A stretch of DNA of 64,000 nt from Mycolicibacillus parakoreensis (GTDB lineage Bacteria; Actinomycetota; Actinomycetes; Mycobacteriales; Mycobacteriaceae): the NCBI RefSeq assembly GCF_022370835.2, contig NZ_CP092365.1, positions 2,790,001 to 2,854,000 on the forward strand. Reading direction: 5' to 3'. The number at the start of each line of letters is the position of its first letter. Within the stretch, counting starts at the first letter, position 1. Shown piece by piece: positions 1 through 64,000 of the stretch. Position numbers and translations under genes: made by a program. A model generated the notes under the pieces. The model saw only the letters and a program-made list of their open reading frames with translations, was not told the origin of the DNA and ran no database searches.

Positions 1-1
1 C

Positions 2-1714
2 ACCATCGACCTGGGATTCGCCTGGACCACCCTGGCCGACGACACACACCTGTCGTTCGTCGATGTGCCCGGTCATCAACGGTTCCTGGCCAACACGCTG
101 GCCGGGCTGGGTCCCGCCCCGGTGGTGTGCTTCGTCGTCGCCGCCGACGAGGGCTGGCAGGCCCAGTCCGCCGACCACCGCGACGCGATCGCCGCGCTGG
201 GGATCACCGGCGGGGTTCTGGTGATCACCCGCACCGACCGCGCCCCCGACCGGGTCGACGCCGTGGTCGCGCAGGCACGCGCCGAACTGGCCGGCACCGG
301 GCTGGCGCAGGCCCCGGCGGTGGCGGTCTGCGCGCCCACCGGGGCGGGGCTGGCCGCGCTGCGCCGCACCCTCACCGCGGTGCTGGCGCAGGCGCCGCCG
401 CCGCCCGCGGTCGACCGGCTGCGGCTCTGGGTCGACCGGGCGTTCACCCTCGCCGGGGCGGGCACCGTGGTGACCGGCACCCTCGCCGCCGGCGAGCTGG
501 GCCACGGCGACGAGGTGGTGCTGCACGGCGCCCGCGGCGCCCACCCGGTGGCGGTCCGCTCCCTGCACAGCTGCGGGCAACCCCACCGGCGGCTGGGGCC
601 GGTCTCGCGGGTGGGGGTGAACCTGCGCGGTGTCGACGCCGCGCAGGTGCACCGCGGCGACGCGCTGCTCACCGCCGCGGCCTGGCCGCTCACCGAGATA
701 CTCGACGTGCGCCGCACCAGCGGCGTGCCCCACCCCAGCGCACCCCAGCACCTGATGGTCCATGTCGGTACCGCCGCGGTGCCGGCGCGACTGCGCCCCC
801 TCGACGACGACCATGCCCGGATCACCCTCGCGCGCCCTCTGCCGCTGATCGTCGGTGACCCGCTGGTGCTGCGCCACCCCGGAAGCCCGCGGCTGCTCGG
901 CGGCGCCCGGGTGCTCGACGTCGAACCGCCGCCGCTGCGCCGCCGCGGCGCGGCCCGCCAGCGGGCCGCCACGCTGGCGGCGCTGCCACCCGACGGTGAC
1001 GTCGCCGCGGAGGTGATCCGCCGCGGCGCGGTCACCCCCGCCCACCTGCGCCGCCTCGGCCTGCCGGTCGGCGCCGCCCCGCCGGCCGGGGTGCACGCGG
1101 TGCGGCGCTGGTGGGTCGGCGCCGCCGACTACCGCCGGTGGTGTGCGATGCTCGTCGACGCCGTCGAGCACCGGCATCAACGAGACCCGGTGGGCGCCGG
1201 GCTCTCCCGCGGCGCCGCCGTCGATGTGGTGGGACTGCCCGAACCGGGTCTTCTCGACGCGCTGATCACCGACACCGGGCTTGTGCAGCGCGACGGCCGG
1301 CTGTGGGCCCCCGGACACGAGCGCGACCTCGGCGCGGCGGCCGCGGGCATCACCGCGGTGCAGGCCCGCCTGGCCGGCGCCCCGTTCGCCGCCCCGGAGG
1401 CCCCTGAGCTGGCCGCCCTGCACGTGGGGCCGCGTGAGCTGGCCGCCGCCGAACGCGCCGGGCGGCTGCTGCGCCTCGACGACGCCGTGGTGGTGTTGCC
1501 CACCGCCCCGGCACTGGCGATGCGCACGTTGAGCCGGCTGGAGCAACCGTTCACCGTCAGCGCCGCCCGCCGCGCGTTGAACACCACCCGCCGGGTGGCG
1601 CTGCCGCTGCTGGCCCACCTCGATGCGCGCGGCTGGACCCGCCGGGTCGACGCTACCCACCGCGAGGTGGTGCGCCCCGGCTCGTCGACACGCCACGACC
1701 CAGTCCGCGCTTAG
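2..1714 (+). CDS. selB: Selenocysteine-specific translation elongation factor SelB (5' truncated by window edge)
   Basis: SelB is the GTPase that delivers selenocysteinyl-tRNA to the ribosome at recoded UGA codons. The frame is open from base 2, so the true start and the P-loop lie upstream of the window. Visible are the G2-region motif TIDLGFAW, the G3 motif DVPGH (bases 62-76) and a G4-like TRTD in place of the NKxD of ordinary translation factors, as is usual in SelB. EF-Tu-like beta-barrel domains 2 and 3 follow, then a long C-terminal region that fits the winged-helix repeats that bind the SECIS RNA. It ends at TAG 1712-1714. Its presence implies a selenocysteine pathway (selA, selC, selD) elsewhere; none of these is in the window. 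The next gene starts 9 bp downstream. Confidence 0.92.
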   Translation, partial: TIDLGFAWTTLADDTHLSFVDVPGHQRFLANTLAGLGPAPVVCFVVAADEGWQAQSADHRDAIAALGITGGVLVITRTDRAPDRVDAVVAQARAELAGTGLAQAPAVAVCAPTGAGLAALRRTLTAVLAQAPPPPAVDRLRLWVDRAFTLAGAGTVVTGTLAAGELGHGDEVVLHGARGAHPVAVRSLHSCGQPHRRLGPVSRVGVNLRGVDAAQVHRGDALLTAAAWPLTEILDVRRTSGVPHPSAPQHLMVHVGTAAVPARLRPLDDDHARITLARPLPLIVGDPLVLRHPGSPRLLGGARVLDVEPPPLRRRGAARQRAATLAALPPDGDVAAEVIRRGAVTPAHLRRLGLPVGAAPPAGVHAVRRWWVGAADYRRWCAMLVDAVEHRHQRDPVGAGLSRGAAVDVVGLPEPGLLDALITDTGLVQRDGRLWAPGHERDLGAAAAGITAVQARLAGAPFAAPEAPELAALHVGPRELAAAERAGRLLRLDDAVVVLPTAPALAMRTLSRLEQPFTVSAARRALNTTRRVALPLLAHLDARGWTRRVDATHREVVRPGSSTRHDPVRA

Positions 1715-1723
1715 ACTGGCCTC

Positions 1724-2185
1724 ATGCCCGAGCAACGACTCGACATCCACGCCACCCACCCCGACGCCACCCGCGCGGTGTTGGCGCTGGAAACCTTTGT
1801 GCGCCAAAGCGGATTGGACCCACGCCTGGGCGAGCTGGTGAAGATCCGCGCCTCCCAGCTCAACGGGTGCGCGTTCTGCCTGGACATGCACCACCGCGAT
1901 GCCCGCGCCCACGGCGAAGACCAGCGTCGCCTCGACGTGGTGTCGGCCTGGCGGGAGGCGTCGCAGCTGTTCACCGACGCCGAGTGCGCCGCACTCGCGC
2001 TCACCGAGGCGGTCACCGAGATCGGTGAGGCCGGGGTGCCCGACGAGGTGTGGGATCAGGTCACCGACGAGTTCTCCGAGAACGACGTGGTGAACCTGCT
2101 GATGGCGATCGCCACGATCAACGTCTGGAACCGGCTGGCGATCGCCACCCACCAGCGGCTCCCCGATCGCGAGCAGCGCGCTTAA
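1724..2185 (+). CDS. Carboxymuconolactone decarboxylase / AhpD-like family protein
   Basis: Small all-helical protein of 153 residues with the AhpD-type redox motif CAFCLDMHH: two cysteines in CxxC followed by a histidine, at about residues 46-53. In the family this motif gives peroxidase-linked thiol-disulfide activity, as in alkylhydroperoxidase AhpD, although many members have no known substrate. The start is ATG 1724, 9 bp after the selB stop, so it is probably co-transcribed with selB. The stop codon sits in the loop of a strong hairpin shared with the convergent gene. No ahpC neighbour is present, so the partner is unknown. The family call is firm and the role is not. Confidence 0.85.
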   Translation: MPEQRLDIHATHPDATRAVLALETFVRQSGLDPRLGELVKIRASQLNGCAFCLDMHHRDARAHGEDQRRLDVVSAWREASQLFTDAECAALALTEAVTEIGEAGVPDEVWDQVTDEFSENDVVNLLMAIATINVWNRLAIATHQRLPDREQRA

Positions 2186-2200
2186 CGCTGCTCGCGGTCG
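2164..2200. terminator. Bidirectional terminator-like hairpin between convergent genes
   Basis: Bases 2164-2178 and 2186-2200 form a 15-bp inverted repeat with one mismatch, which would be G-U in one RNA. The core is GAGCAGCG / CGCTGCTC and the 7-base loop CGCTTAA carries the stop codons of both flanking convergent genes. No U-run follows, which is common for mycobacterial terminators. It would fold in both transcripts. Confidence 0.7.
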
Positions 2201-2829
2201 TCGCGGTAGGCCTCGTAGGCGGTGCTGTACTCCATCACCCGGGCCACCTCGGCGACGAATCCCTCGTCGTGGCCGGCCCGGCGCAGCAGCTGGAAACCCA
2301 TCTCCATGCCCGAGCTGATCCCGCCGGCGGTGAGGATCCGGCCGGTGTCGACCACGCGGGCCCGGCTGACCCGACACGCCGGCGCCAACTCGGCCAGCCG
2401 GTCGATCGGCACCCGCCCGGGCGGACTGGTCTCGGCCCGGTCACCCTCTTTGCGGCTGGTCGCGGCGATCCCGTCGAGCAGCCGCATCCGGGCGTAGATC
2501 CACGACCCGGTGCACACACTGGTCAACAGGGTGCTGCGCGGCAGGTCCTCGATGTAGTGGTGCAAACGCCGGTTGTAGGTCTGGGTGCGGGTGCCGGCAC
2601 CGCCGGGGATCAAGAAGGCGTCCATCGACGGACGGTCGGCGAACCCGTAGTTGGGCACCACGGTGAACCCGGCCTGGGCCTGCACCGGCCGCAGCGCCTC
2701 GGCGACGAAGAACACCTCCAGGGTGGGGTCGAACCGGCGCGCCACCGAGAACACCCCGTAGGGCGCGGCGAAGTCGAGCACCTCGGCGTCGGTGAACACA
2801 TAGATGCCCAGCCGGAATCCGTCGGTCAC
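2182..2829 (-). CDS. DJ-1/PfpI (GlxA/ThiJ-like) family protein
   Basis: Protein of 215 residues with a flavodoxin-like class I glutamine-amidotransferase fold, of the type seen in the amidase domain of GlxA-like regulators. The N-terminal LGIYVFTDAEVLDFAAPYGV stretch is typical, and the family cysteine lies in a nucleophile-elbow-like segment LLTSVCTGSW. No AraC DNA-binding domain follows, so it is a stand-alone domain. I chose the GTG at 2827-2829 because GAGGAG lies just upstream on the minus strand and the conserved region begins right after it; upstream codons in the same frame lack family character. It is convergent with, and overlaps by 4 bp, the AhpD-like gene. Members include isonitrile hydratases and chaperone/deglycase-like proteins; the substrate here is unknown. 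Confidence 0.8.
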   Translation of the reverse strand: MTDGFRLGIYVFTDAEVLDFAAPYGVFSVARRFDPTLEVFFVAEALRPVQAQAGFTVVPNYGFADRPSMDAFLIPGGAGTRTQTYNRRLHHYIEDLPRSTLLTSVCTGSWIYARMRLLDGIAATSRKEGDRAETSPPGRVPIDRLAELAPACRVSRARVVDTGRILTAGGISSGMEMGFQLLRRAGHDEGFVAEVARVMEYSTAYEAYRDDREQR

Positions 2830-2859
2830 GGCCACTCCTCGGTGTCGGCGTCGGGGCGT

Positions 2860-3076
2860 CGCCACACCACCGACGGTTTTCCCACAGCGGGTTGTATAAA
2901 CCATTCTCACCCAAATCGTCGCCCGCGGTGGTAATACGAGACACAGACGACACATCGCCCAAGGGGGCCTGCCCAAGCACCCTCGGGGCTGTCATCGGGC
3001 TTTGTGCACAGCCCCGCGGCCCGCCGGGCACTGCCCCGTGCCCCGACGTCGACCGATACCGAACCGAGGTGAGGAG
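2860..3076. promoter_or_regulatory. Divergent intergenic region and narG leader
   Basis: This 247-bp gap between the minus-strand DJ-1 gene and narG must hold both promoters. It is AT-richer than its surroundings at 2876-2940. A TATAAA at 2895-2900 and TAATAC at 2932-2937 are -10-like, but no convincing -35 is seen. A perfect 9-bp inverted repeat (CGGGGCTGT at 2984-2992, ACAGCCCCG at 3008-3016, 15-base loop) would fold in the narG leader about 60 bases before the start. I saw no DosR-like or FNR-like box. The narG ribosome-binding site is GAGGTGAGGAG just before ATG 3077. Confidence 0.4.
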
Positions 3077-6000
3077 ATGAGCGACACCCCTCGCGCGCTG
3101 GCCCCGCTGCTGCCCGGCGGCGAGCCCGTGGAGTCCCTGCTGCGCAAGGCCCAGTTCTTCACCCCCGGCACGCCGAGCCCGGACTACCGCGAGGTGCACC
3201 GCCGCGACGGCCGGCACGCCGAGGAGTTCTACCGGGAACGCTGGCGCCACGGCAAGGTGGTGCGCTCCACCCACGGGGTGAACTGCACCGGGTCGTGCTC
3301 GTGGAAGGTCTACGTCAAAGAGGGCATCATCACCTGGGAGACCCAGCAGACCGACTACCCGTCGGTCGGGCCGGACATGCCCGAATATGAGCCGCGCGGC
3401 TGCCCGCGCGGCGCCTCGTTCTCCTGGTACACCTACTCCCCGTCGCGGCTGCGCTACCCGTATGTGCGCCAACCGCTGCTGGAGGTCTGGCGTGAGGCGC
3501 GGAGCCGCCTCGGTGATCCGGTGGCGGCCTGGGCCGACATCGTCGCCGACCCGGTGCGCACCGCGGCCTACAAGAACACCCGCGGCAAGGGGGGGTTCCT
3601 GCGCTCCAGCTGGGCCGAGGTCAGCGAGTTGATCGCCGCCGCGCATGTGCACACCGTCAAGGCGTTCGGCCCCGACCGCGTGGTCGGGTTCTCCCCGATC
3701 CCGGCGATGTCGCAGGTCTCCTACGCCGCGGGCACCCGGTTCCTGTCGATGATCGGCGGCACCATCTTGTCGTTCTACGACTGGTACGCCGATCTGCCGC
3801 CGTCCTCACCGCAGGTGTACGGCGACCAGACCGACGTCCCGGAATCCGGCGACTGGTGGAACGCCGCCTATCTGATCATCTGGGGCACCAACCTGCCGAT
3901 CACCCGCACCCCCGACGCGCACTTCATGACCGAGGCCCGTTACCGCGGCCAGAAGGTGGTCGTCGTCAGCCCGGACTACTCCGACCACACCAAGTTCGCC
4001 GACGACTGGCTGGCGTGCAACCCCGGCACCGACGGGGCGCTGGCGATGGCGATGGGCCACGTCGTGTTGGCCGAGTTCTTCCGCGACCGGCAGGTGCCCT
4101 ACTTCCAGACCTACGTCAAGACCTACACCGACCTGCCGTTCCTGGTGACGCTGCGGCCCCGCGACGAACGGGCGGGCTCCGCGGGCTCCTATGTGCCCGA
4201 CCGGTTCCTGACCGCCGCCGACCTCGGTGCAACCGCTGCGGGCGCCCAGCACCGCACGGTGCTCATCGACACCGCGACCGGGGAGCCGTTCTTCCCCAAC
4301 GGCACCCTGGCCGACCATTTCTCCGAATCCGGCGCCGGCAAGTGGAATCTCGACCTCGGCGGGCGCGATCCGCTGCTCAGCGTCTACGGTCCCGACACCG
4401 AGTCGGTCACCGTCGATCTACCGCGCTTCGACGTCGGGGCCACCGAGGGCGGGGCGACGGTCGCCCGCGGTGTTCCGGTGCGCCGCATCGGTGAGCGCCT
4501 GGTGTGCACCGTGTTCGACCTGTTGATGGCGCACTACGCGGTGGGTCGCGACGGGCTGCCCGGGGTCTGGCCGACGAGCTACGACGACGCCACCACCCCG
4601 CACACGCCGGCCTGGCAGGAACAGATCACCGCCGTGCCTTCGGCGGCCACGGCTCGGGTGGCGCGCGAATTCGCCCGCACCGCCGAACTCTCCGAGGGTC
4701 GGGCGATGATCACGATGGGAGCGGGAACCAACCACTGGTACCACTCCGACCAGATCTACCGCACCTTTTTCACCCTGACCATGCTCTGCGGCTGCCAAGG
4801 CGTCAACGGCGGCGGCTGGGCGCACTACGTCGGGCAGGAGAAGGTCCGTCCGCTCACCGGCTGGCAGCAGGTGGCGTTCGCGTTCGACTGGCAGCGGCCC
4901 ACCCGGCACATGACCGGTACCTCGTTCTTCTATCTGCACAGCGACCAGTGGCGCTACGAGAGGTTCGGCGCCGACGAGCTCGCCAGCCCGCTGGCGCGCG
5001 GCCTGTTCGCCGGCAAAGCGATGGCCGACACGATCGCTCAGGCCAGCCGGCTGGGCTGGACGCCGTCGCACCCGGCGTTCGACCGCAACCCCCTGGACAT
5101 CGCCGACGCCGCCGCGGCGGCCGGGCGGCCGGTGGCCGACTACGTCGTCGACGAGATCAAGGCGGGCCGGCTGGGTTTCGCCGGCGAAGACCCGGACAAC
5201 CCGGTGAACTTCCCGCGGGTGCTGACGGTGTGGCGGGCGAACCTGCTCGGCTCCTCGGGCAAGGGCATGGAGTATTTCATGCGCCATCTGCTCGGCGCCG
5301 ATAATGCGGTGCGCGCCACCGAATCCCCGCCGCAGGTGCGCCCCACCGAGGTGACCTGGCACGACGACGCCCCGCGCGGCAAGCTCGACCTGGTCACCAC
5401 CGTCGACTTCCGGATGACCTCCACCTGCAGCTACTCCGACATCGTGCTGCCGGCGGCCACCTGGTACGAGAAGCACGACCTGTCGACCACCGACATGCAC
5501 CCGTTCGTGCACTCGTTCAACCCGGCGATCGCCCCGCCGTGGGAGTCGCGCACCGACTTCGACGCGTTCGCGACCATCGCCGAGCAGTTCTCCCGGCTCG
5601 CCGCGCGGCACCTGGGCACCCGCACCGACGTGCTGGCGGTGCCGCTGATGCACGACTCCGCCGACGAACTGGCACAGCCCGGTGGCGTGGTCCGCGACTG
5701 GCGCTACGGGCAGTGCGAGCCGGTGCCGGGGGTGTCGATGCCCAAGCTGGTCACCGTGGAGCGCGACTTCGGCGCGGTCGCCGCGAAGATGGCCGCCCTC
5801 GGACCGCTGGTGGAGACCGCCGGCACCGGAGTCAAGGGCATCGTGTGGAAACCGACGGCCGCGGTGGACTACCTGCGCCGCACCAACGGGGTGGTGCGCG
5901 GCGGCGTCGCGGCCGGCCGGCCGTCGCTGGCCCGCGACGTCCACATGGCCGAGGCGATCCTGGCACTGTCGGGCACCACCAACGGCGAGGTGGCCGTGCA

Positions 6001-6799
6001 GGGCTGGGAGGCGATGGAACAGCGCACCGGGATGCGGCTGGCGGATCTGGCCGAGGAGCGCGCCGGGGACCAGATCACGTTCGCCGACACCCAGGTTCAG
6101 CCGCGCGCGGTGATCACCTCCGCGGAGTGGTCGGGCAGTGAGACCGGTGGGCGGCGCTACTCCCCCTTCGTGGTCAACGTCGAGCGGCTCAAACCGTGGC
6201 ACACGCTGACCGGGCGGATGCACTTCTTCCTCGACCACGACTGGATCGCCGAGTACGGCGAGTGGTTGCCGTGCTACCGCCCGCCGTTGAACTACATCAG
6301 TCACTTCGGCGAGCAGGGGCTGCCCGAGGAGCGTCGCCCCGAGATCACCGTGCGCTACCTGACCCCGCATTCGAAGTGGTCGATCCACTCCGAGTACCAG
6401 GACAACCTGCACATGCTGCGGCTGTTCCGCGGCGGTCCGGTGATCTGGATGAGCCCCGCCGACGCGGCGACCATCGGGGTGGCCGACAACGACTGGATCG
6501 AGGCCTACAACCGCAACGGCGTGGTGGGCTGTCGGGCGGTGGTCACCCACCGGATGCCCAAGGGAACGGTGTTCATGTACCACACCATGGACCGGCATCT
6601 GATGACCCCGATCACCGAGGTCTCCAAGCTGCACGGCGGCGGCGACAACGCCCTGACCCGGCTGGTGATCAAACCCACCCACCTGATCGGGGGCTACGCA
6701 CAGTTGTCGTTCGGGTTCAACTACTACGGGCCCACCGGAAGTCAGCGCGACGAGATCACCGTGATCCGACGGCGATCCCAGGAGGTGAGATACCGATGA
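3077..6799 (+). CDS. narG: Respiratory nitrate reductase, alpha subunit NarG
   Basis: Catalytic molybdenum (bis-MGD) subunit that reduces nitrate to nitrite on the cytoplasmic side of the membrane. It is 1240 residues long, the normal NarG length. The FS0 iron-sulfur signature is present as His66, Cys70, Cys74 and Cys109 (HGVNCTGSC ... RGCP), with the His as first ligand as in the NarG class. The segment TRTPDAHFMTEARYRG and the C-terminal molybdopterin-binding part (about residues 1070-1225) are typical. There is no twin-arginine signal, so it is cytoplasmic. The start is ATG 3077, directly after a strong GAGGTGAGGAG site; a longer upstream frame has no family character. It is first in narGHJI and overlaps narH by 4 bp. 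Confidence 0.97.
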   Translation: MSDTPRALAPLLPGGEPVESLLRKAQFFTPGTPSPDYREVHRRDGRHAEEFYRERWRHGKVVRSTHGVNCTGSCSWKVYVKEGIITWETQQTDYPSVGPDMPEYEPRGCPRGASFSWYTYSPSRLRYPYVRQPLLEVWREARSRLGDPVAAWADIVADPVRTAAYKNTRGKGGFLRSSWAEVSELIAAAHVHTVKAFGPDRVVGFSPIPAMSQVSYAAGTRFLSMIGGTILSFYDWYADLPPSSPQVYGDQTDVPESGDWWNAAYLIIWGTNLPITRTPDAHFMTEARYRGQKVVVVSPDYSDHTKFADDWLACNPGTDGALAMAMGHVVLAEFFRDRQVPYFQTYVKTYTDLPFLVTLRPRDERAGSAGSYVPDRFLTAADLGATAAGAQHRTVLIDTATGEPFFPNGTLADHFSESGAGKWNLDLGGRDPLLSVYGPDTESVTVDLPRFDVGATEGGATVARGVPVRRIGERLVCTVFDLLMAHYAVGRDGLPGVWPTSYDDATTPHTPAWQEQITAVPSAATARVAREFARTAELSEGRAMITMGAGTNHWYHSDQIYRTFFTLTMLCGCQGVNGGGWAHYVGQEKVRPLTGWQQVAFAFDWQRPTRHMTGTSFFYLHSDQWRYERFGADELASPLARGLFAGKAMADTIAQASRLGWTPSHPAFDRNPLDIADAAAAAGRPVADYVVDEIKAGRLGFAGEDPDNPVNFPRVLTVWRANLLGSSGKGMEYFMRHLLGADNAVRATESPPQVRPTEVTWHDDAPRGKLDLVTTVDFRMTSTCSYSDIVLPAATWYEKHDLSTTDMHPFVHSFNPAIAPPWESRTDFDAFATIAEQFSRLAARHLGTRTDVLAVPLMHDSADELAQPGGVVRDWRYGQCEPVPGVSMPKLVTVERDFGAVAAKMAALGPLVETAGTGVKGIVWKPTAAVDYLRRTNGVVRGGVAAGRPSLARDVHMAEAILALSGTTNGEVAVQGWEAMEQRTGMRLADLAEERAGDQITFADTQVQPRAVITSAEWSGSETGGRRYSPFVVNVERLKPWHTLTGRMHFFLDHDWIAEYGEWLPCYRPPLNYISHFGEQGLPEERRPEITVRYLTPHSKWSIHSEYQDNLHMLRLFRGGPVIWMSPADAATIGVADNDWIEAYNRNGVVGCRAVVTHRMPKGTVFMYHTMDRHLMTPITEVSKLHGGGDNALTRLVIKPTHLIGGYAQLSFGFNYYGPTGSQRDEITVIRRRSQEVRYR

Positions 6800-8427
6800 G
6801 GGTGATGGCCAACGTGGCCATGGTGATGAACCTCGACAAGTGCATCGGCTGCCACACCTGCACGGTGACCTGCAAGCAGGTGTGGACCAACCGGCCCGGC
6901 ACCGAATACGTGTACTTCAACAACGTCGAGACCAAACCCGGGGTCGGCTACCCGAAACGCTACGAGGACCAGGACCAGTGGCACGGCGGGTGGACCCTGG
7001 ACAAAAAGGGCCGGTTGAAGCTGAAAGCCGGTGGGCGGCTGCGCAAACTGCTGTCGATCTTCTACAACCCCGATCTGCCGTCCATCGACGACTACGGTGA
7101 CCCCTGGACCTACGACTATCAGAGCGTCATCGACGCCCCGTTGGGCACGCCGAACCCCACCGCCCATTCGATCTCGGCGCTGACCGGCAAGGACATGAAC
7201 GTCTCCTGGGGCTCCAACTTCGACGACGACCTCGCCGGCGCCCCCGAACACGCCATCCACGATCCCAACCTCGCCGGGCTCGAGGAGAAGGTGAAGATGG
7301 AGTTCGAAGAGGTCTTCATGTTCTACCTGCCGCGGATCTGCGAGCACTGCCTCAACCCGTCGTGTGTGGCGTCGTGCCCGTCGGGCGCGATGTACAAACG
7401 CGCCGAGGACGGCATCGTGCTGGTCGACCAGGACCGCTGCCGCGGCTGGCGGTTCTGTGTGTCCGGATGTCCGTACAAGAAGGTGTATTTCAACCACCGC
7501 ACCGGTAAGGCCGAGAAGTGCACGTTCTGTTTCCCGCGCATCGAACAGGGCCTGCCGACGATCTGCAGCGAGACCTGCGTGGGGCGGCTGCGGTATCTGG
7601 GGTTGTTCCTCTACGACGCCGACAAGGTGCTCGACGCCGCCGCCACCCCCGACGTGCAAGACCTCTACCAGGCCCAGCTGGACGTGTTCTTGGATCCGCA
7701 CGACCCGCAGGTGCAGGCCGAGGCCGAGAGATCCGGGATCCCGCACGACTGGGTGGAGGCCGCCCAGCGCTCCCCGTGCTACGAACTGGCGGTGCGCCAC
7801 AAGGTGGCGCTGCCGCTGCACCCCGAGTACCGCACCTTGCCGATGGTCTGGTACATCCCGCCGCTCTCACCGGTGGCCGACGTGGTCAACGCCGCCGGCT
7901 ACGACGCCGCCACCCCCGACAACGTGTTCGCCACCATCGACTCGTTGCGGATCCCGATCGACTACCTGGCGAACCTGTTCACCGCCGGCGACTCGGAGTT
8001 GATTCGCACGGTCCTGCGCAAACTCACCGTGGTACGCACCATTCAGCGTGCCGCACAGCTGGGCCTGGACATCGATGAGACCCTGCCGGCCTCGGTGGGG
8101 GCGACCATCGAGGAACTCGACGACCTCTACCGGCTGCTGGCGATCGCGAAATACGAGGAACGCTACGTGATTCCGCCGGCCCACCAGGAGGAGGCGGGAC
8201 GGTTGATGGGCCAGCACGAACAACTGTTCTGCAGCCTGGACACCGACGGCGGCCCCGGCATGGGCGGGACGGGCCCGCCGGGCCCGCACGGGGTGAGCTC
8301 GTATCAGCCCGGGCAGGTCAAACCCGACGGCGGCAACCCCGCGGTCCCGGCCTCGGGGTTCAACCTGCTCAACTGGGACGGACGCAGCAGCGCCTCGGGC
8401 ATGTTCCCGGAACCGGGGCCGGCATGA
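6796..8427 (+). CDS. narH: Respiratory nitrate reductase, beta subunit NarH
   Basis: Electron-transfer subunit of 543 residues that carries four Fe-S clusters linking NarI hemes to NarG. Cys16, 19, 22 and 26 (CIGCHTCTVTC) form the first ferredoxin-type motif. A second group begins at Cys182 (CEHCLNPSC). In the group starting at Cys215 the motif reads CRGWRFC, with Trp218 in place of a cysteine; this is the known NarH signature that makes one cluster [3Fe-4S]. Start ATG 6796 overlaps the narG stop (ATGA) and is preceded by GGAGGTGAG. The C-terminus is Gly/Pro-rich, which is variable in the family. It overlaps narJ by 4 bp. Confidence 0.97.
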   Translation: MRVMANVAMVMNLDKCIGCHTCTVTCKQVWTNRPGTEYVYFNNVETKPGVGYPKRYEDQDQWHGGWTLDKKGRLKLKAGGRLRKLLSIFYNPDLPSIDDYGDPWTYDYQSVIDAPLGTPNPTAHSISALTGKDMNVSWGSNFDDDLAGAPEHAIHDPNLAGLEEKVKMEFEEVFMFYLPRICEHCLNPSCVASCPSGAMYKRAEDGIVLVDQDRCRGWRFCVSGCPYKKVYFNHRTGKAEKCTFCFPRIEQGLPTICSETCVGRLRYLGLFLYDADKVLDAAATPDVQDLYQAQLDVFLDPHDPQVQAEAERSGIPHDWVEAAQRSPCYELAVRHKVALPLHPEYRTLPMVWYIPPLSPVADVVNAAGYDAATPDNVFATIDSLRIPIDYLANLFTAGDSELIRTVLRKLTVVRTIQRAAQLGLDIDETLPASVGATIEELDDLYRLLAIAKYEERYVIPPAHQEEAGRLMGQHEQLFCSLDTDGGPGMGGTGPPGPHGVSSYQPGQVKPDGGNPAVPASGFNLLNWDGRSSASGMFPEPGPA

Positions 8428-9074
8428 ACACCGCCACCGCGAAACTCGCCTCGGTGCTGTTGCAGTACCCGACCGCCGCGCTCTTCGACGGCTTCACCGA
8501 GCTCACCGCGTTCGCCGCCGAGACCGGCCCGAAACCGGCGCGGCGGCATCTCTGCCGGTTCCTGGACTGGCTGGGCGCCACCGCGCCGGATGCGGTGGCG
8601 CAGCACTATGTGCAGACCTTCGATCTGCGTCGGCGCTGCGCGCTGTATCTGACCTACTACCGCTACGGCGACACCCGCAAACGGGGCATGGCGATGGTGA
8701 TCGTCAAGACCGCCTACCGCGACGCCGGGTATGTCCCCGACGATCAGGAACTGCCCGACTATCTGCCGATGATGCTCGATTTCGCCGCGCTCTGCCCGCG
8801 GGGGGCCCGGCTGCTCACCGGCCACCGCACCGATCTGGAGCTTCTGCGCCGCGGGCTGGCCGCCGCCGACTCGCCCTACGCCGACGTGGTGGCCGCCGTG
8901 ATCGCCGCGCTGCCCAAACTGGGCCGCTACGAACTCAACCAGGTGCGCAGCGCCTGGGAGTCCGGGCCACCGCAAGAAGACGTCGGGCTCGAGCCGTTCG
9001 CCCCGCCGGACTATCTGGCCGGCTACGGGGCCGCGCCGACCGCCTCGTTGGGAGCAGACCAGTGCCGCACATAA
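8424..9074 (+). CDS. narJ: Nitrate reductase molybdenum cofactor assembly chaperone NarJ
   Basis: Private chaperone of 216 residues with the TorD/NarJ all-helical fold. It binds apo-NarG, times insertion of the molybdenum and FS0 cofactors, and is not part of the final enzyme. The conserved segment around residues 69-80 (DLRRRCALYLTYY) and the acidic mid-region (YVPDDQELPDYLPMMLDF) are characteristic. Start ATG 8424 overlaps narH by 4 bp, and the 3' end overlaps narI by 13 bp, so the four genes are translationally coupled. Confidence 0.95.
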   Translation: MNTATAKLASVLLQYPTAALFDGFTELTAFAAETGPKPARRHLCRFLDWLGATAPDAVAQHYVQTFDLRRRCALYLTYYRYGDTRKRGMAMVIVKTAYRDAGYVPDDQELPDYLPMMLDFAALCPRGARLLTGHRTDLELLRRGLAAADSPYADVVAAVIAALPKLGRYELNQVRSAWESGPPQEDVGLEPFAPPDYLAGYGAAPTASLGADQCRT

Positions 9075-9811
9075 CCACCTGGCACCTGTGGTGGTGGGTG
9101 ATCTTGCCCTACATCTCGATCGCGGTGTTCGTCGTCGGCCACATCTGGCGGTGGCGCTACGACCAGTTCGGCTGGACCAGCCGCTCCACCCAGCTGCAGG
9201 AGCAGCGGATCCTCAAATGGGGGGCACCGCTGTTCCACTACTCGGCGCTGGCCGCGATCGCCGGGCACGCGATGGGGATTTTGGTCCCGAAGTCGTTCAC
9301 CGACTGGATCGGCATCCCCGAGACCTTCTACCAGGATGTCTCGGCGGTCGCCGGATCGGCCGCGGCGATCGGGGTGCTCGCCGGCAGCGCGCTGTTGACG
9401 TTTCGCCGGGTCGCCGTGCCGCGGGTGCGCGCGACCACCAGCCCGGTGGACTACCTGGCGCTGATCCTGTTGGGCGTCATCGTGCTGTTGGGTATCTGGC
9501 TGACCCTGGGCATCCAGGACACCTCGCACTACGAGTATCGCGACACCGTCGGGGTGTGGTTTCGCAGCCTGTTCGCCCTGCATCCCAACGTCGCGGTGAT
9601 CATGGATGCGCCGCTGATGTACCGGGTGCACGCGATCGCGGCGTGGGCGATCTTCCTGGTCTGGCCGTTCAGCCGGCTGGTGCATGCGTGGAGCTATCCG
9701 CTGTGGTACCTGTGGCGGCCCTACATCGTCATGCGCCACAGCGCACCGCGGTTGCCGCAGGAGCCCGGCACCGGCGGGCGGCGGTGGCGCAAGATCGGGG
9801 TGCGTTACTGA
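9062..9811 (+). CDS. narI: Respiratory nitrate reductase, gamma subunit NarI
   Basis: Membrane-bound cytochrome b subunit of 249 residues that takes electrons from menaquinol and passes them to NarH. The four heme-ligand histidines are visible with the family spacings: His59/His69 (10 apart) in the second membrane segment and His190/His208 (18 apart) in the last. About five membrane helices are expected. The GTG start at 9062 lies inside the end of narJ after GGGAGCAG. It is the last gene of the nar operon; its stop overlaps by 7 bp with a convergent minus-strand gene. No narK transporter or narLX regulator lies in the window. Confidence 0.96.
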   Translation: MPHITTWHLWWWVILPYISIAVFVVGHIWRWRYDQFGWTSRSTQLQEQRILKWGAPLFHYSALAAIAGHAMGILVPKSFTDWIGIPETFYQDVSAVAGSAAAIGVLAGSALLTFRRVAVPRVRATTSPVDYLALILLGVIVLLGIWLTLGIQDTSHYEYRDTVGVWFRSLFALHPNVAVIMDAPLMYRVHAIAAWAIFLVWPFSRLVHAWSYPLWYLWRPYIVMRHSAPRLPQEPGTGGRRWRKIGVRY

Positions 9812-10941
9812 GGGGGCGAGGCCTCGGTGCCCGCCTCGTGGGCGTGCCTGCCGGGCAGACCGCTTTCGCCGCGGCTTCGGCGCGACAGGAGCACCTGCCA
9901 GACCGGCGCCACGACGCCGCCGAACGTCATTACCGCCCCGATCGGCGGAGCGCTGTCGAGCACCGCGACACCGGCGACAGCGATCAATAAGCCGTTCACC
10001 ACGAACGCGGGCGTGCTCCACCACCGTTCAGGACCCAACAGCCCGGCCACCACGGTGGGATCGGTGCGGCACAGACGCAACACCCGCCCTGCGCCCGCCG
10101 CCATCATGGCGAGAATCAACGCCAGGGCCGCGAAGAAGAACCCCATCCGCGTCGGCAACTCCGGTTCCGGGGCCGCGAATGTACCGACCGCGATCACGCC
10201 GAAAAAGCCGGCGGCCAGAGCGCTCAGGCCCGCGCCGATCCGCCACGGTATCGGGTTGACCGGGTGTGGGGCCGGTTCCGCCAAGGCGGCGGAGGCGACC
10301 TCGTCGCCCGCCGTCGGCGCCGTCGGCGCCGTCGGGGGCGGCAGGACAAGAAGCAGCGCGGCGGTTTCGTCGAGGACGAGGGCGCCGGTGCGCATGCTTG
10401 CCGCGATACCGTTGTACACTAGATCCCACAGCCGTTGGTTCCGTTGGGCCAGAGTCAGATCCAGGCTGTGGACGGAACGGCCCGCCGAATCGGCGAACGA
10501 GATGTCGCTGCCGTTGACGGTGACGTCGCTGAGTTCGTACAGGCTCACCCAGGACTTGCCCTGCTGCAGCCACTGAGCACCGGCCAGCAGCCACTCCCGT
10601 GACCCGATCAACCGCCAGCACAGCGTGGCGAGCGTGCCGACGGTGACGACCAACGCTACGGGGTGCTCGCGGACCGACAGACCGCCGCCCCACCAGATCA
10701 ATGCGGCGACAACCCCCGCCGCGAGCGACAGCGCGATCGCGAGGTCACACCAGAATTGCCGCCGCGGGGTGGTCACCCACTCCAGCGGTGGGCCCCACAG
10801 CTCCTGTGGGGGAAGGGCATACCGGGGTTTCCCCAACGGTCGTACCGTCGCGGCCGTCCCCTCGTAAACGCGGGGCGCCCGAGGCGGTCGCGGCAGGCCG
10901 GTTTGACGGTCGGGCGCAGTGGGTTGCGGCCACGCCGTCAT
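9805..10941 (-). CDS. Hypothetical membrane protein (four putative TM segments)
   Basis: I do not recognise this 378-residue protein. It has a Pro-rich cytosolic-looking N-terminus (about 1-60), a pair of hydrophobic segments (about 66-110), a hydrophilic middle (about 115-230, including a poly-Pro/Ala-Thr stretch PPPTAPTAPTA) and a second hydrophobic region with two or three segments (about 235-345). The tail is charged. ATG 10939-10941 overlaps the stop of the upstream minus-strand gene by 4 bp, so the two form an operon. The protein part SWVSLYELSDVTVNGSDISFADSAGR looks like a small beta domain, which suggests a PH-like or ligand-binding module between membrane pairs; this is inference. 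Base composition is slightly less GC-biased than in the flanking nar genes. Confidence 0.7.
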   Translation of the reverse strand: MTAWPQPTAPDRQTGLPRPPRAPRVYEGTAATVRPLGKPRYALPPQELWGPPLEWVTTPRRQFWCDLAIALSLAAGVVAALIWWGGGLSVREHPVALVVTVGTLATLCWRLIGSREWLLAGAQWLQQGKSWVSLYELSDVTVNGSDISFADSAGRSVHSLDLTLAQRNQRLWDLVYNGIAASMRTGALVLDETAALLLVLPPPTAPTAPTAGDEVASAALAEPAPHPVNPIPWRIGAGLSALAAGFFGVIAVGTFAAPEPELPTRMGFFFAALALILAMMAAGAGRVLRLCRTDPTVVAGLLGPERWWSTPAFVVNGLLIAVAGVAVLDSAPPIGAVMTFGGVVAPVWQVLLSRRSRGESGLPGRHAHEAGTEASPPQ

Positions 10942-11300
10942 TGCGGGTGGTCGCCTCCATCGAGCGGCCCACCCGCCGCTGCGCTGAACTGCCAGTTGTC
11001 CGGGTTGCGCTGCGAGTACACCACCGGGCGCAACTCACCCATCTTCGGCCAGTCCGCGACGTCGACGGCGGTGCGTCGATACACCGAGTACTCACTGACC
11101 GTCGGCCCGTTGATCACCCCGGCGAGGGTGACGTACTGCTCACCGGTGACGTCGTCGGGGCGCGGGCTCACTCCGGTGATCAGCAGCGTGCCCTCCTGGG
11201 CGTCGGAGGGTCGCCGCCATTTTTTGAGCAGTGGGGCGGCCAGCACCGCGATGGTCGCGATGATCAGCAGCAACACCCAGAAATCCCACACGCTGCCCAT
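10938..11300 (-). CDS. Hypothetical single-pass membrane protein
   Basis: Protein of 120 residues with one N-terminal hydrophobic segment (about residues 5-24, WDFWVLLLIIATIAVLAAPLL) followed by KKWRR. This predicts an N-out/C-in or signal-anchor topology with a roughly 90-residue soluble domain. I do not recognise the family. The start ATG (minus strand 11298-11300) has no purine-rich ribosome-binding site upstream, so the message may be leaderless. The downstream gene overlaps by 4 bp and encodes a larger membrane protein, so the two probably act together. The divergent neighbour is hisN, with 123 bp between the starts. Confidence 0.65.
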   Translation of the reverse strand: MGSVWDFWVLLLIIATIAVLAAPLLKKWRRPSDAQEGTLLITGVSPRPDDVTGEQYVTLAGVINGPTVSEYSVYRRTAVDVADWPKMGELRPVVYSQRNPDNWQFSAAAGGPLDGGDHPQ

Positions 11301-11423
11301 CCTAGGAGGTCAGCCCCGCAGCGGCCGGGGCGTTCGTGATAAGACTGCAGCCACAACCTGCGGCGACCACCCGAATCCACCCGTCCGGCGCGGGTCGCGG
11401 CACCACAGTGAGGAGCGGCACCG

Positions 11424-12221
11424 GTGAGTCCCACCCTGGACGCGGATGTGGCGCTGGCGTTAGAGCTGGCCGACCGGGCCGACGCGCTGACCGCCGACCG
11501 GTTCGGCGCCCAGGATCTGCGCATCGACACCAAACCGGATTTGACCCCCGTCACCGACGCCGACCGCGCCGTGGAGATGACGCTGCGCGACGCGCTGGCA
11601 CGCAGCCGCGCCGACGACGCCGTGCTCGGCGAGGAGTTCGGCGGTACCGCGGAATTCGCGGGGCGCCAGTGGGTGATCGACCCGATCGACGGGACCAAGA
11701 ACTTCGTGCGCGGTGTGCCGGTGTGGGCCACCCTGATCGCCCTGCTCGACGACGGGGTGCCGATCGTCGGGGTGGTCAGCGCCCCCGCGCTGGGGCGCCG
11801 GTGGTGGGCCGGGCGCGGACTGGGCGCGTTCGCCGTCGTCGGCACGGCGGCGCCGCGGCGCCTGGCGGTCTCGGCGGTCGCCGAGTTGTCGGCGGCCAGC
11901 CTGGCGTTCTCCAGCCTGGCCGGGTGGGCCGACCGCGGCGTCCGGGACCGCTTCGTGGCGCTGACCGACGCGGTGTGGCGGGTGCGCGGCTACGGCGACT
12001 TCTGGTCCTACTGTTTGCTCGCCGAGGGTGCGGTCGACATCGCCGCCGAACCGGAGGTGTCGTTGTGGGATCTGGCCGCCCTCGACATCCTGGTGCGCGA
12101 GGCCGGCGGGATGTTCACCGACCTGGCCGGCGAGCCGGGTCCGCACGGCGGCAGTGCGGTGGCCAGCAACACCCTGCTCCACGAGCCGGTGTTGCGTCGG
12201 CTCACCACGCCGTCGCCCTGA
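11424..12221 (+). CDS. hisN: Histidinol-phosphatase HisN (inositol monophosphatase family)
   Basis: Mg-dependent phosphatase of 265 residues that performs the histidinol-phosphate dephosphorylation step of histidine biosynthesis in actinobacteria. The family metal site is visible as GEE at residues 69-71 and DPIDGTKNF at 86-94 (Asp86, Asp89), and the C-terminal signature [15 protein letters not shown] is present. GTG start at 11424. In M. tuberculosis the orthologue (Rv3137, from memory) lies directly upstream of the fadE24/fadE23 pair, as here. Inositol-phosphate or CysQ-type activity is the alternative within this superfamily; the context favours HisN. Confidence 0.85.
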
Positions 12222-12266
12222 GCTCGCCCGCCCCGGCGCCGCCGAGGAGCCGAGGGCATCGAGGCG

Positions 12267-12309
12267 CACGTTTGCGTGCGTCTGGGGCGGGCTTTCGCAC
12301 GTAAACGTG
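12267..12309 (+). terminator. Strong stem-loop after hisN
   Basis: CACGTTTGCGTGCG (12267-12280) and CGCACGTAAACGTG (12296-12309) pair over 14 bp with one position that is G-U in RNA, with a 15-base loop. It begins 46 bases after the hisN stop and lies before the fadE24 promoter region. There is no U-run. It could terminate hisN or be a copy of a dispersed palindromic element. Confidence 0.55.
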
Positions 12310-12368
12310 AGTTTCGAGGGCACACCGCATCCGCCGCCCGCGTGTGAGGTGCGTTACAAAGCTCGTAC

Positions 12369-12384
12369 CTTACTCCGGAGTAAG
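12369..12384. promoter_or_regulatory. Perfect 16-bp palindrome, probable TetR-type operator upstream of fadE24
   Basis: CTTACTCCGGAGTAAG is a perfect inverted repeat. Including flanks (12366-12387) it extends to 22 bp with one mismatched pair. It ends 49 bases before the ATG of the acyl-CoA dehydrogenase gene at 12434, in a locally AT-richer region. The length and symmetry fit a dimeric TetR-family repressor; which regulator binds is unknown. Confidence 0.6.
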
Positions 12385-12433
12385 ATAGCGTCTAGCGCAC
12401 TGTCCCCTTCGAGCTCGTCACGTGAGGCTGTCG

Positions 12434-13834
12434 ATGACCAACACCGCACCGGAATCCACCGGCTCCCCCCAACGCCGCCGCAAGTCCGGCCACGAAAGCG
12501 CCGTGGGAAAGCGGACGCGCAAGCGCACCGCCACCGACATCGGCCTGGCGGTGATCACCCCGATCGTCGGCCAGGAATTCCTCGACAAATACAAGCTGCG
12601 GGACCCGCTCAACCGGGCGTTGCGCTACGGGATCAAGCAGACGTTCTCGGTCGCCGGGGCCACCAGCCGCCAGTTCAAACGCGTCAAGGGACTGACCGGC
12701 GGGCCCACCCGGCTGAAGGCGGGCGGCGGGCGCGACTACTTCGACCTCACCCCCGACGAGGACCAGCAGCTCATCGTCGACACGGTCAACGAGTTCGCCG
12801 AGGAGGTGCTGCGTCCGGCGGCGCTCGACGCCGACGAGGCGGCCGGCTACCCGCCGGAGCTGATCGGCAGGGCCGCCGAACTGGGCATCACCGCGGTGAA
12901 CATCCCCGAGAACTTCGACGGCATCGCCGAACGCCGCTCCAGCGTCACCACCGTGCTGGTGGCCGAGGCGCTGGCCTACGGCGACATGGGGCTGGCCCTG
13001 CCGATCCTGGCCCCCGGCGGGGTCGCCGCGGCCCTGACCCACTGGGGCAGCGCCGACCAGCAGGGCACCTACCTGGGCGAGTTCGCCGGGGCGAACGTAC
13101 CCCAGGCCTGCGTGGCGATCGCCGAACCGCAGCCGCTGTTCGACCCGACCAACCTGCAGACCACCGCCACCCGCACCCCGAGCGGCTACCGGCTCGACGG
13201 GGTGAAGTCCCTGGTCCCGGCCGCCGCCGACGCGGAGCTGTTCATCGTCGGCGCGCAGCTCAACGGCAAGCCGGCGCTGTTCCTCGTCGAGTCGTCGACC
13301 GAGGGGCTTGCCGTCAGGGCCGACCCCTCGATGGGGCTGCGCGCCGCCGCGCTCGGGCAGGTCGAGCTCAACGGCGTCCGGGTGCCGCTGACGGCCCGGC
13401 TCGGCGAGGACGCGGCCACCGACGAGGACTACTCCGAGGCGCTGGCGCTGTCGCGGCTGGGCTGGGCGGCGCTGGCGGTGGGCACCAGCCACGCCGTGCT
13501 CGACTACGTGGTGCCCTACGTCAAGGAACGGGAGGCCTTCGGCGAACCGATCGCCAACCGGCAGGCGGTGGCGTTCATGTGCGCCAACATCGCCATCGAA
13601 CTCGACGGTCTGCGGATGATCACCTGGCGGGGCGCCGCACGCGCCGACCAGGGCTTCTCGTTCGCCCGCGAGGCCGCACTGGCCAAACGCCTCGGCGCCG
13701 ACAAGGGCATGCAGATCGGCCTGGACGGGGTGCAACTGCTCGGCGGGCACGGCTACGTCAAGGAGCACCCGGTGGAGCGCTGGTACCGCGATCTGCGCGC
13801 CCTCGGCGTCGCCGAAGGCGTGGTGTTGATCTAG
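12434..13834 (+). CDS. fadE24: Acyl-CoA dehydrogenase, FadE24-like
   Basis: Flavin-dependent acyl-CoA dehydrogenase of 466 residues. A basic 30-residue N-terminus and a region unlike short acyl-CoA dehydrogenases (about 35-95) precede the catalytic core, which runs from about residue 98 (FDLTPDEDQQLIVDTV). The C-terminal FAD/tetramer motif LLGGHGYVKEHPVERWYRDLR is present, but the chain ends at AEGVVLI without the usual ExGTxxI segment. I chose ATG 12434 because GTGAGG lies 6 bases upstream; a GTG at 12422 in the same frame is possible. Its synteny with hisN and fadE23 supports the name. Adjacent mycobacterial fadE genes often encode alpha2beta2 heterotetramers, so it probably pairs with the next gene product. 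Confidence 0.85.
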   Translation: MTNTAPESTGSPQRRRKSGHESAVGKRTRKRTATDIGLAVITPIVGQEFLDKYKLRDPLNRALRYGIKQTFSVAGATSRQFKRVKGLTGGPTRLKAGGGRDYFDLTPDEDQQLIVDTVNEFAEEVLRPAALDADEAAGYPPELIGRAAELGITAVNIPENFDGIAERRSSVTTVLVAEALAYGDMGLALPILAPGGVAAALTHWGSADQQGTYLGEFAGANVPQACVAIAEPQPLFDPTNLQTTATRTPSGYRLDGVKSLVPAAADAELFIVGAQLNGKPALFLVESSTEGLAVRADPSMGLRAAALGQVELNGVRVPLTARLGEDAATDEDYSEALALSRLGWAALAVGTSHAVLDYVVPYVKEREAFGEPIANRQAVAFMCANIAIELDGLRMITWRGAARADQGFSFAREAALAKRLGADKGMQIGLDGVQLLGGHGYVKEHPVERWYRDLRALGVAEGVVLI

Positions 13835-13911
13835 GCGCTGATCGCTCAGGCCCGATGTAAGTCCCGATCCCCCAGTCCCCCGCCCCGCGTCACCGATCCG
13901 AAAGAACCGTC

Positions 13912-15120
13912 ATGGCAATCAACCTGGAAATACCCCGCAAACTGCAGAGCGTCATCGAGAAGGCGCACCAGGGTGCGGCGGAGATGTTGCGCCCGATCTC
14001 ACGCAAATACGACCTCGCCGAACACGCCTACCCGGTCGAACTCGACACCCTGGCCGACCTGTTCGAGGGCGTCTCGGAGGCCGGTGCGTTCGCAATGGCC
14101 GGCGCCGAAGCCTTCCGCGACACCGAGGACACCGGCAAAAACCGCAACGGCGCCAACATGTCCGCACTGGTCAACGCCCTGGAGATCAGCTGGGGCGACG
14201 TGGGCCTGCTGCTCTCGGTGCCCTACCAGGGTCTGGGCAACGCGGCGATCTCCGGGGTCGCCACCGACGAGCAGCTCCAGCGCCTCGGCAAGGTGTGGGC
14301 GGCGATGGCCATCACCGAACCCGGATTCGGCTCGGATTCGGCGGCGGTGACCACCACCGCCACCCTCGACGGCGACGAGTACGTGATCAACGGCGAGAAG
14401 ATCTTCGTCACCGCCGGGTCGCGGGCCAGCCACATCGTGGTGTGGGCCTCGCTGGACCGCTCCAAGGGCCGCGCGGCGATCAAGTCGTTCATCGTGCCGC
14501 GCGAGCACCCGGGCGTCACGGTGGAACGGCTGGAGAAGAAACTCGGCATCAAGGCCTCCGACACCGCGGTGATCCGGTTCGACGACGCCCGCATCCCCAA
14601 GGACAACCTGCTGGGCAGTCCCGAGATCAACACCGAGAAGAGTTTCTCCGGGGTGATGGAGACCTTCGACAACACCCGCCCGATCGTCGCGGCGATGGCC
14701 GTCGGGGTGGGCCGCGCGGCACTGGAGGAGCTGCGCACGCTGCTCACCGAGGCCGGCGTGGAGATCAGCTACGACAAACCGTCGCACGCCCAGAGCGCAC
14801 CGGCGGCGGAGTTTCTGCGGATGGAGGCCGACTGGGAGGCCGGCTACCTGCTCACGCTGCGGTCGGCGTGGCAGGCCGACAACAACATCCCCAACTCCAA
14901 AGAGGCCTCGATGGGCAAGGCCAAGGCGGCCCGGGTCGCCAGCGACATCACCCTCAAGGCCGTCGAGATGGCCGGGACCACCGGGTATTCCGAACAGATG
15001 CTGTTGGAGAAATGGGCCCGGGACTCCAAGATCCTCGACATCTTCGAAGGCACCCAGCAGATCCAGCAGCTGGTGGTGGCGCGTCGGCTCCTGGAACTAT
15101 CCTCGGCTGAACTGAAGTAG
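13912..15120 (+). CDS. fadE23: Acyl-CoA dehydrogenase, FadE23-like
   Basis: Acyl-CoA dehydrogenase of 402 residues that catalyses alpha,beta-dehydrogenation of an acyl-CoA with FAD. It has the FAD-binding segments AITEPGFGSDSAAVTTTA (about 143-160) and INGEKIFVTAGSRA, and the C-terminal IFEGTQQIQQL segment with the Glu-Gly-Thr signature that the FadE24-like partner lacks. ATG 13912 follows AAAGAACCGTC, a weak ribosome-binding site. It lies 77 bp after the FadE24-like gene in the same orientation, so the two should be co-expressed from the palindromic promoter region. The physiological substrate is not deducible from sequence. Confidence 0.88.
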   Translation: MAINLEIPRKLQSVIEKAHQGAAEMLRPISRKYDLAEHAYPVELDTLADLFEGVSEAGAFAMAGAEAFRDTEDTGKNRNGANMSALVNALEISWGDVGLLLSVPYQGLGNAAISGVATDEQLQRLGKVWAAMAITEPGFGSDSAAVTTTATLDGDEYVINGEKIFVTAGSRASHIVVWASLDRSKGRAAIKSFIVPREHPGVTVERLEKKLGIKASDTAVIRFDDARIPKDNLLGSPEINTEKSFSGVMETFDNTRPIVAAMAVGVGRAALEELRTLLTEAGVEISYDKPSHAQSAPAAEFLRMEADWEAGYLLTLRSAWQADNNIPNSKEASMGKAKAARVASDITLKAVEMAGTTGYSEQMLLEKWARDSKILDIFEGTQQIQQLVVARRLLELSSAELK

Positions 15121-15139
15121 CAACGACAGCGAGGCCCCC

Positions 15140-16843
15140 ATGCTCGATCCAGCCGTCCAGCACCGCATCGATCAGGCACTGGACGAGTTGGTGGCCGGGG
15201 AGCGCGCCTGGGCCGAGCAGTCGCTCACCGACCGGCGCGACCTGCTCGATCAGGTGCGACACCGCACCGCTGAGTACGGACCGGCGTGGATCGAGGCGGC
15301 CACCGCCATCAAGGGCCTGGACGCGGACTCGCCGCTGGTCGGCGAGGAATGGATCTCCGGGCCGTATGCGCTGGCCGTCGCCGCCGGCGCACTCGCCGAG
15401 AGCCTGGCCAAACTCGCCGACGGCAAGAGCCCGCTGGACGGTGCGACCTTCACCACCACCCCGAGCGGGCAGACGGCCGTGTCGGTGCTGCCGGTCAGCG
15501 TCTTCGATCACCTGCTGCTCTCCGGCTTCTCCGCGCAGGTCTGGCTGCAGCCGGGCATCGACGGTGACCGCGCGCTGCGCGACGCCGGTCTGGCCCAGCA
15601 CAACCCGGCCGCCACCGGTGGCGTGGGCGCGGTGCTCGGCGCGGGCAACATCTTCTCCATCGCCCCGCTGGACACCCTCTATGAGCTCATCGCCCACAAC
15701 CGGGTGGTGGCGCTGAAACTCAATCCCCTCACCGATCCGTTGCGCCCGGTGCTCACCGACGTGCTCGCCCCGCTGATCGACCTCGGTGCGGTGCGCATCC
15801 TCACCGGCGGCGCCGACGTCGGCGACTACCTGGTGCACCACCGGTCGGTCAGCCACGTCCACATGACCGGCAGCGCCGCCACCCACGACGCGATCGTGTT
15901 CGGCACCGGCGCCGAGGGCGCCGAACGCAAGGCCGCGAACCGGCCCCGGCTGACCACGCCGATGACCAGTGAGCTCGGCGGGGTGTCGCCGACGATCGTG
16001 CTGCCCGGGCAGTGGAGCGACGCCGACATCGACTTCCAAGCCCAACACGTGGTGACCCAGCGGCTGCACAACAACGGATACAACTGCATCGCCGCGCAGA
16101 CGATCGTGGTCTCCGCGCGTTGGCCGCAGCGCGAGCAGTTCCTCGCCGAGGTGCGTCGACAGCTCGACGCCGCCCCCGGCCGGCCCGCCTACTATCCCGG
16201 GTCCGACGACCGGGTCGCGAACGCGCAGCACAGCTACCCCGACGGGGTGCGTCTGGGCCCCGACAGCGGCCGCCTGCTGATCACCAACCCCGCCGATCGG
16301 GGCACACTGTTGCAGACCGAGTACTTCGCGCCGGTGCTCGGGGTGATCGAACTCGACAGCGACGGTGAGCAATTCGCCCTCGACGCCGCCCGGGTGGCCA
16401 ACACCGAGTTCACCGGAACCCTCGGCGTGAACATCATCGCCCACCCACACACCATCAACGACCTCGGTGCGACGTTCGACACCCTGGTGGAGAACCTGCG
16501 CTACGGCACGGTGGCGATCAACGCCTGGACCGGCGTGGGATACCTGACGCCGCACGCGACCTGGGGTGCGTTCCCCGGGCACAGCCCCGACGACGTACAG
16601 AGCGGAATCGGGGTGGTGCACAACGCCTTCCTCATCGCCGACCCGCAGCGCACCGTGGTGTACGGGCCGTTTCGCCCAACGCCGCGCTCACTGCTGGCCG
16701 GGGAGATGTCGTTGTCGCCCAAGCCGCCGTGGTTCGTCACCAACCGCACCGCGGCGACCACGGGGCGGTTGCTCACCGAGTTCGCCGCCGACCCGGGCTG
16801 GATGCGGCTGCCCGGGATCTTCGCCTCGGCGCTCCGGGGCTGA
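15140..16843 (+). CDS. Aldehyde dehydrogenase family protein
   Basis: Long aldehyde dehydrogenase of 567 residues; usual members have about 480-500, with PaaN-like proteins longer. The family residues are visible: the Glu in TSELGGVSPTIVLPG and the catalytic Cys in NNGYNCIAAQTIVV at about residue 315. The N-terminal 100 residues are unlike the standard family and form a helical extension. It starts 19 bp after fadE23, so it may belong to the same operon. An NAD(P)-linked oxidation of an aldehyde to an acid or CoA ester is expected; the substrate is unknown. A GC-rich hairpin follows at 16941-16956. Confidence 0.82.
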   Translation: MLDPAVQHRIDQALDELVAGERAWAEQSLTDRRDLLDQVRHRTAEYGPAWIEAATAIKGLDADSPLVGEEWISGPYALAVAAGALAESLAKLADGKSPLDGATFTTTPSGQTAVSVLPVSVFDHLLLSGFSAQVWLQPGIDGDRALRDAGLAQHNPAATGGVGAVLGAGNIFSIAPLDTLYELIAHNRVVALKLNPLTDPLRPVLTDVLAPLIDLGAVRILTGGADVGDYLVHHRSVSHVHMTGSAATHDAIVFGTGAEGAERKAANRPRLTTPMTSELGGVSPTIVLPGQWSDADIDFQAQHVVTQRLHNNGYNCIAAQTIVVSARWPQREQFLAEVRRQLDAAPGRPAYYPGSDDRVANAQHSYPDGVRLGPDSGRLLITNPADRGTLLQTEYFAPVLGVIELDSDGEQFALDAARVANTEFTGTLGVNIIAHPHTINDLGATFDTLVENLRYGTVAINAWTGVGYLTPHATWGAFPGHSPDDVQSGIGVVHNAFLIADPQRTVVYGPFRPTPRSLLAGEMSLSPKPPWFVTNRTAATTGRLLTEFAADPGWMRLPGIFASALRG

Positions 16844-16940
16844 CGGGGCTGACCCGGGCTGCCCGGGGGCCGGCGCAGCGCCGAGGTGTCCGTTCCCTCC
16901 GGCAGGTGTCACCCGGGTGCCTCCTCGATGCCCGGGTCGC

Positions 16941-16956
16941 GGGGGCTTGCCCCCGG
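16941..16956 (+). terminator. Short GC-rich hairpin after the aldehyde dehydrogenase gene
   Basis: CGGGGGC (16941-16947), TT, GCCCCCG (16950-16956) is a perfect 7-bp stem with a minimal loop, about 100 bases after the stop codon. An A-rich tract follows rather than a T-run. It could be a terminator that separates the fadE/aldehyde dehydrogenase unit from the dioxygenase-like operon. Confidence 0.4.
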
Positions 16957-16966
16957 CCAAAACAAA

Positions 16967-16982
16967 AAGTAATGTTACTTTC
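16967..16982. promoter_or_regulatory. Palindromic operator candidate before the dioxygenase-like operon
   Basis: AAAGTAATGTTACTTT is a perfect inverted repeat (AAAGTAA-TG-TTACTTT) inside an AT-rich island of about 25 bases, 32 bases upstream of the ATG at 17015. It overlaps where a promoter must be. Its core differs from the operator at 12369-12384, although both contain GTAA/TTAC half-site elements. The TetR-family gene at 21466 in the same cluster is a natural candidate ligand. Confidence 0.55.
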
Positions 16983-17014
16983 AGTTCCGTAACCCCCTCA
17001 ACCCGGGAGACCCC

Positions 17015-18121
17015 ATGGAATCCTTCGTCCACCTGCGTAAAGGCACCACACCGCGGCGCCTGCACGCCGACCTCGAGGGACTCAAAGACGACGAACTGGG
17101 CCGCGGTGGCTTCGTCGGGCGCACCGCCAACCTCTACCGCCGCCACGACCCGACCGCCTACCGTGCCGAGGGCCCCCTGCGCCCGGTCGACGTGCTCACC
17201 GATCAACTCGGCCCCACCGACGCCGAGGACCCGGCGGGCACCCCGCTGCGGTTGTTCCACAACGCCGACTGCCAGCTCTCGCTGTCGCGCCGCGCCGCGG
17301 CCATGCCGTTTTTCATCCGCTACGTCGACGGCGACCTGCTGTGCTTCGTCCACGCCGGAACCGGGGTGCTGCAGACCGAATTCGGGCCGCTGCCCTACCG
17401 GACCGGCGACTGGGTCTACCTGCCCAAGGCGACCACCTGGCGCCAGCTGCCCGACGCCGCGACGACCCTGCTGATGATCCAGGCCACCGACGAGTTCCGC
17501 GTGCCCCCGGCGGGTCCGCTGGGCCGGCACTTCCCGTTCGACCCGTCGCAGGTGTCGATCCCCGACCCCGCCCCGTGCGACGACGAGCCGATCGCGGCGG
17601 GCCGCGAGGACTATCCGGTACGACTGGTCCACGACGGCGGACCGACCACGCTGCACTACCGGCACCACCCCCTCGACGTCGAAGGTTGGCGCGGCGACAA
17701 CTTCGCATTCACCTTCAACATCGCCGACTACAACGTGATCACCTCCGACTCGGTGCACCTGCCGCCGACCGTGCACCTGTTCATGCAGGCCACCGGAGTG
17801 TATGTGATGAACTTCCTGCCCAAACGCGCCGAGAACGTGCCCGGAACCGAGCGCACCCCGTGGTATCACCGCAATGTCGACTACGACGAGATCGCGTTCT
17901 TCCACGGCGGCTCGCTCAACGGCATCCCGATGCCACCCGGGCTGATCAGCCACGCGCCGCAGGGCGTGCACCACGGCGCGCCGGAAGCAGCCCGCGAGCG
18001 TTCCCGCCGCAAGTTCGACGAGTACGACCGCGTCGACTGGCAGGTGATCGCGGTGGACACCCGCCGCCGCCTGACCCCCGCCCCCGAAATCCTCGCCAAC
18101 GACCTGGGACAACACGCATGA
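17015..18121 (+). CDS. Homogentisate 1,2-dioxygenase-like cupin protein
   Basis: Cupin-superfamily protein of 368 residues that resembles homogentisate 1,2-dioxygenase, the Fe(II) enzyme that opens the homogentisate ring. The candidate metal region reads HRNVDYDE (His285 to Glu292) and is followed by SHAPQGVHHGAP (His313, His319, His320). In characterised enzymes the first His is followed by Glu six residues later; here that position is Asp291 and Glu is at plus seven, so the ligand set may differ. The chain is also shorter than the roughly 430-445 of well-studied homogentisate dioxygenases. No maleylacetoacetate isomerase or fumarylacetoacetase gene is nearby. It opens a tight operon, overlapping the next gene by 4 bp. 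The family is fairly sure; the substrate is not. Confidence 0.7.
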   Translation: MESFVHLRKGTTPRRLHADLEGLKDDELGRGGFVGRTANLYRRHDPTAYRAEGPLRPVDVLTDQLGPTDAEDPAGTPLRLFHNADCQLSLSRRAAAMPFFIRYVDGDLLCFVHAGTGVLQTEFGPLPYRTGDWVYLPKATTWRQLPDAATTLLMIQATDEFRVPPAGPLGRHFPFDPSQVSIPDPAPCDDEPIAAGREDYPVRLVHDGGPTTLHYRHHPLDVEGWRGDNFAFTFNIADYNVITSDSVHLPPTVHLFMQATGVYVMNFLPKRAENVPGTERTPWYHRNVDYDEIAFFHGGSLNGIPMPPGLISHAPQGVHHGAPEAARERSRRKFDEYDRVDWQVIAVDTRRRLTPAPEILANDLGQHA

Positions 18122-19317
18122 GCACACCGGTGAAACACGACTACGACCGCATCCCGTACCTGGTGGCCTACCAGAACACCTCCGGGGTGCGCGATGTCTA
18201 CGGCGGCATCGCCGAACTGGTGGTGCTGGAGAGCTATCTACTCAAACCGACAGACCACCCCAGCGACACCGTGCTGATGTTCATGCACCCGATCGGCGGC
18301 GGCGCATACCTGCCGATGATCAACGCGCTGGCCCGCGCCGGTCACCATGTCATCTACTGCAACAGCCGTTTTCGCGGCACCGACTCCGCACTGCAGATGG
18401 AGAAGGTCGTCCAGGACCTCGGTGAGGCGATCAAGGACGCCAAGAACCGGCTCGGCTACACCAAGGTGGTGCTGGCCGGCTGGAGCGGCGGCGGATCGCT
18501 GTCGATGTTCTACCAGCAGCAGGCGCACAACCCGACCGTGACCGCCAGCCCGTCCGGCGACGGGCCGGACCTCACGCGCCTCGGTCTGATCCCCGCCGAC
18601 GGCATCATGCTGCTGGCCGCCCACATCAGCCGCCACGGCACGCTCACCGAGTGGCTCGACGCCTCCATCCTCGACGAAACCGATCCGACCAAACGCGACC
18701 CGGAACTGGACCTGTACAACCCGGACAACCCCAACCAGCCGCCATACAGCGAGGAGTTCCTCACCCGGTACCGGGCCGCCCAGATCGCACGCAACCGACG
18801 CATCACCGCCTGGGTGAAAGACAAACTCGCCGAACTGAAGTCGGCCGGCCGCAACGACGAGGAGTTCGGTTTCGTCGTGCACGGCACCATGGCCGACCCG
18901 CGCTGGTTGGACCCGACCGTCGACCCCAACGAACGCACACCGGGGACCTGCTATCTCGGTGACCCGCGGGTGGTCAACATGAGCCCGATCGGGCTGGGCC
19001 GATTCTGTTCGCTGCGCAGCTGGCTGTCGCAGTGGAGCTACGACGACGCCAACGGCGACGGCATCGAATGCGGCAAAGACATCGCGGTTCCGGCACTGGT
19101 GATCGGCAACCTCGCCGACGACGCCTGCACCCCCAGCCACACCCGCCGGCTCTATGAGGGGATCGCCCATCAGGACAAGGAGATCCACGAGATCCCGGGC
19201 GCCAACCACTACTACGCGGGCCCCGACCAACGCGACACGCTGCGCCAGGCGGTGGGCATCGTCACCGACTGGCTCACTCGCCATGGGTTCGCCACCGACA
19301 CGGCGGGCTCGGCGTGA
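18118..19317 (+). CDS. Alpha/beta hydrolase
   Basis: Soluble alpha/beta-hydrolase-fold protein of 399 residues. The nucleophile elbow is GWSGGG (Ser123), and the likely catalytic His lies in EIPGANHYYAG near residue 364. An insert of about 110 residues between the core strands (about 175-285, with many acidic residues and Pro/Asn) forms a cap region. ATG 18118 overlaps the dioxygenase-like gene by 4 bp, and the 3' end overlaps the CoA-transferase by 4 bp. In context it could cleave the C-C bond or an ester/lactone of a ring-opening product, which is inference. It contains no signal peptide. Confidence 0.8.
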   Translation: MSTPVKHDYDRIPYLVAYQNTSGVRDVYGGIAELVVLESYLLKPTDHPSDTVLMFMHPIGGGAYLPMINALARAGHHVIYCNSRFRGTDSALQMEKVVQDLGEAIKDAKNRLGYTKVVLAGWSGGGSLSMFYQQQAHNPTVTASPSGDGPDLTRLGLIPADGIMLLAAHISRHGTLTEWLDASILDETDPTKRDPELDLYNPDNPNQPPYSEEFLTRYRAAQIARNRRITAWVKDKLAELKSAGRNDEEFGFVVHGTMADPRWLDPTVDPNERTPGTCYLGDPRVVNMSPIGLGRFCSLRSWLSQWSYDDANGDGIECGKDIAVPALVIGNLADDACTPSHTRRLYEGIAHQDKEIHEIPGANHYYAGPDQRDTLRQAVGIVTDWLTRHGFATDTAGSA

Positions 19318-20519
19318 GCGCGCCCGGCGCACTCGACGGGATCCGCGTGCTCGAGCTGGGCACGTTGATCTCCGGGCCGTTCGCCGGGCGCCTGCTCGGC
19401 GACATGGGTGCCGAGGTGATCAAGATCGAGCTGCCCGGCAAACCGGACCCGCTGCGCACCTGGGGTCAGGCCGAACGGGACGGCCAGCATTTCTTCTGGA
19501 CCGTACACGCGCGCAACAAGAAGGCCGCCACCTTGGATCTGCGCCACCCGCGCGGGCGCCGGCTGTTCTTGCAGCTGGTCACCGAATCCGACGTGATCGT
19601 GGAGAACTTCCGCCCCGGCACCCTGGAACGCTGGGATCTCGGCTACGACGTGCTGCGCGAACACAACCGCGGCATCGTCTTGGTCCGGGTCTCCGGCTAC
19701 GGGCAGACCGGTCCCGACGCCGGCAAGGCCGGCTACGCCTCGGTCGCCGAGGCCACCAGCGGCTTGCGCCACATGAACGGCTTCCCCGGCGGCCCGCCGC
19801 CGCGGCTGGCGCTGTCCCTCGGCGACAGCCTGGCCGGCATGTTCGCCGCCCAGGGGGCGCTGGCGGCGCTGTACCGGCGCACCGTCACCGGCGCGGGCCA
19901 GGTGGTCGACGTCGCGCTGACCGAATCCTGCCTGGCGATCCAGGAATCCACCATCCCCGACTACGACGTGGGCGGGGTCGTCCGCGGGCCGTCGGGCACG
20001 CGACTGGAGGGCATTGCACCGTCGAACATCTACCGGTCCGCGGACGGCAGCTGGGTGGTGATCGCCGCCAACCAGGACAGCGTGTTCGCCCGGCTCTGCG
20101 CAGCGATGGGACAGCCGGAGCTGGCCGACGACCCCCGCTTCGTCGACCACGGCGCCCGCGGACGCCACCAAGACGAACTCGACGACATCATCGGCGCCTG
20201 GGCGGCCGGGCGCGCCCCGGACGACATCATCGCCACGCTCAGCGACGCCGGGGTGATCGCCGGGCCGATCAACACCGTCGCCGAGGTCGTCGCCGACCCG
20301 CAACTGCAGGCCCGCGGCATGATCGCCGACCACTTCGACGACCGCCTCGGGCGTAACGTGAAAGGCCCCGGGATCATGCCGCTGCTCTCCGAATCCCCCG
20401 GCGCGATCCGCCGCGCCGGATCGGCTAGGCCCGGCCAGGACAACGCCGAGGTGTTCGCCGACCTGCTGGGTGTGGCCGCCGAGGAACTCGAATCGCTGCG
20501 CGCCGAGGGGGTGCTATGA
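19314..20519 (+). CDS. CaiB/BaiF-family (class III) CoA-transferase
   Basis: CoA-transferase of 401 residues that moves CoA from a donor thioester to a carboxylic acid. The N-terminal motif LDGIRVLELGTLISGPFAGR and VIKIELP are typical of the family, and the catalytic aspartate is in LGDSLAG (Asp171). GTG start at 19314 overlaps the hydrolase stop, and the 3' end overlaps the lyase gene by 4 bp. It likely activates the acid formed by the two preceding enzymes for beta-oxidation-like steps by the lyase and dehydrogenase downstream. Donor and acceptor cannot be read from sequence. Confidence 0.88.
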   Translation: MSAPGALDGIRVLELGTLISGPFAGRLLGDMGAEVIKIELPGKPDPLRTWGQAERDGQHFFWTVHARNKKAATLDLRHPRGRRLFLQLVTESDVIVENFRPGTLERWDLGYDVLREHNRGIVLVRVSGYGQTGPDAGKAGYASVAEATSGLRHMNGFPGGPPPRLALSLGDSLAGMFAAQGALAALYRRTVTGAGQVVDVALTESCLAIQESTIPDYDVGGVVRGPSGTRLEGIAPSNIYRSADGSWVVIAANQDSVFARLCAAMGQPELADDPRFVDHGARGRHQDELDDIIGAWAAGRAPDDIIATLSDAGVIAGPINTVAEVVADPQLQARGMIADHFDDRLGRNVKGPGIMPLLSESPGAIRRAGSARPGQDNAEVFADLLGVAAEELESLRAEGVL

Positions 20520-21457
20520 CCACCACAGCGACCACCACAGCGACCACCACAGCGACAGCGTTGCCCCGCCGCGTCACGATCCGCGAGGTGGCGCTGCGCG
20601 ACGGGCTGCAGAACGAGAAACCGGTGGCGCTGTCCGCCAAACTCGACCTGTTGGCCGCGATCGCGGCGACCGGGGTCACCGAGGTGGAGGCCACCGCGTT
20701 CGTCTCCCCGTCGAAGGTGCCCGCGATGGCCGACGCCGCGGAGATGGCCGAGGCACTCACCTCCTTTCCCGACATCGCGTTCTCGGCGCTGGTCGCCAGC
20801 CCCAACGGGGCGCGTCGCGCGATCGCCGCAGGCCTGAACGACGTGCAGTTCGTGGTGGCGGCCACCGACGAGTTCAGCCGGGCCAACGTGGGACGCTCCA
20901 GCGCCGAGGCCGTCGCCCAGATCGCGGAGATCACCGCGATCGCCCACGACGCCGACACCACCGTCGAGGTGATCGTCGCGACCTCGTGGGACTGCCCGTT
21001 CGCGGGCCCCACCCCCCCGTCGCGGGTGGTCGACATCGCCGCCGCGGCCCGCGAGGCCGGGGTGGACCGACTCGCGATCGCCGACACCATCGGCACCACC
21101 AGCCCGCGGCGGGTGAGCACACTGATCGACGCGCTGCGCCCGGTCATCGCCGACCTGCCGCTGGGGGCCCATTTCCACAACACCCGCGGCGCCGGCCTGG
21201 CCAGCGCCTACGCCGCGGTCACGGCCGGGGTGACCCGGCTGGATGCCTCGGTCGGCGGGCTGGGCGGGTGCCCGTTCGCCCCCGGAGCCACCGGCAACAT
21301 CGCCACCGAGGATCTGGTGTATCTGCTGCGCGACAGCGGAGTCGACACCGGAATCGATCTCGACGCCGCGATCCACGCCGCCGACGTCGCCCGCCGGGTC
21401 GTCGACCACGACCTGCCCAGCGCACTGCTGCGGGCCGGGGACCGGCGTCGAGAGTAG
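20516..21457 (+). CDS. Hydroxymethylglutaryl-CoA lyase-like enzyme
   Basis: HMGL-like TIM-barrel lyase of 313 residues. It has the catalytic entry motif REVALRDGLQNE (about 23-34), the metal-site HFHN motif (about residue 220) and the signature GGLGGCPFAPGATGN with the active-site cysteine, so classic HMG-CoA cleavage to acetyl-CoA and acetoacetate is possible. Related lyases act on other 3-hydroxy-3-methylacyl-CoAs. The first 15 codons encode a Thr/Ala tract from a 12-bp repeat and are not part of the fold. ATG 20516 overlaps the CoA-transferase by 4 bp. A start further in is possible, but none has a better ribosome-binding site. Confidence 0.85.
   Translation: MTTTATTTATTTATALPRRVTIREVALRDGLQNEKPVALSAKLDLLAAIAATGVTEVEATAFVSPSKVPAMADAAEMAEALTSFPDIAFSALVASPNGARRAIAAGLNDVQFVVAATDEFSRANVGRSSAEAVAQIAEITAIAHDADTTVEVIVATSWDCPFAGPTPPSRVVDIAAAAREAGVDRLAIADTIGTTSPRRVSTLIDALRPVIADLPLGAHFHNTRGAGLASAYAAVTAGVTRLDASVGGLGGCPFAPGATGNIATEDLVYLLRDSGVDTGIDLDAAIHAADVARRVVDHDLPSALLRAGDRRRE
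20519..20554 (+). repeat. Three perfect 12-bp tandem repeats in the lyase N-terminus
   Basis: GACCACCACAGC is repeated three times without error, followed by a partial GACAGC. In frame it encodes repeated Thr-Thr-Thr-Ala. Because the unit is 12 bp, copy-number change would keep the frame. Confidence 0.9.
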
Positions 21458-21465
21458 CCCCGCCG

Positions 21466-22077
21466 ATGCCCGCACCCACCCTGAGCACCAAGGGCCGACA
21501 GACTCGATCGGCTCTGGAACAATCCGCACGTAAACTCTTCGCCGAAAGAGGTTTTCACGGAACGACGCTGGCGGACATCACCACGGCGGCCGGGCGTTCA
21601 CCGGCGGTGTTCTACCGGTACTTCACCGACAAGGAAGACCTGCTGGCTGCGCTCGCCGAATCGTTCCTGCACGACGTCGTCGCCCCCTCGAGCCTGACCG
21701 TGGCCCTACCGGAATCCCCCTCCGACACCGAGTTTTTCACTGCGACCGTCACCGCCTACTGGAACACCTTCAAACAACACATTGGGATCATGATCGCGGT
21801 GGCGCAGTTGGCGGCCACCCAGCAGCGGTTCGCCGCGGTGCAAAACGAGTTCCGCCGGTTCGGCATGGACATCGTCGCCGCCTCGGTGCGCCACGCCCAG
21901 ACGCAGGGCTACGGTCAAGATCTCGATCCCGAACCGACCGCCGCGGCGATCGCGCTGCTGTTCGAGAACTTCACCACCGTCTTCGCCGGGTCGTCGAGCC
22001 TCGGCGTGTCGGTCAGCGACGCCGAAGCGGTGACGACCCTGGCCACCATCTGGAAGAAGACCCTGTACGGCGGCTAA
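21466..22077 (+). CDS. TetR/AcrR-family transcriptional regulator
   Basis: Regulator of 203 residues with an N-terminal helix-turn-helix at about 12-58 (SARKLFAERGFHGTTLADIT ... SPAVFYRYFTDKEDL) and a helical ligand-binding domain after it. ATG 21466 is 9 bp after the lyase stop; the frame is open further upstream, but the homology starts here. It lies in line with the operon and so is probably co-transcribed and autoregulated. The palindrome at 16967-16982 in front of the cluster is its most likely target, and an acyl-CoA or pathway acid its likely ligand; both are inference. Confidence 0.88.
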   Translation: MPAPTLSTKGRQTRSALEQSARKLFAERGFHGTTLADITTAAGRSPAVFYRYFTDKEDLLAALAESFLHDVVAPSSLTVALPESPSDTEFFTATVTAYWNTFKQHIGIMIAVAQLAATQQRFAAVQNEFRRFGMDIVAASVRHAQTQGYGQDLDPEPTAAAIALLFENFTTVFAGSSSLGVSVSDAEAVTTLATIWKKTLYGG

Positions 22078-22093
22078 CCCGGAGAGGAACCGA

Positions 22094-23344
22094 GTGCCCG
22101 TGGATTTCACCCTGCCCGACCATCTGCCCGCGCTGCTGGCCGAGATGGACACGTTCATCGACACTGAGATCGCCCCGCTGCAGGCCGACCACATGCAGTA
22201 TTTCGACCACCGCCGCGAGTTCGCCCGCACCGACCTCGACAACGGCGGAACCCCGGCACGCGCATGGGAGGACCTGCTCGACGAGATGCGCCGACGCGCC
22301 GACCGGGCGGGGTGGCTGCGCTACAGTCTGCCGTCGTCGCTGGGCGGCCGCGACGGCACCAACCTGGACATGGCGGTCATCCGCGAACACCTGGCGCACA
22401 AGGGCCTCGGGCTGCACAACGACCTGCAGGACGAGTCGTCGATCGTGGGCAACTTCCCCCAGGTGATCATGATGGAACGCTTCGGCACCGCCGCGCAGCG
22501 CGCGCAATGGTCGGAGGCCCTGATCACCGGGGAGCGCTCGATGGCGTTCGGGCTCACCGAACCCGACCACGGTTCGGACGCCACCTGGCTGGAGACCACC
22601 GCGGTGCGCGACGGCGACACCTGGGTGATCAACGGCACCAAACGGTTCAACACCGGCGTGCACCGCGCCAGCCACGACCTGATCTTCGCCCGCACCTCCG
22701 GTGAGCCCGGGTCGGCCACCGGGATCACCGCGTTTCTGGTGCCCACCGACGCCCCCGGTTTCAGCGTGCCGTTCTACTGGTGGACCTTCAACATGCCCAG
22801 CGACCACGGTGAGGTCGCGCTGCGCGACGTCGCCGTGCCGGCCGACGCGGTGCTCGGCGAGGTGGACCGCGGTCTGGAGGTCGCCCAGACCTTCCTGCAC
22901 GAAAACCGGATCCGGCAGGCGGCCTCCAGCCTGGGCGCCGCCCAGTACTGCATCGACCGGGCCGCCGACTACGCCCGCGAGCGGGTGGTGTTCGGCAAAC
23001 CGCTGGCCCGCAACCAGGCGGTGCAGTGGCCGCTGGCCGAGCTGGCCACCGAGGCGCAGATGGTGCGCCTGCTGGTGTACTACGCGGCCTGGCACCTCGA
23101 CCGCGACCACCACCTGGAGGTCTCCGACAAGGTGGCGATGGCCAACTACCGGGCCAACCGACTGGTGTGCAACGCCGCCGACCAGGCCATGCAGACCTTC
23201 GGCGGGCTCGGCTACAGCCGCCACGAGCCCTTCGAGCACATCTACCGCCACCATCGCCGCTACCGCATCACCGAGGGCACCGAGGAGATCCAGATCCGCC
23301 GGGTGGCCCAGCGGCTGTTCGGTTTCGACAAGCGGCGCCGATGA
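22094..23344 (+). CDS. Acyl-CoA dehydrogenase-family protein (LvaC/ACAD11-like context)
   Basis: Acyl-CoA dehydrogenase-fold flavoprotein of 416 residues. Typical segments are AFGLTEPDHGSDATWLET (FAD and substrate binding), INGTKRFNTGVHRASHDL, and the C-terminal ITEGTEEIQIRRVAQ. GTG 22094 follows GGAGAGG. It is translationally coupled to an APH-like kinase and then a DUF6285 protein. In Pseudomonas putida the levulinate pathway uses the same three parts (LvaC, LvaA, LvaB): the kinase phosphorylates a 4-hydroxyacyl-CoA and the dehydrogenase-fold protein eliminates phosphate to give an enoyl-CoA. A similar non-redox role is likely here. A plain dehydrogenase role remains possible. Confidence 0.85.
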   Translation: MPVDFTLPDHLPALLAEMDTFIDTEIAPLQADHMQYFDHRREFARTDLDNGGTPARAWEDLLDEMRRRADRAGWLRYSLPSSLGGRDGTNLDMAVIREHLAHKGLGLHNDLQDESSIVGNFPQVIMMERFGTAAQRAQWSEALITGERSMAFGLTEPDHGSDATWLETTAVRDGDTWVINGTKRFNTGVHRASHDLIFARTSGEPGSATGITAFLVPTDAPGFSVPFYWWTFNMPSDHGEVALRDVAVPADAVLGEVDRGLEVAQTFLHENRIRQAASSLGAAQYCIDRAADYARERVVFGKPLARNQAVQWPLAELATEAQMVRLLVYYAAWHLDRDHHLEVSDKVAMANYRANRLVCNAADQAMQTFGGLGYSRHEPFEHIYRHHRRYRITEGTEEIQIRRVAQRLFGFDKRRR

Positions 23345-24354
23345 CCCGCGCCGACGAGCAGACCGAACACCTGCGCGCGGCGCTGCCGGGCGTGCTGGCC
23401 CCGACCCTCGGCGCCGTCGAGGTGAACGACCTGCGCGCGCTCTCCGGCGGGGCCAGCCGCAGCACCTGGGCGTTCGACGCGGTCGGCGCCGACGGCCGGC
23501 GCGCGCTGATCCTGCGCAGCGGCGCCGGCGACGATCTGCACGCCTCGATGGAGCTGGAGGCCGCCGTGCAGACCGCCGCCGCGGCCGCCGGGGCGCCGGT
23601 CCCGCAGATCCTGGCGGCCGACAACTCCCCGACCGCCCTGGGTGAGCCGTATCTGATCTGCGCGGCGGTGCCCGGCGAGACCATCGTGCGCCGGATCTTC
23701 CGCCAACTCGACGCCGCACCGCAGCAGGGCGGCACCGGTCGTCAACGGCTGTTGCGGCAGTGCGCCGAGGCGCTCGCGGCGATCCACCGCGCCGACACCG
23801 CCGCGCTCGGCGACCAAGCCCCCGACCCGCTGGCGCTGTGGCGCGCGGAGTTGGACGCGGTGACCCGTCCCGACGAGGCCACCGCCCCGTTCGAGTGGGT
23901 GTTTCGCTGGCTGGCCACACACCGCCCACCGGACGGGCCGGCCCGGCTGGTGCACGGGGACTTCCGGATGGGCAACCTCATCGTCGACGGCGCGCAGTTG
24001 ACCGCCGTATTGGACTGGGAGTTGGTGCATCTGGGCCAACCCGCAGCCGATCTGGCCTGGTTCTGCATCCGGGCCTGGCGGTTCGGAGCCCCGGCGCACC
24101 AGGGTGCGGGCGGGCTCGGCAGCATCGAGGAGTTCCTCACCGCCTACGAGGCGGCCGGCGGCGCCCCGGTGGACCGAACGGCGTTCCACTGGTGGCTGGT
24201 CTTGGCCACCCTGCGCTGGGGCATCATCTGCCGCTACCAGGCCCACCGGCACCTCAGCGGGCGGGCCCGCTCGGTCGAGTTGGCCACGATCGGGCGTCGG
24301 GTGGCCGAAACCGAATGGGATCTTCTGACCCTGCTGCAGGAGGCGCACCGATGA
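23341..24354 (+). CDS. APH-family phosphotransferase (LvaA/ACAD10-11 kinase-like)
   Basis: Kinase-like protein of 337 residues with the aminoglycoside-phosphotransferase/choline-kinase fold. The catalytic loop reads LVHGDFRMGNL (Asp207) and the metal-binding motif is VLDWELVHLG. Despite the fold name, such genes next to acyl-CoA dehydrogenases are metabolic kinases for hydroxyacyl-CoAs rather than resistance genes (LvaA in Pseudomonas, the kinase domain of human ACAD10/11). ATG 23341 overlaps the dehydrogenase stop by 4 bp, and the DUF6285 gene overlaps its own stop by 4 bp, so the three products should be made in fixed ratio. Confidence 0.85.
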   Translation: MTRADEQTEHLRAALPGVLAPTLGAVEVNDLRALSGGASRSTWAFDAVGADGRRALILRSGAGDDLHASMELEAAVQTAAAAAGAPVPQILAADNSPTALGEPYLICAAVPGETIVRRIFRQLDAAPQQGGTGRQRLLRQCAEALAAIHRADTAALGDQAPDPLALWRAELDAVTRPDEATAPFEWVFRWLATHRPPDGPARLVHGDFRMGNLIVDGAQLTAVLDWELVHLGQPAADLAWFCIRAWRFGAPAHQGAGGLGSIEEFLTAYEAAGGAPVDRTAFHWWLVLATLRWGIICRYQAHRHLSGRARSVELATIGRRVAETEWDLLTLLQEAHR

Positions 24355-24746
24355 GCGCGGGGCCCTACGGTCGGCCGACCGCCGCCGAACTGGTCGAGGC
24401 GGTGATCGAATTCCTCACCACCGAGGTGGCGGCGGCCACCACCGGCGCGGTCGCCTTCCACACCCGGGTGGCCGCCAACGCCCTGCGCATCGTGGAGCGC
24501 GAACTGCGCGAGGGAGCCGCCGGCGCCGACGCCGCGTCCGCGGCGCTGGGCGGGCTCGGATTCGATGAGGAGTCCGCGTTGGCCGCCGCGGTGCGCGCCG
24601 GGCACTTCGATGAGCGCGGTGAGGAACTCACCGCGGCGCTGCTCACCCTGGTGCGTCACCGGCTGGCGGTGGCCCACCCCGGCTACACCGACGACCAACC
24701 CGGCACGCACACCGAACACCGGCCACGATCGGCCCCGGGGCAGTAG
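24351..24746 (+). CDS. DUF6285 domain protein (LvaB-like small partner)
   Basis: Small helical protein of 131 residues that begins RPTAAELVEAVIEFLTTEV and continues AFHTRVAANALRIVERELREG, the pattern I associate with DUF6285. Genes of this type follow APH-like kinases in acyl-CoA catabolic operons; in the levulinate pathway the small protein LvaB is needed for LvaA kinase activity, and I infer the same role here. No catalytic motif is visible. The last 25 residues are polar and probably disordered. It ends 10 bp before the next gene. Confidence 0.75.
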   Translation: MSAGPYGRPTAAELVEAVIEFLTTEVAAATTGAVAFHTRVAANALRIVERELREGAAGADAASAALGGLGFDEESALAAAVRAGHFDERGEELTAALLTLVRHRLAVAHPGYTDDQPGTHTEHRPRSAPGQ

Positions 24747-24756
24747 CATTCCCCCC

Positions 24757-25155
24757 GTGCCCCCACCCGCCGCCGCGCCGCTGCGCGTCCTGGTCTACAG
24801 CGACGACGCGCGGACCCGCACGCAGGTGACCACGGCGCTGGGCACCCGGCTGCACCCGGATCTGCCCGAGCTGCGGTTCACCGAGGTGGCCACCGAACCG
24901 GTGGTAATCCGCGAGGTCGACGCCGGCGGCATCGACCTCGCCATCCTCGACGGGGAGGCCACCCCGGCCGGCGGCATGGGCATCGCCAAGCAGCTCAAAG
25001 ACGAGGTCGACCCGTGCCCGCCGATCGTGGTGCTCACCGGCCGCCCCGACGATGCGTGGCTGGCGAAATGGTCGCGCGCCGAGCTCGCCGTCCCCCACCC
25101 GATCGACCCGATCACGCTCAGCGGCGCGGTGTTGGAGCTGCTGCGCGCGCGGTGA
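24757..25155 (+). CDS. Stand-alone receiver-like protein (Rv3143-type), atypical
   Basis: Protein of 132 residues with a response-regulator receiver fold and no output domain. The acidic pair is Asp16-Asp17, the phospho-acceptor candidate is Asp65 (AILDGEA) and the switch Thr is Thr94 (VVLTGRP). The normally conserved Lys-Pro is His114-Pro115, so the phosphorylation chemistry may be altered or lost. GTG 24757 has no clear ribosome-binding site. In M. tuberculosis a protein of this type lies upstream of nuoA, so the association with complex I is conserved. It may regulate the Nuo complex or bind a partner in place of phosphate signalling. Confidence 0.8.
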   Translation: MPPPAAAPLRVLVYSDDARTRTQVTTALGTRLHPDLPELRFTEVATEPVVIREVDAGGIDLAILDGEATPAGGMGIAKQLKDEVDPCPPIVVLTGRPDDAWLAKWSRAELAVPHPIDPITLSGAVLELLRAR

Positions 25156-25328
25156 GCGGCACAACGCCACCGCCCCATCGACGATCTCCGGCGAAATCAC
25201 TCGGCCCGGCCGCCACCGTGGCTAGGCTGTGGTGGAGTTCATAATCCGATCCCCGGGTGGCCCAGTCCACAAGCCCCCGGACTCGGGCTGAGCTCACCCA
25301 CGATGCCCTGGAGGAGTGCTGCTGCGGG
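25156..25328 (+). promoter_or_regulatory. Upstream region of the nuo operon
   Basis: A 173-bp non-coding gap. CATAAT at 25240-25245 is -10-like in an otherwise GC-rich stretch; no clear -35 is visible. GGAGGAG near 25310 lies about 14 bases before the nuoA ATG, farther than usual. No palindromic operator was seen. Confidence 0.35.
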
Positions 25329-25706
25329 ATGACCCTCTACACCCCGATCCTGGTTCTTGCGGCGCTGGCCGCGGCGTTCGCGGTGGTGTCGGTGGTCGCG
25401 GCCCGACTGGTGGGCCCGTCGCGCTACAACCGGGCGAAACTCGAGGCCTACGAGTGCGGCATCGAACCGGTCGACCAGCCGGTGGGCGTACCGCACGCCG
25501 CGTCGGGGCAGCGTTTTCCGATCAAGTACTACCTGACCGCGATGCTGTTCATCGTCTTCGACATCGAGATCGTCTTTCTCTATCCGTGGGCGGTCGCCTA
25601 CGACCAACTGGGGGTGTTCGCGCTGGTCGAGATGACGCTGTTCGTCGCGGTGGTGTTCGCCGCCTACGCCTATGTGTGGCGCCGCGGCGGGCTGAGTTGG
25701 GACTGA
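25329..25706 (+). CDS. nuoA: NADH-quinone oxidoreductase subunit A
   Basis: Membrane subunit of 125 residues at the junction of the peripheral and membrane arms of complex I. It has three hydrophobic segments, the conserved loop YECGIEP (about 38-44) and the segment KYYLTAMLFIVFDIEIVFLYPW. I chose ATG 25329 (MTLYTPILVL) because homologues begin there; the frame is open for 24 more codons upstream without similarity. First of 14 co-oriented nuo genes; nuoB starts 46 bp downstream, the largest gap in the operon. Confidence 0.96.
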   Translation: MTLYTPILVLAALAAAFAVVSVVAARLVGPSRYNRAKLEAYECGIEPVDQPVGVPHAASGQRFPIKYYLTAMLFIVFDIEIVFLYPWAVAYDQLGVFALVEMTLFVAVVFAAYAYVWRRGGLSWD

Positions 25707-25751
25707 GTCGGGCCCGAATCGACGCGGGTCCGGGGAACGAGGAGGAAGCAG

Positions 25752-26306
25752 ATGGGCCTGGAGGAGCAACTGCCCAGCGGTCTGCTGCTGTCCACCGTGG
25801 AATCGCTGGCGGGATACTTCCGCACCGGTTCGCTGTGGCCGGCGACATTCGGGCTGGCGTGTTGCGCGATCGAGATGATGTCGACGATGGCGCCCGACTA
25901 TGACCTGTCCCGCTTCGGCATGGAGGTGTTTCGGGCCTCGCCGCGCCAGGCCGACCTGATGATCGTGGCCGGCCGGGTCAGCCAGAAGATGGCACCGGTA
26001 CTGCGCCAGATCTACGACCAGATGGTCGAGCCCAAGTGGGTGCTGTCGATGGGCGTGTGCGCCTCCTCCGGCGGGATGTTCAACAACTACGCGATCGTGC
26101 AGGGCGTCGACCACGTCGTCCCGGTCGATATCTATCTGCCGGGCTGCCCGCCGCGCCCGGAGATGTTGATGTACGCCATCCTCAAGCTCCACGAGAAGAT
26201 CCGGGAGACGCCGTTGGGGGTCAACCGGGAACGCGCGATCGCCGAGACCGAACAGGCCGCGCTCTCCGCGCCGTCGACCTGGCAGATGAAGGGGTTGTTG
26301 CGGTGA
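25752..26306 (+). CDS. nuoB: NADH-quinone oxidoreductase subunit B
   Basis: Peripheral-arm subunit of 184 residues that carries cluster N2, the last [4Fe-4S] centre before quinone. All four ligands are present: the tandem Cys37-Cys38, Cys103 and Cys132 (LPGCPPRPE). ATG 25752 follows GAGGAGG. The 3' end overlaps nuoC by 4 bp. Confidence 0.97.
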
Positions 26307-27019
26307 GCGGCCCCGACGAGCACGGCACCGATCCTGCCCGGCCGCGCGGCGCCGAGAGCGGCGAGGTGATCGGGGTGCGCCGCGGCATGTTCGGCGCCTC
26401 CGGCACCCCGGATACGTCCGGCTACGGCAAGCTGGTCCAGGAGATCGAATTCCCCGGGCGCAGCCCGCGACCCTACGGCGGCTACTTCGATGAGGTGGTC
26501 GACGCCCTCGCCGAGGCCCTGCAGCGCAACGACGTCCATCTCGATGACGCCGTCGAGACGGTCGTCGTCTACCGCGGTGAGCTCACCCTCTACATCGTTC
26601 GTGAACACCTGGTGACGGTGGCTCGGCTGCTGCGCGACGAACCCGACCTGCGATTCGAGTTGAGCCTGGGCGTCTCCGGAGTGCACTACCCCGACGACCC
26701 CGACCGGGAACTGCACGCGGTGTATCCGTTGAAGTCGATCACCCACAACCGTCGTATCCAGCTGGAAGTCGTTGCCCCCGACAACGATCCCCATATCCCG
26801 TCGCTGTTCTCGGTCTACCCGACCTGCGACTGGCACGAGCGGGAGACCTACGACTTCTTCGGCATCGTCTTCGACGGCCATCCGTCGCTGACCCGCATCC
26901 AGATGCCCGACGACTGGCACGGCCACCCACAGCGCAAGGACTATCCGCTCGGTGGGATCCCGGTGGAGTACAAGGGGGCCCAGATCCCGCCGCCCGACCA
27001 GCGGAGGGCCTACACCTGA
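26303..27019 (+). CDS. nuoC: NADH-quinone oxidoreductase subunit C
   Basis: Peripheral-arm subunit of 238 residues, separate from NuoD (in some bacteria they are fused). A hydrophilic N-terminal extension of about 35 residues precedes the conserved domain. The signature [16 protein letters not shown] (about 193-208) and the C-terminal RKDYPLGG motif are intact. GTG 26303 overlaps nuoB by 4 bp; the stop shares one base with the nuoD start. Confidence 0.96.
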
Positions 27020-28353
27020 TGTCGCGTCCCACCACCGACTCCACCCAGCCCGCCGGCGAGACCGTGCTCAGCGTCGGCGGACAGGACTGGGACGAGATCG
27101 TCGAGATCGCCCACTCCGCCGACCCCGGCGAGCGCATCGTGGTCAACATGGGTCCCCAGCACCCGTCCACCCACGGTGTGCTGCGGCTGATCCTGGAACT
27201 GGAGGGGGAGACGGTCACCGAGGCCCGCTGCGGCATCGGCTATCTGCACACCGGGATCGAGAAGAACCTCGAATACCGCTACTGGACCCAGGGGGTCACG
27301 TTCGTGACCCGGATGGATTACCTGTCACCGTTCTTCAACGAGGTGGCGTTCTGCCTGGGCGTGGAGAAGCTGCTCGGCATCACCGAGGAGATCCCCGAGC
27401 GGGTCAACGTGATCCGGGTGTTGATGATGGAGCTCAACCGGATCTCCTCACATCTGGTGGCGATCGCCACCGGCGGCATGGAACTGGGGGCGCTGAGCGC
27501 CATGCTCTACGGGTTCCGGGAGCGCGAACTGGTCCTCGACCTCTTCGAGACCATCACCGGGCTGCGGATGAACCACCAGTACATCCGGCCGGGCGGGGTC
27601 GTCCAGGATCTGCCCGAGGAGGCCTACCCCCAGATCCGGGAGTTCCTCACCCTGATGCCCCAGCGGCTCAAGGACATCGACGGGCTGCTCACCGAGAACT
27701 ACATCTGGAAGGCCCGCACCAAAGGAGTCGGTTACCTCGACCTCGCCGGATGCATGGCCCTGGGCATCACCGGGCCGGTGCTGCGGTCCACCGGGCTGCC
27801 GCACGATCTGCGCCGCGCCGAACCCTACTGCGGCTACGACGATTACGAGTTCGACGTGATCACCGACGATGGCTGCGACGCCTACGGCCGCTATCTGATC
27901 CGGATCAAGGAGATGACCGAATCACTCAAGATCGTCGAACAATGCCTGGACAAGCTGCAGACCCTGGGGCCCGGGCCGGTGATGGTCGAGGACCGCAAGA
28001 TCGCCTGGCCCGCCGACCTCACACTCGGCCCCGACGGGCTGGGCAACTCCCCCGAGCACATCGGCTGGATCATGGGCCACTCGATGGAGGGGCTGATTCA
28101 TCACTTCAAACGGGTCACCGAGGACCTGTGGGTCCCGCCGGGCCAGTGCTACACCCCGGTGGAGTCCCCGCGCGGCGAACTCGGGGTGCACATGGTCTCC
28201 GACGGCGGCACCCGCCCGTACCGGGTGCACTACCGCGACCCGTCGTTCACCAACCTGCAGGCGGTGGCCGCGATGTGTGAGGGCGGGCTGGTCGCCGACG
28301 TGATCGCCGCCGTCGCCAGCATCGACCCGGTCATGGGCGGAGTCGACCGGTGA
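27019..28353 (+). CDS. nuoD: NADH-quinone oxidoreductase subunit D
   Basis: The 49-kDa subunit of 444 residues, which forms most of the quinone-binding cavity together with NuoB. The loop [12 protein letters not shown] carries the quinone-contacting His, and the C-terminal part has the normal family motif [13 protein letters not shown]. The N-terminus has about 40 extra polar residues, common in actinobacteria. ATG 27019 overlaps nuoC by one base; the 3' end overlaps nuoE by 4 bp. Confidence 0.97.
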
Positions 28354-29189
28354 GCGCCGCCGGCGGGGCGCCCGCGAACAAGACCGGCCGCGGACGGCTG
28401 ATGCCGCCGACGGCGGGAACCGGCGGTGAACGCGTCTTCGTACAGCTCGGCCCCCCGCCGACCGAGCCGAACCAGTTCAACCACCCCGACGCTCCCCGGA
28501 CCTATCCGCCCGCGGTGCGGGAGCGGTTGGCCGCCGACGCGGCCGAGATCGTCGCCCGCTACCCGCAACCGAAGTCGGCGATCCTGTCGCTGCTGCACCT
28601 GGTCCAGGGCGAGGATTCCTACCTGACCCCCGCGGGGCTGGGGTTCGTCGCCGAGGTGCTGAACCTGACCGGCGCGGAGGTCGCCGCGGTCGCGTCGTTC
28701 TACTCGATGTACCGCCGCGCCCCCACCGGCGACTACCTGGTCGGGGTCTGCACCAACACGCTGTGCGCGGTGATGGGCGGCGACGCGATCCTGGAGTCCC
28801 TCAAAGAGCACCTCGGCGTCGACGACGAGGAGACCACCGCCGACGGCACGGTCACCCTGTGTCCCGTCGAATGCAATGCGGCCTGCGATTACGCCCCGGT
28901 CGTGATGGTCAACTGGGAGTTCTTCGACTACCAGAGCCCGCAGTCGGCGCGTGAGCTCGTCGACGCGTTGCGCGACGGCCGCCCGATACACCCCACCCGC
29001 GGCCAGCCGCTGCGCCGGTTCCGCGACGCCCAGCGCCAGCTCGCCGGCTTCCCCGACGAGCGCCCCGACGACGGCCAGGGCGGGCTCGGTGCGGCGACGA
29101 TGGCCGGCCTGGCCGAGGCACGCCGTCGTGACATGGCCGCCCCACCGCCGTCGGCGGTCTCCGCAGAGGAGCGCCGATGGCATACCTGA
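28350..29189 (+). CDS. nuoE: NADH-quinone oxidoreductase subunit E
   Basis: The [2Fe-2S] N1a subunit of 279 residues. Cluster ligands are Cys134, Cys139, Cys175 and Cys179 (CTNTLC ... CPVECNAAC). It is longer than enterobacterial NuoE (about 166): there is an N-terminal tail of about 45 residues and a C-terminal tail of about 75 residues rich in Arg, Ala and Pro. GTG 28350 overlaps nuoD by 4 bp, and the 3' end overlaps nuoF by 13 bp. Confidence 0.96.
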
Positions 29190-30514
29190 CCCCGCTGACC
29201 CCGGTGCTCAGCCGGCACTGGGACGAGCCCGAACCGTGGACGCTGCAGACCTACCGGCGCCACGACGGCTACCGCGGGCTGACCAACGCGTTGGCGATGG
29301 ATCCCGACACCGTGATCGAGACGATCAAGCAATCCGGGTTGCGCGGACGCGGCGGAGCCGGTTTCTCCACCGGAACCAAGTGGTCGTTCGTCCCGCAAGA
29401 CGGCGACGGTCCGGGAGCCAAACCGCACTATCTTCTGGTCAACGCCGACGAGTCCGAACCGGGCACCTGCAAGGACATGCCGCTGCTGTTGGCCGCCCCG
29501 CACACGCTGATCGAGGGGATCATCGTGTGCTGCTACGCGATCCGGGCGCAGCGCGCCTTCATCTACGTGCGCGGGGAGGTGCTGCCGATCCTGCGCCGGG
29601 TGCACGCCGCGGTGGCCGAGGCCTACGACGCCGGCTATCTCGGCGAGAACATCGGCGGCTCCGGGTTCAACCTGGACGTCACCGTGCACGCCGGGGCCGG
29701 CGCCTACATCTGCGGTGAGGAGACCGCGCTCATCGACTCGCTGGAGGGCAACCGCGGTCAGCCGCGGCTGCGCCCACCGTTCCCCGCGGTCGCCGGTCTC
29801 TACGGCTGCCCCACCGTGGTCAACAACGTCGAGTCGATCGCCAGCGTGCCCGCGATCATGCTCAACGGCGTCGACTGGTTCCGATCGATGGGCAGCGACA
29901 AATCCCCCGGGTTCACCTTGTACTCGCTGTCCGGGCACGTCACCCGCCCCGGCCAGTACGAGGCGCCGCTGGGCATCACGCTGCGCGAACTGCTCGAATA
30001 CGCCGGCGGGGTGCGCAACGGGCATCGACTGAAATTCTGGACCCCGGGCGGCTCGTCGACGCCGCTGCTCACCGAGGAGCACCTCGACGTGCCGCTGGAC
30101 TACGAGGGCATGACCTCGGCCGGGTCGATGCTGGGCACCAAGGCCCTGCAGATCTTCGACGAGACCACCTGCGTGGTGCGCGCCGCGCGGCGCTGGTCGC
30201 AGTTCTACAAGCACGAATCCTGCGGCAAATGCACACCCTGCCGGGAGGGCACCTACTGGCTGGTGCCGATCTACGAGCGGTTGGAGACCGGTCGCGGCAC
30301 CCGTGAAGACCTCGACACTCTGCTCGACATCGCCGACGTGCTGTTCGGGAAGTCGTTCTGCGCGTTGGGCGACGGGGCGGCGATGCCGGTGCAGTCCTCG
30401 ATCCGGTACTTCCGTGACGAATACATCGCCCACGTCGAGCAGGGCCGCTGCCCCTTCGACCCGGCGGCGAGCATGTTCGTACCCGAGCGCGGAGCGCAAG
30501 GAGGCAGGCGGTGA
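29177..30514 (+). CDS. nuoF: NADH-quinone oxidoreductase subunit F
   Basis: NADH- and FMN-binding subunit of 445 residues, the electron entry point of complex I. The glycine-rich nucleotide motif [16 protein letters not shown] lies at about 54-69, and the N3 [4Fe-4S] ligands begin at Cys349 ([12 protein letters not shown]) with the last Cys in SFCALGD. ATG 29177 lies inside the nuoE end. The 3' end overlaps nuoG by 4 bp. Confidence 0.97.
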
Positions 30515-32910
30515 CACGGTCGGAGAACCCGGAGATGGTGACGTTCACCATCGACGACCAGAAGGTGACCGTGCCCAAGGGCACGCTGATCATCCGGGCC
30601 GCCGAGCAGATCGGCATCGACATCCCCCGCTTCTGCGACCACCCGCTGCTCGACCCGGTGGCCTGGTGCCGCCAGTGCCTCGTCGAGGTCGAAGGCCAAC
30701 GCAAACCGCAGCCGTCGTGTGCGGTGGCCGGCACCGACGGGATGGTGGTGCGCACCCAACGCACCTCACCGGAGGCCGACCGCGCCCAGAACCTGGTGAT
30801 GGAGCTGCTGCTGATCAACCACCCGTTGGACTGCCCGACCTGCGACAAGGGTGGGGAATGCCCGCTGCAGAACCAGGCGATGACCCACGGGCGCAGCGAG
30901 ACCCGCTTCGAGGAGGCCAAACGGGTCTTCCCGAAACCGATCAACATCTCCTCGCAGGTGCTGTTGGACCGCGACCGCTGCATCCTGTGCGCGCGCTGCA
31001 CCCGCTTCGCCAACGAGATCGCCGGGGACGTGTTCATCGAGATGATGAACCGGGGGGCGCTGCAACAGGTCGGCATCTACGAGGACGAGCCGTTCGACTC
31101 GTATTTCTCCGGCAACACCGTGCAGATCTGCCCGGTGGGCGCGCTGACCGGATCGTCGTACCGGTTCCGGGCCCGCCCGTTCGACCTGGTGTCCACGCCG
31201 AGCGTCTGCGAACACTGCGCGTCGGGCTGCGCCCAGCGCACCGATCACCGTCGCGGCAAGGTGATGCGCCGGATGGCCGGCGACGACCCGGAGGTCAACG
31301 AGGAGTGGAACTGCGACAAGGGCCGGTGGGCGTTCACCTACGCGACCCAGCGCGACCGCATCACCACTCCTTTGATCCGCGCCGACGACGGCACCTTGAC
31401 CCCGACCTCGTGGCCCAACGCCCTGGCGGTGACCGCGCGTGCCCTGGCCGCGGCTCGCGGTGCCGCCGGGGTGCTCGTCGGCGGGCGCCTGACCGTCGAG
31501 GACGCCTACGGGTACGCGAAGTTCACCCGGGTGGCGCTGGGCAGCGACGACATCGATTTCCGGGCCCGGCCCCACTCCGGCGAGGAGGCCGCGTTTTTGG
31601 CCGCGCAGGTTGCGGGCAGCCCGCTGGGCGTCAGCTACCGCGACCTGGAGGCCGCGCCGGTGGTGCTGTTGGCCGGATTCGAACCGGAGGAGGAGTCCCC
31701 CATCGTCTTCCTGCGGCTGCGCAAGGCCGCCCGCAAACACCACACCCGCGTTTTCAGCCTCGCGCCGTTCGCCGACCGCGGTGCCGACAAGATGTTCGCC
31801 ACCGTGGTGCCCACCGTCCCCGGCACCGAAGCGGCGGCCCTCGCCGCGATCGGCACCGGCGACCGGCACGGTGAGCTCGCCGATCTGCTGCGCCGGCCCG
31901 GCGCGGTGGTGCTCGTCGGGGAGCGGTTGGCCACCGCCCCCGGGGCGCTGTCGGCGGCGGTGGGGCTCGCGGCGACCACCGGTGCCCGATTGGCGTGGGT
32001 GCCGCGCCGCGCCGGTGAGCGCGGCGCCCTCGACGCCGGGGCCCTGGCCGGGCTGTTGCCCGGGGGGCGCCCGCTCACCGACCCCGATGCCCGTGCCGAG
32101 GTGGGGCGGCTCTGGCAGGTCGCCGACCTGCCCACCGAGCCCGGTCGCGACACCGCGGCCATCCTGGCCGCCGCCGCCGACACCACCCTGGGCGCGCTAG
32201 TGGTCGCCGGGGTGGAGCCGGCCGACCTGCCCGATCCGAACGCAGCGCTCGCGGCGCTGGACGCGGTGCCGTTTCTGGTCAGTGCCGAGTTGCGCCACAG
32301 CGCGGTCACCGAGCGCGCCGACGTGGTGTTCCCGGTGGCCGCGGCCGCCGAGAAGGCCGGCACCTTCGTCACCTGGGAGGGCCGCCGGCGCCGCTTCGAC
32401 GTCACGGTGCGCGACACCGGCGCGCTCTCCGACCTGCGGGTGCTCGATGCGCTGGCCGCCGAGATGGGCGTGGCGCTGGGGCTGCCCGGCATCGCCGCCG
32501 CCCGTGGCGAACTCGACCGGCTCGGCGGGTGGGACGGAGCCCGCGGCGCTGACCCGACGGTGTCGCCGGCCCCGGCCCCCGAGCCCGGGCCCGGCGAAGC
32601 CGTGCTCGCCGGATGGCGGATGCTGCTCGACGCCGGGCGCATGCAGGACGGCGAACCCCACCTGGCCGGCACCGCACGCGCCCCGGTGGTGCGCCTCGAC
32701 GAGCAGACGGCCGACGCGATCGGCGCCGCCGACGGGCAACCGGTCACCGTGGCCACCGAACGCGGGGCGATCACGTTGCCGCTGTGCGTCACCGCCATGC
32801 CGCCCGCGGTGGTGTGGCTGCCGATGAACTCCGCGGGCTCACCGATGCACGACCGACTCGGGGTCACCACCGGGGCGCTGGTGCGCATCGGACGGGCGGT
32901 GCAGCCATGA
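30511..32910 (+). CDS. nuoG: NADH-quinone oxidoreductase subunit G
   Basis: Large Fe-S subunit of 799 residues. The N-terminal ferredoxin domain binds N1b (CDHP ... CRQCLVEV). The motif [19 protein letters not shown] supplies N5 and neighbouring ligands, and [14 protein letters not shown] plus CPVGAL supply N4. An additional CEHCASGC with a later Cys in [10 protein letters not shown] matches the off-pathway N7 cluster. The remainder is a molybdopterin-oxidoreductase-like domain without cofactor. GTG 30511 overlaps nuoF by 4 bp. Confidence 0.96.
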
Positions 32911-34172
32911 CCGGGTTCGGCCACGACGTGTGGTGGCTGATCGTCGCCAAGGCGGTGGCCGTCTTCGTCTACCTGTTGTTGACGGTGCTGTTCGCGATCG
33001 TGATCGAACGCAAGGTGCTGGGCCACATGCAGATGCGCCCCGGCCCCAACCGCGTCGGCCCGCGGGGGTGGCTGCAGAGCCTCGCCGACGGGATCAAACT
33101 GGCCCTCAAGGAGGGCATCATCCCCACCGACGTCGACAAGGCGATCTACACCCTGGCGCCGTGCATCACGGTGGTGCCGGCGATCACCGCGTTCGCGGTG
33201 ATCCCGTTCGGCCCCCAGGTCAGTGTGTTCGGCCACCACACCACGCTGCAGCTGGCCGACCTGCCGATCGCGGTGCTGTTCATCCTGGCGATGTCGTCGG
33301 TCGGGGTCTACGGGATCATCCTGGCCGGCTGGTCGTCGGGCTCCACCTATCCGCTGCTGGGCGGCATCCGCTCGACCGCGCAGGTGATCTCCTACGAGGT
33401 GGCGATGGGCCTGACGTTCGCCGCGGTGTTCCTCTACGCCGGCACCATGTCCACCTCGGGCATCGTGGCCGCCCAGGACCGGATGTGGTTCGCGTTTCTG
33501 CTGTTGCCGTCGTTCTTCGTCTACGTCACCGCGATGGTCGGTGAGACCAACCGGGCGCCGTTCGACCTGCCCGAGGCCGAGGGGGAACTGGTCGGCGGAT
33601 TCCACACCGAGTACTCCTCGCTGAAGTTCGCCATGTTCTTCCTCGGCGAATACATCAACATGACCACCGTCTCGGCGTTGGCCGTCACGTTGTTCATGGG
33701 CGGCTGGCATGCGCCGTGGCCGTTCAACATGATCGACGGCGCCAATCACGGGTGGTGGCCGGTGTTGTGGTTCACCGCCAAGGTGTGGGGATTTCTGTTC
33801 CTCTACATCTGGTTGCGCGCCACCTTGCCGCGGCTGCGCTACGACCAGTTCATGGCGCTGGGCTGGAAGATTCTCATTCCGCAGGCGCTGCTGTGGGTGA
33901 TGGTGGCCGCCGCGATCCGCAGCCTGCGCAACGACGGCTACCCGCACTGGGAGCTCACCCTGGTCGTGGCCAGCGCGGTCACCGCGGCGGGGCTGCTGGT
34001 GTTTCTGCATCGACGGTTCTCCACGGTGCGCGGCTATCCCACCACGCCCACCACGCCCAGCGCGCCCACCGCGCCCGGCACCGCCGCCGGCGCGTTCCCC
34101 ACACCGCCGCTGCCGGCACCCGGCCGCCAGACGGTCGGCCGGCGGGTCAGCAAGGAGGAGATCCATGGCTAG
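32907..34172 (+). CDS. nuoH: NADH-quinone oxidoreductase subunit H
   Basis: Membrane subunit of 421 residues with about eight helices that forms the quinone entry tunnel. The signatures [19 protein letters not shown] (about 43-61) and [24 protein letters not shown] are intact. The C-terminal 60 residues after the last helix are a low-complexity Thr-Pro/Ala-Pro tail, longer than in E. coli NuoH (325 residues). ATG 32907 overlaps nuoG by 4 bp, and the 3' end overlaps nuoI by 8 bp. Confidence 0.96.
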
Positions 34173-34743
34173 TGTCAAAGGCGCCCTCAACGCCCTGGCC
34201 GGGTTCGGGGTCACGTTGACCACGATGTTCAAAAAGCCGATCAACGACGGCTATCCGGAGACGAAGAAACCCACCGCGAAACGCTTCCACGGCCGCCACC
34301 AACTCAACCGTCACCCCGACGGGTTGGAGAAGTGCATCGGCTGCGAACTCTGTGCCTGGGCCTGCCCGGCCGACGCCATCTACGTGGAGGCCGCCGACAA
34401 CACCGACGAGGAGCGCTACTCCCCCGGCGAACGCTACGGGCGGGTCTACCAGATCAACTATCTACGCTGCATCGGCTGCGGGTACTGCATCGAGGCGTGC
34501 CCGACGCGGGCGTTGACGATGACCAACGACTACGAGATCGCCGCGGACAACCGCGCCGACATGATCTGGGAGCGTGACCAACTCCTTGCCCCGCTGGAGC
34601 CGGGGATGACCGCCCCGCCGCACGCGATGCCGCCCGGCGCCACCGACAAGGACTATTACCTGGGCAACGTCACCGGCGACGGACTGCGCGACAACCCGGA
34701 CCTGTTCGCGTTGCTGGACCGGGCGAAACAGGGCCGAGCATGA
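34165..34743 (+). CDS. nuoI: NADH-quinone oxidoreductase subunit I
   Basis: Ferredoxin-like subunit of 192 residues that carries N6a and N6b. The two CxxCxxCxxxCP motifs are complete (Cys57, 60, 63, 67 and Cys102, 105, 108, 112). ATG 34165 follows AAGGAGGAG. The C-terminal 60 residues are a hydrophilic extension. The 3' end overlaps nuoJ by 4 bp. Confidence 0.97.
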
Positions 34744-35552
34744 CCGCGCCGATGGTGGTCACCGGCGCCGCCGGTCCGGTCGCCGACACCCTCGCACGCA
34801 CCAGCACCGGGGAGGCGGTGGCGTTCTGGGCGCTCGGCGTGGTCGCGGTGATCGGCGCCCTCGGGGTGGTGACGGCCGCCAAGGCGGTGTACTCGGCGCT
34901 GTTCTTGGCGATGACGATGTTGTCGCTGGCGGTCTTCTACTTCCTGCAGGACGCCCCGTTCCTCGGGGTGGTGCAGATCGTCGTCTACACCGGCGCGGTG
35001 ATGATGCTGTTCCTGTTCGTGATGATGCTGATCGGGGTGGATTCGCGCGAGTCGCTGGTGGAGACCCTGCGCGGGCAGCGGATCGCCGGGCTCACCGCCG
35101 GCCTCGGGTTCGGGGTGCTGCTGATCGGGGCGATCGGCGCGGCCACGGCCGCCCCCACGGCGATCACCGCGGCCGCCGGCCCGCCGCCGGGGACCGAGGG
35201 CAACGTCGAAGGGCTGGCGGCGTTGATCTTCACCCACTACCTGTGGGCGTTCGAGCTGACCGGGGCGCTGCTGGTCACCGCGGTGCTCGCGGCGATGGTG
35301 CTCGCGCATCGGGAGCGGCTCACCGCGCGCCCCACCCAACGGGAGCTGTCGATCCGCCGCTTCGCCCACGGCAACCACCCCACGCCGATGCCGACCCCCG
35401 GGGTCTACGCCCGGCACAACGCCGTCGACGTGGCCGCGCTGCTGCCCGACGGGTCGTTCTCGGAGCTGTCGGTGCCGCAGCTGCTGCACCAGCGCACCGT
35501 CGGCGACTCCGGCGACGCCGCCCACCGCGCGGAGCCGGGGGACGACCGGTGA
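34740..35552 (+). CDS. nuoJ: NADH-quinone oxidoreductase subunit J
   Basis: Membrane subunit of 270 residues. Five hydrophobic segments lie within about 25-205, including [22 protein letters not shown] with the pi-bulge helix characteristic of NuoJ. The C-terminal 65 residues are soluble and carry conserved [17 protein letters not shown] sequence, an actinobacterial extension. ATG 34740 overlaps nuoI by 4 bp, and the 3' end overlaps nuoK by 4 bp. Confidence 0.95.
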
Positions 35553-35848
35553 ACCCCGACAACTACCTGTACCTGTCGGCGCTGCTGTTCACCATCGGCG
35601 CGGTCGGGGTGTTGTTGCGGCGCAACGCGCTGGTCATGTTCATGTGCATCGAGCTGATGCTCAACGCCGTCAACCTGGCGCTGGTCACGTTCTCGCGCAC
35701 CCACGGTCAGCTCGAGGGCCAGATGGTGGCGTTCTTCACGATGGTGGTGGCCGCCTGTGAGGTGGTGGTCGGGTTGGCGATCATCATGACGATCTTCCGT
35801 GCCCGCAGGTCGGCTTCGGTCGACGACGTGAACCTACTCAAAGGCTGA
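35549..35848 (+). CDS. nuoK: NADH-quinone oxidoreductase subunit K
   Basis: Small proton-channel subunit of 99 residues, homologous to MnhC/MrpC. It has three helices, with the conserved acidic residues in [16 protein letters not shown] and in [16 protein letters not shown] 35549 overlaps the nuoJ stop by 4 bp. It fits the length of E. coli NuoK (100). Confidence 0.96.
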
Positions 35849-35855
35849 CCGCGAC

Positions 35856-37769
35856 ATGACACATCTGAGTTGGCTGCTGGTGGCACTGCCGGCCGCGGGG
35901 GCGCTCGGTCTGCTGGTCGGAGGCCGGCGCACCGACCGGTGGGGGCACCTGGCCGGCTGCGCCACCGTGCTCGGTGCGTTCGGCCTCGCGGTGGTGCTGC
36001 TCATCGAGCTGGCCGGCCGCCCCGCCGGTGACCGCCAGATCCATCCGCACCTGTTCTCCTGGATCCCGGTGGCCGATCTGCAGGTCGACTTCGGGGTGCT
36101 CATCGACCCGCTGTCGATCTGCTTCGTGCTGTTGATCAGCGGGGTCGGGGCGCTGATCCACATCTACTCGATCGGCTACATGGCCGACGACCCGGACCGA
36201 CGGCGATTCTTCGCCTATTTGAACCTGTTCGTCGCCGCGATGCTGCTGCTGGTCGTCGCCGATAACTACCTGGCCCTCTACCTCGGCTGGGAGGGCGTCG
36301 GGCTGGCCTCCTACCTGCTGATCGGCTTCTGGTATCAGCGCCCCACCGCCGCGGCGGCCGGCAAGAAGGCGTTCGTGTCCAACCGGGTCGGCGACTTCGG
36401 GCTGTCGCTGGCGATGTTCGCGATGTTCGCCAGCTTCGGCACCCTCTCCTACGAGGGCGTGTTCGCCGCCGCCGACACCGCCTCGTCGGGCATGCTCACC
36501 GCGATCGGGTTGCTGCTGCTGCTCGGCGCGTGCGCCAAGTCCGCGCAGATCCCGGTGCAGGCCTGGCTGTTCGACGCGATGGAGGGCCCCACCCCGGTGT
36601 CGGCGCTGATCCACGCCGCCACCATGGTCACCGCCGGGGTGTATCTGATCGTGCGCTCCGGGCCCCTGTTCGACCTCTCCGCCGATGCGCGGCTGGCGGT
36701 CGTCGTCGTCGGTGCGGCCACCCTGCTGTTCGGGGCGGTGATCGGCTGCGCCAAAGACGACATCAAACGCGCGCTGGCCGCCTCCACGATCAGCCAGATC
36801 GGCTACATGGTGCTCGCCGCCGGGCTGGGTGCGGCCGGCTACGCCTTCGCGATCCTGCACCTGCTCACCCACGGTTTCTTCAAGGCCGGGCTGTTCCTCG
36901 GGTCCGGGGCGGTGATGCACGGCATGAACGACGAGCAGGACATGCGCCGTTACGGGGGGCTGCGCACCTTCCTGCCGATCACCTACCTCACGTTCGGCAT
37001 GTGCTACCTGGCGATCATCGGGGTGCCGCCGTTCGCCGGGTTCTTCTCCAAGGACGCCATCATCGAGGCCGCACTGGGCTCCGGCGGGGCGCGCGGGGCG
37101 ACCCTGGCCGCCGTGGCCGTGCTCGGCGCCGGCATCACCGCCTTCTACATGACCCGGGTGATGGTGATGACGTTCTTCGGCGAGCGACGCTGGGCGGCCG
37201 ATCAATCCGAGGTGAGCGCGCAGCGGGCGGTCCAGCACCCGCATGAGGCGCCGGCGGTGATGACCGCACCGATGATCGTGCTGGCCGCCGGGGCGCTGCT
37301 GGCCGGGGTGCTGCTGGCGTTCGGCCGGTTGGAACGATGGCTGGCGCCGGTGGTCGGGCCGGGCCACAGCGACACCGCCCACGCCGTGCCCGCGTGGGTC
37401 AGCGCCTCGGTCACGTTCGCGGTGGTGCTCATCGGTGTGGCCGTGGCCTACCGGATGTATGGCCGGCGCCCGGTGCCGGCCACCGCCCCCGATGACGTGT
37501 CGGCGCTGACCGCGGCGGCCCGCCACGACCTGTACGGCGATGCGGTCAACGAGGCGCTGCTGATGCGCCCCGGCGACCAGATGGCCCGCGCGCTGGTGCG
37601 CGTCGACGACGCCGGGGTGGACGGGTCGGTCAACGCCCTGGCCGCCGGGGTGCGCCGCGCCTCGCAGGGGCTGCGCGCCCTGCAGACGGGGTTCGCCCGC
37701 AGCTACGCACTGATCATGTTGGCCGGCGCGGTGCTGCTGGTCGCGGTGGTCCTGGTGGTGCAACTGTGA
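35856..37769 (+). CDS. nuoL: NADH-quinone oxidoreductase subunit L
   Basis: Distal antiporter-like proton-pumping subunit of 637 residues. The family motif [14 protein letters not shown] and the Lys/His-bearing helices ([37 protein letters not shown]) are intact. A long lateral C-terminal helix is expected after about residue 540 ([24 protein letters not shown]). ATG 35856 is 7 bp after nuoK. The 3' end overlaps nuoM. Confidence 0.97.
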
Positions 37770-39319
37770 TGGGCGTTCCGTGGCTGTCGGCGCTGTGGCT
37801 GGTGCCGGTCGCCGGCGCGGCGGCGGTGATCGTGTTGCCGGCGACCGCGCCGCGACTGGCGAAATCGGTCGGGCTGGCCGTGAGCCTGGCGGTGCTCGCC
37901 CTCGCGGCGGTGATCACCGTCGGATTCGACAGCTCCGGTTCCGGTGCGGCCTACCAGTTCGTCGAATCCCATTCCTGGATCCCGTCCTTCGGCGCGGGAT
38001 ACACCCTCGGGGTGGACGGCATCGCGGTGGTGCTGGTGTTGCTGACCGCCCTGCTGGTGCCGATCCTGATCGTGGCGGGGTGGAACGACGGCGGCACGCG
38101 GCGCCGCGGTGTGCACGCCTACGTGGCGTTGACGCTGACCGTCGAGTCGATGGTGCTGATCTCGCTGGTCTCCCTCGATGTGCTGCTGTTCTACGTGTTC
38201 TTCGAGGCGATGCTGATTCCGATGTACTTCCTCATCGGCGGCTTCGGACACGGGCAGCATCGTTCCCGGGCAGCCCTGAAATTCCTGCTGTACAACCTGT
38301 TCGGCGGGTTGATCATGCTGGCCGCGGTGATCGGGGTGTATGTGGTCACCGCACAGCACGGCACCGGCACCTTCGATTTCCGCGCAGCGGTGGCGCTGTT
38401 CTCCCCGGACTCCGGTGTCGTGGATCCCGGGGTGCTCAAAGCGCTGTTTTTGGGCTTCATGTTCGCGTTCGCCATCAAGGCGCCGCTGTGGCCGTTTCAC
38501 CGGTGGCTGCCCGACGCCGCCGTGGAGGCCACCCCGGCCAGTGCGGTGCTGATGATGGCGGTGATGGACAAGGTCGGCACCTTCGGGATGCTGCGCTACT
38601 GTCTGCAGCTGTTCCCCGACGCGTCGACCTATTTCCGTCCGGCGATCATCGTGCTGGCGGTGATCGGGGTGGTCTACGGGGCGATGGTCGCGATCGGCCA
38701 GACCGACATCATGCGGCTGATCGCCTACACCTCGATCTCGCACTTCGGGTTCATCATCCTGGGGATCTTCGTGATGACCTCCCAGGGCCAGAGCGGCTCG
38801 ACGCTGTACATGTTCAACCACGGGCTGTCGACCGCCGCGGTGTTCCTGATCGCCGGGTTCCTCATCGCCCGGCACGGCAGCCGCCGGATCGCCGCCTACG
38901 GTGGGGTGCAGAAGGTCGCCCCGGTGTTGGCCGGCACCTTCCTGGTGGCGGCGATGGCCACCCTGTCGCTACCCGGGCTGGCCCCGTTCATCAGTGAGTT
39001 CCTGGTGTTGATCGGCACGTTCAACCGCTACTGGCTGGCCGCGGTCATCGGCACCACCGCACTGGTGCTGTCCTCGATCTACATGCTCTGGCTGTATCAG
39101 CGGGTGATGACCGGTCCGGTCGCCCACGGCAACGACGGGCTGCGCGACCTGGTGCCGCGTGAACTCGTCGTCGTCGCGCCGCTGATCGCGCTGCTGCTGT
39201 TCTTGGGCTTCTACCCCAAACCGGTGCTCGACATCATCAACCCGGCCGTCGGACACACCATGACCACGATCGGCCAGCAGGATCCGGCGCCGCACAACGC
39301 GGAAGGACCGGTGCCGTGA
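37766..39319 (+). CDS. nuoM: NADH-quinone oxidoreductase subunit M
   Basis: Antiporter-like proton-pumping membrane subunit of 517 residues. Typical stretches are [20 protein letters not shown] (with the helix 5 Glu), [25 protein letters not shown] and [19 protein letters not shown]. Two adjacent start codons exist, GTG 37766 and ATG 37769. The first overlaps nuoL by 4 bp and the second by 1 bp; the difference is one residue. The 3' end overlaps nuoN by 4 bp. Confidence 0.97.
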
Positions 39320-40905
39320 CCACCTTGAGCACTCCGAGCATCGAATACACCCTGGTGTTTCCGCTGCTGATCGTCTTCGGCGCCGCGGTGGCCGGGATTC
39401 TGGTCGAGGCGTTCGTGTCCCGGCGGTGGCGCTACCGGGTGCAGGTGGGCTTGACGTTGGGCTCGTTGGCGGCCGCGTTCGTCGGCGTTCTCGTCGTGGC
39501 CGATCAGTGTGGCCCGCAAGGACGCACCGCGCTACTCGGAGCGGTGGCCGTGGACCGCCCGGTGCTGCTGGTGCAGGGCACCGTGCTGCTGGTGGCGCTG
39601 ATGGCGGCGATGTTCATCGCCGAACGCACGCTGGCCGCACCCCGCATCGACGCCGAGGCCAGCCTGGTCAGCGTCGCGGCGGGACTGGACTCGTTCACCC
39701 CGCAGGGCTCGGCCATCCCCGACGGCGCGGTCGAACGCCAGGCGCTGCGGGCCGGGGCCATGCAGACCGAGGTGTTCCCGCTGACGTTGCTCGCGGTCGG
39801 CGGCATGCTGGTGTTCCCGGCCGCCAACGACCTGCTGACGATGTTCATCGGTCTCGAGGTGCTCTCGCTGCCGCTGTATCTGCTGTGCGGTCTGGCCCGG
39901 CACCGTCGCCTGCTCTCCCAGGAGGCGGCGATGAAATACTTTCTGCTCGGGGCGTTCTCCTCGGCGTTCTTCCTTTACGGCGCCGCCCTGCTCTACGGGG
40001 TCACCGGCACCCTGTCTTTGGCCGGGATCGCCGAGCATCTCGGTGCCCAGCGCGTGGACGCCATGGCGCTGGTGGGTGCCGCACTGGTGGCGATGGGGCT
40101 GTTGTTCAAGGTCGGCGCGGTGCCGTTCCACTCCTGGATCCCCGATGTCTATGTCGGGGCGCCCACCCCGATCACCGGGTTCATGGCGTCGGCCACCAAG
40201 GTCGCCGCGTTCGGCGCGCTGCTGCGGTTCGTCTACGTGGCCATGCCGCCGCTGCAGCCCCAGTGGCGTCCGGTGCTGTGGCTGGTGGCGATTCTGACCA
40301 TGGCGGTCGCGACGATCGCGGCGGTCAGCCAGAACGACGTCAAACGGATGCTGGCCTACTCGTCGGTCTCCCACGTCGGTTTCATCCTGACCGGGGTGCT
40401 CGCCGACCTCCCGGCCGGGGTGTCCTCGACGCTCTTCTATCTCATCGCCTACAGCTTCTCCACCGTCGGCGCGTTCGCGATCGTGGCGCTGGTGCGCGGC
40501 GCCGACGGTGTCGAAGACCTCGACCTGGTGCACTGGGCCGGACTGGGCCGGCGCTCACCACTGGTCGGGGTGATGTTCTCGCTGTTTCTGCTGGCGTTCG
40601 CCGGGATCCCCCTGACCAGCGGATTCACCAGTAAATTCGCCGTGTTCGCCGCGGCCGCCGCCGGTGGGGCCGTGCCCCTGGTCATCGTCGGGGTGATCGC
40701 CAGCGGGGTGGCCGCCTACTTCTACGTGCGGGTTATCCTGCTGATGTTCTTCACCGAGCCGACCGAGCACACCCCGCACGTCGCGGTGCCCGGCGCGCTG
40801 GGCAAAGCCGCGATCGCGGTGTGCGCGGCGGTTACCGTGCTGTTGGGGATCGTGCCCCAGCCGCTGTTCGACCTGGTGGACGCCGCGACCCAGTTCGTGC
40901 GCTGA
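39316..40905 (+). CDS. nuoN: NADH-quinone oxidoreductase subunit N
   Basis: Third antiporter-like subunit of 529 residues and the last nuo gene. GLEVLSLPLYLLCGL contains the helix 5 Glu, and GLLFKVGAVPFHSWIPDVYVGAPTPITGFMAS contains the channel Lys and the HSW(I/T)PD motif. The region about 95-145 between helices is longer than in E. coli NuoN (485), as in other mycobacteria. GTG 39316 overlaps nuoM by 4 bp. The operon ends here; the next gene starts 55 bp later. Confidence 0.96.
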   Translation: MTTLSTPSIEYTLVFPLLIVFGAAVAGILVEAFVSRRWRYRVQVGLTLGSLAAAFVGVLVVADQCGPQGRTALLGAVAVDRPVLLVQGTVLLVALMAAMFIAERTLAAPRIDAEASLVSVAAGLDSFTPQGSAIPDGAVERQALRAGAMQTEVFPLTLLAVGGMLVFPAANDLLTMFIGLEVLSLPLYLLCGLARHRRLLSQEAAMKYFLLGAFSSAFFLYGAALLYGVTGTLSLAGIAEHLGAQRVDAMALVGAALVAMGLLFKVGAVPFHSWIPDVYVGAPTPITGFMASATKVAAFGALLRFVYVAMPPLQPQWRPVLWLVAILTMAVATIAAVSQNDVKRMLAYSSVSHVGFILTGVLADLPAGVSSTLFYLIAYSFSTVGAFAIVALVRGADGVEDLDLVHWAGLGRRSPLVGVMFSLFLLAFAGIPLTSGFTSKFAVFAAAAAGGAVPLVIVGVIASGVAAYFYVRVILLMFFTEPTEHTPHVAVPGALGKAAIAVCAAVTVLLGIVPQPLFDLVDAATQFVR

Positions 40906-40960
40906 CCCACCGCCGCCGACCCGCACCGGTCATCGTCACCGGCGCCGATGAGGAGGATCC

Positions 40961-42490
40961 GTGTTTCCGGGAATCCACGCCGCCACCGACCCGCAGCGCC
41001 CCGCGGTGCTCATGGCCGGCACCCGGCAGGTCGTGACCTACGGCGAACTCGAGGAGCGCTCGGCGCGACTGGCCGCCGCGCTGCGCGCGAAGGGGGTGGT
41101 GCGCGGCGACGTGATCGCCGTGCTGGCCGACAACACCCCGGAGGTCTTCGTCATCTACTGGGCCGCGATGCGGTCCGGGCTCTACATCACCGCGATCAAC
41201 CGGCATCTGAGCACCGCCGAGATCGCCCACATCGTCACCGACAGCGACACCCGGGTCCTGTTCGTCTCCGGTGGTCTGGCCGATCTCGGCCAGAGACTGC
41301 TCGATGAGCTGCCGGATACGGTGCAGCGCTATGGATTCGGAACCGAGATGGTCGGCTATCCGTCGTATCGGGAGTTGCTCGACGCGTCGGTCGCCCCACT
41401 TGACGATCAGCCCCGCGGCGCGGACATGCTGTACTCCTCGGGCACCACCGGCAGACCCAAGGGCATCAAACCGCCGCTGCCCGACGCCCAGGTCGACGAG
41501 CCGGGCGAAGCGCTGATCACGTTGATGCAGGGCTTGTTCGGCGTCGACGCCGCCACGGTCTACCTGTCTCCGGCCCCGGTCTATCACGCGGCGCCCCTGC
41601 GGTGGTGTGCCGGCGTGCAGGCCCTGGGCGGCACCGTGATCCTGATGGAGAAATTCGACCCGGAGGCGACGCTGGCGGCCATCGACCGGCATCAGGTCAC
41701 CATCACCCAGATGGTTCCCACCATGTTCGTGCGCCTGCTGCAACTGCCCGACGAGGTCAAGGCCCGCTACGATCACAGCTCGCTGCAGGCGGTGGTGCAC
41801 GCCGCCGCACCGTGCCCACCGGAGGTCAAGGACGCGATGATCGCCTGGTGGGGGCCGATTCTCGTCGAGTACTACAGCTCCACCGAGGCGCACGGGCTGA
41901 CGTTCATGACCGCCCCGGAGTGGGAGCGCAAACGCGGCTCGGTGGGGCGCGCGGTGCTGGGAGTCATCCACATCTGCGACGACGACGGGCGCGAACTGCC
42001 CACCGGCGAGGTCGGCACGGTCTACTTCGAGCGCGAGGAGATGCCGTTTCACTACCACAACGACCCGGAGAAGACCCGCGCCGCCCAACACCGCGACCAC
42101 CCGACGTGGACGACCGTCGGCGATCTGGGTTACGTCGACGACGACGGGTATCTGTTCCTCACCGACCGCAAATCGTTCATGATCATCTCCGGCGGGGTCA
42201 ACATCTACCCGCAGGAGATCGAGAACGTGCTGACGTTGCACCCGGCGGTTCTCGACGTGGCCGTCATCGGGGTGCCGGACCCGGAGATGGGTGAGCAGGT
42301 CAAGGCGGTGGTGCAGGTGCGTGACGGGGTGAGCGCCGACGACGCGCTGGGCGGCGCGCTCATCGACTATGTGCGCGAACGCATCGCCCACTACAAGGCG
42401 CCGCGCTCGGTGGATTTCGTCGATGCGCTGCCACGCACCCCGACCGGCAAGCTGGTCAAGGGCGAGCTGCGGGCCCGCTACACCGACTGA
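40961..42490 (+). CDS. Acyl-CoA synthetase (AMP-forming, FadD type)
   Basis: ANL-superfamily ligase of 509 residues that activates a carboxylic acid with ATP and CoA. The P-loop-like motif YSSGTTGRPKG (about 163-173), the A5 motif YYSSTEAHG, the hinge region TVGDLGYVDDDGYLFLTDR and the catalytic lysine motif RTPTGKLVKG near the C-terminus are all intact. GTG 40961 follows GATGAGGAGG. Its chain-length preference cannot be read. It may act with the kinase and unknown protein at 43.9-46.2 kb, because acid activation would precede hydroxyacyl-CoA phosphorylation; that is inference. Confidence 0.9.
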   Translation: MFPGIHAATDPQRPAVLMAGTRQVVTYGELEERSARLAAALRAKGVVRGDVIAVLADNTPEVFVIYWAAMRSGLYITAINRHLSTAEIAHIVTDSDTRVLFVSGGLADLGQRLLDELPDTVQRYGFGTEMVGYPSYRELLDASVAPLDDQPRGADMLYSSGTTGRPKGIKPPLPDAQVDEPGEALITLMQGLFGVDAATVYLSPAPVYHAAPLRWCAGVQALGGTVILMEKFDPEATLAAIDRHQVTITQMVPTMFVRLLQLPDEVKARYDHSSLQAVVHAAAPCPPEVKDAMIAWWGPILVEYYSSTEAHGLTFMTAPEWERKRGSVGRAVLGVIHICDDDGRELPTGEVGTVYFEREEMPFHYHNDPEKTRAAQHRDHPTWTTVGDLGYVDDDGYLFLTDRKSFMIISGGVNIYPQEIENVLTLHPAVLDVAVIGVPDPEMGEQVKAVVQVRDGVSADDALGGALIDYVRERIAHYKAPRSVDFVDALPRTPTGKLVKGELRARYTD

Positions 42491-42495
42491 CCGGT

Positions 42496-42521
42496 GCCGC
42501 GGAAGAAGGATTCGCCGCGGC
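42496..42521. terminator. Hairpin between convergent acyl-CoA synthetase and PIG-L genes
   Basis: GCCGCGG (42496-42502) and CCGCGGC (42515-42521) form a perfect 7-bp stem with a 12-base loop, and the flanks GGT/ACC can add pairs with one bulge. It starts 6 bases after the synthetase stop. The site lies between two gene ends, as expected for a bidirectional terminator. Confidence 0.45.
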
Positions 42522-42565
42522 GACCCCGAGCCGGCCGATACGACGGTGAACGCCGCCGGCGCCGC

Positions 42566-43249
42566 TCATCGAACCCGGGTGAACCCCACCACCCGGGCCC
42601 CGGTGTCCGGGTGCGGCGGGGCCACCACGTCGATCACCTGCCGGGCCTGCTGTGCCACCGGGGTCTGCGGATCGAGCACCGTCAGGTACTGCTCGTGGGC
42701 GGCCAGCGCCGCGACCGCCACCTCGGTGAAGTCGTCGACGATCTCGATGTGGCTGGGTTCGGGACTCTGCTGGAACAACCACCGCGGCGGGTGATCCAGC
42801 GCGTCGTAGGCCGCGGTGACCGCCGCGGCGAACTCGATGTGATCACGCTGATTGGGTTGGCCCGGGCCGAATTCGGGCCCGCCGTACCCGCAGAGCACCA
42901 TCTGCGGCGCGGTCTCGACCAGCGTGGCGCCGATGCGGGCCCGCAGCGCCGGGGTGTCGCGGATCGCGCTGTCGGGAAAATCCCAGAACTGCAGGTCATG
43001 GACACCGACCAGGGCGGCGGCACGCCGCTGTTCGGCCTCGCGCAGCGGCCCGGCGTCACCCGGCGCCATCCCGGCGATCCCGGCCTCGCCGCGGCACGCC
43101 AACGCGTAACCGACCTCGCGGCCGGCGGTGGTCCACTTGGCGACCGCGGCGGCCATCCCGTATTCGGGGTCGTCGGGGTGGGCCACCAGCACCAGGGCGC
43201 GCCGCCAATCGTCGGGGAACGGTTGCGGCGTGGACGTCGACGAAGTCAC
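42566..43249 (-). CDS. PIG-L family deacetylase
   Basis: LmbE/PIG-L-like zinc-dependent amidohydrolase of 227 residues. The metal and catalytic motif is AHPDD at residues 23-27, and a later His in NQRDHIEFAAAV fits the third zinc ligand. Related mycobacterial enzymes (MshB, Mca) act in mycothiol metabolism, but this one is shorter and lacks clear MshB features, so the N-acetyl substrate is unknown. Its start is 4 bp after the stop of the TetR gene on the same strand, so the two form an operon under the TetR promoter. Confidence 0.85.
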   Translation of the reverse strand: MTSSTSTPQPFPDDWRRALVLVAHPDDPEYGMAAAVAKWTTAGREVGYALACRGEAGIAGMAPGDAGPLREAEQRRAAALVGVHDLQFWDFPDSAIRDTPALRARIGATLVETAPQMVLCGYGGPEFGPGQPNQRDHIEFAAAVTAAYDALDHPPRWLFQQSPEPSHIEIVDDFTEVAVAALAAHEQYLTVLDPQTPVAQQARQVIDVVAPPHPDTGARVVGFTRVR

Positions 43250-43253
43250 GGGC

Positions 43254-43856
43254 TTAGCTCAGCACACCGTGGACGACGATGTCGGTGGTGCGGTCCACCC
43301 AGGCGTCGTCGAGCTCGGCCTGCGGGTGCACCAGCACGCTGAGCAGGGCGGCACCGCCGATCACCTCGAGCAGGCGGTCCGGATCCACCTCGGCACGCAC
43401 CACGCCGCGCTGCACGGCGTGGGCGAGCCAGTCACGGACCACCCCGAACAGGCCGGCGAACCGCGAGATCACCCGGTCGTGCAGCTCCGGGTCGGTGGTC
43501 ATGTCAGCGGTCACCCCCGGCAGGGCGGCGCGCACCACCGGGCTGGTGAACACGTCGCGGGTCGCGACGATCATGGCGCGCAGGTCGGCGACGACGTCGC
43601 CGGTGGGGGCCTCCAGGGCGCTGGGGGCGGCCGGAAACGCCGCCTCGTGGGCCAGCTCGGCCTTGTTCGACCACCGTCGGTACAGCGCGCTCTTGGTGGT
43701 CCCGGCCCGTTCGGCCACCGCGGCGAGGGTGAGGTTGGAGTAGCCGTTCTCCACGAGCAGGTCCGCGGTCGCCGCCAGGATGGCGGCGTCGATACGAGGG
43801 TCGCGGGGCCGGCCCACACCCGGGGTCTTGTCAACCGACGCGGCGTCTGGTTTCAT
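43254..43856 (-). CDS. TetR-family regulator (Rv3167c-type by context)
   Basis: Repressor of 200 residues with a helix-turn-helix at about 22-67 (AILAATADLLVENGYSNLTLAAVAERAG ... SALYRRWSNKAEL) and a TetR_C-type effector domain. It is divergent from an APH-like kinase gene and the two starts are 57 bp apart. From memory, Rv3167c, Rv3168 and Rv3169 have this same arrangement in M. tuberculosis, where Rv3167c is a TetR regulator linked to virulence phenotypes. It should control itself and the kinase operon through the intervening AT-rich site. Confidence 0.85.
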   Translation of the reverse strand: MKPDAASVDKTPGVGRPRDPRIDAAILAATADLLVENGYSNLTLAAVAERAGTTKSALYRRWSNKAELAHEAAFPAAPSALEAPTGDVVADLRAMIVATRDVFTSPVVRAALPGVTADMTTDPELHDRVISRFAGLFGVVRDWLAHAVQRGVVRAEVDPDRLLEVIGGAALLSVLVHPQAELDDAWVDRTTDIVVHGVLS

Positions 43857-46168
<2,312 letters not shown>

Positions 46169-46172
46169 CCGG

Positions 46173-47135
46173 TCACGAACTCACTTCACGCGCCGTGCAG
46201 CGGCCGGCCACCGCCTCGATCAACCCGCGCAGCTCCGCGTTGACCCGGTCGGGGTGCTCCAGGATCGAGCAGTGCCCGCCGGGTAGTTCCACCAGCCTGA
46301 AGAGCTCCGGCACCTCGGCGGCGATCCGGCGCGACTGGCCGATCGGGGTCAACCGGTCGCGCTCGCTGCCGATCACCAGCGCCGGCACGGTCAGGTCGGC
46401 CAGGTTGACGTAGCGCGGCCCCATCTCGGTGACCAGCGCCCGCGCGAGACCACCACGCCCGGCCGGTGGGGTGCGCTCGAACAGTTCGTAGATGAAGTCG
46501 GCGATCGTCGGGTCGGCCAGGGCTCCCACCGCCATCATCTGCACCAACGGGCGCAGCGGGAGGCCCAGCAGACCCGGCACCGGGAAGCCCCCGAACAGCC
46601 GGATCAGATTCGTCGCGGCCAGGGTGCGGGTCGGGGCGAAGCGGCGAGGAAACGGCAGCAGATCGATGTGGTCCACCAACTCGCCGGTGGTGGTGTTGAT
46701 CAACGCCACGGCGTCGGCCACCCGCTCCACCCGGTGCGGATAGCGCTTCGCCCAGGCGCTGATCGTGATGCCGCCCAGCGAGTGCCCGGCGATCACCGCC
46801 CGCTCCCCCGGCGCCAGGGTCGCCTCCAGCACCGAATCCAGGTCGGCCGCGAGGTGGTTGAGCGAGTAGCCGCCGCGCTTGGGCACACCGCTGCGACCGT
46901 GACCGCGGTGATCGAAGGCGATGACTCGATAGTCGCCGCACAGATCGGTGATCTGATGCGCCCAGACCCGCAGGGCGCAGACGAAACCGTGGGACAACAC
47001 CACCGGGTAGCCGTCCGGCGGGCCGAACACCTCGGTGTGCAACCGGGTTCCGTCACAGGCGCGCACGATGACCGGTCGGCCCCGCCCCAGCACCTCCGGC
47101 GACCACACCGGTGCGGTCGGTGGTTGCGCACTCAT
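46173..47135 (-). CDS. Alpha/beta hydrolase
   Basis: Alpha/beta-hydrolase of 320 residues with the oxyanion motif LSHGF (about 47-51), the nucleophile elbow GHSLGG (Ser119), an acid in VIGSERDRLTP and the catalytic His in LPGGHCSILEHP near residue 287. The family includes lipases, epoxide hydrolases and non-heme haloperoxidase-like proteins; in M. tuberculosis a hydrolase annotated as a haloperoxidase (Rv3171c, from memory) lies near the Rv3167c-Rv3169 block. It is convergent with the preceding gene (4-bp gap). An imperfect palindrome TGACTGACCAGCCA at 47182-47195 lies 47 bases before its start. Confidence 0.85.
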   Translation of the reverse strand: MSAQPPTAPVWSPEVLGRGRPVIVRACDGTRLHTEVFGPPDGYPVVLSHGFVCALRVWAHQITDLCGDYRVIAFDHRGHGRSGVPKRGGYSLNHLAADLDSVLEATLAPGERAVIAGHSLGGITISAWAKRYPHRVERVADAVALINTTTGELVDHIDLLPFPRRFAPTRTLAATNLIRLFGGFPVPGLLGLPLRPLVQMMAVGALADPTIADFIYELFERTPPAGRGGLARALVTEMGPRYVNLADLTVPALVIGSERDRLTPIGQSRRIAAEVPELFRLVELPGGHCSILEHPDRVNAELRGLIEAVAGRCTAREVSS

Positions 47136-47585
47136 CGCAGCTCCCTTCGCCGCGGCGACGTTGCCGCCCGGCGAGTGTAACTGACTGACCAGCCAATTCC
47201 GGGGAGATCGGGGCGCCGCGTTCGGTTACCGCAGGCGGGGCAACACAGCGTTTCCACAACGCATTCTCACCTCGCGGGTCCGCGCGCCGCACCCTGCCCG
47301 CCTCAGGTCAACCGGGTTGCGGCCCGCCGTCGACGCCTGCTCCACCCAACCTGCGCCACGATCAGCGCTTCGGTTCTCCTCAGTAACTTTTAACCTTTGA
47401 TCGTTGGGATCATGTTGGTGCGCAGCCTATCTGAAAATACCAACTCCACGGCTAATCCAGAATCTCCATTAACTTATCTCTTGTGTCGGCCCGCACGCTG
47501 TGTCATGCTGCACATGTCAGGCAGACAGTGACGTCGGTTACACCCGTCGGCCGGGTCCGCGATAGGCAGCAGGAGATAACGACGA
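47136..47585. promoter_or_regulatory. 450-bp intergenic region with the mce operon promoter
   Basis: The largest clear gap in the window. At 47182-47195, TGACTGACCAGCCA is a palindrome with one mismatch and probably serves the minus-strand hydrolase. From 47381 to 47490 the GC content falls to about 44 percent by count (48 of 110), against roughly 70 percent around it. In this part GATCGTTGGGATC and two TGTCA copies 14 bases apart (from about 47502) are the only ordered elements. AGGAG at 47571-47575 is the ribosome-binding site of the first small gene. I see no RNA gene. Confidence 0.5.
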
Positions 47586-47819
47586 ATGCTCGGATTACTG
47601 GAACGGCTCGGCCGGCTGCTCAGCTACCGGATGAGCATCGGCGAACTCATCGGCCTGGGACTCATCCTGGGCACCCCGTACCTGATCATCGGGTTGATCT
47701 GGTCACTGACCCACACCGCGCATCTGCACGAGATGCAAGGTGTCGACCTGGTCGTGTCCTTCCTGGGGTCGATCGTCTCCTGGCCGGTTCTGCTGTTCTC
47801 CAACGTCTGCATGCAGTGA
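47586..47819 (+). CDS. Small membrane protein at the head of the mce operon
   Basis: Protein of 77 residues with two hydrophobic helices (about 20-40, GELIGLGLILGTPYLIIGLIW, and about 54-74, LVVSFLGSIVSWPVLLFSNVC), so a helical hairpin in the membrane. The ATG follows AGGAG at a distance of 10 bases. It ends 32 bp before yrbEA and clearly belongs to that operon. I do not recognise a family. It could be an accessory or stability factor of the YrbE permeases; no catalytic residues are visible. Confidence 0.7.
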   Translation: MLGLLERLGRLLSYRMSIGELIGLGLILGTPYLIIGLIWSLTHTAHLHEMQGVDLVVSFLGSIVSWPVLLFSNVCMQ

Positions 47820-47851
47820 CCATCACGGGTTTTGCGAACTAGGAGCGATCG

Positions 47852-48742
47852 GTGATGACGACGTCGGACACCCCTCACGTCCTGGCCGAGATCATTGAGG
47901 AACAGCTGGCCGAGCGGCCGGGTCTTCGCGGTGTCCTCGACTGGGTGCGCCGCTATCTGATCGACCACCCCATCCAGTCGTTGGCCACCGGCGGAAGCCA
48001 GGTGGTCCTGGGGATCCGGGCGATCCAGTATCTGTTCCTGGACCTGTTCACCGGCCGCTTCCTGATCCGCGAATACCTCGAACAGACGGCGTTCGTCGCA
48101 GGAACGGCGTTCTTGCCCACGGTGTTTGTCACCATCCCGGTCGGTGTCACCCTCTCGATCCAGTTCAGTGTCCTGGCCGGCCAGGTGGGCGCCTCCTCGC
48201 TCGCCGGCGCGGCCACCGGGCTGGTCATCATCCGTCAGGCCGCTCCCCTGGTGGCGGCGATGCTGCTGGCCGTCGCCGTCGGTTCGGCGGTCTGCGCCGA
48301 TCTGGGATCACGCACCATGCGTGAGGAGATCCAGGCGATGGAGGTCATGGGAGTCCAACCGGTGCGCCGGCTGGTGGTGCCCCGGCTGGCAGCGCTGATC
48401 ACCGTCGGTGTGCTTCTCACCGGCATCACCTTTTTCGTCGGCTACATAGCCGGATACATCTTCAACGTCTTCTTGCAGAACGGCACAGCCGGCTCGTTCA
48501 TCGCCACGTTCTCCTCGTTCTCCGACGTCGGCGACATGTGGCTGGCCCTGGTCAAAGCGATCGTGTTCGGCGTCATCGTCGCCATCGTCAGCTGTCAGAA
48601 GGGTCTGGACGCCCGCGGCGGCCCCGCCGGGGTCGCCAACGCCGTGAACGCGGCGGTGGTCGAATCGATCCTGCTGTTGATGTTCGTCAACGTGATGATG
48701 AGCCAGCTCTACGTGATCCTGTTTCCCCGGCAGGCGCTCTGA
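47852..48742 (+). CDS. ABC-type permease YrbEA (MlaE family)
   Basis: Inner-membrane permease of 296 residues in the MlaE/YrbE family, the membrane channel that works with Mce substrate-binding proteins and the shared ATPase MceG (not in this window). Family segments are PVGVTLSIQFSVLAGQVGASSLAGAATGLV and REEIQAMEVMGVQPVRRLVVPR, the EF-P-type coupling region for the ATPase. Two adjacent starts are possible, GTG 47852 and ATG 47855, behind AGGAG. YrbEB begins 2 bp after it. Confidence 0.93.
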   Translation: MMTTSDTPHVLAEIIEEQLAERPGLRGVLDWVRRYLIDHPIQSLATGGSQVVLGIRAIQYLFLDLFTGRFLIREYLEQTAFVAGTAFLPTVFVTIPVGVTLSIQFSVLAGQVGASSLAGAATGLVIIRQAAPLVAAMLLAVAVGSAVCADLGSRTMREEIQAMEVMGVQPVRRLVVPRLAALITVGVLLTGITFFVGYIAGYIFNVFLQNGTAGSFIATFSSFSDVGDMWLALVKAIVFGVIVAIVSCQKGLDARGGPAGVANAVNAAVVESILLLMFVNVMMSQLYVILFPRQAL

Positions 48743-48744
48743 TC

Positions 48745-49605
48745 ATGACGGCCCCCAGCACGCTGCGCCTGCGCGGTACACGACCGGTTGTCGAATCGGC
48801 CGAGGCGTTCGCGCGTGGGGTGGCGAAATCCGGCCACATGGTGCATTTCTTCGGGCGCACCGTGGCGTCCATCCCCACCATGTTCCGACACTATCGACGC
48901 GAAATGCTGCGTCTGCTCTCCGACATCGCCTGGGGCAACGGCTCGATCGTCGTCGGTGGCGGCACCATTGCGGTCGCCCTCGCCCTGGGCCTGATTGCCG
49001 GCGCTCTGGTCGCGGTTGAGGGTTACAGCATTCTGAGCCTGCTGGGGCTCGGACCGGCCACCGGGCTCATCTCGTCGTTCGCCACGACTCGGGAGCTGGC
49101 CCCGATCATGGTCGGCATGGCGTTCATCGCCCAGGCCGGGTGTCGGTTCACCGCCCAGCTCGGCGCCATGCGCATCAACGAGGAGATCGACTCGCTGGAG
49201 GCGATGGCGATCAAGCCGATCCCGTTTTTGGTGACCACCCGCGCTGTGGCCTCGGTCATCGCGGTGGTCCCGCTGTTCCTGGTCGCCCTCGGCGTGGCCT
49301 ACCTGGCCTGCCAGTTCTCCGTGGTCTTGGTCTCGGGTCAGTCCAACGGCTCTTACCTGCACTATTTTTCGCTGTTCGTCAACGGTCGCGACGTGCTGTA
49401 CTCGACGTTCAAGGCCAGCGTGTTCGTGTTCATCTCCTCGACGATCCAGAGTTACTACGGCTTCGTCGCCGCCGGCGGGCCCGCCGGCGTGGGCACCGCA
49501 GCCGGACGTGCGATGCGCACCAGCGTGACCGCCGTCGTCGTGGTCAACATGCTGTTGACGATGGCGCTGTGGGGTGTCGAGTCCGGCGCGAGGTTCGGCG
49601 GGTAA
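48745..49605 (+). CDS. ABC-type permease YrbEB (MlaE family)
   Basis: Second YrbE permease of 286 residues, expected to form a heterodimer with YrbEA. It has the MlaE motif ELAPIMVGMAFIAQAGCRFTAQLGAMRINEEIDSLEAMAIKPIPFLVTTR and a C-terminal GGPAGVGTAAGRAMRTS. ATG 48745 is 2 bp after the YrbEA stop; the frame is open upstream but inside that gene. The pair is followed by six mce genes, the standard arrangement. Confidence 0.93.
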   Translation: MTAPSTLRLRGTRPVVESAEAFARGVAKSGHMVHFFGRTVASIPTMFRHYRREMLRLLSDIAWGNGSIVVGGGTIAVALALGLIAGALVAVEGYSILSLLGLGPATGLISSFATTRELAPIMVGMAFIAQAGCRFTAQLGAMRINEEIDSLEAMAIKPIPFLVTTRAVASVIAVVPLFLVALGVAYLACQFSVVLVSGQSNGSYLHYFSLFVNGRDVLYSTFKASVFVFISSTIQSYYGFVAAGGPAGVGTAAGRAMRTSVTAVVVVNMLLTMALWGVESGARFGG

Positions 49606-49607
49606 CG

Positions 49608-51092
49608 ATGGCCAACTGGTTCGACACCGATCCCCGAGGAACGTCCAACCCGCGTCTGTTCGTCCTCGGCGTGTGCTTCATCACCGTCGCGGTGGCCACG
49701 GCGATGCTGATGGTGGCCAAATCCCAGGGCAAACTCGACGACCTGGTCCGCGTCGACATCGAACTGACCAATATCGGTGACGGCCTTCCGCCGCGCTCCG
49801 ATGTGAAGTTCCGCAACCTGCTGGTGGGGTCGGTCTCCGATGTCACGCCGTCGACCCACGGACTGCCGAACACCGTGCACGTGGTCATCAAACCCGGATA
49901 TGCGCAATGGATTCCCGACACGGTGACCGCACGGGTCGTTCCGGCCAACCTGTTCGCCGTCTCAGCGGTCCAGTTGGTGGACAACGGCGAGGCGCCAGGT
50001 CATCTGCGCAGCGGTTCGGTGATCGTCGAAGACCAGTCCCTGCCGACGGTGATATTCCAGAATGTGCTCAACAAGCTGCGTCAACTCATCGGGCCGCTGG
50101 GACGCAAGGCCGACGACCAAAGCATCGGGGTCATCGCCGCGCTGGGGGCCGCCACCCACGGCCGCGGAAAGGAACTCACCGACACCGGACACGATCTCAA
50201 CGAGATCCTTGCCCGGCTCAACGACGTGGTCGCCACCGACGACGCGGGTCCGACAACGCTGTCGGCGTTGACCGATGCCGCCGCAGGGCTCCATCGGGTC
50301 TCACCCGAGCTTTTCGATGCCCTTGACCGGTCCATCCGGCCGATGGCCACGATCACCGAGAAGGGCCGGCAGCTGAGCAGCCTGCTCGCCGGTGGGCTCA
50401 ACACCGCCGACACGGTCGCGACGGCGTTGGAGAACCAGGCCGAGCGCATGATCACCATCAGCACCCAGTTGACCCCGCCGCTGGGTGTGATCGCCGATCA
50501 CGCCGACGAGTTCCACGGGGTGTCGACCAAACTGCAGACCCTGGCCACGCGCGTGTACGACATCGCCTGGGATCCGCAGACCAAGGTCCTCAAGGCCGGC
50601 AAGGCGGCCATCGCGCTCACCCCGAGCCGCAGCTATGTGCGCGCCGATTGCCCCCGATACGGTGAGCTGGCCGGGCCGAGCTGTGAGACCGCGCCGGAGA
50701 CGCCCACCGCACCGGATCTGTTCCCGGCACTGCAATCCCAGGGCGTGCAGCCCACCCCGGGAATGACCGAGAACCGTCCCAACGTGACCCCGCCGCGGCA
50801 CTCGATGCCCGGCGACCCGCAAGGCCCGCCGGCACCGCCGCCGCCCGGCCCGCCCGCCGAGAGCCCGCCACCGGTCGACGCACCCGGGCCTCCGCCGCCT
50901 CCCCTGGCGGCCGAGGCGCAGCCGCAGTCCGCGGTCGTCGGCGGCAACGTCGGATTGGTCGGCAGTGACCTGGAGAAGAACCAGATCGCCCGCATCGCCG
51001 GCCGGGCCGACGCCGGCACAGTGCTGTTGTTGGGGCCGGTGCTGCGCGGCAACACGGTGCAGATCAGTCCCGTCACCGAGGAGGGCCGATGA
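49608..51092 (+). CDS. MCE-family protein, MceA position
   Basis: Mce/MlaD-type lipid-shuttling protein of 494 residues. It has an N-terminal signal anchor (about 17-39), an MCE domain (about 45-125, with PPRSDVKFRNLLVGSVSDV), a helical stretch and an unusual C-terminus: a Pro-rich linker from about 395 to 450 (PPAPPPPGPPAE and similar) and a final 40-residue segment. Typical MceA proteins have about 425-450 residues. ATG 49608 is 2 bp after YrbEB. The six Mce proteins probably form a heterohexameric tunnel from the outer membrane to YrbE. I cannot assign the operon to mce1-4 with certainty. Confidence 0.9.
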   Translation: MANWFDTDPRGTSNPRLFVLGVCFITVAVATAMLMVAKSQGKLDDLVRVDIELTNIGDGLPPRSDVKFRNLLVGSVSDVTPSTHGLPNTVHVVIKPGYAQWIPDTVTARVVPANLFAVSAVQLVDNGEAPGHLRSGSVIVEDQSLPTVIFQNVLNKLRQLIGPLGRKADDQSIGVIAALGAATHGRGKELTDTGHDLNEILARLNDVVATDDAGPTTLSALTDAAAGLHRVSPELFDALDRSIRPMATITEKGRQLSSLLAGGLNTADTVATALENQAERMITISTQLTPPLGVIADHADEFHGVSTKLQTLATRVYDIAWDPQTKVLKAGKAAIALTPSRSYVRADCPRYGELAGPSCETAPETPTAPDLFPALQSQGVQPTPGMTENRPNVTPPRHSMPGDPQGPPAPPPPGPPAESPPPVDAPGPPPPPLAAEAQPQSAVVGGNVGLVGSDLEKNQIARIAGRADAGTVLLLGPVLRGNTVQISPVTEEGR

Positions 51093-52138
51093 GGACCCGT
51101 CGTATGCCGTTGGTCGGTCTGGCCCTGTTCACCACGTTCGCGCTGCTCGTCACGTGGATGGTGTACAACACGCTGCGCCGCGAGATCAACGGGCCCACCT
51201 ACGCCTACTCCGCGGTGTTCACCGACGCGTCGGGGATGGCGCCCGGCGACGACGTGCGCATGGCCGGTGTCCGCGTCGGCCGGGTCGACAAGATCGAACT
51301 GGACGGGACCTCGGCGCGGGTGCTGTTCCGTGTGCTGCGAAGCCAACCCCTCTACACCAACACGGTGGCGTCGGTGACCTACCAGAACATCATCGGGCAA
51401 CGCTATCTCGGGTTGGCCCAGGGAACCGGCGACGACCACCGTCGGCTTCCCGACCGCGGTCAGATCCCCATCGAGCGAACCAACCCCTCGTTGGACATCT
51501 CCTACATGCTCAACGGATTCGAGCCCCTCTTCGCTGAACTGGATCCCGACCAGGTGGACAACCTGAGCAACGCGACCGTGTTGGCGCTGCAGGGCAACCA
51601 GAGTTCGATGCTGACGTTGATCACCCAAACCTCCGCCTTAGCCGAGATGTTCGCCGGACCCGACGAGGTACTCAGCACCCTGATCGCCAACCTCGATGAG
51701 CTGATGTCCGATTTGGCGAAACAGAACCCCAACGTCGAAACCATGATCCGCCAGTCACGCGATGCCATGGTGACGTTGGCCGATCACCGCGACGAACTTC
51801 TTTTTTCGGTCGGCTCGATCAACGCGACCATGGCCCGCTTGGCCACGATCGTCGACAACGTCGCCCCCGATCTGCGGGAGTTCGTCGAACGCCGGCCCGG
51901 CCTGCTCAACTACGGCATCCACGACGGGCGCGAGCGATTCGCCTACATGGCGGCGAACCTCCCGTTCGTGTTGCAGGGCATGGCACGGGTCAGCCAGGGC
52001 GGCAGCTATGCCGACGTGTACGCCTGCGAATTGGACTTCGGTCTGTGGCGCGGACTGTTCCATTGGTTCCGCGCGTTCGTGGGAGCCGCGACACCGAGCC
52101 CCGGCAGTGAGCATTGGCACACGGCGGCGTGCAGGTGA
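51089..52138 (+). CDS. MCE-family protein, MceB position
   Basis: Mce protein of 349 residues with a signal anchor (about 8-28) and an MCE domain (YAYSAVFTDASGMAPGDDVRMAGVRVGRVDKIEL, about 39-72, continuing to about 115), followed by the long helical region that lines the export/import tunnel. The C-terminus has two Cys-bearing segments (YACELDFGLW ... AACR). GTG/ATG region 51089 overlaps MceA by 4 bp and ATG is used. Typical length for MceB is about 340-350. Confidence 0.92.
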   Translation: MRTRRMPLVGLALFTTFALLVTWMVYNTLRREINGPTYAYSAVFTDASGMAPGDDVRMAGVRVGRVDKIELDGTSARVLFRVLRSQPLYTNTVASVTYQNIIGQRYLGLAQGTGDDHRRLPDRGQIPIERTNPSLDISYMLNGFEPLFAELDPDQVDNLSNATVLALQGNQSSMLTLITQTSALAEMFAGPDEVLSTLIANLDELMSDLAKQNPNVETMIRQSRDAMVTLADHRDELLFSVGSINATMARLATIVDNVAPDLREFVERRPGLLNYGIHDGRERFAYMAANLPFVLQGMARVSQGGSYADVYACELDFGLWRGLFHWFRAFVGAATPSPGSEHWHTAACR

Positions 52139-53169
52139 AGATGATGTCCGCGATCAGCAAGCGCCCCCTGGAATCGTTCAGCCGACCGTGGATCGGCGTG
52201 TTCGCGGTGATCACCATCGCCGCGTTGCTCATCGGGCTGGTGTCCTACGCGGGACTGGGCGTGGGCAAAGCCCGGTACCGCGCCGACTTCGCCCAGGCGG
52301 CACAGATCCAATCCGGCGACGCGGTCACGATCGCCGGGATCAAGGTGGGTCAGATCGAGAACGTCGCGCTCGCCGGTGATCACGTGGTCGTCGGGTTCTA
52401 CCTCGACGACGGCATCGCCCTCGGAGCGGACACCCGCGCGGCCATCAAACTGACCACGATCCTGGGGTCGCGTTACCTCGAGTTGTCGCCGGCCGGCGAC
52501 GAGGGGTTGGACAATCGGACGATCCCGTTGTCCAACACCGACGTCCCCTATGACCTGCAACGGACCCTGGCCGGTGCGACCAGCACCCTCGGTCCGGTGG
52601 ACGCCGAGAGGTTCGTCGATTCCATCGAACTGCTCAACGCCAACCTCGGCGGCGTCCCCGACGAGCTGCCCGAGGCGCTGACCAATCTGCAGTCGATGTC
52701 GGACATCCTGGCCGACCGTCGAAGTCAGCTGGGCACCCTGCTGACCAATACCGAGGCGGTGACCACCATGTTGCGCACCCAGCGCGCCAACATCGGCGCC
52801 CTGGTGATGCAGGGGCGCTCCGTTTTGCGCGAGATCGCCACCCGGCGCGCCGCGGTCCAGCAGCTGTTCGCCAGCGCCACCACCCTGGTCGACCGGGCCA
52901 AAGCGATCCTCGATGACGAACCGGCCATCGACCAGATGATCAACGATTTCCACGAGTTCATGCGCATGACCGCCGAACACGACGAACTGCTGACCAGTTT
53001 CCTGCAATCCGCCCCGGTGGCGCTGCGCAACTTCGCCAACGTGACCGGCAGCGGTAACGCCGCCGACGTGTTCCTGCCCGCGGGGATCTTCGTGGACTCG
53101 TGGATGTGTGCGCTCAGCGGCCGCGCCAGGCAGTTCAACCTGGTGGAGTACTTCAAGGACTGCCAATGA
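52135..53169 (+). CDS. MCE-family protein, MceC position
   Basis: Mce protein of about 344 residues, somewhat shorter than typical MceC (about 350-515), and without a Pro-rich tail. It has a signal anchor (about 18-38) and an MCE domain (YRADFAQAAQIQSGDAVTIAGIKVGQIENVALAG). The start is uncertain: GTG 52135 gives the 4-bp overlap usual in this operon, while ATG 52141 and ATG 52144 also lie after an AGGTGA ribosome-binding site. The C-terminus is CALSGRARQFNLVEYFKDCQ with two cysteines. It overlaps MceD by 4 bp. Confidence 0.9.
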   Translation: MKMMSAISKRPLESFSRPWIGVFAVITIAALLIGLVSYAGLGVGKARYRADFAQAAQIQSGDAVTIAGIKVGQIENVALAGDHVVVGFYLDDGIALGADTRAAIKLTTILGSRYLELSPAGDEGLDNRTIPLSNTDVPYDLQRTLAGATSTLGPVDAERFVDSIELLNANLGGVPDELPEALTNLQSMSDILADRRSQLGTLLTNTEAVTTMLRTQRANIGALVMQGRSVLREIATRRAAVQQLFASATTLVDRAKAILDDEPAIDQMINDFHEFMRMTAEHDELLTSFLQSAPVALRNFANVTGSGNAADVFLPAGIFVDSWMCALSGRARQFNLVEYFKDCQ

Positions 53170-54305
53170 GACGGCAGGTCAGGTTGATCGTCCTCAGCGG
53201 CGCGGTCCTGCTCGTGCTGGCCATCACCGGGATGGCGGCTGTCGGTCCGACACTGGTGGCCCGCATACCCAGCATCGCGCTGAGCAAGGTCACCGTCACC
53301 GCGCAGTTCTCCGACGCCGTCGGGCTCTACACCGGTAATGGCGTCTCGGTGCTCGGCATGGAAGTGGGCAAGGTCGCCGGCATCACCCCCAAAGGCGGCT
53401 ATGTGGAGGTGACACTGGCGATCGACTCCGGTGTCGCCATCCCCGCAGACGCCGAGGCGGTGACCGTGTCGACCTCGGTGCTCACCGACCGCCACGTCGA
53501 GCTGACACCGCCCTACCGCGGCGGCCCGAAGCTGAAGAGCGGCGACATCATCGGCTTGGACAAGACGCGCACCCCCGTGGAGTTCGAACGCACGTTGGCG
53601 ATGATGCACAAACTCGGCAGTGCGTTGCACGCCGATGAGAACAACGAGGGTCCACTCGGTGAGTTCGTCGAACTCGGATCGCAGATCACCCTGGAGAACG
53701 GCGCCGAGATCAAGGCCACCCTCGCGAAGCTGTCCGCGGCACTGGAGGTCGGCTCCGACAAGGGCGCGCAATCCAAGAAGAACATCCAGGCCATTATCAC
53801 CAACGTCGCCGAACTCAGTCAGGCCGCGGCCGACAACGACGCGGCGCTGCGCGAGTTCGGCTCCTACGTCCACGCGTTGAGCGATGTGCTCGCCGCCGAG
53901 AACCTGGGTGCCGGACTGACCGGCGCGAAGATCAACCAGCTTCTCGCCGAGGCCTCCCGGCTGTTGGAGGGCAATCAAGAGGGACTCAAGCAGTCGTTCG
54001 CCGACGTGCGCGGTGTCGCCACCGTACTCACCGACAACCAGCGCGATCTGGCCGAGCTTCTCGACGTCGGACCGCTTTTCGTCGACAACTTCTACAACAT
54101 CATCGATGAGGAGGCAGGAAGCCTGCGCGCCCACCTTCTGGTCAGCAAGACGCTGTTCAACAGCCAGTTCGGCAAAGAGATCTGCAACCTGATGGGTCTG
54201 CGGCAGTTGGCCTGCGCCACCGGGACGATGCAGGATTACGGACCGGACTTCGGGTTGGGCACCATGGTCGATCTGATGCAGGACGGGATCGGTGAGGGCC
54301 CATGA
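53166..54305 (+). CDS. MCE-family protein, MceD position
   Basis: Mce protein of 379 residues with a signal anchor (about 7-30), an MCE domain (TVTAQFSDAVGLYTGNGVSVLGMEVGKVAGITPKGG) and a helical domain of about 250 residues. Its C-terminal CNLMGLRQLACATG provides two cysteines. MceD proteins elsewhere often carry a long Pro-rich tail (up to 530 residues); it is absent here, while MceA has one instead. ATG 53166 overlaps MceC by 4 bp, and the 3' end overlaps MceE by 4 bp. Confidence 0.92.
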   Translation: MRRQVRLIVLSGAVLLVLAITGMAAVGPTLVARIPSIALSKVTVTAQFSDAVGLYTGNGVSVLGMEVGKVAGITPKGGYVEVTLAIDSGVAIPADAEAVTVSTSVLTDRHVELTPPYRGGPKLKSGDIIGLDKTRTPVEFERTLAMMHKLGSALHADENNEGPLGEFVELGSQITLENGAEIKATLAKLSAALEVGSDKGAQSKKNIQAIITNVAELSQAAADNDAALREFGSYVHALSDVLAAENLGAGLTGAKINQLLAEASRLLEGNQEGLKQSFADVRGVATVLTDNQRDLAELLDVGPLFVDNFYNIIDEEAGSLRAHLLVSKTLFNSQFGKEICNLMGLRQLACATGTMQDYGPDFGLGTMVDLMQDGIGEGP

Positions 54306-55417
54306 GACGACCACGGATCGGGCTACGGCTTCCGCGCACCGTCACAGCGATCGCGGCGGCGGCCCTCCTCGCCGGCTGCGGGCTCAACCTGGAGAGCGTG
54401 GCGCTTCCCGCCCCGGGCGGAGGCGGTTCGTTCTACACGCTCAACGCGGTGTTCTCCGACGCACTGAACCTGCCCACCAAGGCGAAGGTGCGCCTCTACG
54501 GCGCGCAGATCGGGGAGGTCTCCGAGATCCGGGCCCAGGATTTCACCGCCCACATCGCCATGCATGTCCGCTCCGACGTGCCGCTGTATGAGGGCAGCAC
54601 AGCCGAATTGCGGGCGGCGACCCCGCTGGGCGACGTGTTCGTCCAGATCCGGCCCGACCCGAACCGCGGTGAGGACGCCGAGCTGCTGCGCGACGGCGCG
54701 ACCTTGCCGTTGGAGGCCACCGCCAACGCCCCGACCATCGAAGAACTGCTCGGGTCGATGGCGCTGCTGGTCAACGGCGGCACGGTGCGCTACCTGGTCT
54801 CGATGCTCAACGGTGCGGGCGACGCCGTCGGGGGACGGGGCTCCAAGGTCGCCACCCTCATCGAGCAGACCGACACGCTGCTGTCCCGGATGAGCGCACG
54901 GTCGGAGCAATTGGATGCCTCGCTGCGTAACTCGGCGGATCTGGCCGCGGCGATGTCGCAGCGCCAATCCACGTTCGACGAGGCGCTCACCGGTCTGGCG
55001 CCTGCGCTCAACGTGATCTCGGCCAACACCGAGGCCCTGGTCGATCTGATCAACACCGGGGCCAGGATCACCGCTCAGCTCGCGCGGTTCCCCTCGCTGC
55101 GGGGGACCGACACCCGCAGCATCAGCCAGGACGTCAACACCCTCGCCCGGGTGCTCAACGAGATCACCGTCGACCCGGAGTTGTCGCTGACACCGTTCAA
55201 CCGGTTTCTCGGGATCTTGATGAAGACCTTCAACGGCACCGCCGCGCATCTGAACGGCGAGATCGCCCAACTCACCCTCGCCCCCTGGCCGGATATGAAC
55301 TATCCGGGCGACCCCGGTTTCCACTGGTCGGACGGCACCGACTGGCATCTGATGATCGGCGCGCTGCGCTACGAGTGGAACATGCTGCTGTCCCACATTT
55401 ACGGACCGCAACGATGA
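54302..55417 (+). CDS. MCE-family lipoprotein, MceE position (LprK-like)
   Basis: Mce lipoprotein of 371 residues. The lipobox LLAGC puts the lipidated cysteine at residue 26, as is normal for MceE proteins. The MCE domain follows (about 44-125: FYTLNAVFSDALNLPTKAKVRLYGAQIGEVSEI), then the helical part. ATG 54302 overlaps MceD by 4 bp, and the 3' end overlaps MceF by 4 bp. The lipid anchor should hold the complex in the cytoplasmic membrane. Confidence 0.93.
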   Translation: MRRPRIGLRLPRTVTAIAAAALLAGCGLNLESVALPAPGGGGSFYTLNAVFSDALNLPTKAKVRLYGAQIGEVSEIRAQDFTAHIAMHVRSDVPLYEGSTAELRAATPLGDVFVQIRPDPNRGEDAELLRDGATLPLEATANAPTIEELLGSMALLVNGGTVRYLVSMLNGAGDAVGGRGSKVATLIEQTDTLLSRMSARSEQLDASLRNSADLAAAMSQRQSTFDEALTGLAPALNVISANTEALVDLINTGARITAQLARFPSLRGTDTRSISQDVNTLARVLNEITVDPELSLTPFNRFLGILMKTFNGTAAHLNGEIAQLTLAPWPDMNYPGDPGFHWSDGTDWHLMIGALRYEWNMLLSHIYGPQR

Positions 55418-56685
55418 GGCCGTTTCTGGACCTGGTGGACCAGCTCTGCCGGCTGGTGATCGTCATCGTCGGCTGGGGGCATCAACGCCGGATCCTGCTG
55501 TCGGTGCTCGGGCTGATGCTGACCACGGTCGTCGCGGCCGCCTACGTCACGATCTTCGGAGTCGGCATCAACCCGACCCAGAGGATGATCACGGTGCGGG
55601 TCCTTCTCAACGAATCCGGTGGCTTGTTGGCCAACCAGGATGTGACCCTGCGCGGCATCCCGATCGGCCGGGTCCAGGCGGTGCGACTGACCGCCACCGG
55701 AGCCGAGGCCGTCGTCGCGATCCGGGCCGACACCCCGATACCCCGCGACGCCGACGTGCGGATCTCCGGACTATCGGTCGCCGGCGAGCAGTACCTCGAT
55801 TTCCGCCCCACCCACCAATCGGGGCCCTACCTGACCAACGGCTCCATGATCGGCAGTGAACAGACCAGCGTCCCGGTGTCGTTGCCGCAGATCATCGACG
55901 ACAGCCGCGGCGCTCTCGCCCAGATCGACGCCGGCAAACTCACCGCCGTCTTCGGTGAACTGCGCGTCGGTCCCGACGGCCCCCGGAAACTGTCCGCACT
56001 GCTGGACGGGACCGTGCTGTTGACCTCCACCCTCGACGGGGTGCTGCCGGAGACGATCAGCATGCTGCAGAACACCCGGCCGTCGTTCACGCTGCTGGCC
56101 GACGTCTCGCCCGGTCTGGGCGAGACGGGCACCGATCTGCAGAACATCCTCGGCGGGGTCAACGCGATGGACGGCGGTTTTCGCGAGCTCGTCGATCTCG
56201 GCAGCACCGAACTCGATCAGGTCGATACGTTCATCGCCGACAACCGGGAGAACGTCTACGCCCTGCTGGGCAACCTCACCACGTTGTCGCAGCTGCTCTA
56301 CCTTCGGGTTCCGGCGTTGCAGAACCTGTGGCGTCCCGACCACGACTCGCTGGTCGACCGGCTGTCCAGCACGGTGCACGACGGCGGCATCTGGGTCATC
56401 GCCGATTTGTATCCGAAGTACCGCTGCGACTACGACTTGCCCCGCCAGCCACCGTCGGCCGCTGATTTCCCGGCGCCCTACCGCTACACCTACTGCGACA
56501 ACGACGATCCGTCGGTTCTGGTCCGGGGCGCGCGCAACGCGCCCCGGCCCCCGGGTGACGACACCGCCGGTCCTCCCCCGGGCCACGACCCCCACGAAAC
56601 CCTGCCCCCGCCACCGGTGTACCCGCCCTACACCCTGGACACCCCGTACGGGGGCCCGTCATTGCCCGCGTGGGTCCCCAACTGA
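55414..56685 (+). CDS. MCE-family protein, MceF position
   Basis: Last Mce protein, 423 residues. Signal anchor at about 26-49, MCE domain (RVLLNESGGLLANQDVTLRGIPIGRVQAVRL), a helical region, and a C-terminal Pro-rich tail (about 375-423). The segment LYPKYRCDYDLPRQPPSAADFPAPYRYTYCDNDDP carries two cysteines and is typical of MceF. ATG 55414 overlaps MceE by 4 bp. The Mce-associated gene follows after 18 bp. Confidence 0.93.
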   Translation: MRPFLDLVDQLCRLVIVIVGWGHQRRILLSVLGLMLTTVVAAAYVTIFGVGINPTQRMITVRVLLNESGGLLANQDVTLRGIPIGRVQAVRLTATGAEAVVAIRADTPIPRDADVRISGLSVAGEQYLDFRPTHQSGPYLTNGSMIGSEQTSVPVSLPQIIDDSRGALAQIDAGKLTAVFGELRVGPDGPRKLSALLDGTVLLTSTLDGVLPETISMLQNTRPSFTLLADVSPGLGETGTDLQNILGGVNAMDGGFRELVDLGSTELDQVDTFIADNRENVYALLGNLTTLSQLLYLRVPALQNLWRPDHDSLVDRLSSTVHDGGIWVIADLYPKYRCDYDLPRQPPSAADFPAPYRYTYCDNDDPSVLVRGARNAPRPPGDDTAGPPPGHDPHETLPPPPVYPPYTLDTPYGGPSLPAWVPN

Positions 56686-56703
56686 GCGAAAGAAGGTATC
56701 CGC

Positions 56704-57336
56704 ATGTCCACCATCAGCGACGTCTTCGACCGCCTCGACGAGCTCCCGGTGAGCGCCGACTCCGACACCGCCGCAAGCGACCCCGAGCCCGGTGGCGCCG
56801 CCGACGAAGCCGGCGCCACCGGGGCCGGCGAGACGGCGGCGCCCGAGCGACCGCGACGGCGGCGGCGCCGCATCGTGACGGTGACCGCGGTGACCGCGAG
56901 TGCCGCCGCGCTGGCGACGATCGGCTATCTGGGTTGGCGTCTGCATGAGGTCATGGCCGTCGACGCGGCACAGCAGGCGGCGCTGGCCGCGGCCACGGAC
57001 TACGCGATCACCTTGACCACGCTCGACGCCGACACCATCGACGAGAACTACACCCGGGCCCTCGACGGGGCGACCGGAGAGTTCAAACAGGCGTACAGCC
57101 TCGGCTCGGCGCAACTACGCCAGATGCTGATCGACAACGACGCCGCGGGCACCGGCGTGGTGGTCGACGCCGCCGTGAAGGACGCGACGGCCACCCGGGC
57201 CGAGGTGTTGTTGTTCGTCGATCAGTCGATCACCAACGCGGTGCGTACCGAACCGCGAATCGACCGCAACCGGATCCAGATGACCATGGAGCTCGTCGAC
57301 GGCCGGTGGTTGGCGAGCAAGGTCGAGTTGACATGA
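56704..57336 (+). CDS. Mce-associated membrane protein 1
   Basis: Single-pass membrane protein of 210 residues: an acidic, disordered N-terminus, a basic stretch RPRRRRRR before a helix (about 61-80) and an outer soluble domain with a nuclear-transport-factor-2-like pattern common to Mce-associated (Mam) proteins (AAATDYAITLTTLDADTIDENYTRALDGATGEF). These proteins stabilise Mce complexes. ATG 56704 follows AGAAGG. It precedes a second paralogue by 22 bp. Confidence 0.88.
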   Translation: MSTISDVFDRLDELPVSADSDTAASDPEPGGAADEAGATGAGETAAPERPRRRRRRIVTVTAVTASAAALATIGYLGWRLHEVMAVDAAQQAALAAATDYAITLTTLDADTIDENYTRALDGATGEFKQAYSLGSAQLRQMLIDNDAAGTGVVVDAAVKDATATRAEVLLFVDQSITNAVRTEPRIDRNRIQMTMELVDGRWLASKVELT

Positions 57337-57358
57337 CCGCGTGGGGAAGGGGCCGATC

Positions 57359-57952
57359 ATGACCGCTGTCGTCGACGCCTGCGCTGACGAGGCGACCGAG
57401 GCGACGTCCGAGGTCACCGCATCACCGTCGCGCCGCACCGTGCGGCTGCCCCGTCGTGTGCGGCGGTGGCTCGTGGCCGCGACCGCCGTCGTGTTCGTCA
57501 TCGGCGCCGGCTACCAGAGCTGGCTTTTGATCGACCAGCATCGCGATGGCGTCGCCGGGCGCGACGCGCTCGCCGCCGCGGAACGCTACGCGGTGACCCT
57601 GACCACCGCCGACCCGGCGACCATCGACGATCAGGTCGAGGCCGTCATCGACGGCTCGACCGGGGATTTTCACGACCGGTACACCCGACACAGCGCGGAC
57701 CTGCGCGCGATGCTGCTCACCAACAAGGTGACCACGACCGGCAGCATCGTCGATTCGGCGGTCAAATCGGCCGACCCGCACCACGCCACCGTCCTGCTGC
57801 TGGTCCGACAGTCCTTCACCACCCCGGCCATGGCCGACCGCCCGGTCGATTCCTCGGCGGACGTCACCGGGATGACCATGCTGCTGGACAACGTCGACGG
57901 ACGGTGGCTTGTCAGCGAGATCCGTGCCACAGCAGGGGGTCTGACTCCATGA
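57359..57952 (+). CDS. Mce-associated membrane protein 2
   Basis: Paralogue of the preceding Mam protein, 197 residues: a helix at about 39-58, then the domain AAAERYAVTLTTADPATIDDQVEAVIDGSTGDFHDRYTRHSADLRAML, which matches its neighbour in order and motif. ATG 57359 lies behind GGGAAGGGG; a GTG at 57341 in frame is possible but has a poorer site. The 3' end overlaps the MPT64-like gene by 4 bp. Two Mam genes after mceF also occur in the mce3 locus (from memory). Confidence 0.87.
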   Translation: MTAVVDACADEATEATSEVTASPSRRTVRLPRRVRRWLVAATAVVFVIGAGYQSWLLIDQHRDGVAGRDALAAAERYAVTLTTADPATIDDQVEAVIDGSTGDFHDRYTRHSADLRAMLLTNKVTTTGSIVDSAVKSADPHHATVLLLVRQSFTTPAMADRPVDSSADVTGMTMLLDNVDGRWLVSEIRATAGGLTP

Positions 57953-58743
57953 GAACCCTGGCAGTCGCCGCGGCGCTGGCCGTCGCCGCCGCCCCGTTGG
58001 TCACCGCTCCGCGCGCCGGCGCCACCGCCGACGGGTTCTGCGCCGACCTGCACGCCGACTGGGACGGTCAGCACTGCACGACCGTGGTGGTCTCGCCACG
58101 GCAGGCGCAACGTGTCATCTCCGTCGATCTTCCGGTCGCGCTGCTCGATGACCCGACCGCGGGGCCGGTGGTGCGCGACTTCTACCGGCAGCTGATGGAC
58201 GGGTGGCGACGTTCTGGTGCGGAGTCACTGCGCGACACCCGCGCCTACGCCTTCTACGAACTGCACCCGGGGCCGGGGCCGCTGCAGTCGCTGGTCGTCC
58301 ACGAGGTACTCGAACCCCACGGCATGCAACCGAACAACGCTTTCCGGACATTCGTGTTCGACCTGGATCGCCGGACCCGGCTGACGCTGACCGATGTGTT
58401 CAAACCCGACGTCGACCCGCCGGCGGTCATCACGTCGGTCGGGGCCCCGGCGCTCACCGCCGCGCTCGATGACGCCGCGCCCCCGCACGCGCCGAACACC
58501 TACCCGTTCACTCTCGCCGAGTTCACCCCCGGCCCGAACGGACCCGGTTACTCGGGGAATTACCGCGCCTTCGCGTTGACACCCGAGCACCTGGTCCTGT
58601 TCATGCCCGGCACTCCGATGCTGCGCGAAGACCCGCAGCCGCCCGACCGGCAGGTGTGGTCCATGGACGGCGGCGCGGTCATCGCCCGAATACCCCTGCC
58701 GTCTTTGGCCGACGCGCTGCGGCCCGAATACGGCGGCCACTGA
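57949..58743 (+). CDS. Secreted MPT64-like (DUF3298/RsiV-type) protein
   Basis: Exported protein of 264 residues with a signal peptide that probably ends at AGA-TA near residue 25. Its order of motifs matches MPT64: an early Cys pair (FCADLH ... HCTTV), a central segment FRTFVFDLDRRTRLTLTDVFKP, and late YRAFALTPEHLVLFMPGTPM followed by a proline- and valine-bearing end. MPT64 is a major secreted mycobacterial antigen; the DUF3298 fold is otherwise seen in RsiV. ATG 57949 overlaps the second Mam gene by 4 bp. Its role in the Mce system is unknown; a periplasmic lipid-handling role is a guess. Confidence 0.72.
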   Translation: MRTLAVAAALAVAAAPLVTAPRAGATADGFCADLHADWDGQHCTTVVVSPRQAQRVISVDLPVALLDDPTAGPVVRDFYRQLMDGWRRSGAESLRDTRAYAFYELHPGPGPLQSLVVHEVLEPHGMQPNNAFRTFVFDLDRRTRLTLTDVFKPDVDPPAVITSVGAPALTAALDDAAPPHAPNTYPFTLAEFTPGPNGPGYSGNYRAFALTPEHLVLFMPGTPMLREDPQPPDRQVWSMDGGAVIARIPLPSLADALRPEYGGH

Positions 58744-58794
58744 TCACCTGCCCCCGGTCCCCCACCACCCCCTCAACGAAGGAGCGCGATCACC

Positions 58795-59241
58795 ATGACC
58801 AACCGTCCCAGCACCGCCGCCCGCGTCGCCGGGTTGATCCTCACCGGCACGGGCGTCGCCCATTTCCTCACACCTGACGCCTTCGAGTCGCTTCTTCGCC
58901 CCGTGTTCCCCCTGAACACCCGCTGGCACGTCTACGTCAACGGTGTGAAGGAGACGTTGTTGGGGCTGGGCATCGTGGCGTCGCGAACCCGTCGGGTGGC
59001 CCTGGTCGCCGTGGTGGTCCACGTGATCGGGTTGGCCCGCAACGCCACACGCCGCGGTCGCACACGGGTCGGACTCGACGTCGATTGGCACGACGGCGAC
59101 CGGTTCGACGAGGAGGGACTCGTCGAGGTGTATCCGATCGAGGAGTTCTCGCCCAGCTCCGAGGACCCCGCGCCGGCGCCGCAGGGCGTCGCACCGGGGA
59201 TGGACGCGACCACACCGACGCGGCGGGAGTCGCTGCGATGA
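58795..59241 (+). CDS. Small membrane protein, DoxX-like pattern
   Basis: Protein of 148 residues with about two or three hydrophobic segments in the first 85 residues (VAGLILTGTGVAHFLTPDAF; VKETLLGLGIVASRT; VALVAVVVHVIGLA), then a hydrophilic acidic/Pro-rich tail. The HFLTPDAFESLL segment is like DoxX-family membrane proteins, but the match is weak. ATG 58795 follows GAAGGAGCG. It overlaps the next small gene by 4 bp. Confidence 0.7.
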   Translation: MTNRPSTAARVAGLILTGTGVAHFLTPDAFESLLRPVFPLNTRWHVYVNGVKETLLGLGIVASRTRRVALVAVVVHVIGLARNATRRGRTRVGLDVDWHDGDRFDEEGLVEVYPIEEFSPSSEDPAPAPQGVAPGMDATTPTRRESLR

Positions 59242-59432
59242 TGTTCGTGGTGCGACTCATCGACCTGATCGTGCGCGCGGTCCGCTACCTGGGTACTCCC
59301 GAAGCCCGGTTCCTGCGCGCCGGCCTGGTCGTGGTGGTCATCGGCGGCGCATTGATCGGCGCCGCCGGACTCTTCTGGCTGCTGGCCCAACTCCCGGCGC
59401 TGTTCGCCGGCGCGGCCACACATCACCTCTGA
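59238..59432 (+). CDS. Very small membrane protein (64 residues)
   Basis: A 64-residue protein with one strong transmembrane helix near residues 29-56 (AGLVVVVIGGALIGAAGLFWLLAQLPALF), preceded by an amphipathic, basic segment. ATG 59238 overlaps the upstream stop (ATGA); a second ATG follows at 59241. It is tightly packed between the DoxX-like gene and the first MpaB-type oxygenase gene and so is likely real. No family is known to me; it may be a membrane anchor or partner of an oxygenase. Confidence 0.6.
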   Translation: MMFVVRLIDLIVRAVRYLGTPEARFLRAGLVVVVIGGALIGAAGLFWLLAQLPALFAGAATHHL

Positions 59433-59457
59433 CCCCCAACACGTCGAAAGGCCCCCG

Positions 59458-60366
59458 ATGTCACCTAGTCACCGTCAACAGGAGAGCCCGGCCCCCACGA
59501 TGCTGACCACAGCCGAGACCCGCATTCAGATCGACACCTACACCCCACGGTGGGACCACGAGGTCATCGACCTGTCCGATGCCCTGGATTTCTGGTCGGC
59601 GGCCGCGGCCGCCGCCAACGTCATCATGCAGATGAGCCTGCCGGGGGTGGGCCACGGCGTCGCCGAGAGCCGCGTCGAATCCGGCGCTCTGATGGAACAC
59701 CCCTGGAAGCGGCTACGCACCACCGCGCAGTATCTCGCCGTGGTGATCCTGGGCACCGACGCGGAGCGCGCCGCCTACCGCGACGCGGTCAACGTGGCGC
59801 ATCGCATGGTGCGCTCCACCGCCGACAGTCCGGTGAGATACAACGCGTTCGACCGTGACCTGCAGTTGTGGGTGGCGGCCTGCCTCTACGTCTTCTACGA
59901 GGACACCTACCAGTTGCTGCGAGGCCGGCTCACCGAAGAGCAGGCCGAGAGCCTCTATCAGCACGGCAAGCTGCTCGGCACGACCCTGCAGGTCACCGAC
60001 GATCAATGGCCCGCGACCCGCGCCGAATTCGACGACTACTGGAACGCGACGTGCGAACACCTCGAGATGGACGACGTCGTTCGCGACTATCTGCTGCGGT
60101 TGGTCAACCTCACGATGATCAATCCGCTGCTGCGACTGTTCTTCGCTCCGCTGCTGCGGTTCTTGACGATCGGATTTTTGGCCCCGCGGTTCCGGGAGCT
60201 CCTCGGGGTGCAGTGGTCGGCGACCAAGCAGCGGCAATTCGAGAATCTGTTCCTGTTCGTCTCCTTCGTCAATCGGTTCCTGCCGAAGTTCCTGCGCACC
60301 TTCAGCTACAGCCTCTTGATGTCGGATCTTCGCCGTCGGCTGCGGCGCCACAAGTCGCTGATCTAG
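59458..60366 (+). CDS. MpaB-family (DUF2236) oxygenase-like protein 1
   Basis: Protein of 302 residues, mostly helical. The pattern LQLWVAACLYVFYEDTYQLLRGRLTEEQAESLYQHGKLLG ... ATRAEFDDYWN is the DUF2236 / ER-bound oxygenase MpaB / rubber-oxygenase Lcp family core. Characterised members use a heme b to cleave isoprenoid double bonds (rubber, or the farnesyl side chain of a mycophenolic acid precursor). The position of the proximal His cannot be fixed by eye. ATG 59458 lies 25 bp after the small membrane protein. The next gene encodes a second member, so the two may form a heteromer. Confidence 0.75.
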   Translation: MSPSHRQQESPAPTMLTTAETRIQIDTYTPRWDHEVIDLSDALDFWSAAAAAANVIMQMSLPGVGHGVAESRVESGALMEHPWKRLRTTAQYLAVVILGTDAERAAYRDAVNVAHRMVRSTADSPVRYNAFDRDLQLWVAACLYVFYEDTYQLLRGRLTEEQAESLYQHGKLLGTTLQVTDDQWPATRAEFDDYWNATCEHLEMDDVVRDYLLRLVNLTMINPLLRLFFAPLLRFLTIGFLAPRFRELLGVQWSATKQRQFENLFLFVSFVNRFLPKFLRTFSYSLLMSDLRRRLRRHKSLI

Positions 60367-60368
60367 GG

Positions 60369-61181
60369 ATGCCGGTGACCGAGACCGACCGATTGGGCCC
60401 CGACAGTCTGCTGTGGCGCTTCCTGGGTGACCGCCGTTATCTGTTCATGCTGCCGCGCTCGGTGTGTCTGTTGATGCTGCACCCGGCGATCGCCGCCGGG
60501 ATCAGCGAACACGCCTTGATGCGTGACCGGATCTGGCTGCACAAGAAACGGACGGTCACCCAGGCGGTCAACATCGCCTACACCCGTCACGACATGGCGC
60601 CGCTGATCCGGTTCTCCCACGACCACGTGAAGGGGACCACCGATCGCGGCGAGAAATACCATGCGCTCAGCCCCGACGTCTTCCACTTTCAGCACGCCGC
60701 GTATGTCGAGACCCTCATCACGATGGTGAACACGTTCATCCGACCGCTCAACGCGGCCGAACACGAGCAGCTCTACCGGGAGTGTTGCACCTGGTACCGC
60801 CGCTACGGGATCTCCACGCGACCGATGCCCGACACCTGGGTCGAGTTCGTCGACTACTTCGACCAACGCTGCCGCAGCGACCTGTCGGCGGGACCGCACT
60901 TCGAGCGCTACCGCGACGAGATCTTCGCCCCGTCGGACTGGACGATGCGCCGCGTGCCGCACCGGGCGATCCGCGCCATGCAGCATCCGCGGGCCCGCGA
61001 GCTTCTGGGGATCGACGTGAGCGCCGCCGACCGTCGCTCCCTGCGACGGTTCACCCGCGTGGCGCGACTCTCGGTGGTGCTGCCACGGCATCACTGGAAT
61101 GCCAAGGCCCGCGCGGTGCTGCGGGCCGGTACTCCCGCGGCAGCAGACCAGCAGCTCGGCGGTGTACCCGCACCGCCATGA
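60369..61181 (+). CDS. MpaB-family (DUF2236) oxygenase-like protein 2
   Basis: Protein of 270 residues of the same family: the segment VFHFQHAAYVETLITMVNTFIRPLNAAEHEQLYRECCTWYRRYGI followed by MPDTWVEFVDYFDQRC matches the DUF2236 order. The N-terminal SLLWRFLGDRRYLFMLPRSVCLLMLHPAIAAGISEHA also fits the family start (heme pocket helix). ATG 60369 is 2 bp after the first oxygenase gene; a GTG at 60375 is an alternative. Paired DUF2236 genes in an mce operon suggest an isoprenoid or sterol-like import substrate, which is inference. Confidence 0.75.
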   Translation: MPVTETDRLGPDSLLWRFLGDRRYLFMLPRSVCLLMLHPAIAAGISEHALMRDRIWLHKKRTVTQAVNIAYTRHDMAPLIRFSHDHVKGTTDRGEKYHALSPDVFHFQHAAYVETLITMVNTFIRPLNAAEHEQLYRECCTWYRRYGISTRPMPDTWVEFVDYFDQRCRSDLSAGPHFERYRDEIFAPSDWTMRRVPHRAIRAMQHPRARELLGIDVSAADRRSLRRFTRVARLSVVLPRHHWNAKARAVLRAGTPAAADQQLGGVPAPP

Positions 61182-61256
61182 TTCCAGTTATGTTGGAGAC
61201 GGTCGGGGACTTCGCGAGTTTTCACCGCTGCAGGACCCGACTAAGTGAGGAACTCC

Positions 61257-62534
61257 GTGACGGCACGACAGACTCCCGCCGCGACGCGTAGCGTCCGGCG
61301 CCGTCCCAAGGACCGCAAGGCCCAGATCGCGCGCGAGGCCGCCGAGGCGTTCAGCACGCTCGGCTACCACGCGGTCAGCGTGGAGGCGATCGCCACCCGC
61401 GTCGGGGTGTCGGCTCCGGCCCTCTACCGGCACTACAGCAGCAAATACGATCTGTTCCGCGGCGCGGTGCTCGCACTGAGCCAGCAACTCGTCGACGCCA
61501 CCGATGCCTTCGACACCGTCACCGACGACGATCCGCACGCGCACCGCGATCAGATCGCGCGGGCAGTGATCGACGTCGTCCTGGTCAACCGCACCTCCGG
61601 CGGGCTCTACCGGTGGCAGACCCGGTATCTGCAAGGCCCCGACGCCGCCCGGTTGACCTCACAGCTGCGGCTGGTCAACCACCGCATCCAGCGTGCCATC
61701 ACCGTGCTGCGGCCGGAGTTGACCTCGGCGCAGCAGTGGATGCTGTCGTCGGGATTTCTCAGTATCGCCGGCAGCATCACCGACCACCGGCTGCGCGCCC
61801 CCGACGAGACCATCCGCGCGATCCTCGCCGGGGGAATCAACGCGCTGGTCGCCGCCGCGCTGCCCGACCCCGAGGCGTCCCGGCAGCGCCGCGGAGGGTG
61901 GCGCATCTTCGCTCCCGACGCCGGCGCCTACGAGGCGCTGCTGCACGCCGCCATGCGGCTCTTCGCTCAGCAGGGCTACGCCGAAACCACCGTGGCGCAG
62001 ATCGCTGCGGCGGTGCAGCTGCCGGTCTCGGGCCCCTATCGGTACTTCTCGGGGAAATCGGAGATCCTGGCCACCGCGCTGCGCCGTGCCGCCGACCGCC
62101 TCTCGGCCGAACTGGCCCGGGCCCACGGCCCGGACAGCGAGCCCCGTGAGACGTTGACGCGACTGGTGGACGCCTACGTGACCACCTCGTTCGCCAACCC
62201 CGAACTCGCGTCGGTGTACTACAGCGAACGGGTCAACCTCGCCCCCAACGATCAGGTGCTGCTGCGCAACGTCCAGCGCGCGACGGTCGGGTCCTGGGTC
62301 GAATTGCTGATCTCGGCCCGCCCCGAACTCGATGTGACCGCGGCCCGCTTCCTCATCCAGGCGGCCATGGGCCTGGTCGTGGACCTGGGTCGGCTGGTGC
62401 ACTACGACCGGATGAGCCAGGACCGCGACGACGGCACCGATCCGCTGAGTTACCCGCGGGCCTGTGTCCAGACGCTGATGGAGGCCGTGCTGTTCGAGAC
62501 GAACGTTACGCAACGTCCCCTCGCCGATGGTTGA
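61257..62534 (+). CDS. Tandem TetR-family regulator (Mce3R-type architecture)
   Basis: Regulator of 425 residues made of two fused TetR units. The first helix-turn-helix is at about 20-65 (AREAAEAFSTLGYHAVSVEAIATRVGVSAPALYRHYSSKYDL), the second at about 222-266 (ALLHAAMRLFAQQGYAETTVAQIAAAVQLPVSGPYRYFSGKSEI); each is followed by an effector domain. Ordinary TetR proteins have about 200 residues. Mce3R of M. tuberculosis has the same double layout (about 406 residues) and represses the mce3 operon. I chose GTG 61257 behind GTGAGG; an in-frame GTG lies at 61245. It lies at the 3' end of the mce operon on the same strand, 75 bp after the second oxygenase gene. Confidence 0.88.
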   Translation: MTARQTPAATRSVRRRPKDRKAQIAREAAEAFSTLGYHAVSVEAIATRVGVSAPALYRHYSSKYDLFRGAVLALSQQLVDATDAFDTVTDDDPHAHRDQIARAVIDVVLVNRTSGGLYRWQTRYLQGPDAARLTSQLRLVNHRIQRAITVLRPELTSAQQWMLSSGFLSIAGSITDHRLRAPDETIRAILAGGINALVAAALPDPEASRQRRGGWRIFAPDAGAYEALLHAAMRLFAQQGYAETTVAQIAAAVQLPVSGPYRYFSGKSEILATALRRAADRLSAELARAHGPDSEPRETLTRLVDAYVTTSFANPELASVYYSERVNLAPNDQVLLRNVQRATVGSWVELLISARPELDVTAARFLIQAAMGLVVDLGRLVHYDRMSQDRDDGTDPLSYPRACVQTLMEAVLFETNVTQRPLADG

Positions 62535-62779
62535 CCTGACCGCGAAGGGTTCTCCAGCGGTGAGTACGCCGCGACGAGCCGCTTCCGAACATCGGCCAGC
62601 TCGCGGGCCACGTCGTGATCATCGGGCATCAGCGCCCACTGATGGGCCAAACCGAGAACGGCTGCGCTGATCCCACTGGCCGCGCGTTCCAGTTCGACGT
62701 CGGCGCGTACCGACCCGTCGGACACGGACACATGCATCGCACGGGTTGTGGCCGTCCCGGATGGTGAATACGTAGCCAT
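62450..62779 (-). CDS. Doubtful small hypothetical ORF
   Basis: A 109-residue frame of which about residues 25-75 (VELERAASGISAAVLGLAHQWALMPDDHDVARELADVRKRL) look like genuine helical protein, but the last 25 residues are antisense to the end of the tandem TetR gene. I do not recognise it. It may be a short gene, a remnant, or spurious. The gap 62535-62844 (310 bp) holds nothing else I can support. Confidence 0.3.
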   Translation of the reverse strand: MATYSPSGTATTRAMHVSVSDGSVRADVELERAASGISAAVLGLAHQWALMPDDHDVARELADVRKRLVAAYSPLENPSRSGQPSARGRCVTFVSNSTASISVWTQARG

Positions 62780-62844
62780 GCGACGCTGATAACGATCGCA
62801 CCGTGCGTCCCATCGCCGGTACGGTCAGAGGCTGGCGGGCATCG

Positions 62845-63894
62845 CTAATCCAAACGACGGTCGAGCGTGATTCCCTCAGATTCGAGGATCCCGACCACGT
62901 CGATCACCGACTCCTCGTTCTGCCCGGTCCGGGCGTCGTCGACGTCGACGGCAATGGGAGGAACGTCGGCTCCTCCCTTCTCACGCAGGAAACGTTCCCG
63001 ATAAGCCCAGTACGCCGCGTTCGAGACGTCATCGACCATCTTCCAGTTCAACACCGCCCCAATGCCTATGCCCGCCACCGGGACGAGCTGTCCGAGCTTT
63101 CTCTTGGTGAGCCTCTGGCTGAATGAAGCCGCAAACCGCTGGGCCACTTTCACGAAGATCTGCTGGTTGAGCTCACGCCAAGCCAGATTCGTGGCAAGGC
63201 TCCGCGTCAATATCGCTAACTGCTGGTACGCAAACGCCTTCGCCGATGGTGTTACCGCGAGCCCGAGCCCGATCACCTGCATCATGAAGACCTCCTCGGC
63301 CGGATGACGGGGGTCGTAGCCGTAGTAGAGCGCGTCGTGTGCAATCACCCTGCTACAGGCAGTCAAAAGCGTTGCTGCATCGACACCCATCGCCGCGGCG
63401 ATAGTTCCCAACCCCGGTGCGGCTGCGGCGCCCGCGCCTGCTATCCCGCCGAAAGCGGCCGCGGCTTGCCCGCCACTCACGGCCAATCCCGCCGCGGCGC
63501 CTTCGACGGCGGCCGACACCGAGTAGGTGTGATGCAACCGCGTGAATGAGGCGACCTTGTCGACAGCGCGCAAGTCGAGCTTGCGGATCTCGTCGAGTTC
63601 TTCGACTGGGTGCCCCTTCCTGGCGTACGCCCGGATCACCCGATCCTCTGAGGTCGTCAGCTGACCGGTGCGGGTCATGAACTTCCCTGCCCCCTCGGCC
63701 GTGGCCTTCACCACCGCGGCTCCGCTGTCACGCGCCTTGGCCGCACCCGGGGTGGTGAGAACCTTGCCGTACAGATCACGACCCTTGCCCCTGACCGATT
63801 CCGGCACAAGACGGCGCGGTGATCGCCGCAACTCCCGCTCACGGTGCGCGAGCACCCGGGCGAATTGCTCCTGTTCGTACGCCGAAAGCCCCAC
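62845..63894 (-). CDS. EcsC-family protein
   Basis: Protein of 349 residues with the EcsC-type pattern: a charged N-terminus, then a long Ala/Gly-rich hydrophobic stretch (about 125-175, SAAVEGAAAGLAVSGGQAAAAFGGIAGAGAAAAPGLGTIAAAMGVDAATLLTACSRVIAHDALYYGYD shortened here to its ends) and a second hydrophobic region about 265-285 (LVPVAGIGIGAVLNWKMVDDV). EcsC proteins are associated with secretion or membrane transport in Bacillus, with no firm biochemical role. The GTG start at 63892-63894 has GGAGGAG 5 bases upstream. Its GC bias is visibly lower than in the mce genes. Confidence 0.75.
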   Translation of the reverse strand: MGLSAYEQEQFARVLAHRERELRRSPRRLVPESVRGKGRDLYGKVLTTPGAAKARDSGAAVVKATAEGAGKFMTRTGQLTTSEDRVIRAYARKGHPVEELDEIRKLDLRAVDKVASFTRLHHTYSVSAAVEGAAAGLAVSGGQAAAAFGGIAGAGAAAAPGLGTIAAAMGVDAATLLTACSRVIAHDALYYGYDPRHPAEEVFMMQVIGLGLAVTPSAKAFAYQQLAILTRSLATNLAWRELNQQIFVKVAQRFAASFSQRLTKRKLGQLVPVAGIGIGAVLNWKMVDDVSNAAYWAYRERFLREKGGADVPPIAVDVDDARTGQNEESVIDVVGILESEGITLDRRLD

Positions 63895-64000
63895 GCTGCT
63901 CCTCCGCCTGATGCACCTACGCCCATCACAGCATTCCCTGCCGACACATGCCGGGCCACGTCGAGATGGGCGATGACCAATCTACGGTCGGACGCCGCTG

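Follow-up and report, generated by a model that had tools for sequence, protein, structure and literature searches.

Does an Mce lipid importer that is encoded together with two PF09995 proteins and a tandem TetR regulator work with them as one unit? This question is raised by a locus of Mycolicibacillus parakoreensis that lies within a 64-kb stretch of its genome, analyzed here as a whole and referred to as the window. Few Mce importers have known substrates. In this case, one PF09995 subfamily is tied to particular mce operons by a common DNA element and a recurrent neighborhood, and this link offers a concrete starting point in the search for what the importer carries and what the oxygenase acts on. 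Comparison of sequences from related genomes suggests that importer, oxygenases, and regulator form a recurring, jointly controlled unit. That this unit serves the uptake and oxidative processing of a hydrophobic lipid is a reading to which we give roughly even chances.

Organization of the operon

The locus consists of 17 genes on the + strand (47586–62534), in the order sm1, yrbEA, yrbEB, mceA to mceF, two genes for Mam-type proteins, est, dox, tm64, duf1, duf2, and tetR2. Successive gaps measure 35, 2, 2, −4, 2, −4, −4, −4, 18, 22, −4, 51, −4, 25, 2, and 75 bp. The original prediction had described a same-strand run with these limits and gaps below 80 bp; strand, coordinates, and all 17 open frames were confirmed, and since the largest gap is 75 bp, the spacing was also given correctly. 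Between 47000 and 63000 we counted one promoter-like and six terminator-like matches, versus 1.2 and 5.8 in shuffled sequences; being no more frequent than in shuffled DNA, these matches are neutral as to a single transcript.

The run opens with sm1 (47586–47819), an open frame of 77 amino acids with two transmembrane-like segments by hydropathy. As in other mce operons, two YrbE (MlaE) permeases are then followed by six Mce proteins, all above the Pfam cut-offs. The permeases, yrbEA (47855–48742) and yrbEB (48745–49605), match PF02405 at 207 and 187.9 bits. The Mce proteins score between 30.9 and 71.4 bits for PF02470 (cut-off 25.1): mceA (49608–51092; 30.9 bits, and 69.7 bits for PF11887), mceB (51089–52138; 71.4), mceC (52141–53169; 58.1), mceD (53166–54305; 59.9), mceE (54302–55417; 47.3), and mceF (55414–56685; 57.5). 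The best PDB match of yrbEA was YrbE1A (8fed, E 3.2e-46), a homologous subunit of the Mce1 importer complex (8fed, 8fee, 8fef). Unlike the operon described here, that complex presumably includes neither an oxygenase nor sm1.

Downstream of mceF lie mamA (56704–57336), which has relatives at the equivalent place, and Mam-type protein B (57359–57952), each with one transmembrane-like segment; we take their label to rest on position. They are followed by est (57949–58743), a secreted esterase-like protein of the Rv3036c/MPT64 type with an N-terminal hydrophobic segment, which scored 42.9 bits against the Rv3036c esterase model NF043047 (below its cut-off of 200) and had a marginal Pfam match to MVL (25.1 bits, cut-off 25). 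Two small genes come next: dox (58795–59241), DoxX/MauE-like by sub-threshold Pfam matches only, and tm64 (59238–59432), a transmembrane-like protein kept in the relative loci L045, L046, L065, and L096. No match above cut-off was obtained for the two Mam proteins, sm1, dox, or tm64 in Pfam and NCBIfam (mamA and tm64 in Pfam). The gene labels proposed at the outset thus stood at the cut-offs for the YrbE, Mce, PF09995, and tandem TetR proteins, whereas "MPT64-like" proved weaker and the Mam and small proteins went unmatched.

Predicted oxygenases

Both duf1 (59458–60366) and duf2 (60369–61181) contain the PF09995 catalytic domain of MpaB/Lcp-type proteins (219.5 and 161 bits, cut-off 23). One study tabulates the 50 Pfam families with the greatest expansion in mycobacteria, among them PF09995, which it labels as of unknown function (PMC3388012). 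In sequence searches, neither protein hit a PDB chain at E ≤ 1, and a duf1 profile hit none at E ≤ 5. The predicted structure of duf1, compared by Foldseek, was closest to the t-anethole oxygenase 8s1j (11% identity over the aligned part) and to 5o1m, and it resembled Lcp; the best E was 6.0e-3, and globins occupied the next structural rows after the oxygenases. We know of no mce linkage for t-anethole oxygenase or for MpaB, an enzyme that cleaves a farnesyl side chain.

The residues H115, R85, and T89 of duf1 were invariant in 22 aligned rows, as was H84 of duf2 in 11. Matched by position rather than by superposition, R85, T89, and H115 would correspond to Arg164, Thr168, and His198 of LcpK30, and Lys167 of Lcp to Thr88. 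For duf2, no positions could be assigned to the distal residues. On simple inspection, duf1 had no N-terminal hydrophobic segment and no RR motif, and duf2 no convincing export signal, since its RR match falls within the PF09995 match, as does a stretch of weak hydrophobicity (1.61). Oxidative attack would therefore be intracellular. The proposal that a prenyl- or sterol-like lipid is attacked oxidatively is plausible from the family and the modeled fold, with its place moved inside the cell. According to the gene caller, duf1 could alternatively start at 59500.

Linkage between oxygenase and importer genes

Across genomes, duf1 lay within 15 kb of yrbE in 8 of 15 cases, versus 1 of 113 for other PF09995 genes. 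The M. parakoreensis genome encodes 14 PF09995 genes and six yrbE pairs; as duf1 and duf2 are the only two of the 14 within 15 kb of any pair, their adjacency exceeds chance. In a tree of duf1, which left out row L118 because it lacked a gene call and whose outgroup branches are too long for the root to be trusted, the association of the gene with mce loci took more than one arrangement, and supported branches forced at least four changes.

This linkage is not universal. At 54 of the 77 duf1 loci examined, the stretch held no mce or yrbE match, and 53 of these 54 carried sm1 at a distance of 600 bp or less, 43 of them flanked by it on either side; the oxygenase therefore needs no neighboring importer. 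Proximity of the oxygenases to mce operons in related genomes, as originally anticipated, is thus a property of the duf1 subfamily when set against other PF09995 genes, and does not extend to most duf1 loci.

The regulator and a shared DNA element

The last gene, tetR2 (61257–62534), encodes two TetR_N stretches in one chain, the architecture of Mce3R, and matches M. tuberculosis Mce3R (9b7y) over residues 10–389 (E 2.9e-32). It retains the DNA contacts R53 and K262 but not R49 and R219. The nearest regulatory parallel is the mce3 operon of M. tuberculosis, which is controlled by Mce3R (Rv1963c), a tandem TetR protein that aligns over nearly its full length; in contrast, tetR2 has moved well away from it in sequence, with 115.6 bits across 380 aligned residues, and its gene stands at the 3' end of the operon. 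The mce3 operon is not known to contain oxygenase genes. The letters of the M. tuberculosis operator did not appear in the accessible portions of published text on Mce3R.

Several species share a conserved, asymmetric, operator-like element, GAATNNNNATTAACWTA, which gives the Mce3R-like family a testable candidate DNA site outside M. tuberculosis. We derived a 32-base profile from 34 sites in species other than this one. In the window it has a single match, which lies 110 bp upstream of sm1 (47455–47486, + strand; core GAATCTCCATTAACTTA at 47460–47476) and scores 25.3 bits, with no score above 10 elsewhere. The motif CATTAACWTA occurs once in the 3.94-Mb genome. As raw counts that ignore kinship, exact sites were present in 71 of 148 genomes of the genus, all among the 94 that encode a tetR2-type regulator and in 0 of the 54 that do not. 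Two relatives with the same operon (L045, L046) carry a degenerate form, TTAACTTTT, and their genomes (G016, G022) had no site within one mismatch at the operon.

Searching 20 genomes yielded 62 sites within one mismatch, versus 2 for the reversed pattern. We inspected the surroundings of 20 previously unknown stretches (4 with exact and 16 with one-mismatch sites), three of which (L243, L249, L252) lie upstream of mce operons; the one-mismatch site of L249 belongs to an mce operon far from duf1. Most other stretches were rejected as regulon members: their neighbors (e.g., PPE-like and SecY-like genes, named from sequence) had no clear link, and their sites are probably chance occurrences. The regulon thus gave no indication of the substrate. 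Since the element is single in the window, exact sites occur only in genomes with the regulator, duf1 is linked to yrbE, and its model is oxygenase-like, there is a strong computational case for a common regulon of regulator, importer, and oxygenase, in support of the early suggestion of one regulator for all.

Relation to rubber degradation loci

According to published work, lcp adjoins yrbE/mce genes and an AcrR-family regulator in rubber-degrading Nocardia, and uptake of oligo-isoprenoids by Mce has been proposed (PMC9070631, PMC6311187, PMC8235351). These loci resemble ours in placing a PF09995/DUF2236 oxygenase beside yrbE/mce genes and in their AcrR-family regulator. Lcp, however, is secreted and cuts before import, whereas neither duf1 nor duf2 carries a convincing signal for export or matches Lcp chains by sequence. 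A published description of the present gene set was not found among the titles and abstract openings of open-licence PMC articles. The original statement that no described system with this full set was known nonetheless went too far, and the described pairing of lcp with mce genes counts against novelty.

Proposed function and alternatives

In the model that we favor, TetR2 would bind the element upstream of sm1 and repress the whole transcript, including tetR2, and, by analogy with Mce3R, the lipid or its CoA ester would release it. The secreted esterase may first free the lipid from an ester; import would then proceed through YrbEAB and MceA-F, together with an ATPase whose gene lies elsewhere. 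Once inside, the lipid would be oxygenated and split at a C=C bond by duf1, and probably also by duf2, both predicted to be heme proteins with a globin fold. The oxygenase may be held at the membrane or the permease by sm1, and the carbonyl products would enter lipid catabolism. We consider it likely that a lipid with a C=C bond would be imported and then cleaved; for the substrate class we infer an isoprenoid as most likely and a sterol next, the isoprenoid being only a lead. Against this model stand the 54 mce-free duf1 loci, L249, the Lys167-to-Thr88 replacement, the unplaced distal residues of duf2, the lack of PDB sequence matches for both oxygenase candidates, a best Foldseek E of only 6.0e-3, the two Mce3R contacts (R49 and R219) that tetR2 does not keep, and the degenerate element in L045 and L046.

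Importer and oxygenases might instead answer one signal, such as lipid or redox stress, while acting on different molecules. We find this somewhat improbable. In its favor, many duf1 genes have sm1 and no mce genes yet carry the element upstream, and dox, whose relatives occur in 31 other distinct loci, is accompanied by a flavin monooxygenase-like gene in 29 of 32 distinct loci, nearly all without mce matches. Against it stands the repeated duf1-mce tie, so rare among other PF09995 genes. It is less probable still, and in our view unlikely, that the oxygenases serve the turnover of the cell's own isoprenoid lipids, cutting or modifying the prenyl chains of menaquinone or polyprenols, with Mce moving or recovering such lipids. 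Some relatives do carry the unit inside or beside a menaquinone locus, where MenD, MenG, MenJ, and a nonaprenyl diphosphate synthase exceeded NCBIfam cut-offs and an HpnE-like FAD oxidoreductase reached 89.7 bits (cut-off 283). However, one insertion by shared descent explains most of these cases, blastp found no such genes in the other duf1 loci examined, and the neighbors in the window are not of menaquinone type.

A rubber-degradation system of the Lcp kind would share the Pfam domain, a similar predicted fold, and the Nocardia gene neighborhood; given the missing export signal and Lcp sequence match, we rate it as very unlikely. Equally far-fetched is a non-catalytic, heme- or lipid-binding role for globin-like duf1 and duf2, to which the globins in the structural ranking and the replaced lysine point, whereas the Arg, Thr, and His positions needed by Lcp appear kept in duf1 by position. 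A broader version of the favored uptake-and-cleavage model is speculative and has a modest chance of being right: the tandem TetR and GAATNNNNATTAACWTA would mark a regulon widespread in mycobacteria and nocardiae, in which intracellular globin-fold C=C-cleaving oxygenases, sm1, and Mce importers would salvage or remodel isoprenoid lipids, e.g., quinone or polyprenyl chains.

Distribution of sm1

Among the matches listed, an sm1-family match lay within 600 bp of at least 57 of 78 duf1 genes. The idea that sm1 is a fixed partner of PF09995 proteins was weakened by 79 sm1 loci without duf1, 61 of which had neither an mce match nor a match to the mpab profile, which was built from 10 of the 14 PF09995 genes of M. 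parakoreensis and misses distant ones. We also dropped the idea that sm1 is already known from one of the solved Mce complexes, as the PDB sequence search gave no match better than E 1.4. Elsewhere in the M. parakoreensis genome, a pair of sm1 genes adjoins a gene that reads as ESX-like from its sequence (L228).

The operon in its genome

The operon occupies window positions 47586 to 62534 of the 3.94-Mb Mycolicibacillus parakoreensis genome (G000; the window is C1:2790001-2854000) and comprises 17 plus-strand frames with intergenic distances of -4 to 75 bp, bearing out the original prediction of a same-strand run with gaps under 80 bp. Both permeases, all six Mce proteins and both PF09995 proteins (duf1 and duf2, candidate MpaB/Lcp-type oxygenases) passed the Pfam cut-offs. 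The last gene, tetR2, contains two TetR_N domains above the cut-off, and the product of est gave an esterase-like match below threshold. The genome encodes 14 PF09995 genes and six yrbE pairs, and only duf1 and duf2 reside within 15 kb of a yrbE pair. Among named organisms, Mycolicibacillus koreensis supplied the most similar duf1 found (92% identity, L065).

On the 5' side lie NADH-quinone oxidoreductase genes (30511-40905) together with genes for an AMP-binding enzyme and a phosphotransferase-like protein, plus an alpha/beta hydrolase gene on the opposite strand; a strong negative AT skew (36-40 kb) coincides with the membrane subunits of the oxidoreductase. Two more PF09995 genes are adjacent to each other at C1:2784857-2786775, about 3-5 kb left of the window start.

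Association of the oxygenase with mce genes

We searched 148 genus genomes for the duf1 subfamily (E <= 1e-90), detecting 78 genes in 68 genomes. The control for linkage comprised our own genome and 10 genomes of one to five contigs, picked for having duf1 after some neighbourhoods had been seen. Here, a listed yrbE lay within 15 kb of duf1 in 8 of 15 cases and of the adjacent PF09995 gene (duf2) in 5 of 6, vs 1 of 113 for the remaining PF09995 genes, where area alone predicts 1.6-8.4% per genome. PF09995 matches in the 10 genomes were complete (120), while yrbE was represented by the best 148 of 181 matches, such that all proximity counts may be underestimates. The predicted co-occurrence of oxygenase and mce genes in related genomes is thus supported for this subfamily, yet most of its loci show no mce gene nearby: comparing the flanks of 77 genes (the 78th being the window's; upstream mostly at least 9.4 kb, shorter at some contig ends, 3.5 kb in L113), we found yrbE or at least two mce matches in 20, a single mce match in three (L129, L135, L145), and neither within the fetched stretches of 54.

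The gene encoding the small membrane-type protein sm1 was a frequent neighbour, with a match no more than 600 bp from duf1 in at least 57 of 78 cases and at least five others within 15 kb (among 150 sm1 matches listed). In the 54 mce-less loci, sm1 flanked duf1 on both sides in 43, on one side in 10, and on neither within 600 bp in one.

Seven arrangements were observed. Near relatives (L045, L046; partial view in L065, L096) share the order sm1-yrbE-mce-mam-mam-est-tm64-duf1-duf2-tetR2 (A), tm64 being another small membrane-type protein. In M. peregrinum and others (L047-L049, L066-L076, L092, L099-L104), a different mce operon, with Mce and YrbE proteins 22-33% and 38-44% identical to those of the window, ends in mam-duf1, usually followed by duf2 (B; duf2 called in 6 of 9 genus-sample loci). 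Elsewhere, an mce operon has tetR2 and est at its 3' end with an oppositely oriented duf1 between them (C; L052, L057, L107, L115, L116), tetR2 and duf1 are divergent with mce in the vicinity (D; L077, L089, L106), or tetR2 is divergent from sm1-duf1, followed by mce (E; L122, L123). In Nocardia (F; L078-L088, L091, L093), duf1 is divergent from sm1-yrbE-mce, with a 62-aa membrane protein separating sm1 from yrbE in several loci. The majority of loci carry sm1 and duf1 without mce (G); L097 and L098 retain sm1-duf1-duf2 with no importer in view. In a quick duf1 tree (92 rows, near-copies included, root untrusted), the mce label required five changes, at least four of them forced by supported branches.

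A DNA element shared by importer and oxygenase loci

An operator-like element, TTAACATA, was present in all 35 divergent tetR2/sm1 intergenic stretches from other genomes. A 32-position profile made from 34 of these had a single match above 10 bits in the 64-kb window, at 47455-47486 upstream of sm1 (25.3 bits), where the only CATTAACWTA of the whole genome also falls. In 104 loci outside the profile (1.97 Mb; not independent, since certain genomes or contigs recur under a second name), 83 of the 84 sites of at least 15 bits lay within approximately 400 bp upstream of four kinds of gene, in 72 loci: 28 before yrbE, 45 before sm1, eight before an oxygenase and two before tetR2. Twenty column-shuffled profiles averaged 0.35 near sites (maximum four) and 0.7 elsewhere.

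The exact GAATNNNNATTAACWTA occurred at 106 sites in 71 of the 148 genomes, and its reversed pattern at none. tetR2 (E <= 1e-60) was detected in 94 genomes, including all 71 with a site, 23 without an exact site, and 67 of the 68 duf1 genomes (exception, G078); none of the 54 tetR2-less genomes had a site. Among 92 mce operons listed in 11 genomes, a site with at most one mismatch preceded 5 of the 9 located within 25 kb of duf1 and 1 of the remaining 83, the latter 25.2 kb from duf1. The G111 operon, scored as siteless, has profile matches in L099, a stretch that includes its first gene. G016 and G022 have no site within one mismatch, and carry TTAACTTTT at their copy of the window's operon.

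The element, from its distribution upstream of oxygenase and some mce genes, therefore marks these oxygenase genes jointly with a subset of mce operons, and importer and oxygenase very probably belong to one regulon. This fits the original prediction of one regulator for all. Given the co-occurrence of tetR2 with the site and the autoregulation described for Mce3R, TetR2 is the likely binder. It aligns to Mce3R across residues 10-389; among the residues reported to contact DNA in Mce3R, R53, K58, R257 and K262 are identical, whereas R49 and R219 are not. The Mce3R pocket is described as hydrophobic, with room for a larger inducer than in other TetR-ligand structures, consistent with a lipid signal.

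Several sites fall elsewhere. A one-mismatch copy (L249, G126 C1:4553100-4559100, site 3008) precedes a yrbE-mce operon in a genome whose duf1 is elsewhere, which counts against exclusivity. An exact copy (L234, G063 C1:5785400-5791400, site 3004) adjoins a menG-like gene and lies upstream of an alpha/beta hydrolase-like gene, in a stretch where no mce gene was recognised. Another (L237, G157 C1:1931500-1937500, site 3078) precedes two acyl-CoA dehydrogenase-like genes by about 70 bp, possibly a further regulon member (names in both loci read from sequence).

Precedents and possible substrates

The original prediction knew of no described system with this full set. However, reviews and a Nocardia genome paper (PMC9070631, PMC6311187, PMC8235351) already attribute to Mce proteins the uptake of oligo-isoprenoids generated by the rubber oxygenase Lcp, and state that lcp can adjoin yrbE/mce; coupling of an Mce importer to a PF09995 oxygenase therefore has precedent. 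What appears to be new is that an mce operon contains two oxygenases lacking evident export signals, together with small membrane proteins and, as its 3'-terminal gene, an Mce3R-like regulator, and that an element links importer with oxygenase loci in genomes across the genus; no description of this mce-oxygenase-regulator set was found in searches of the open-licence PMC literature.

Menaquinone genes occur near duf1 in arrangements B and D (as in L047, L077) and in the mce-less L053 and L133, with MenD (L099), MenG (L048), and MenJ plus nonaprenyl diphosphate synthase (L106) above NCBIfam cut-offs. The mce-bearing cases fall within one supported clade of the duf1 tree, so this linkage may stem from a single old insertion. 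In arrangement B, an HpnE-like FAD oxidoreductase is divergent from yrbE with element sites in between (also L243), and a flavin monooxygenase-like gene, absent from the window, accompanies dox (a small membrane-type protein) in 29 of 32 distinct loci. These neighbours point, without proof, to isoprenoid or ketone chemistry. We consider it an evenly balanced proposition that one lipid is first imported and then cleaved oxidatively at a C=C bond, and an isoprenoid as that lipid a tentative one; these gradings, like that for the regulon, are judgements.

Small membrane proteins in other contexts

An mpab-type neighbour was present in 12 of 79 sm1 loci without duf1. In G000, another PF09995 gene is followed directly by a member of the sm1 family (L221, C1:2949276-2961482, 5992-7276), and a tandem sm1-like pair (L228, C1:130809-143018, 5702-6228) has as neighbours an EccC-like frame of 1362 aa and an antiporter-like gene, both named from their sequence, so the sm1 family extends beyond this system. 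Another small membrane protein, roughly 115 aa long (L122 10297-10653, L197 6236-6577 and others), with no family match above cut-off, appeared in 47 of 71 tetR2 locus entries, some loci being entered twice, and adjoins sm1 or duf1 in the loci inspected.
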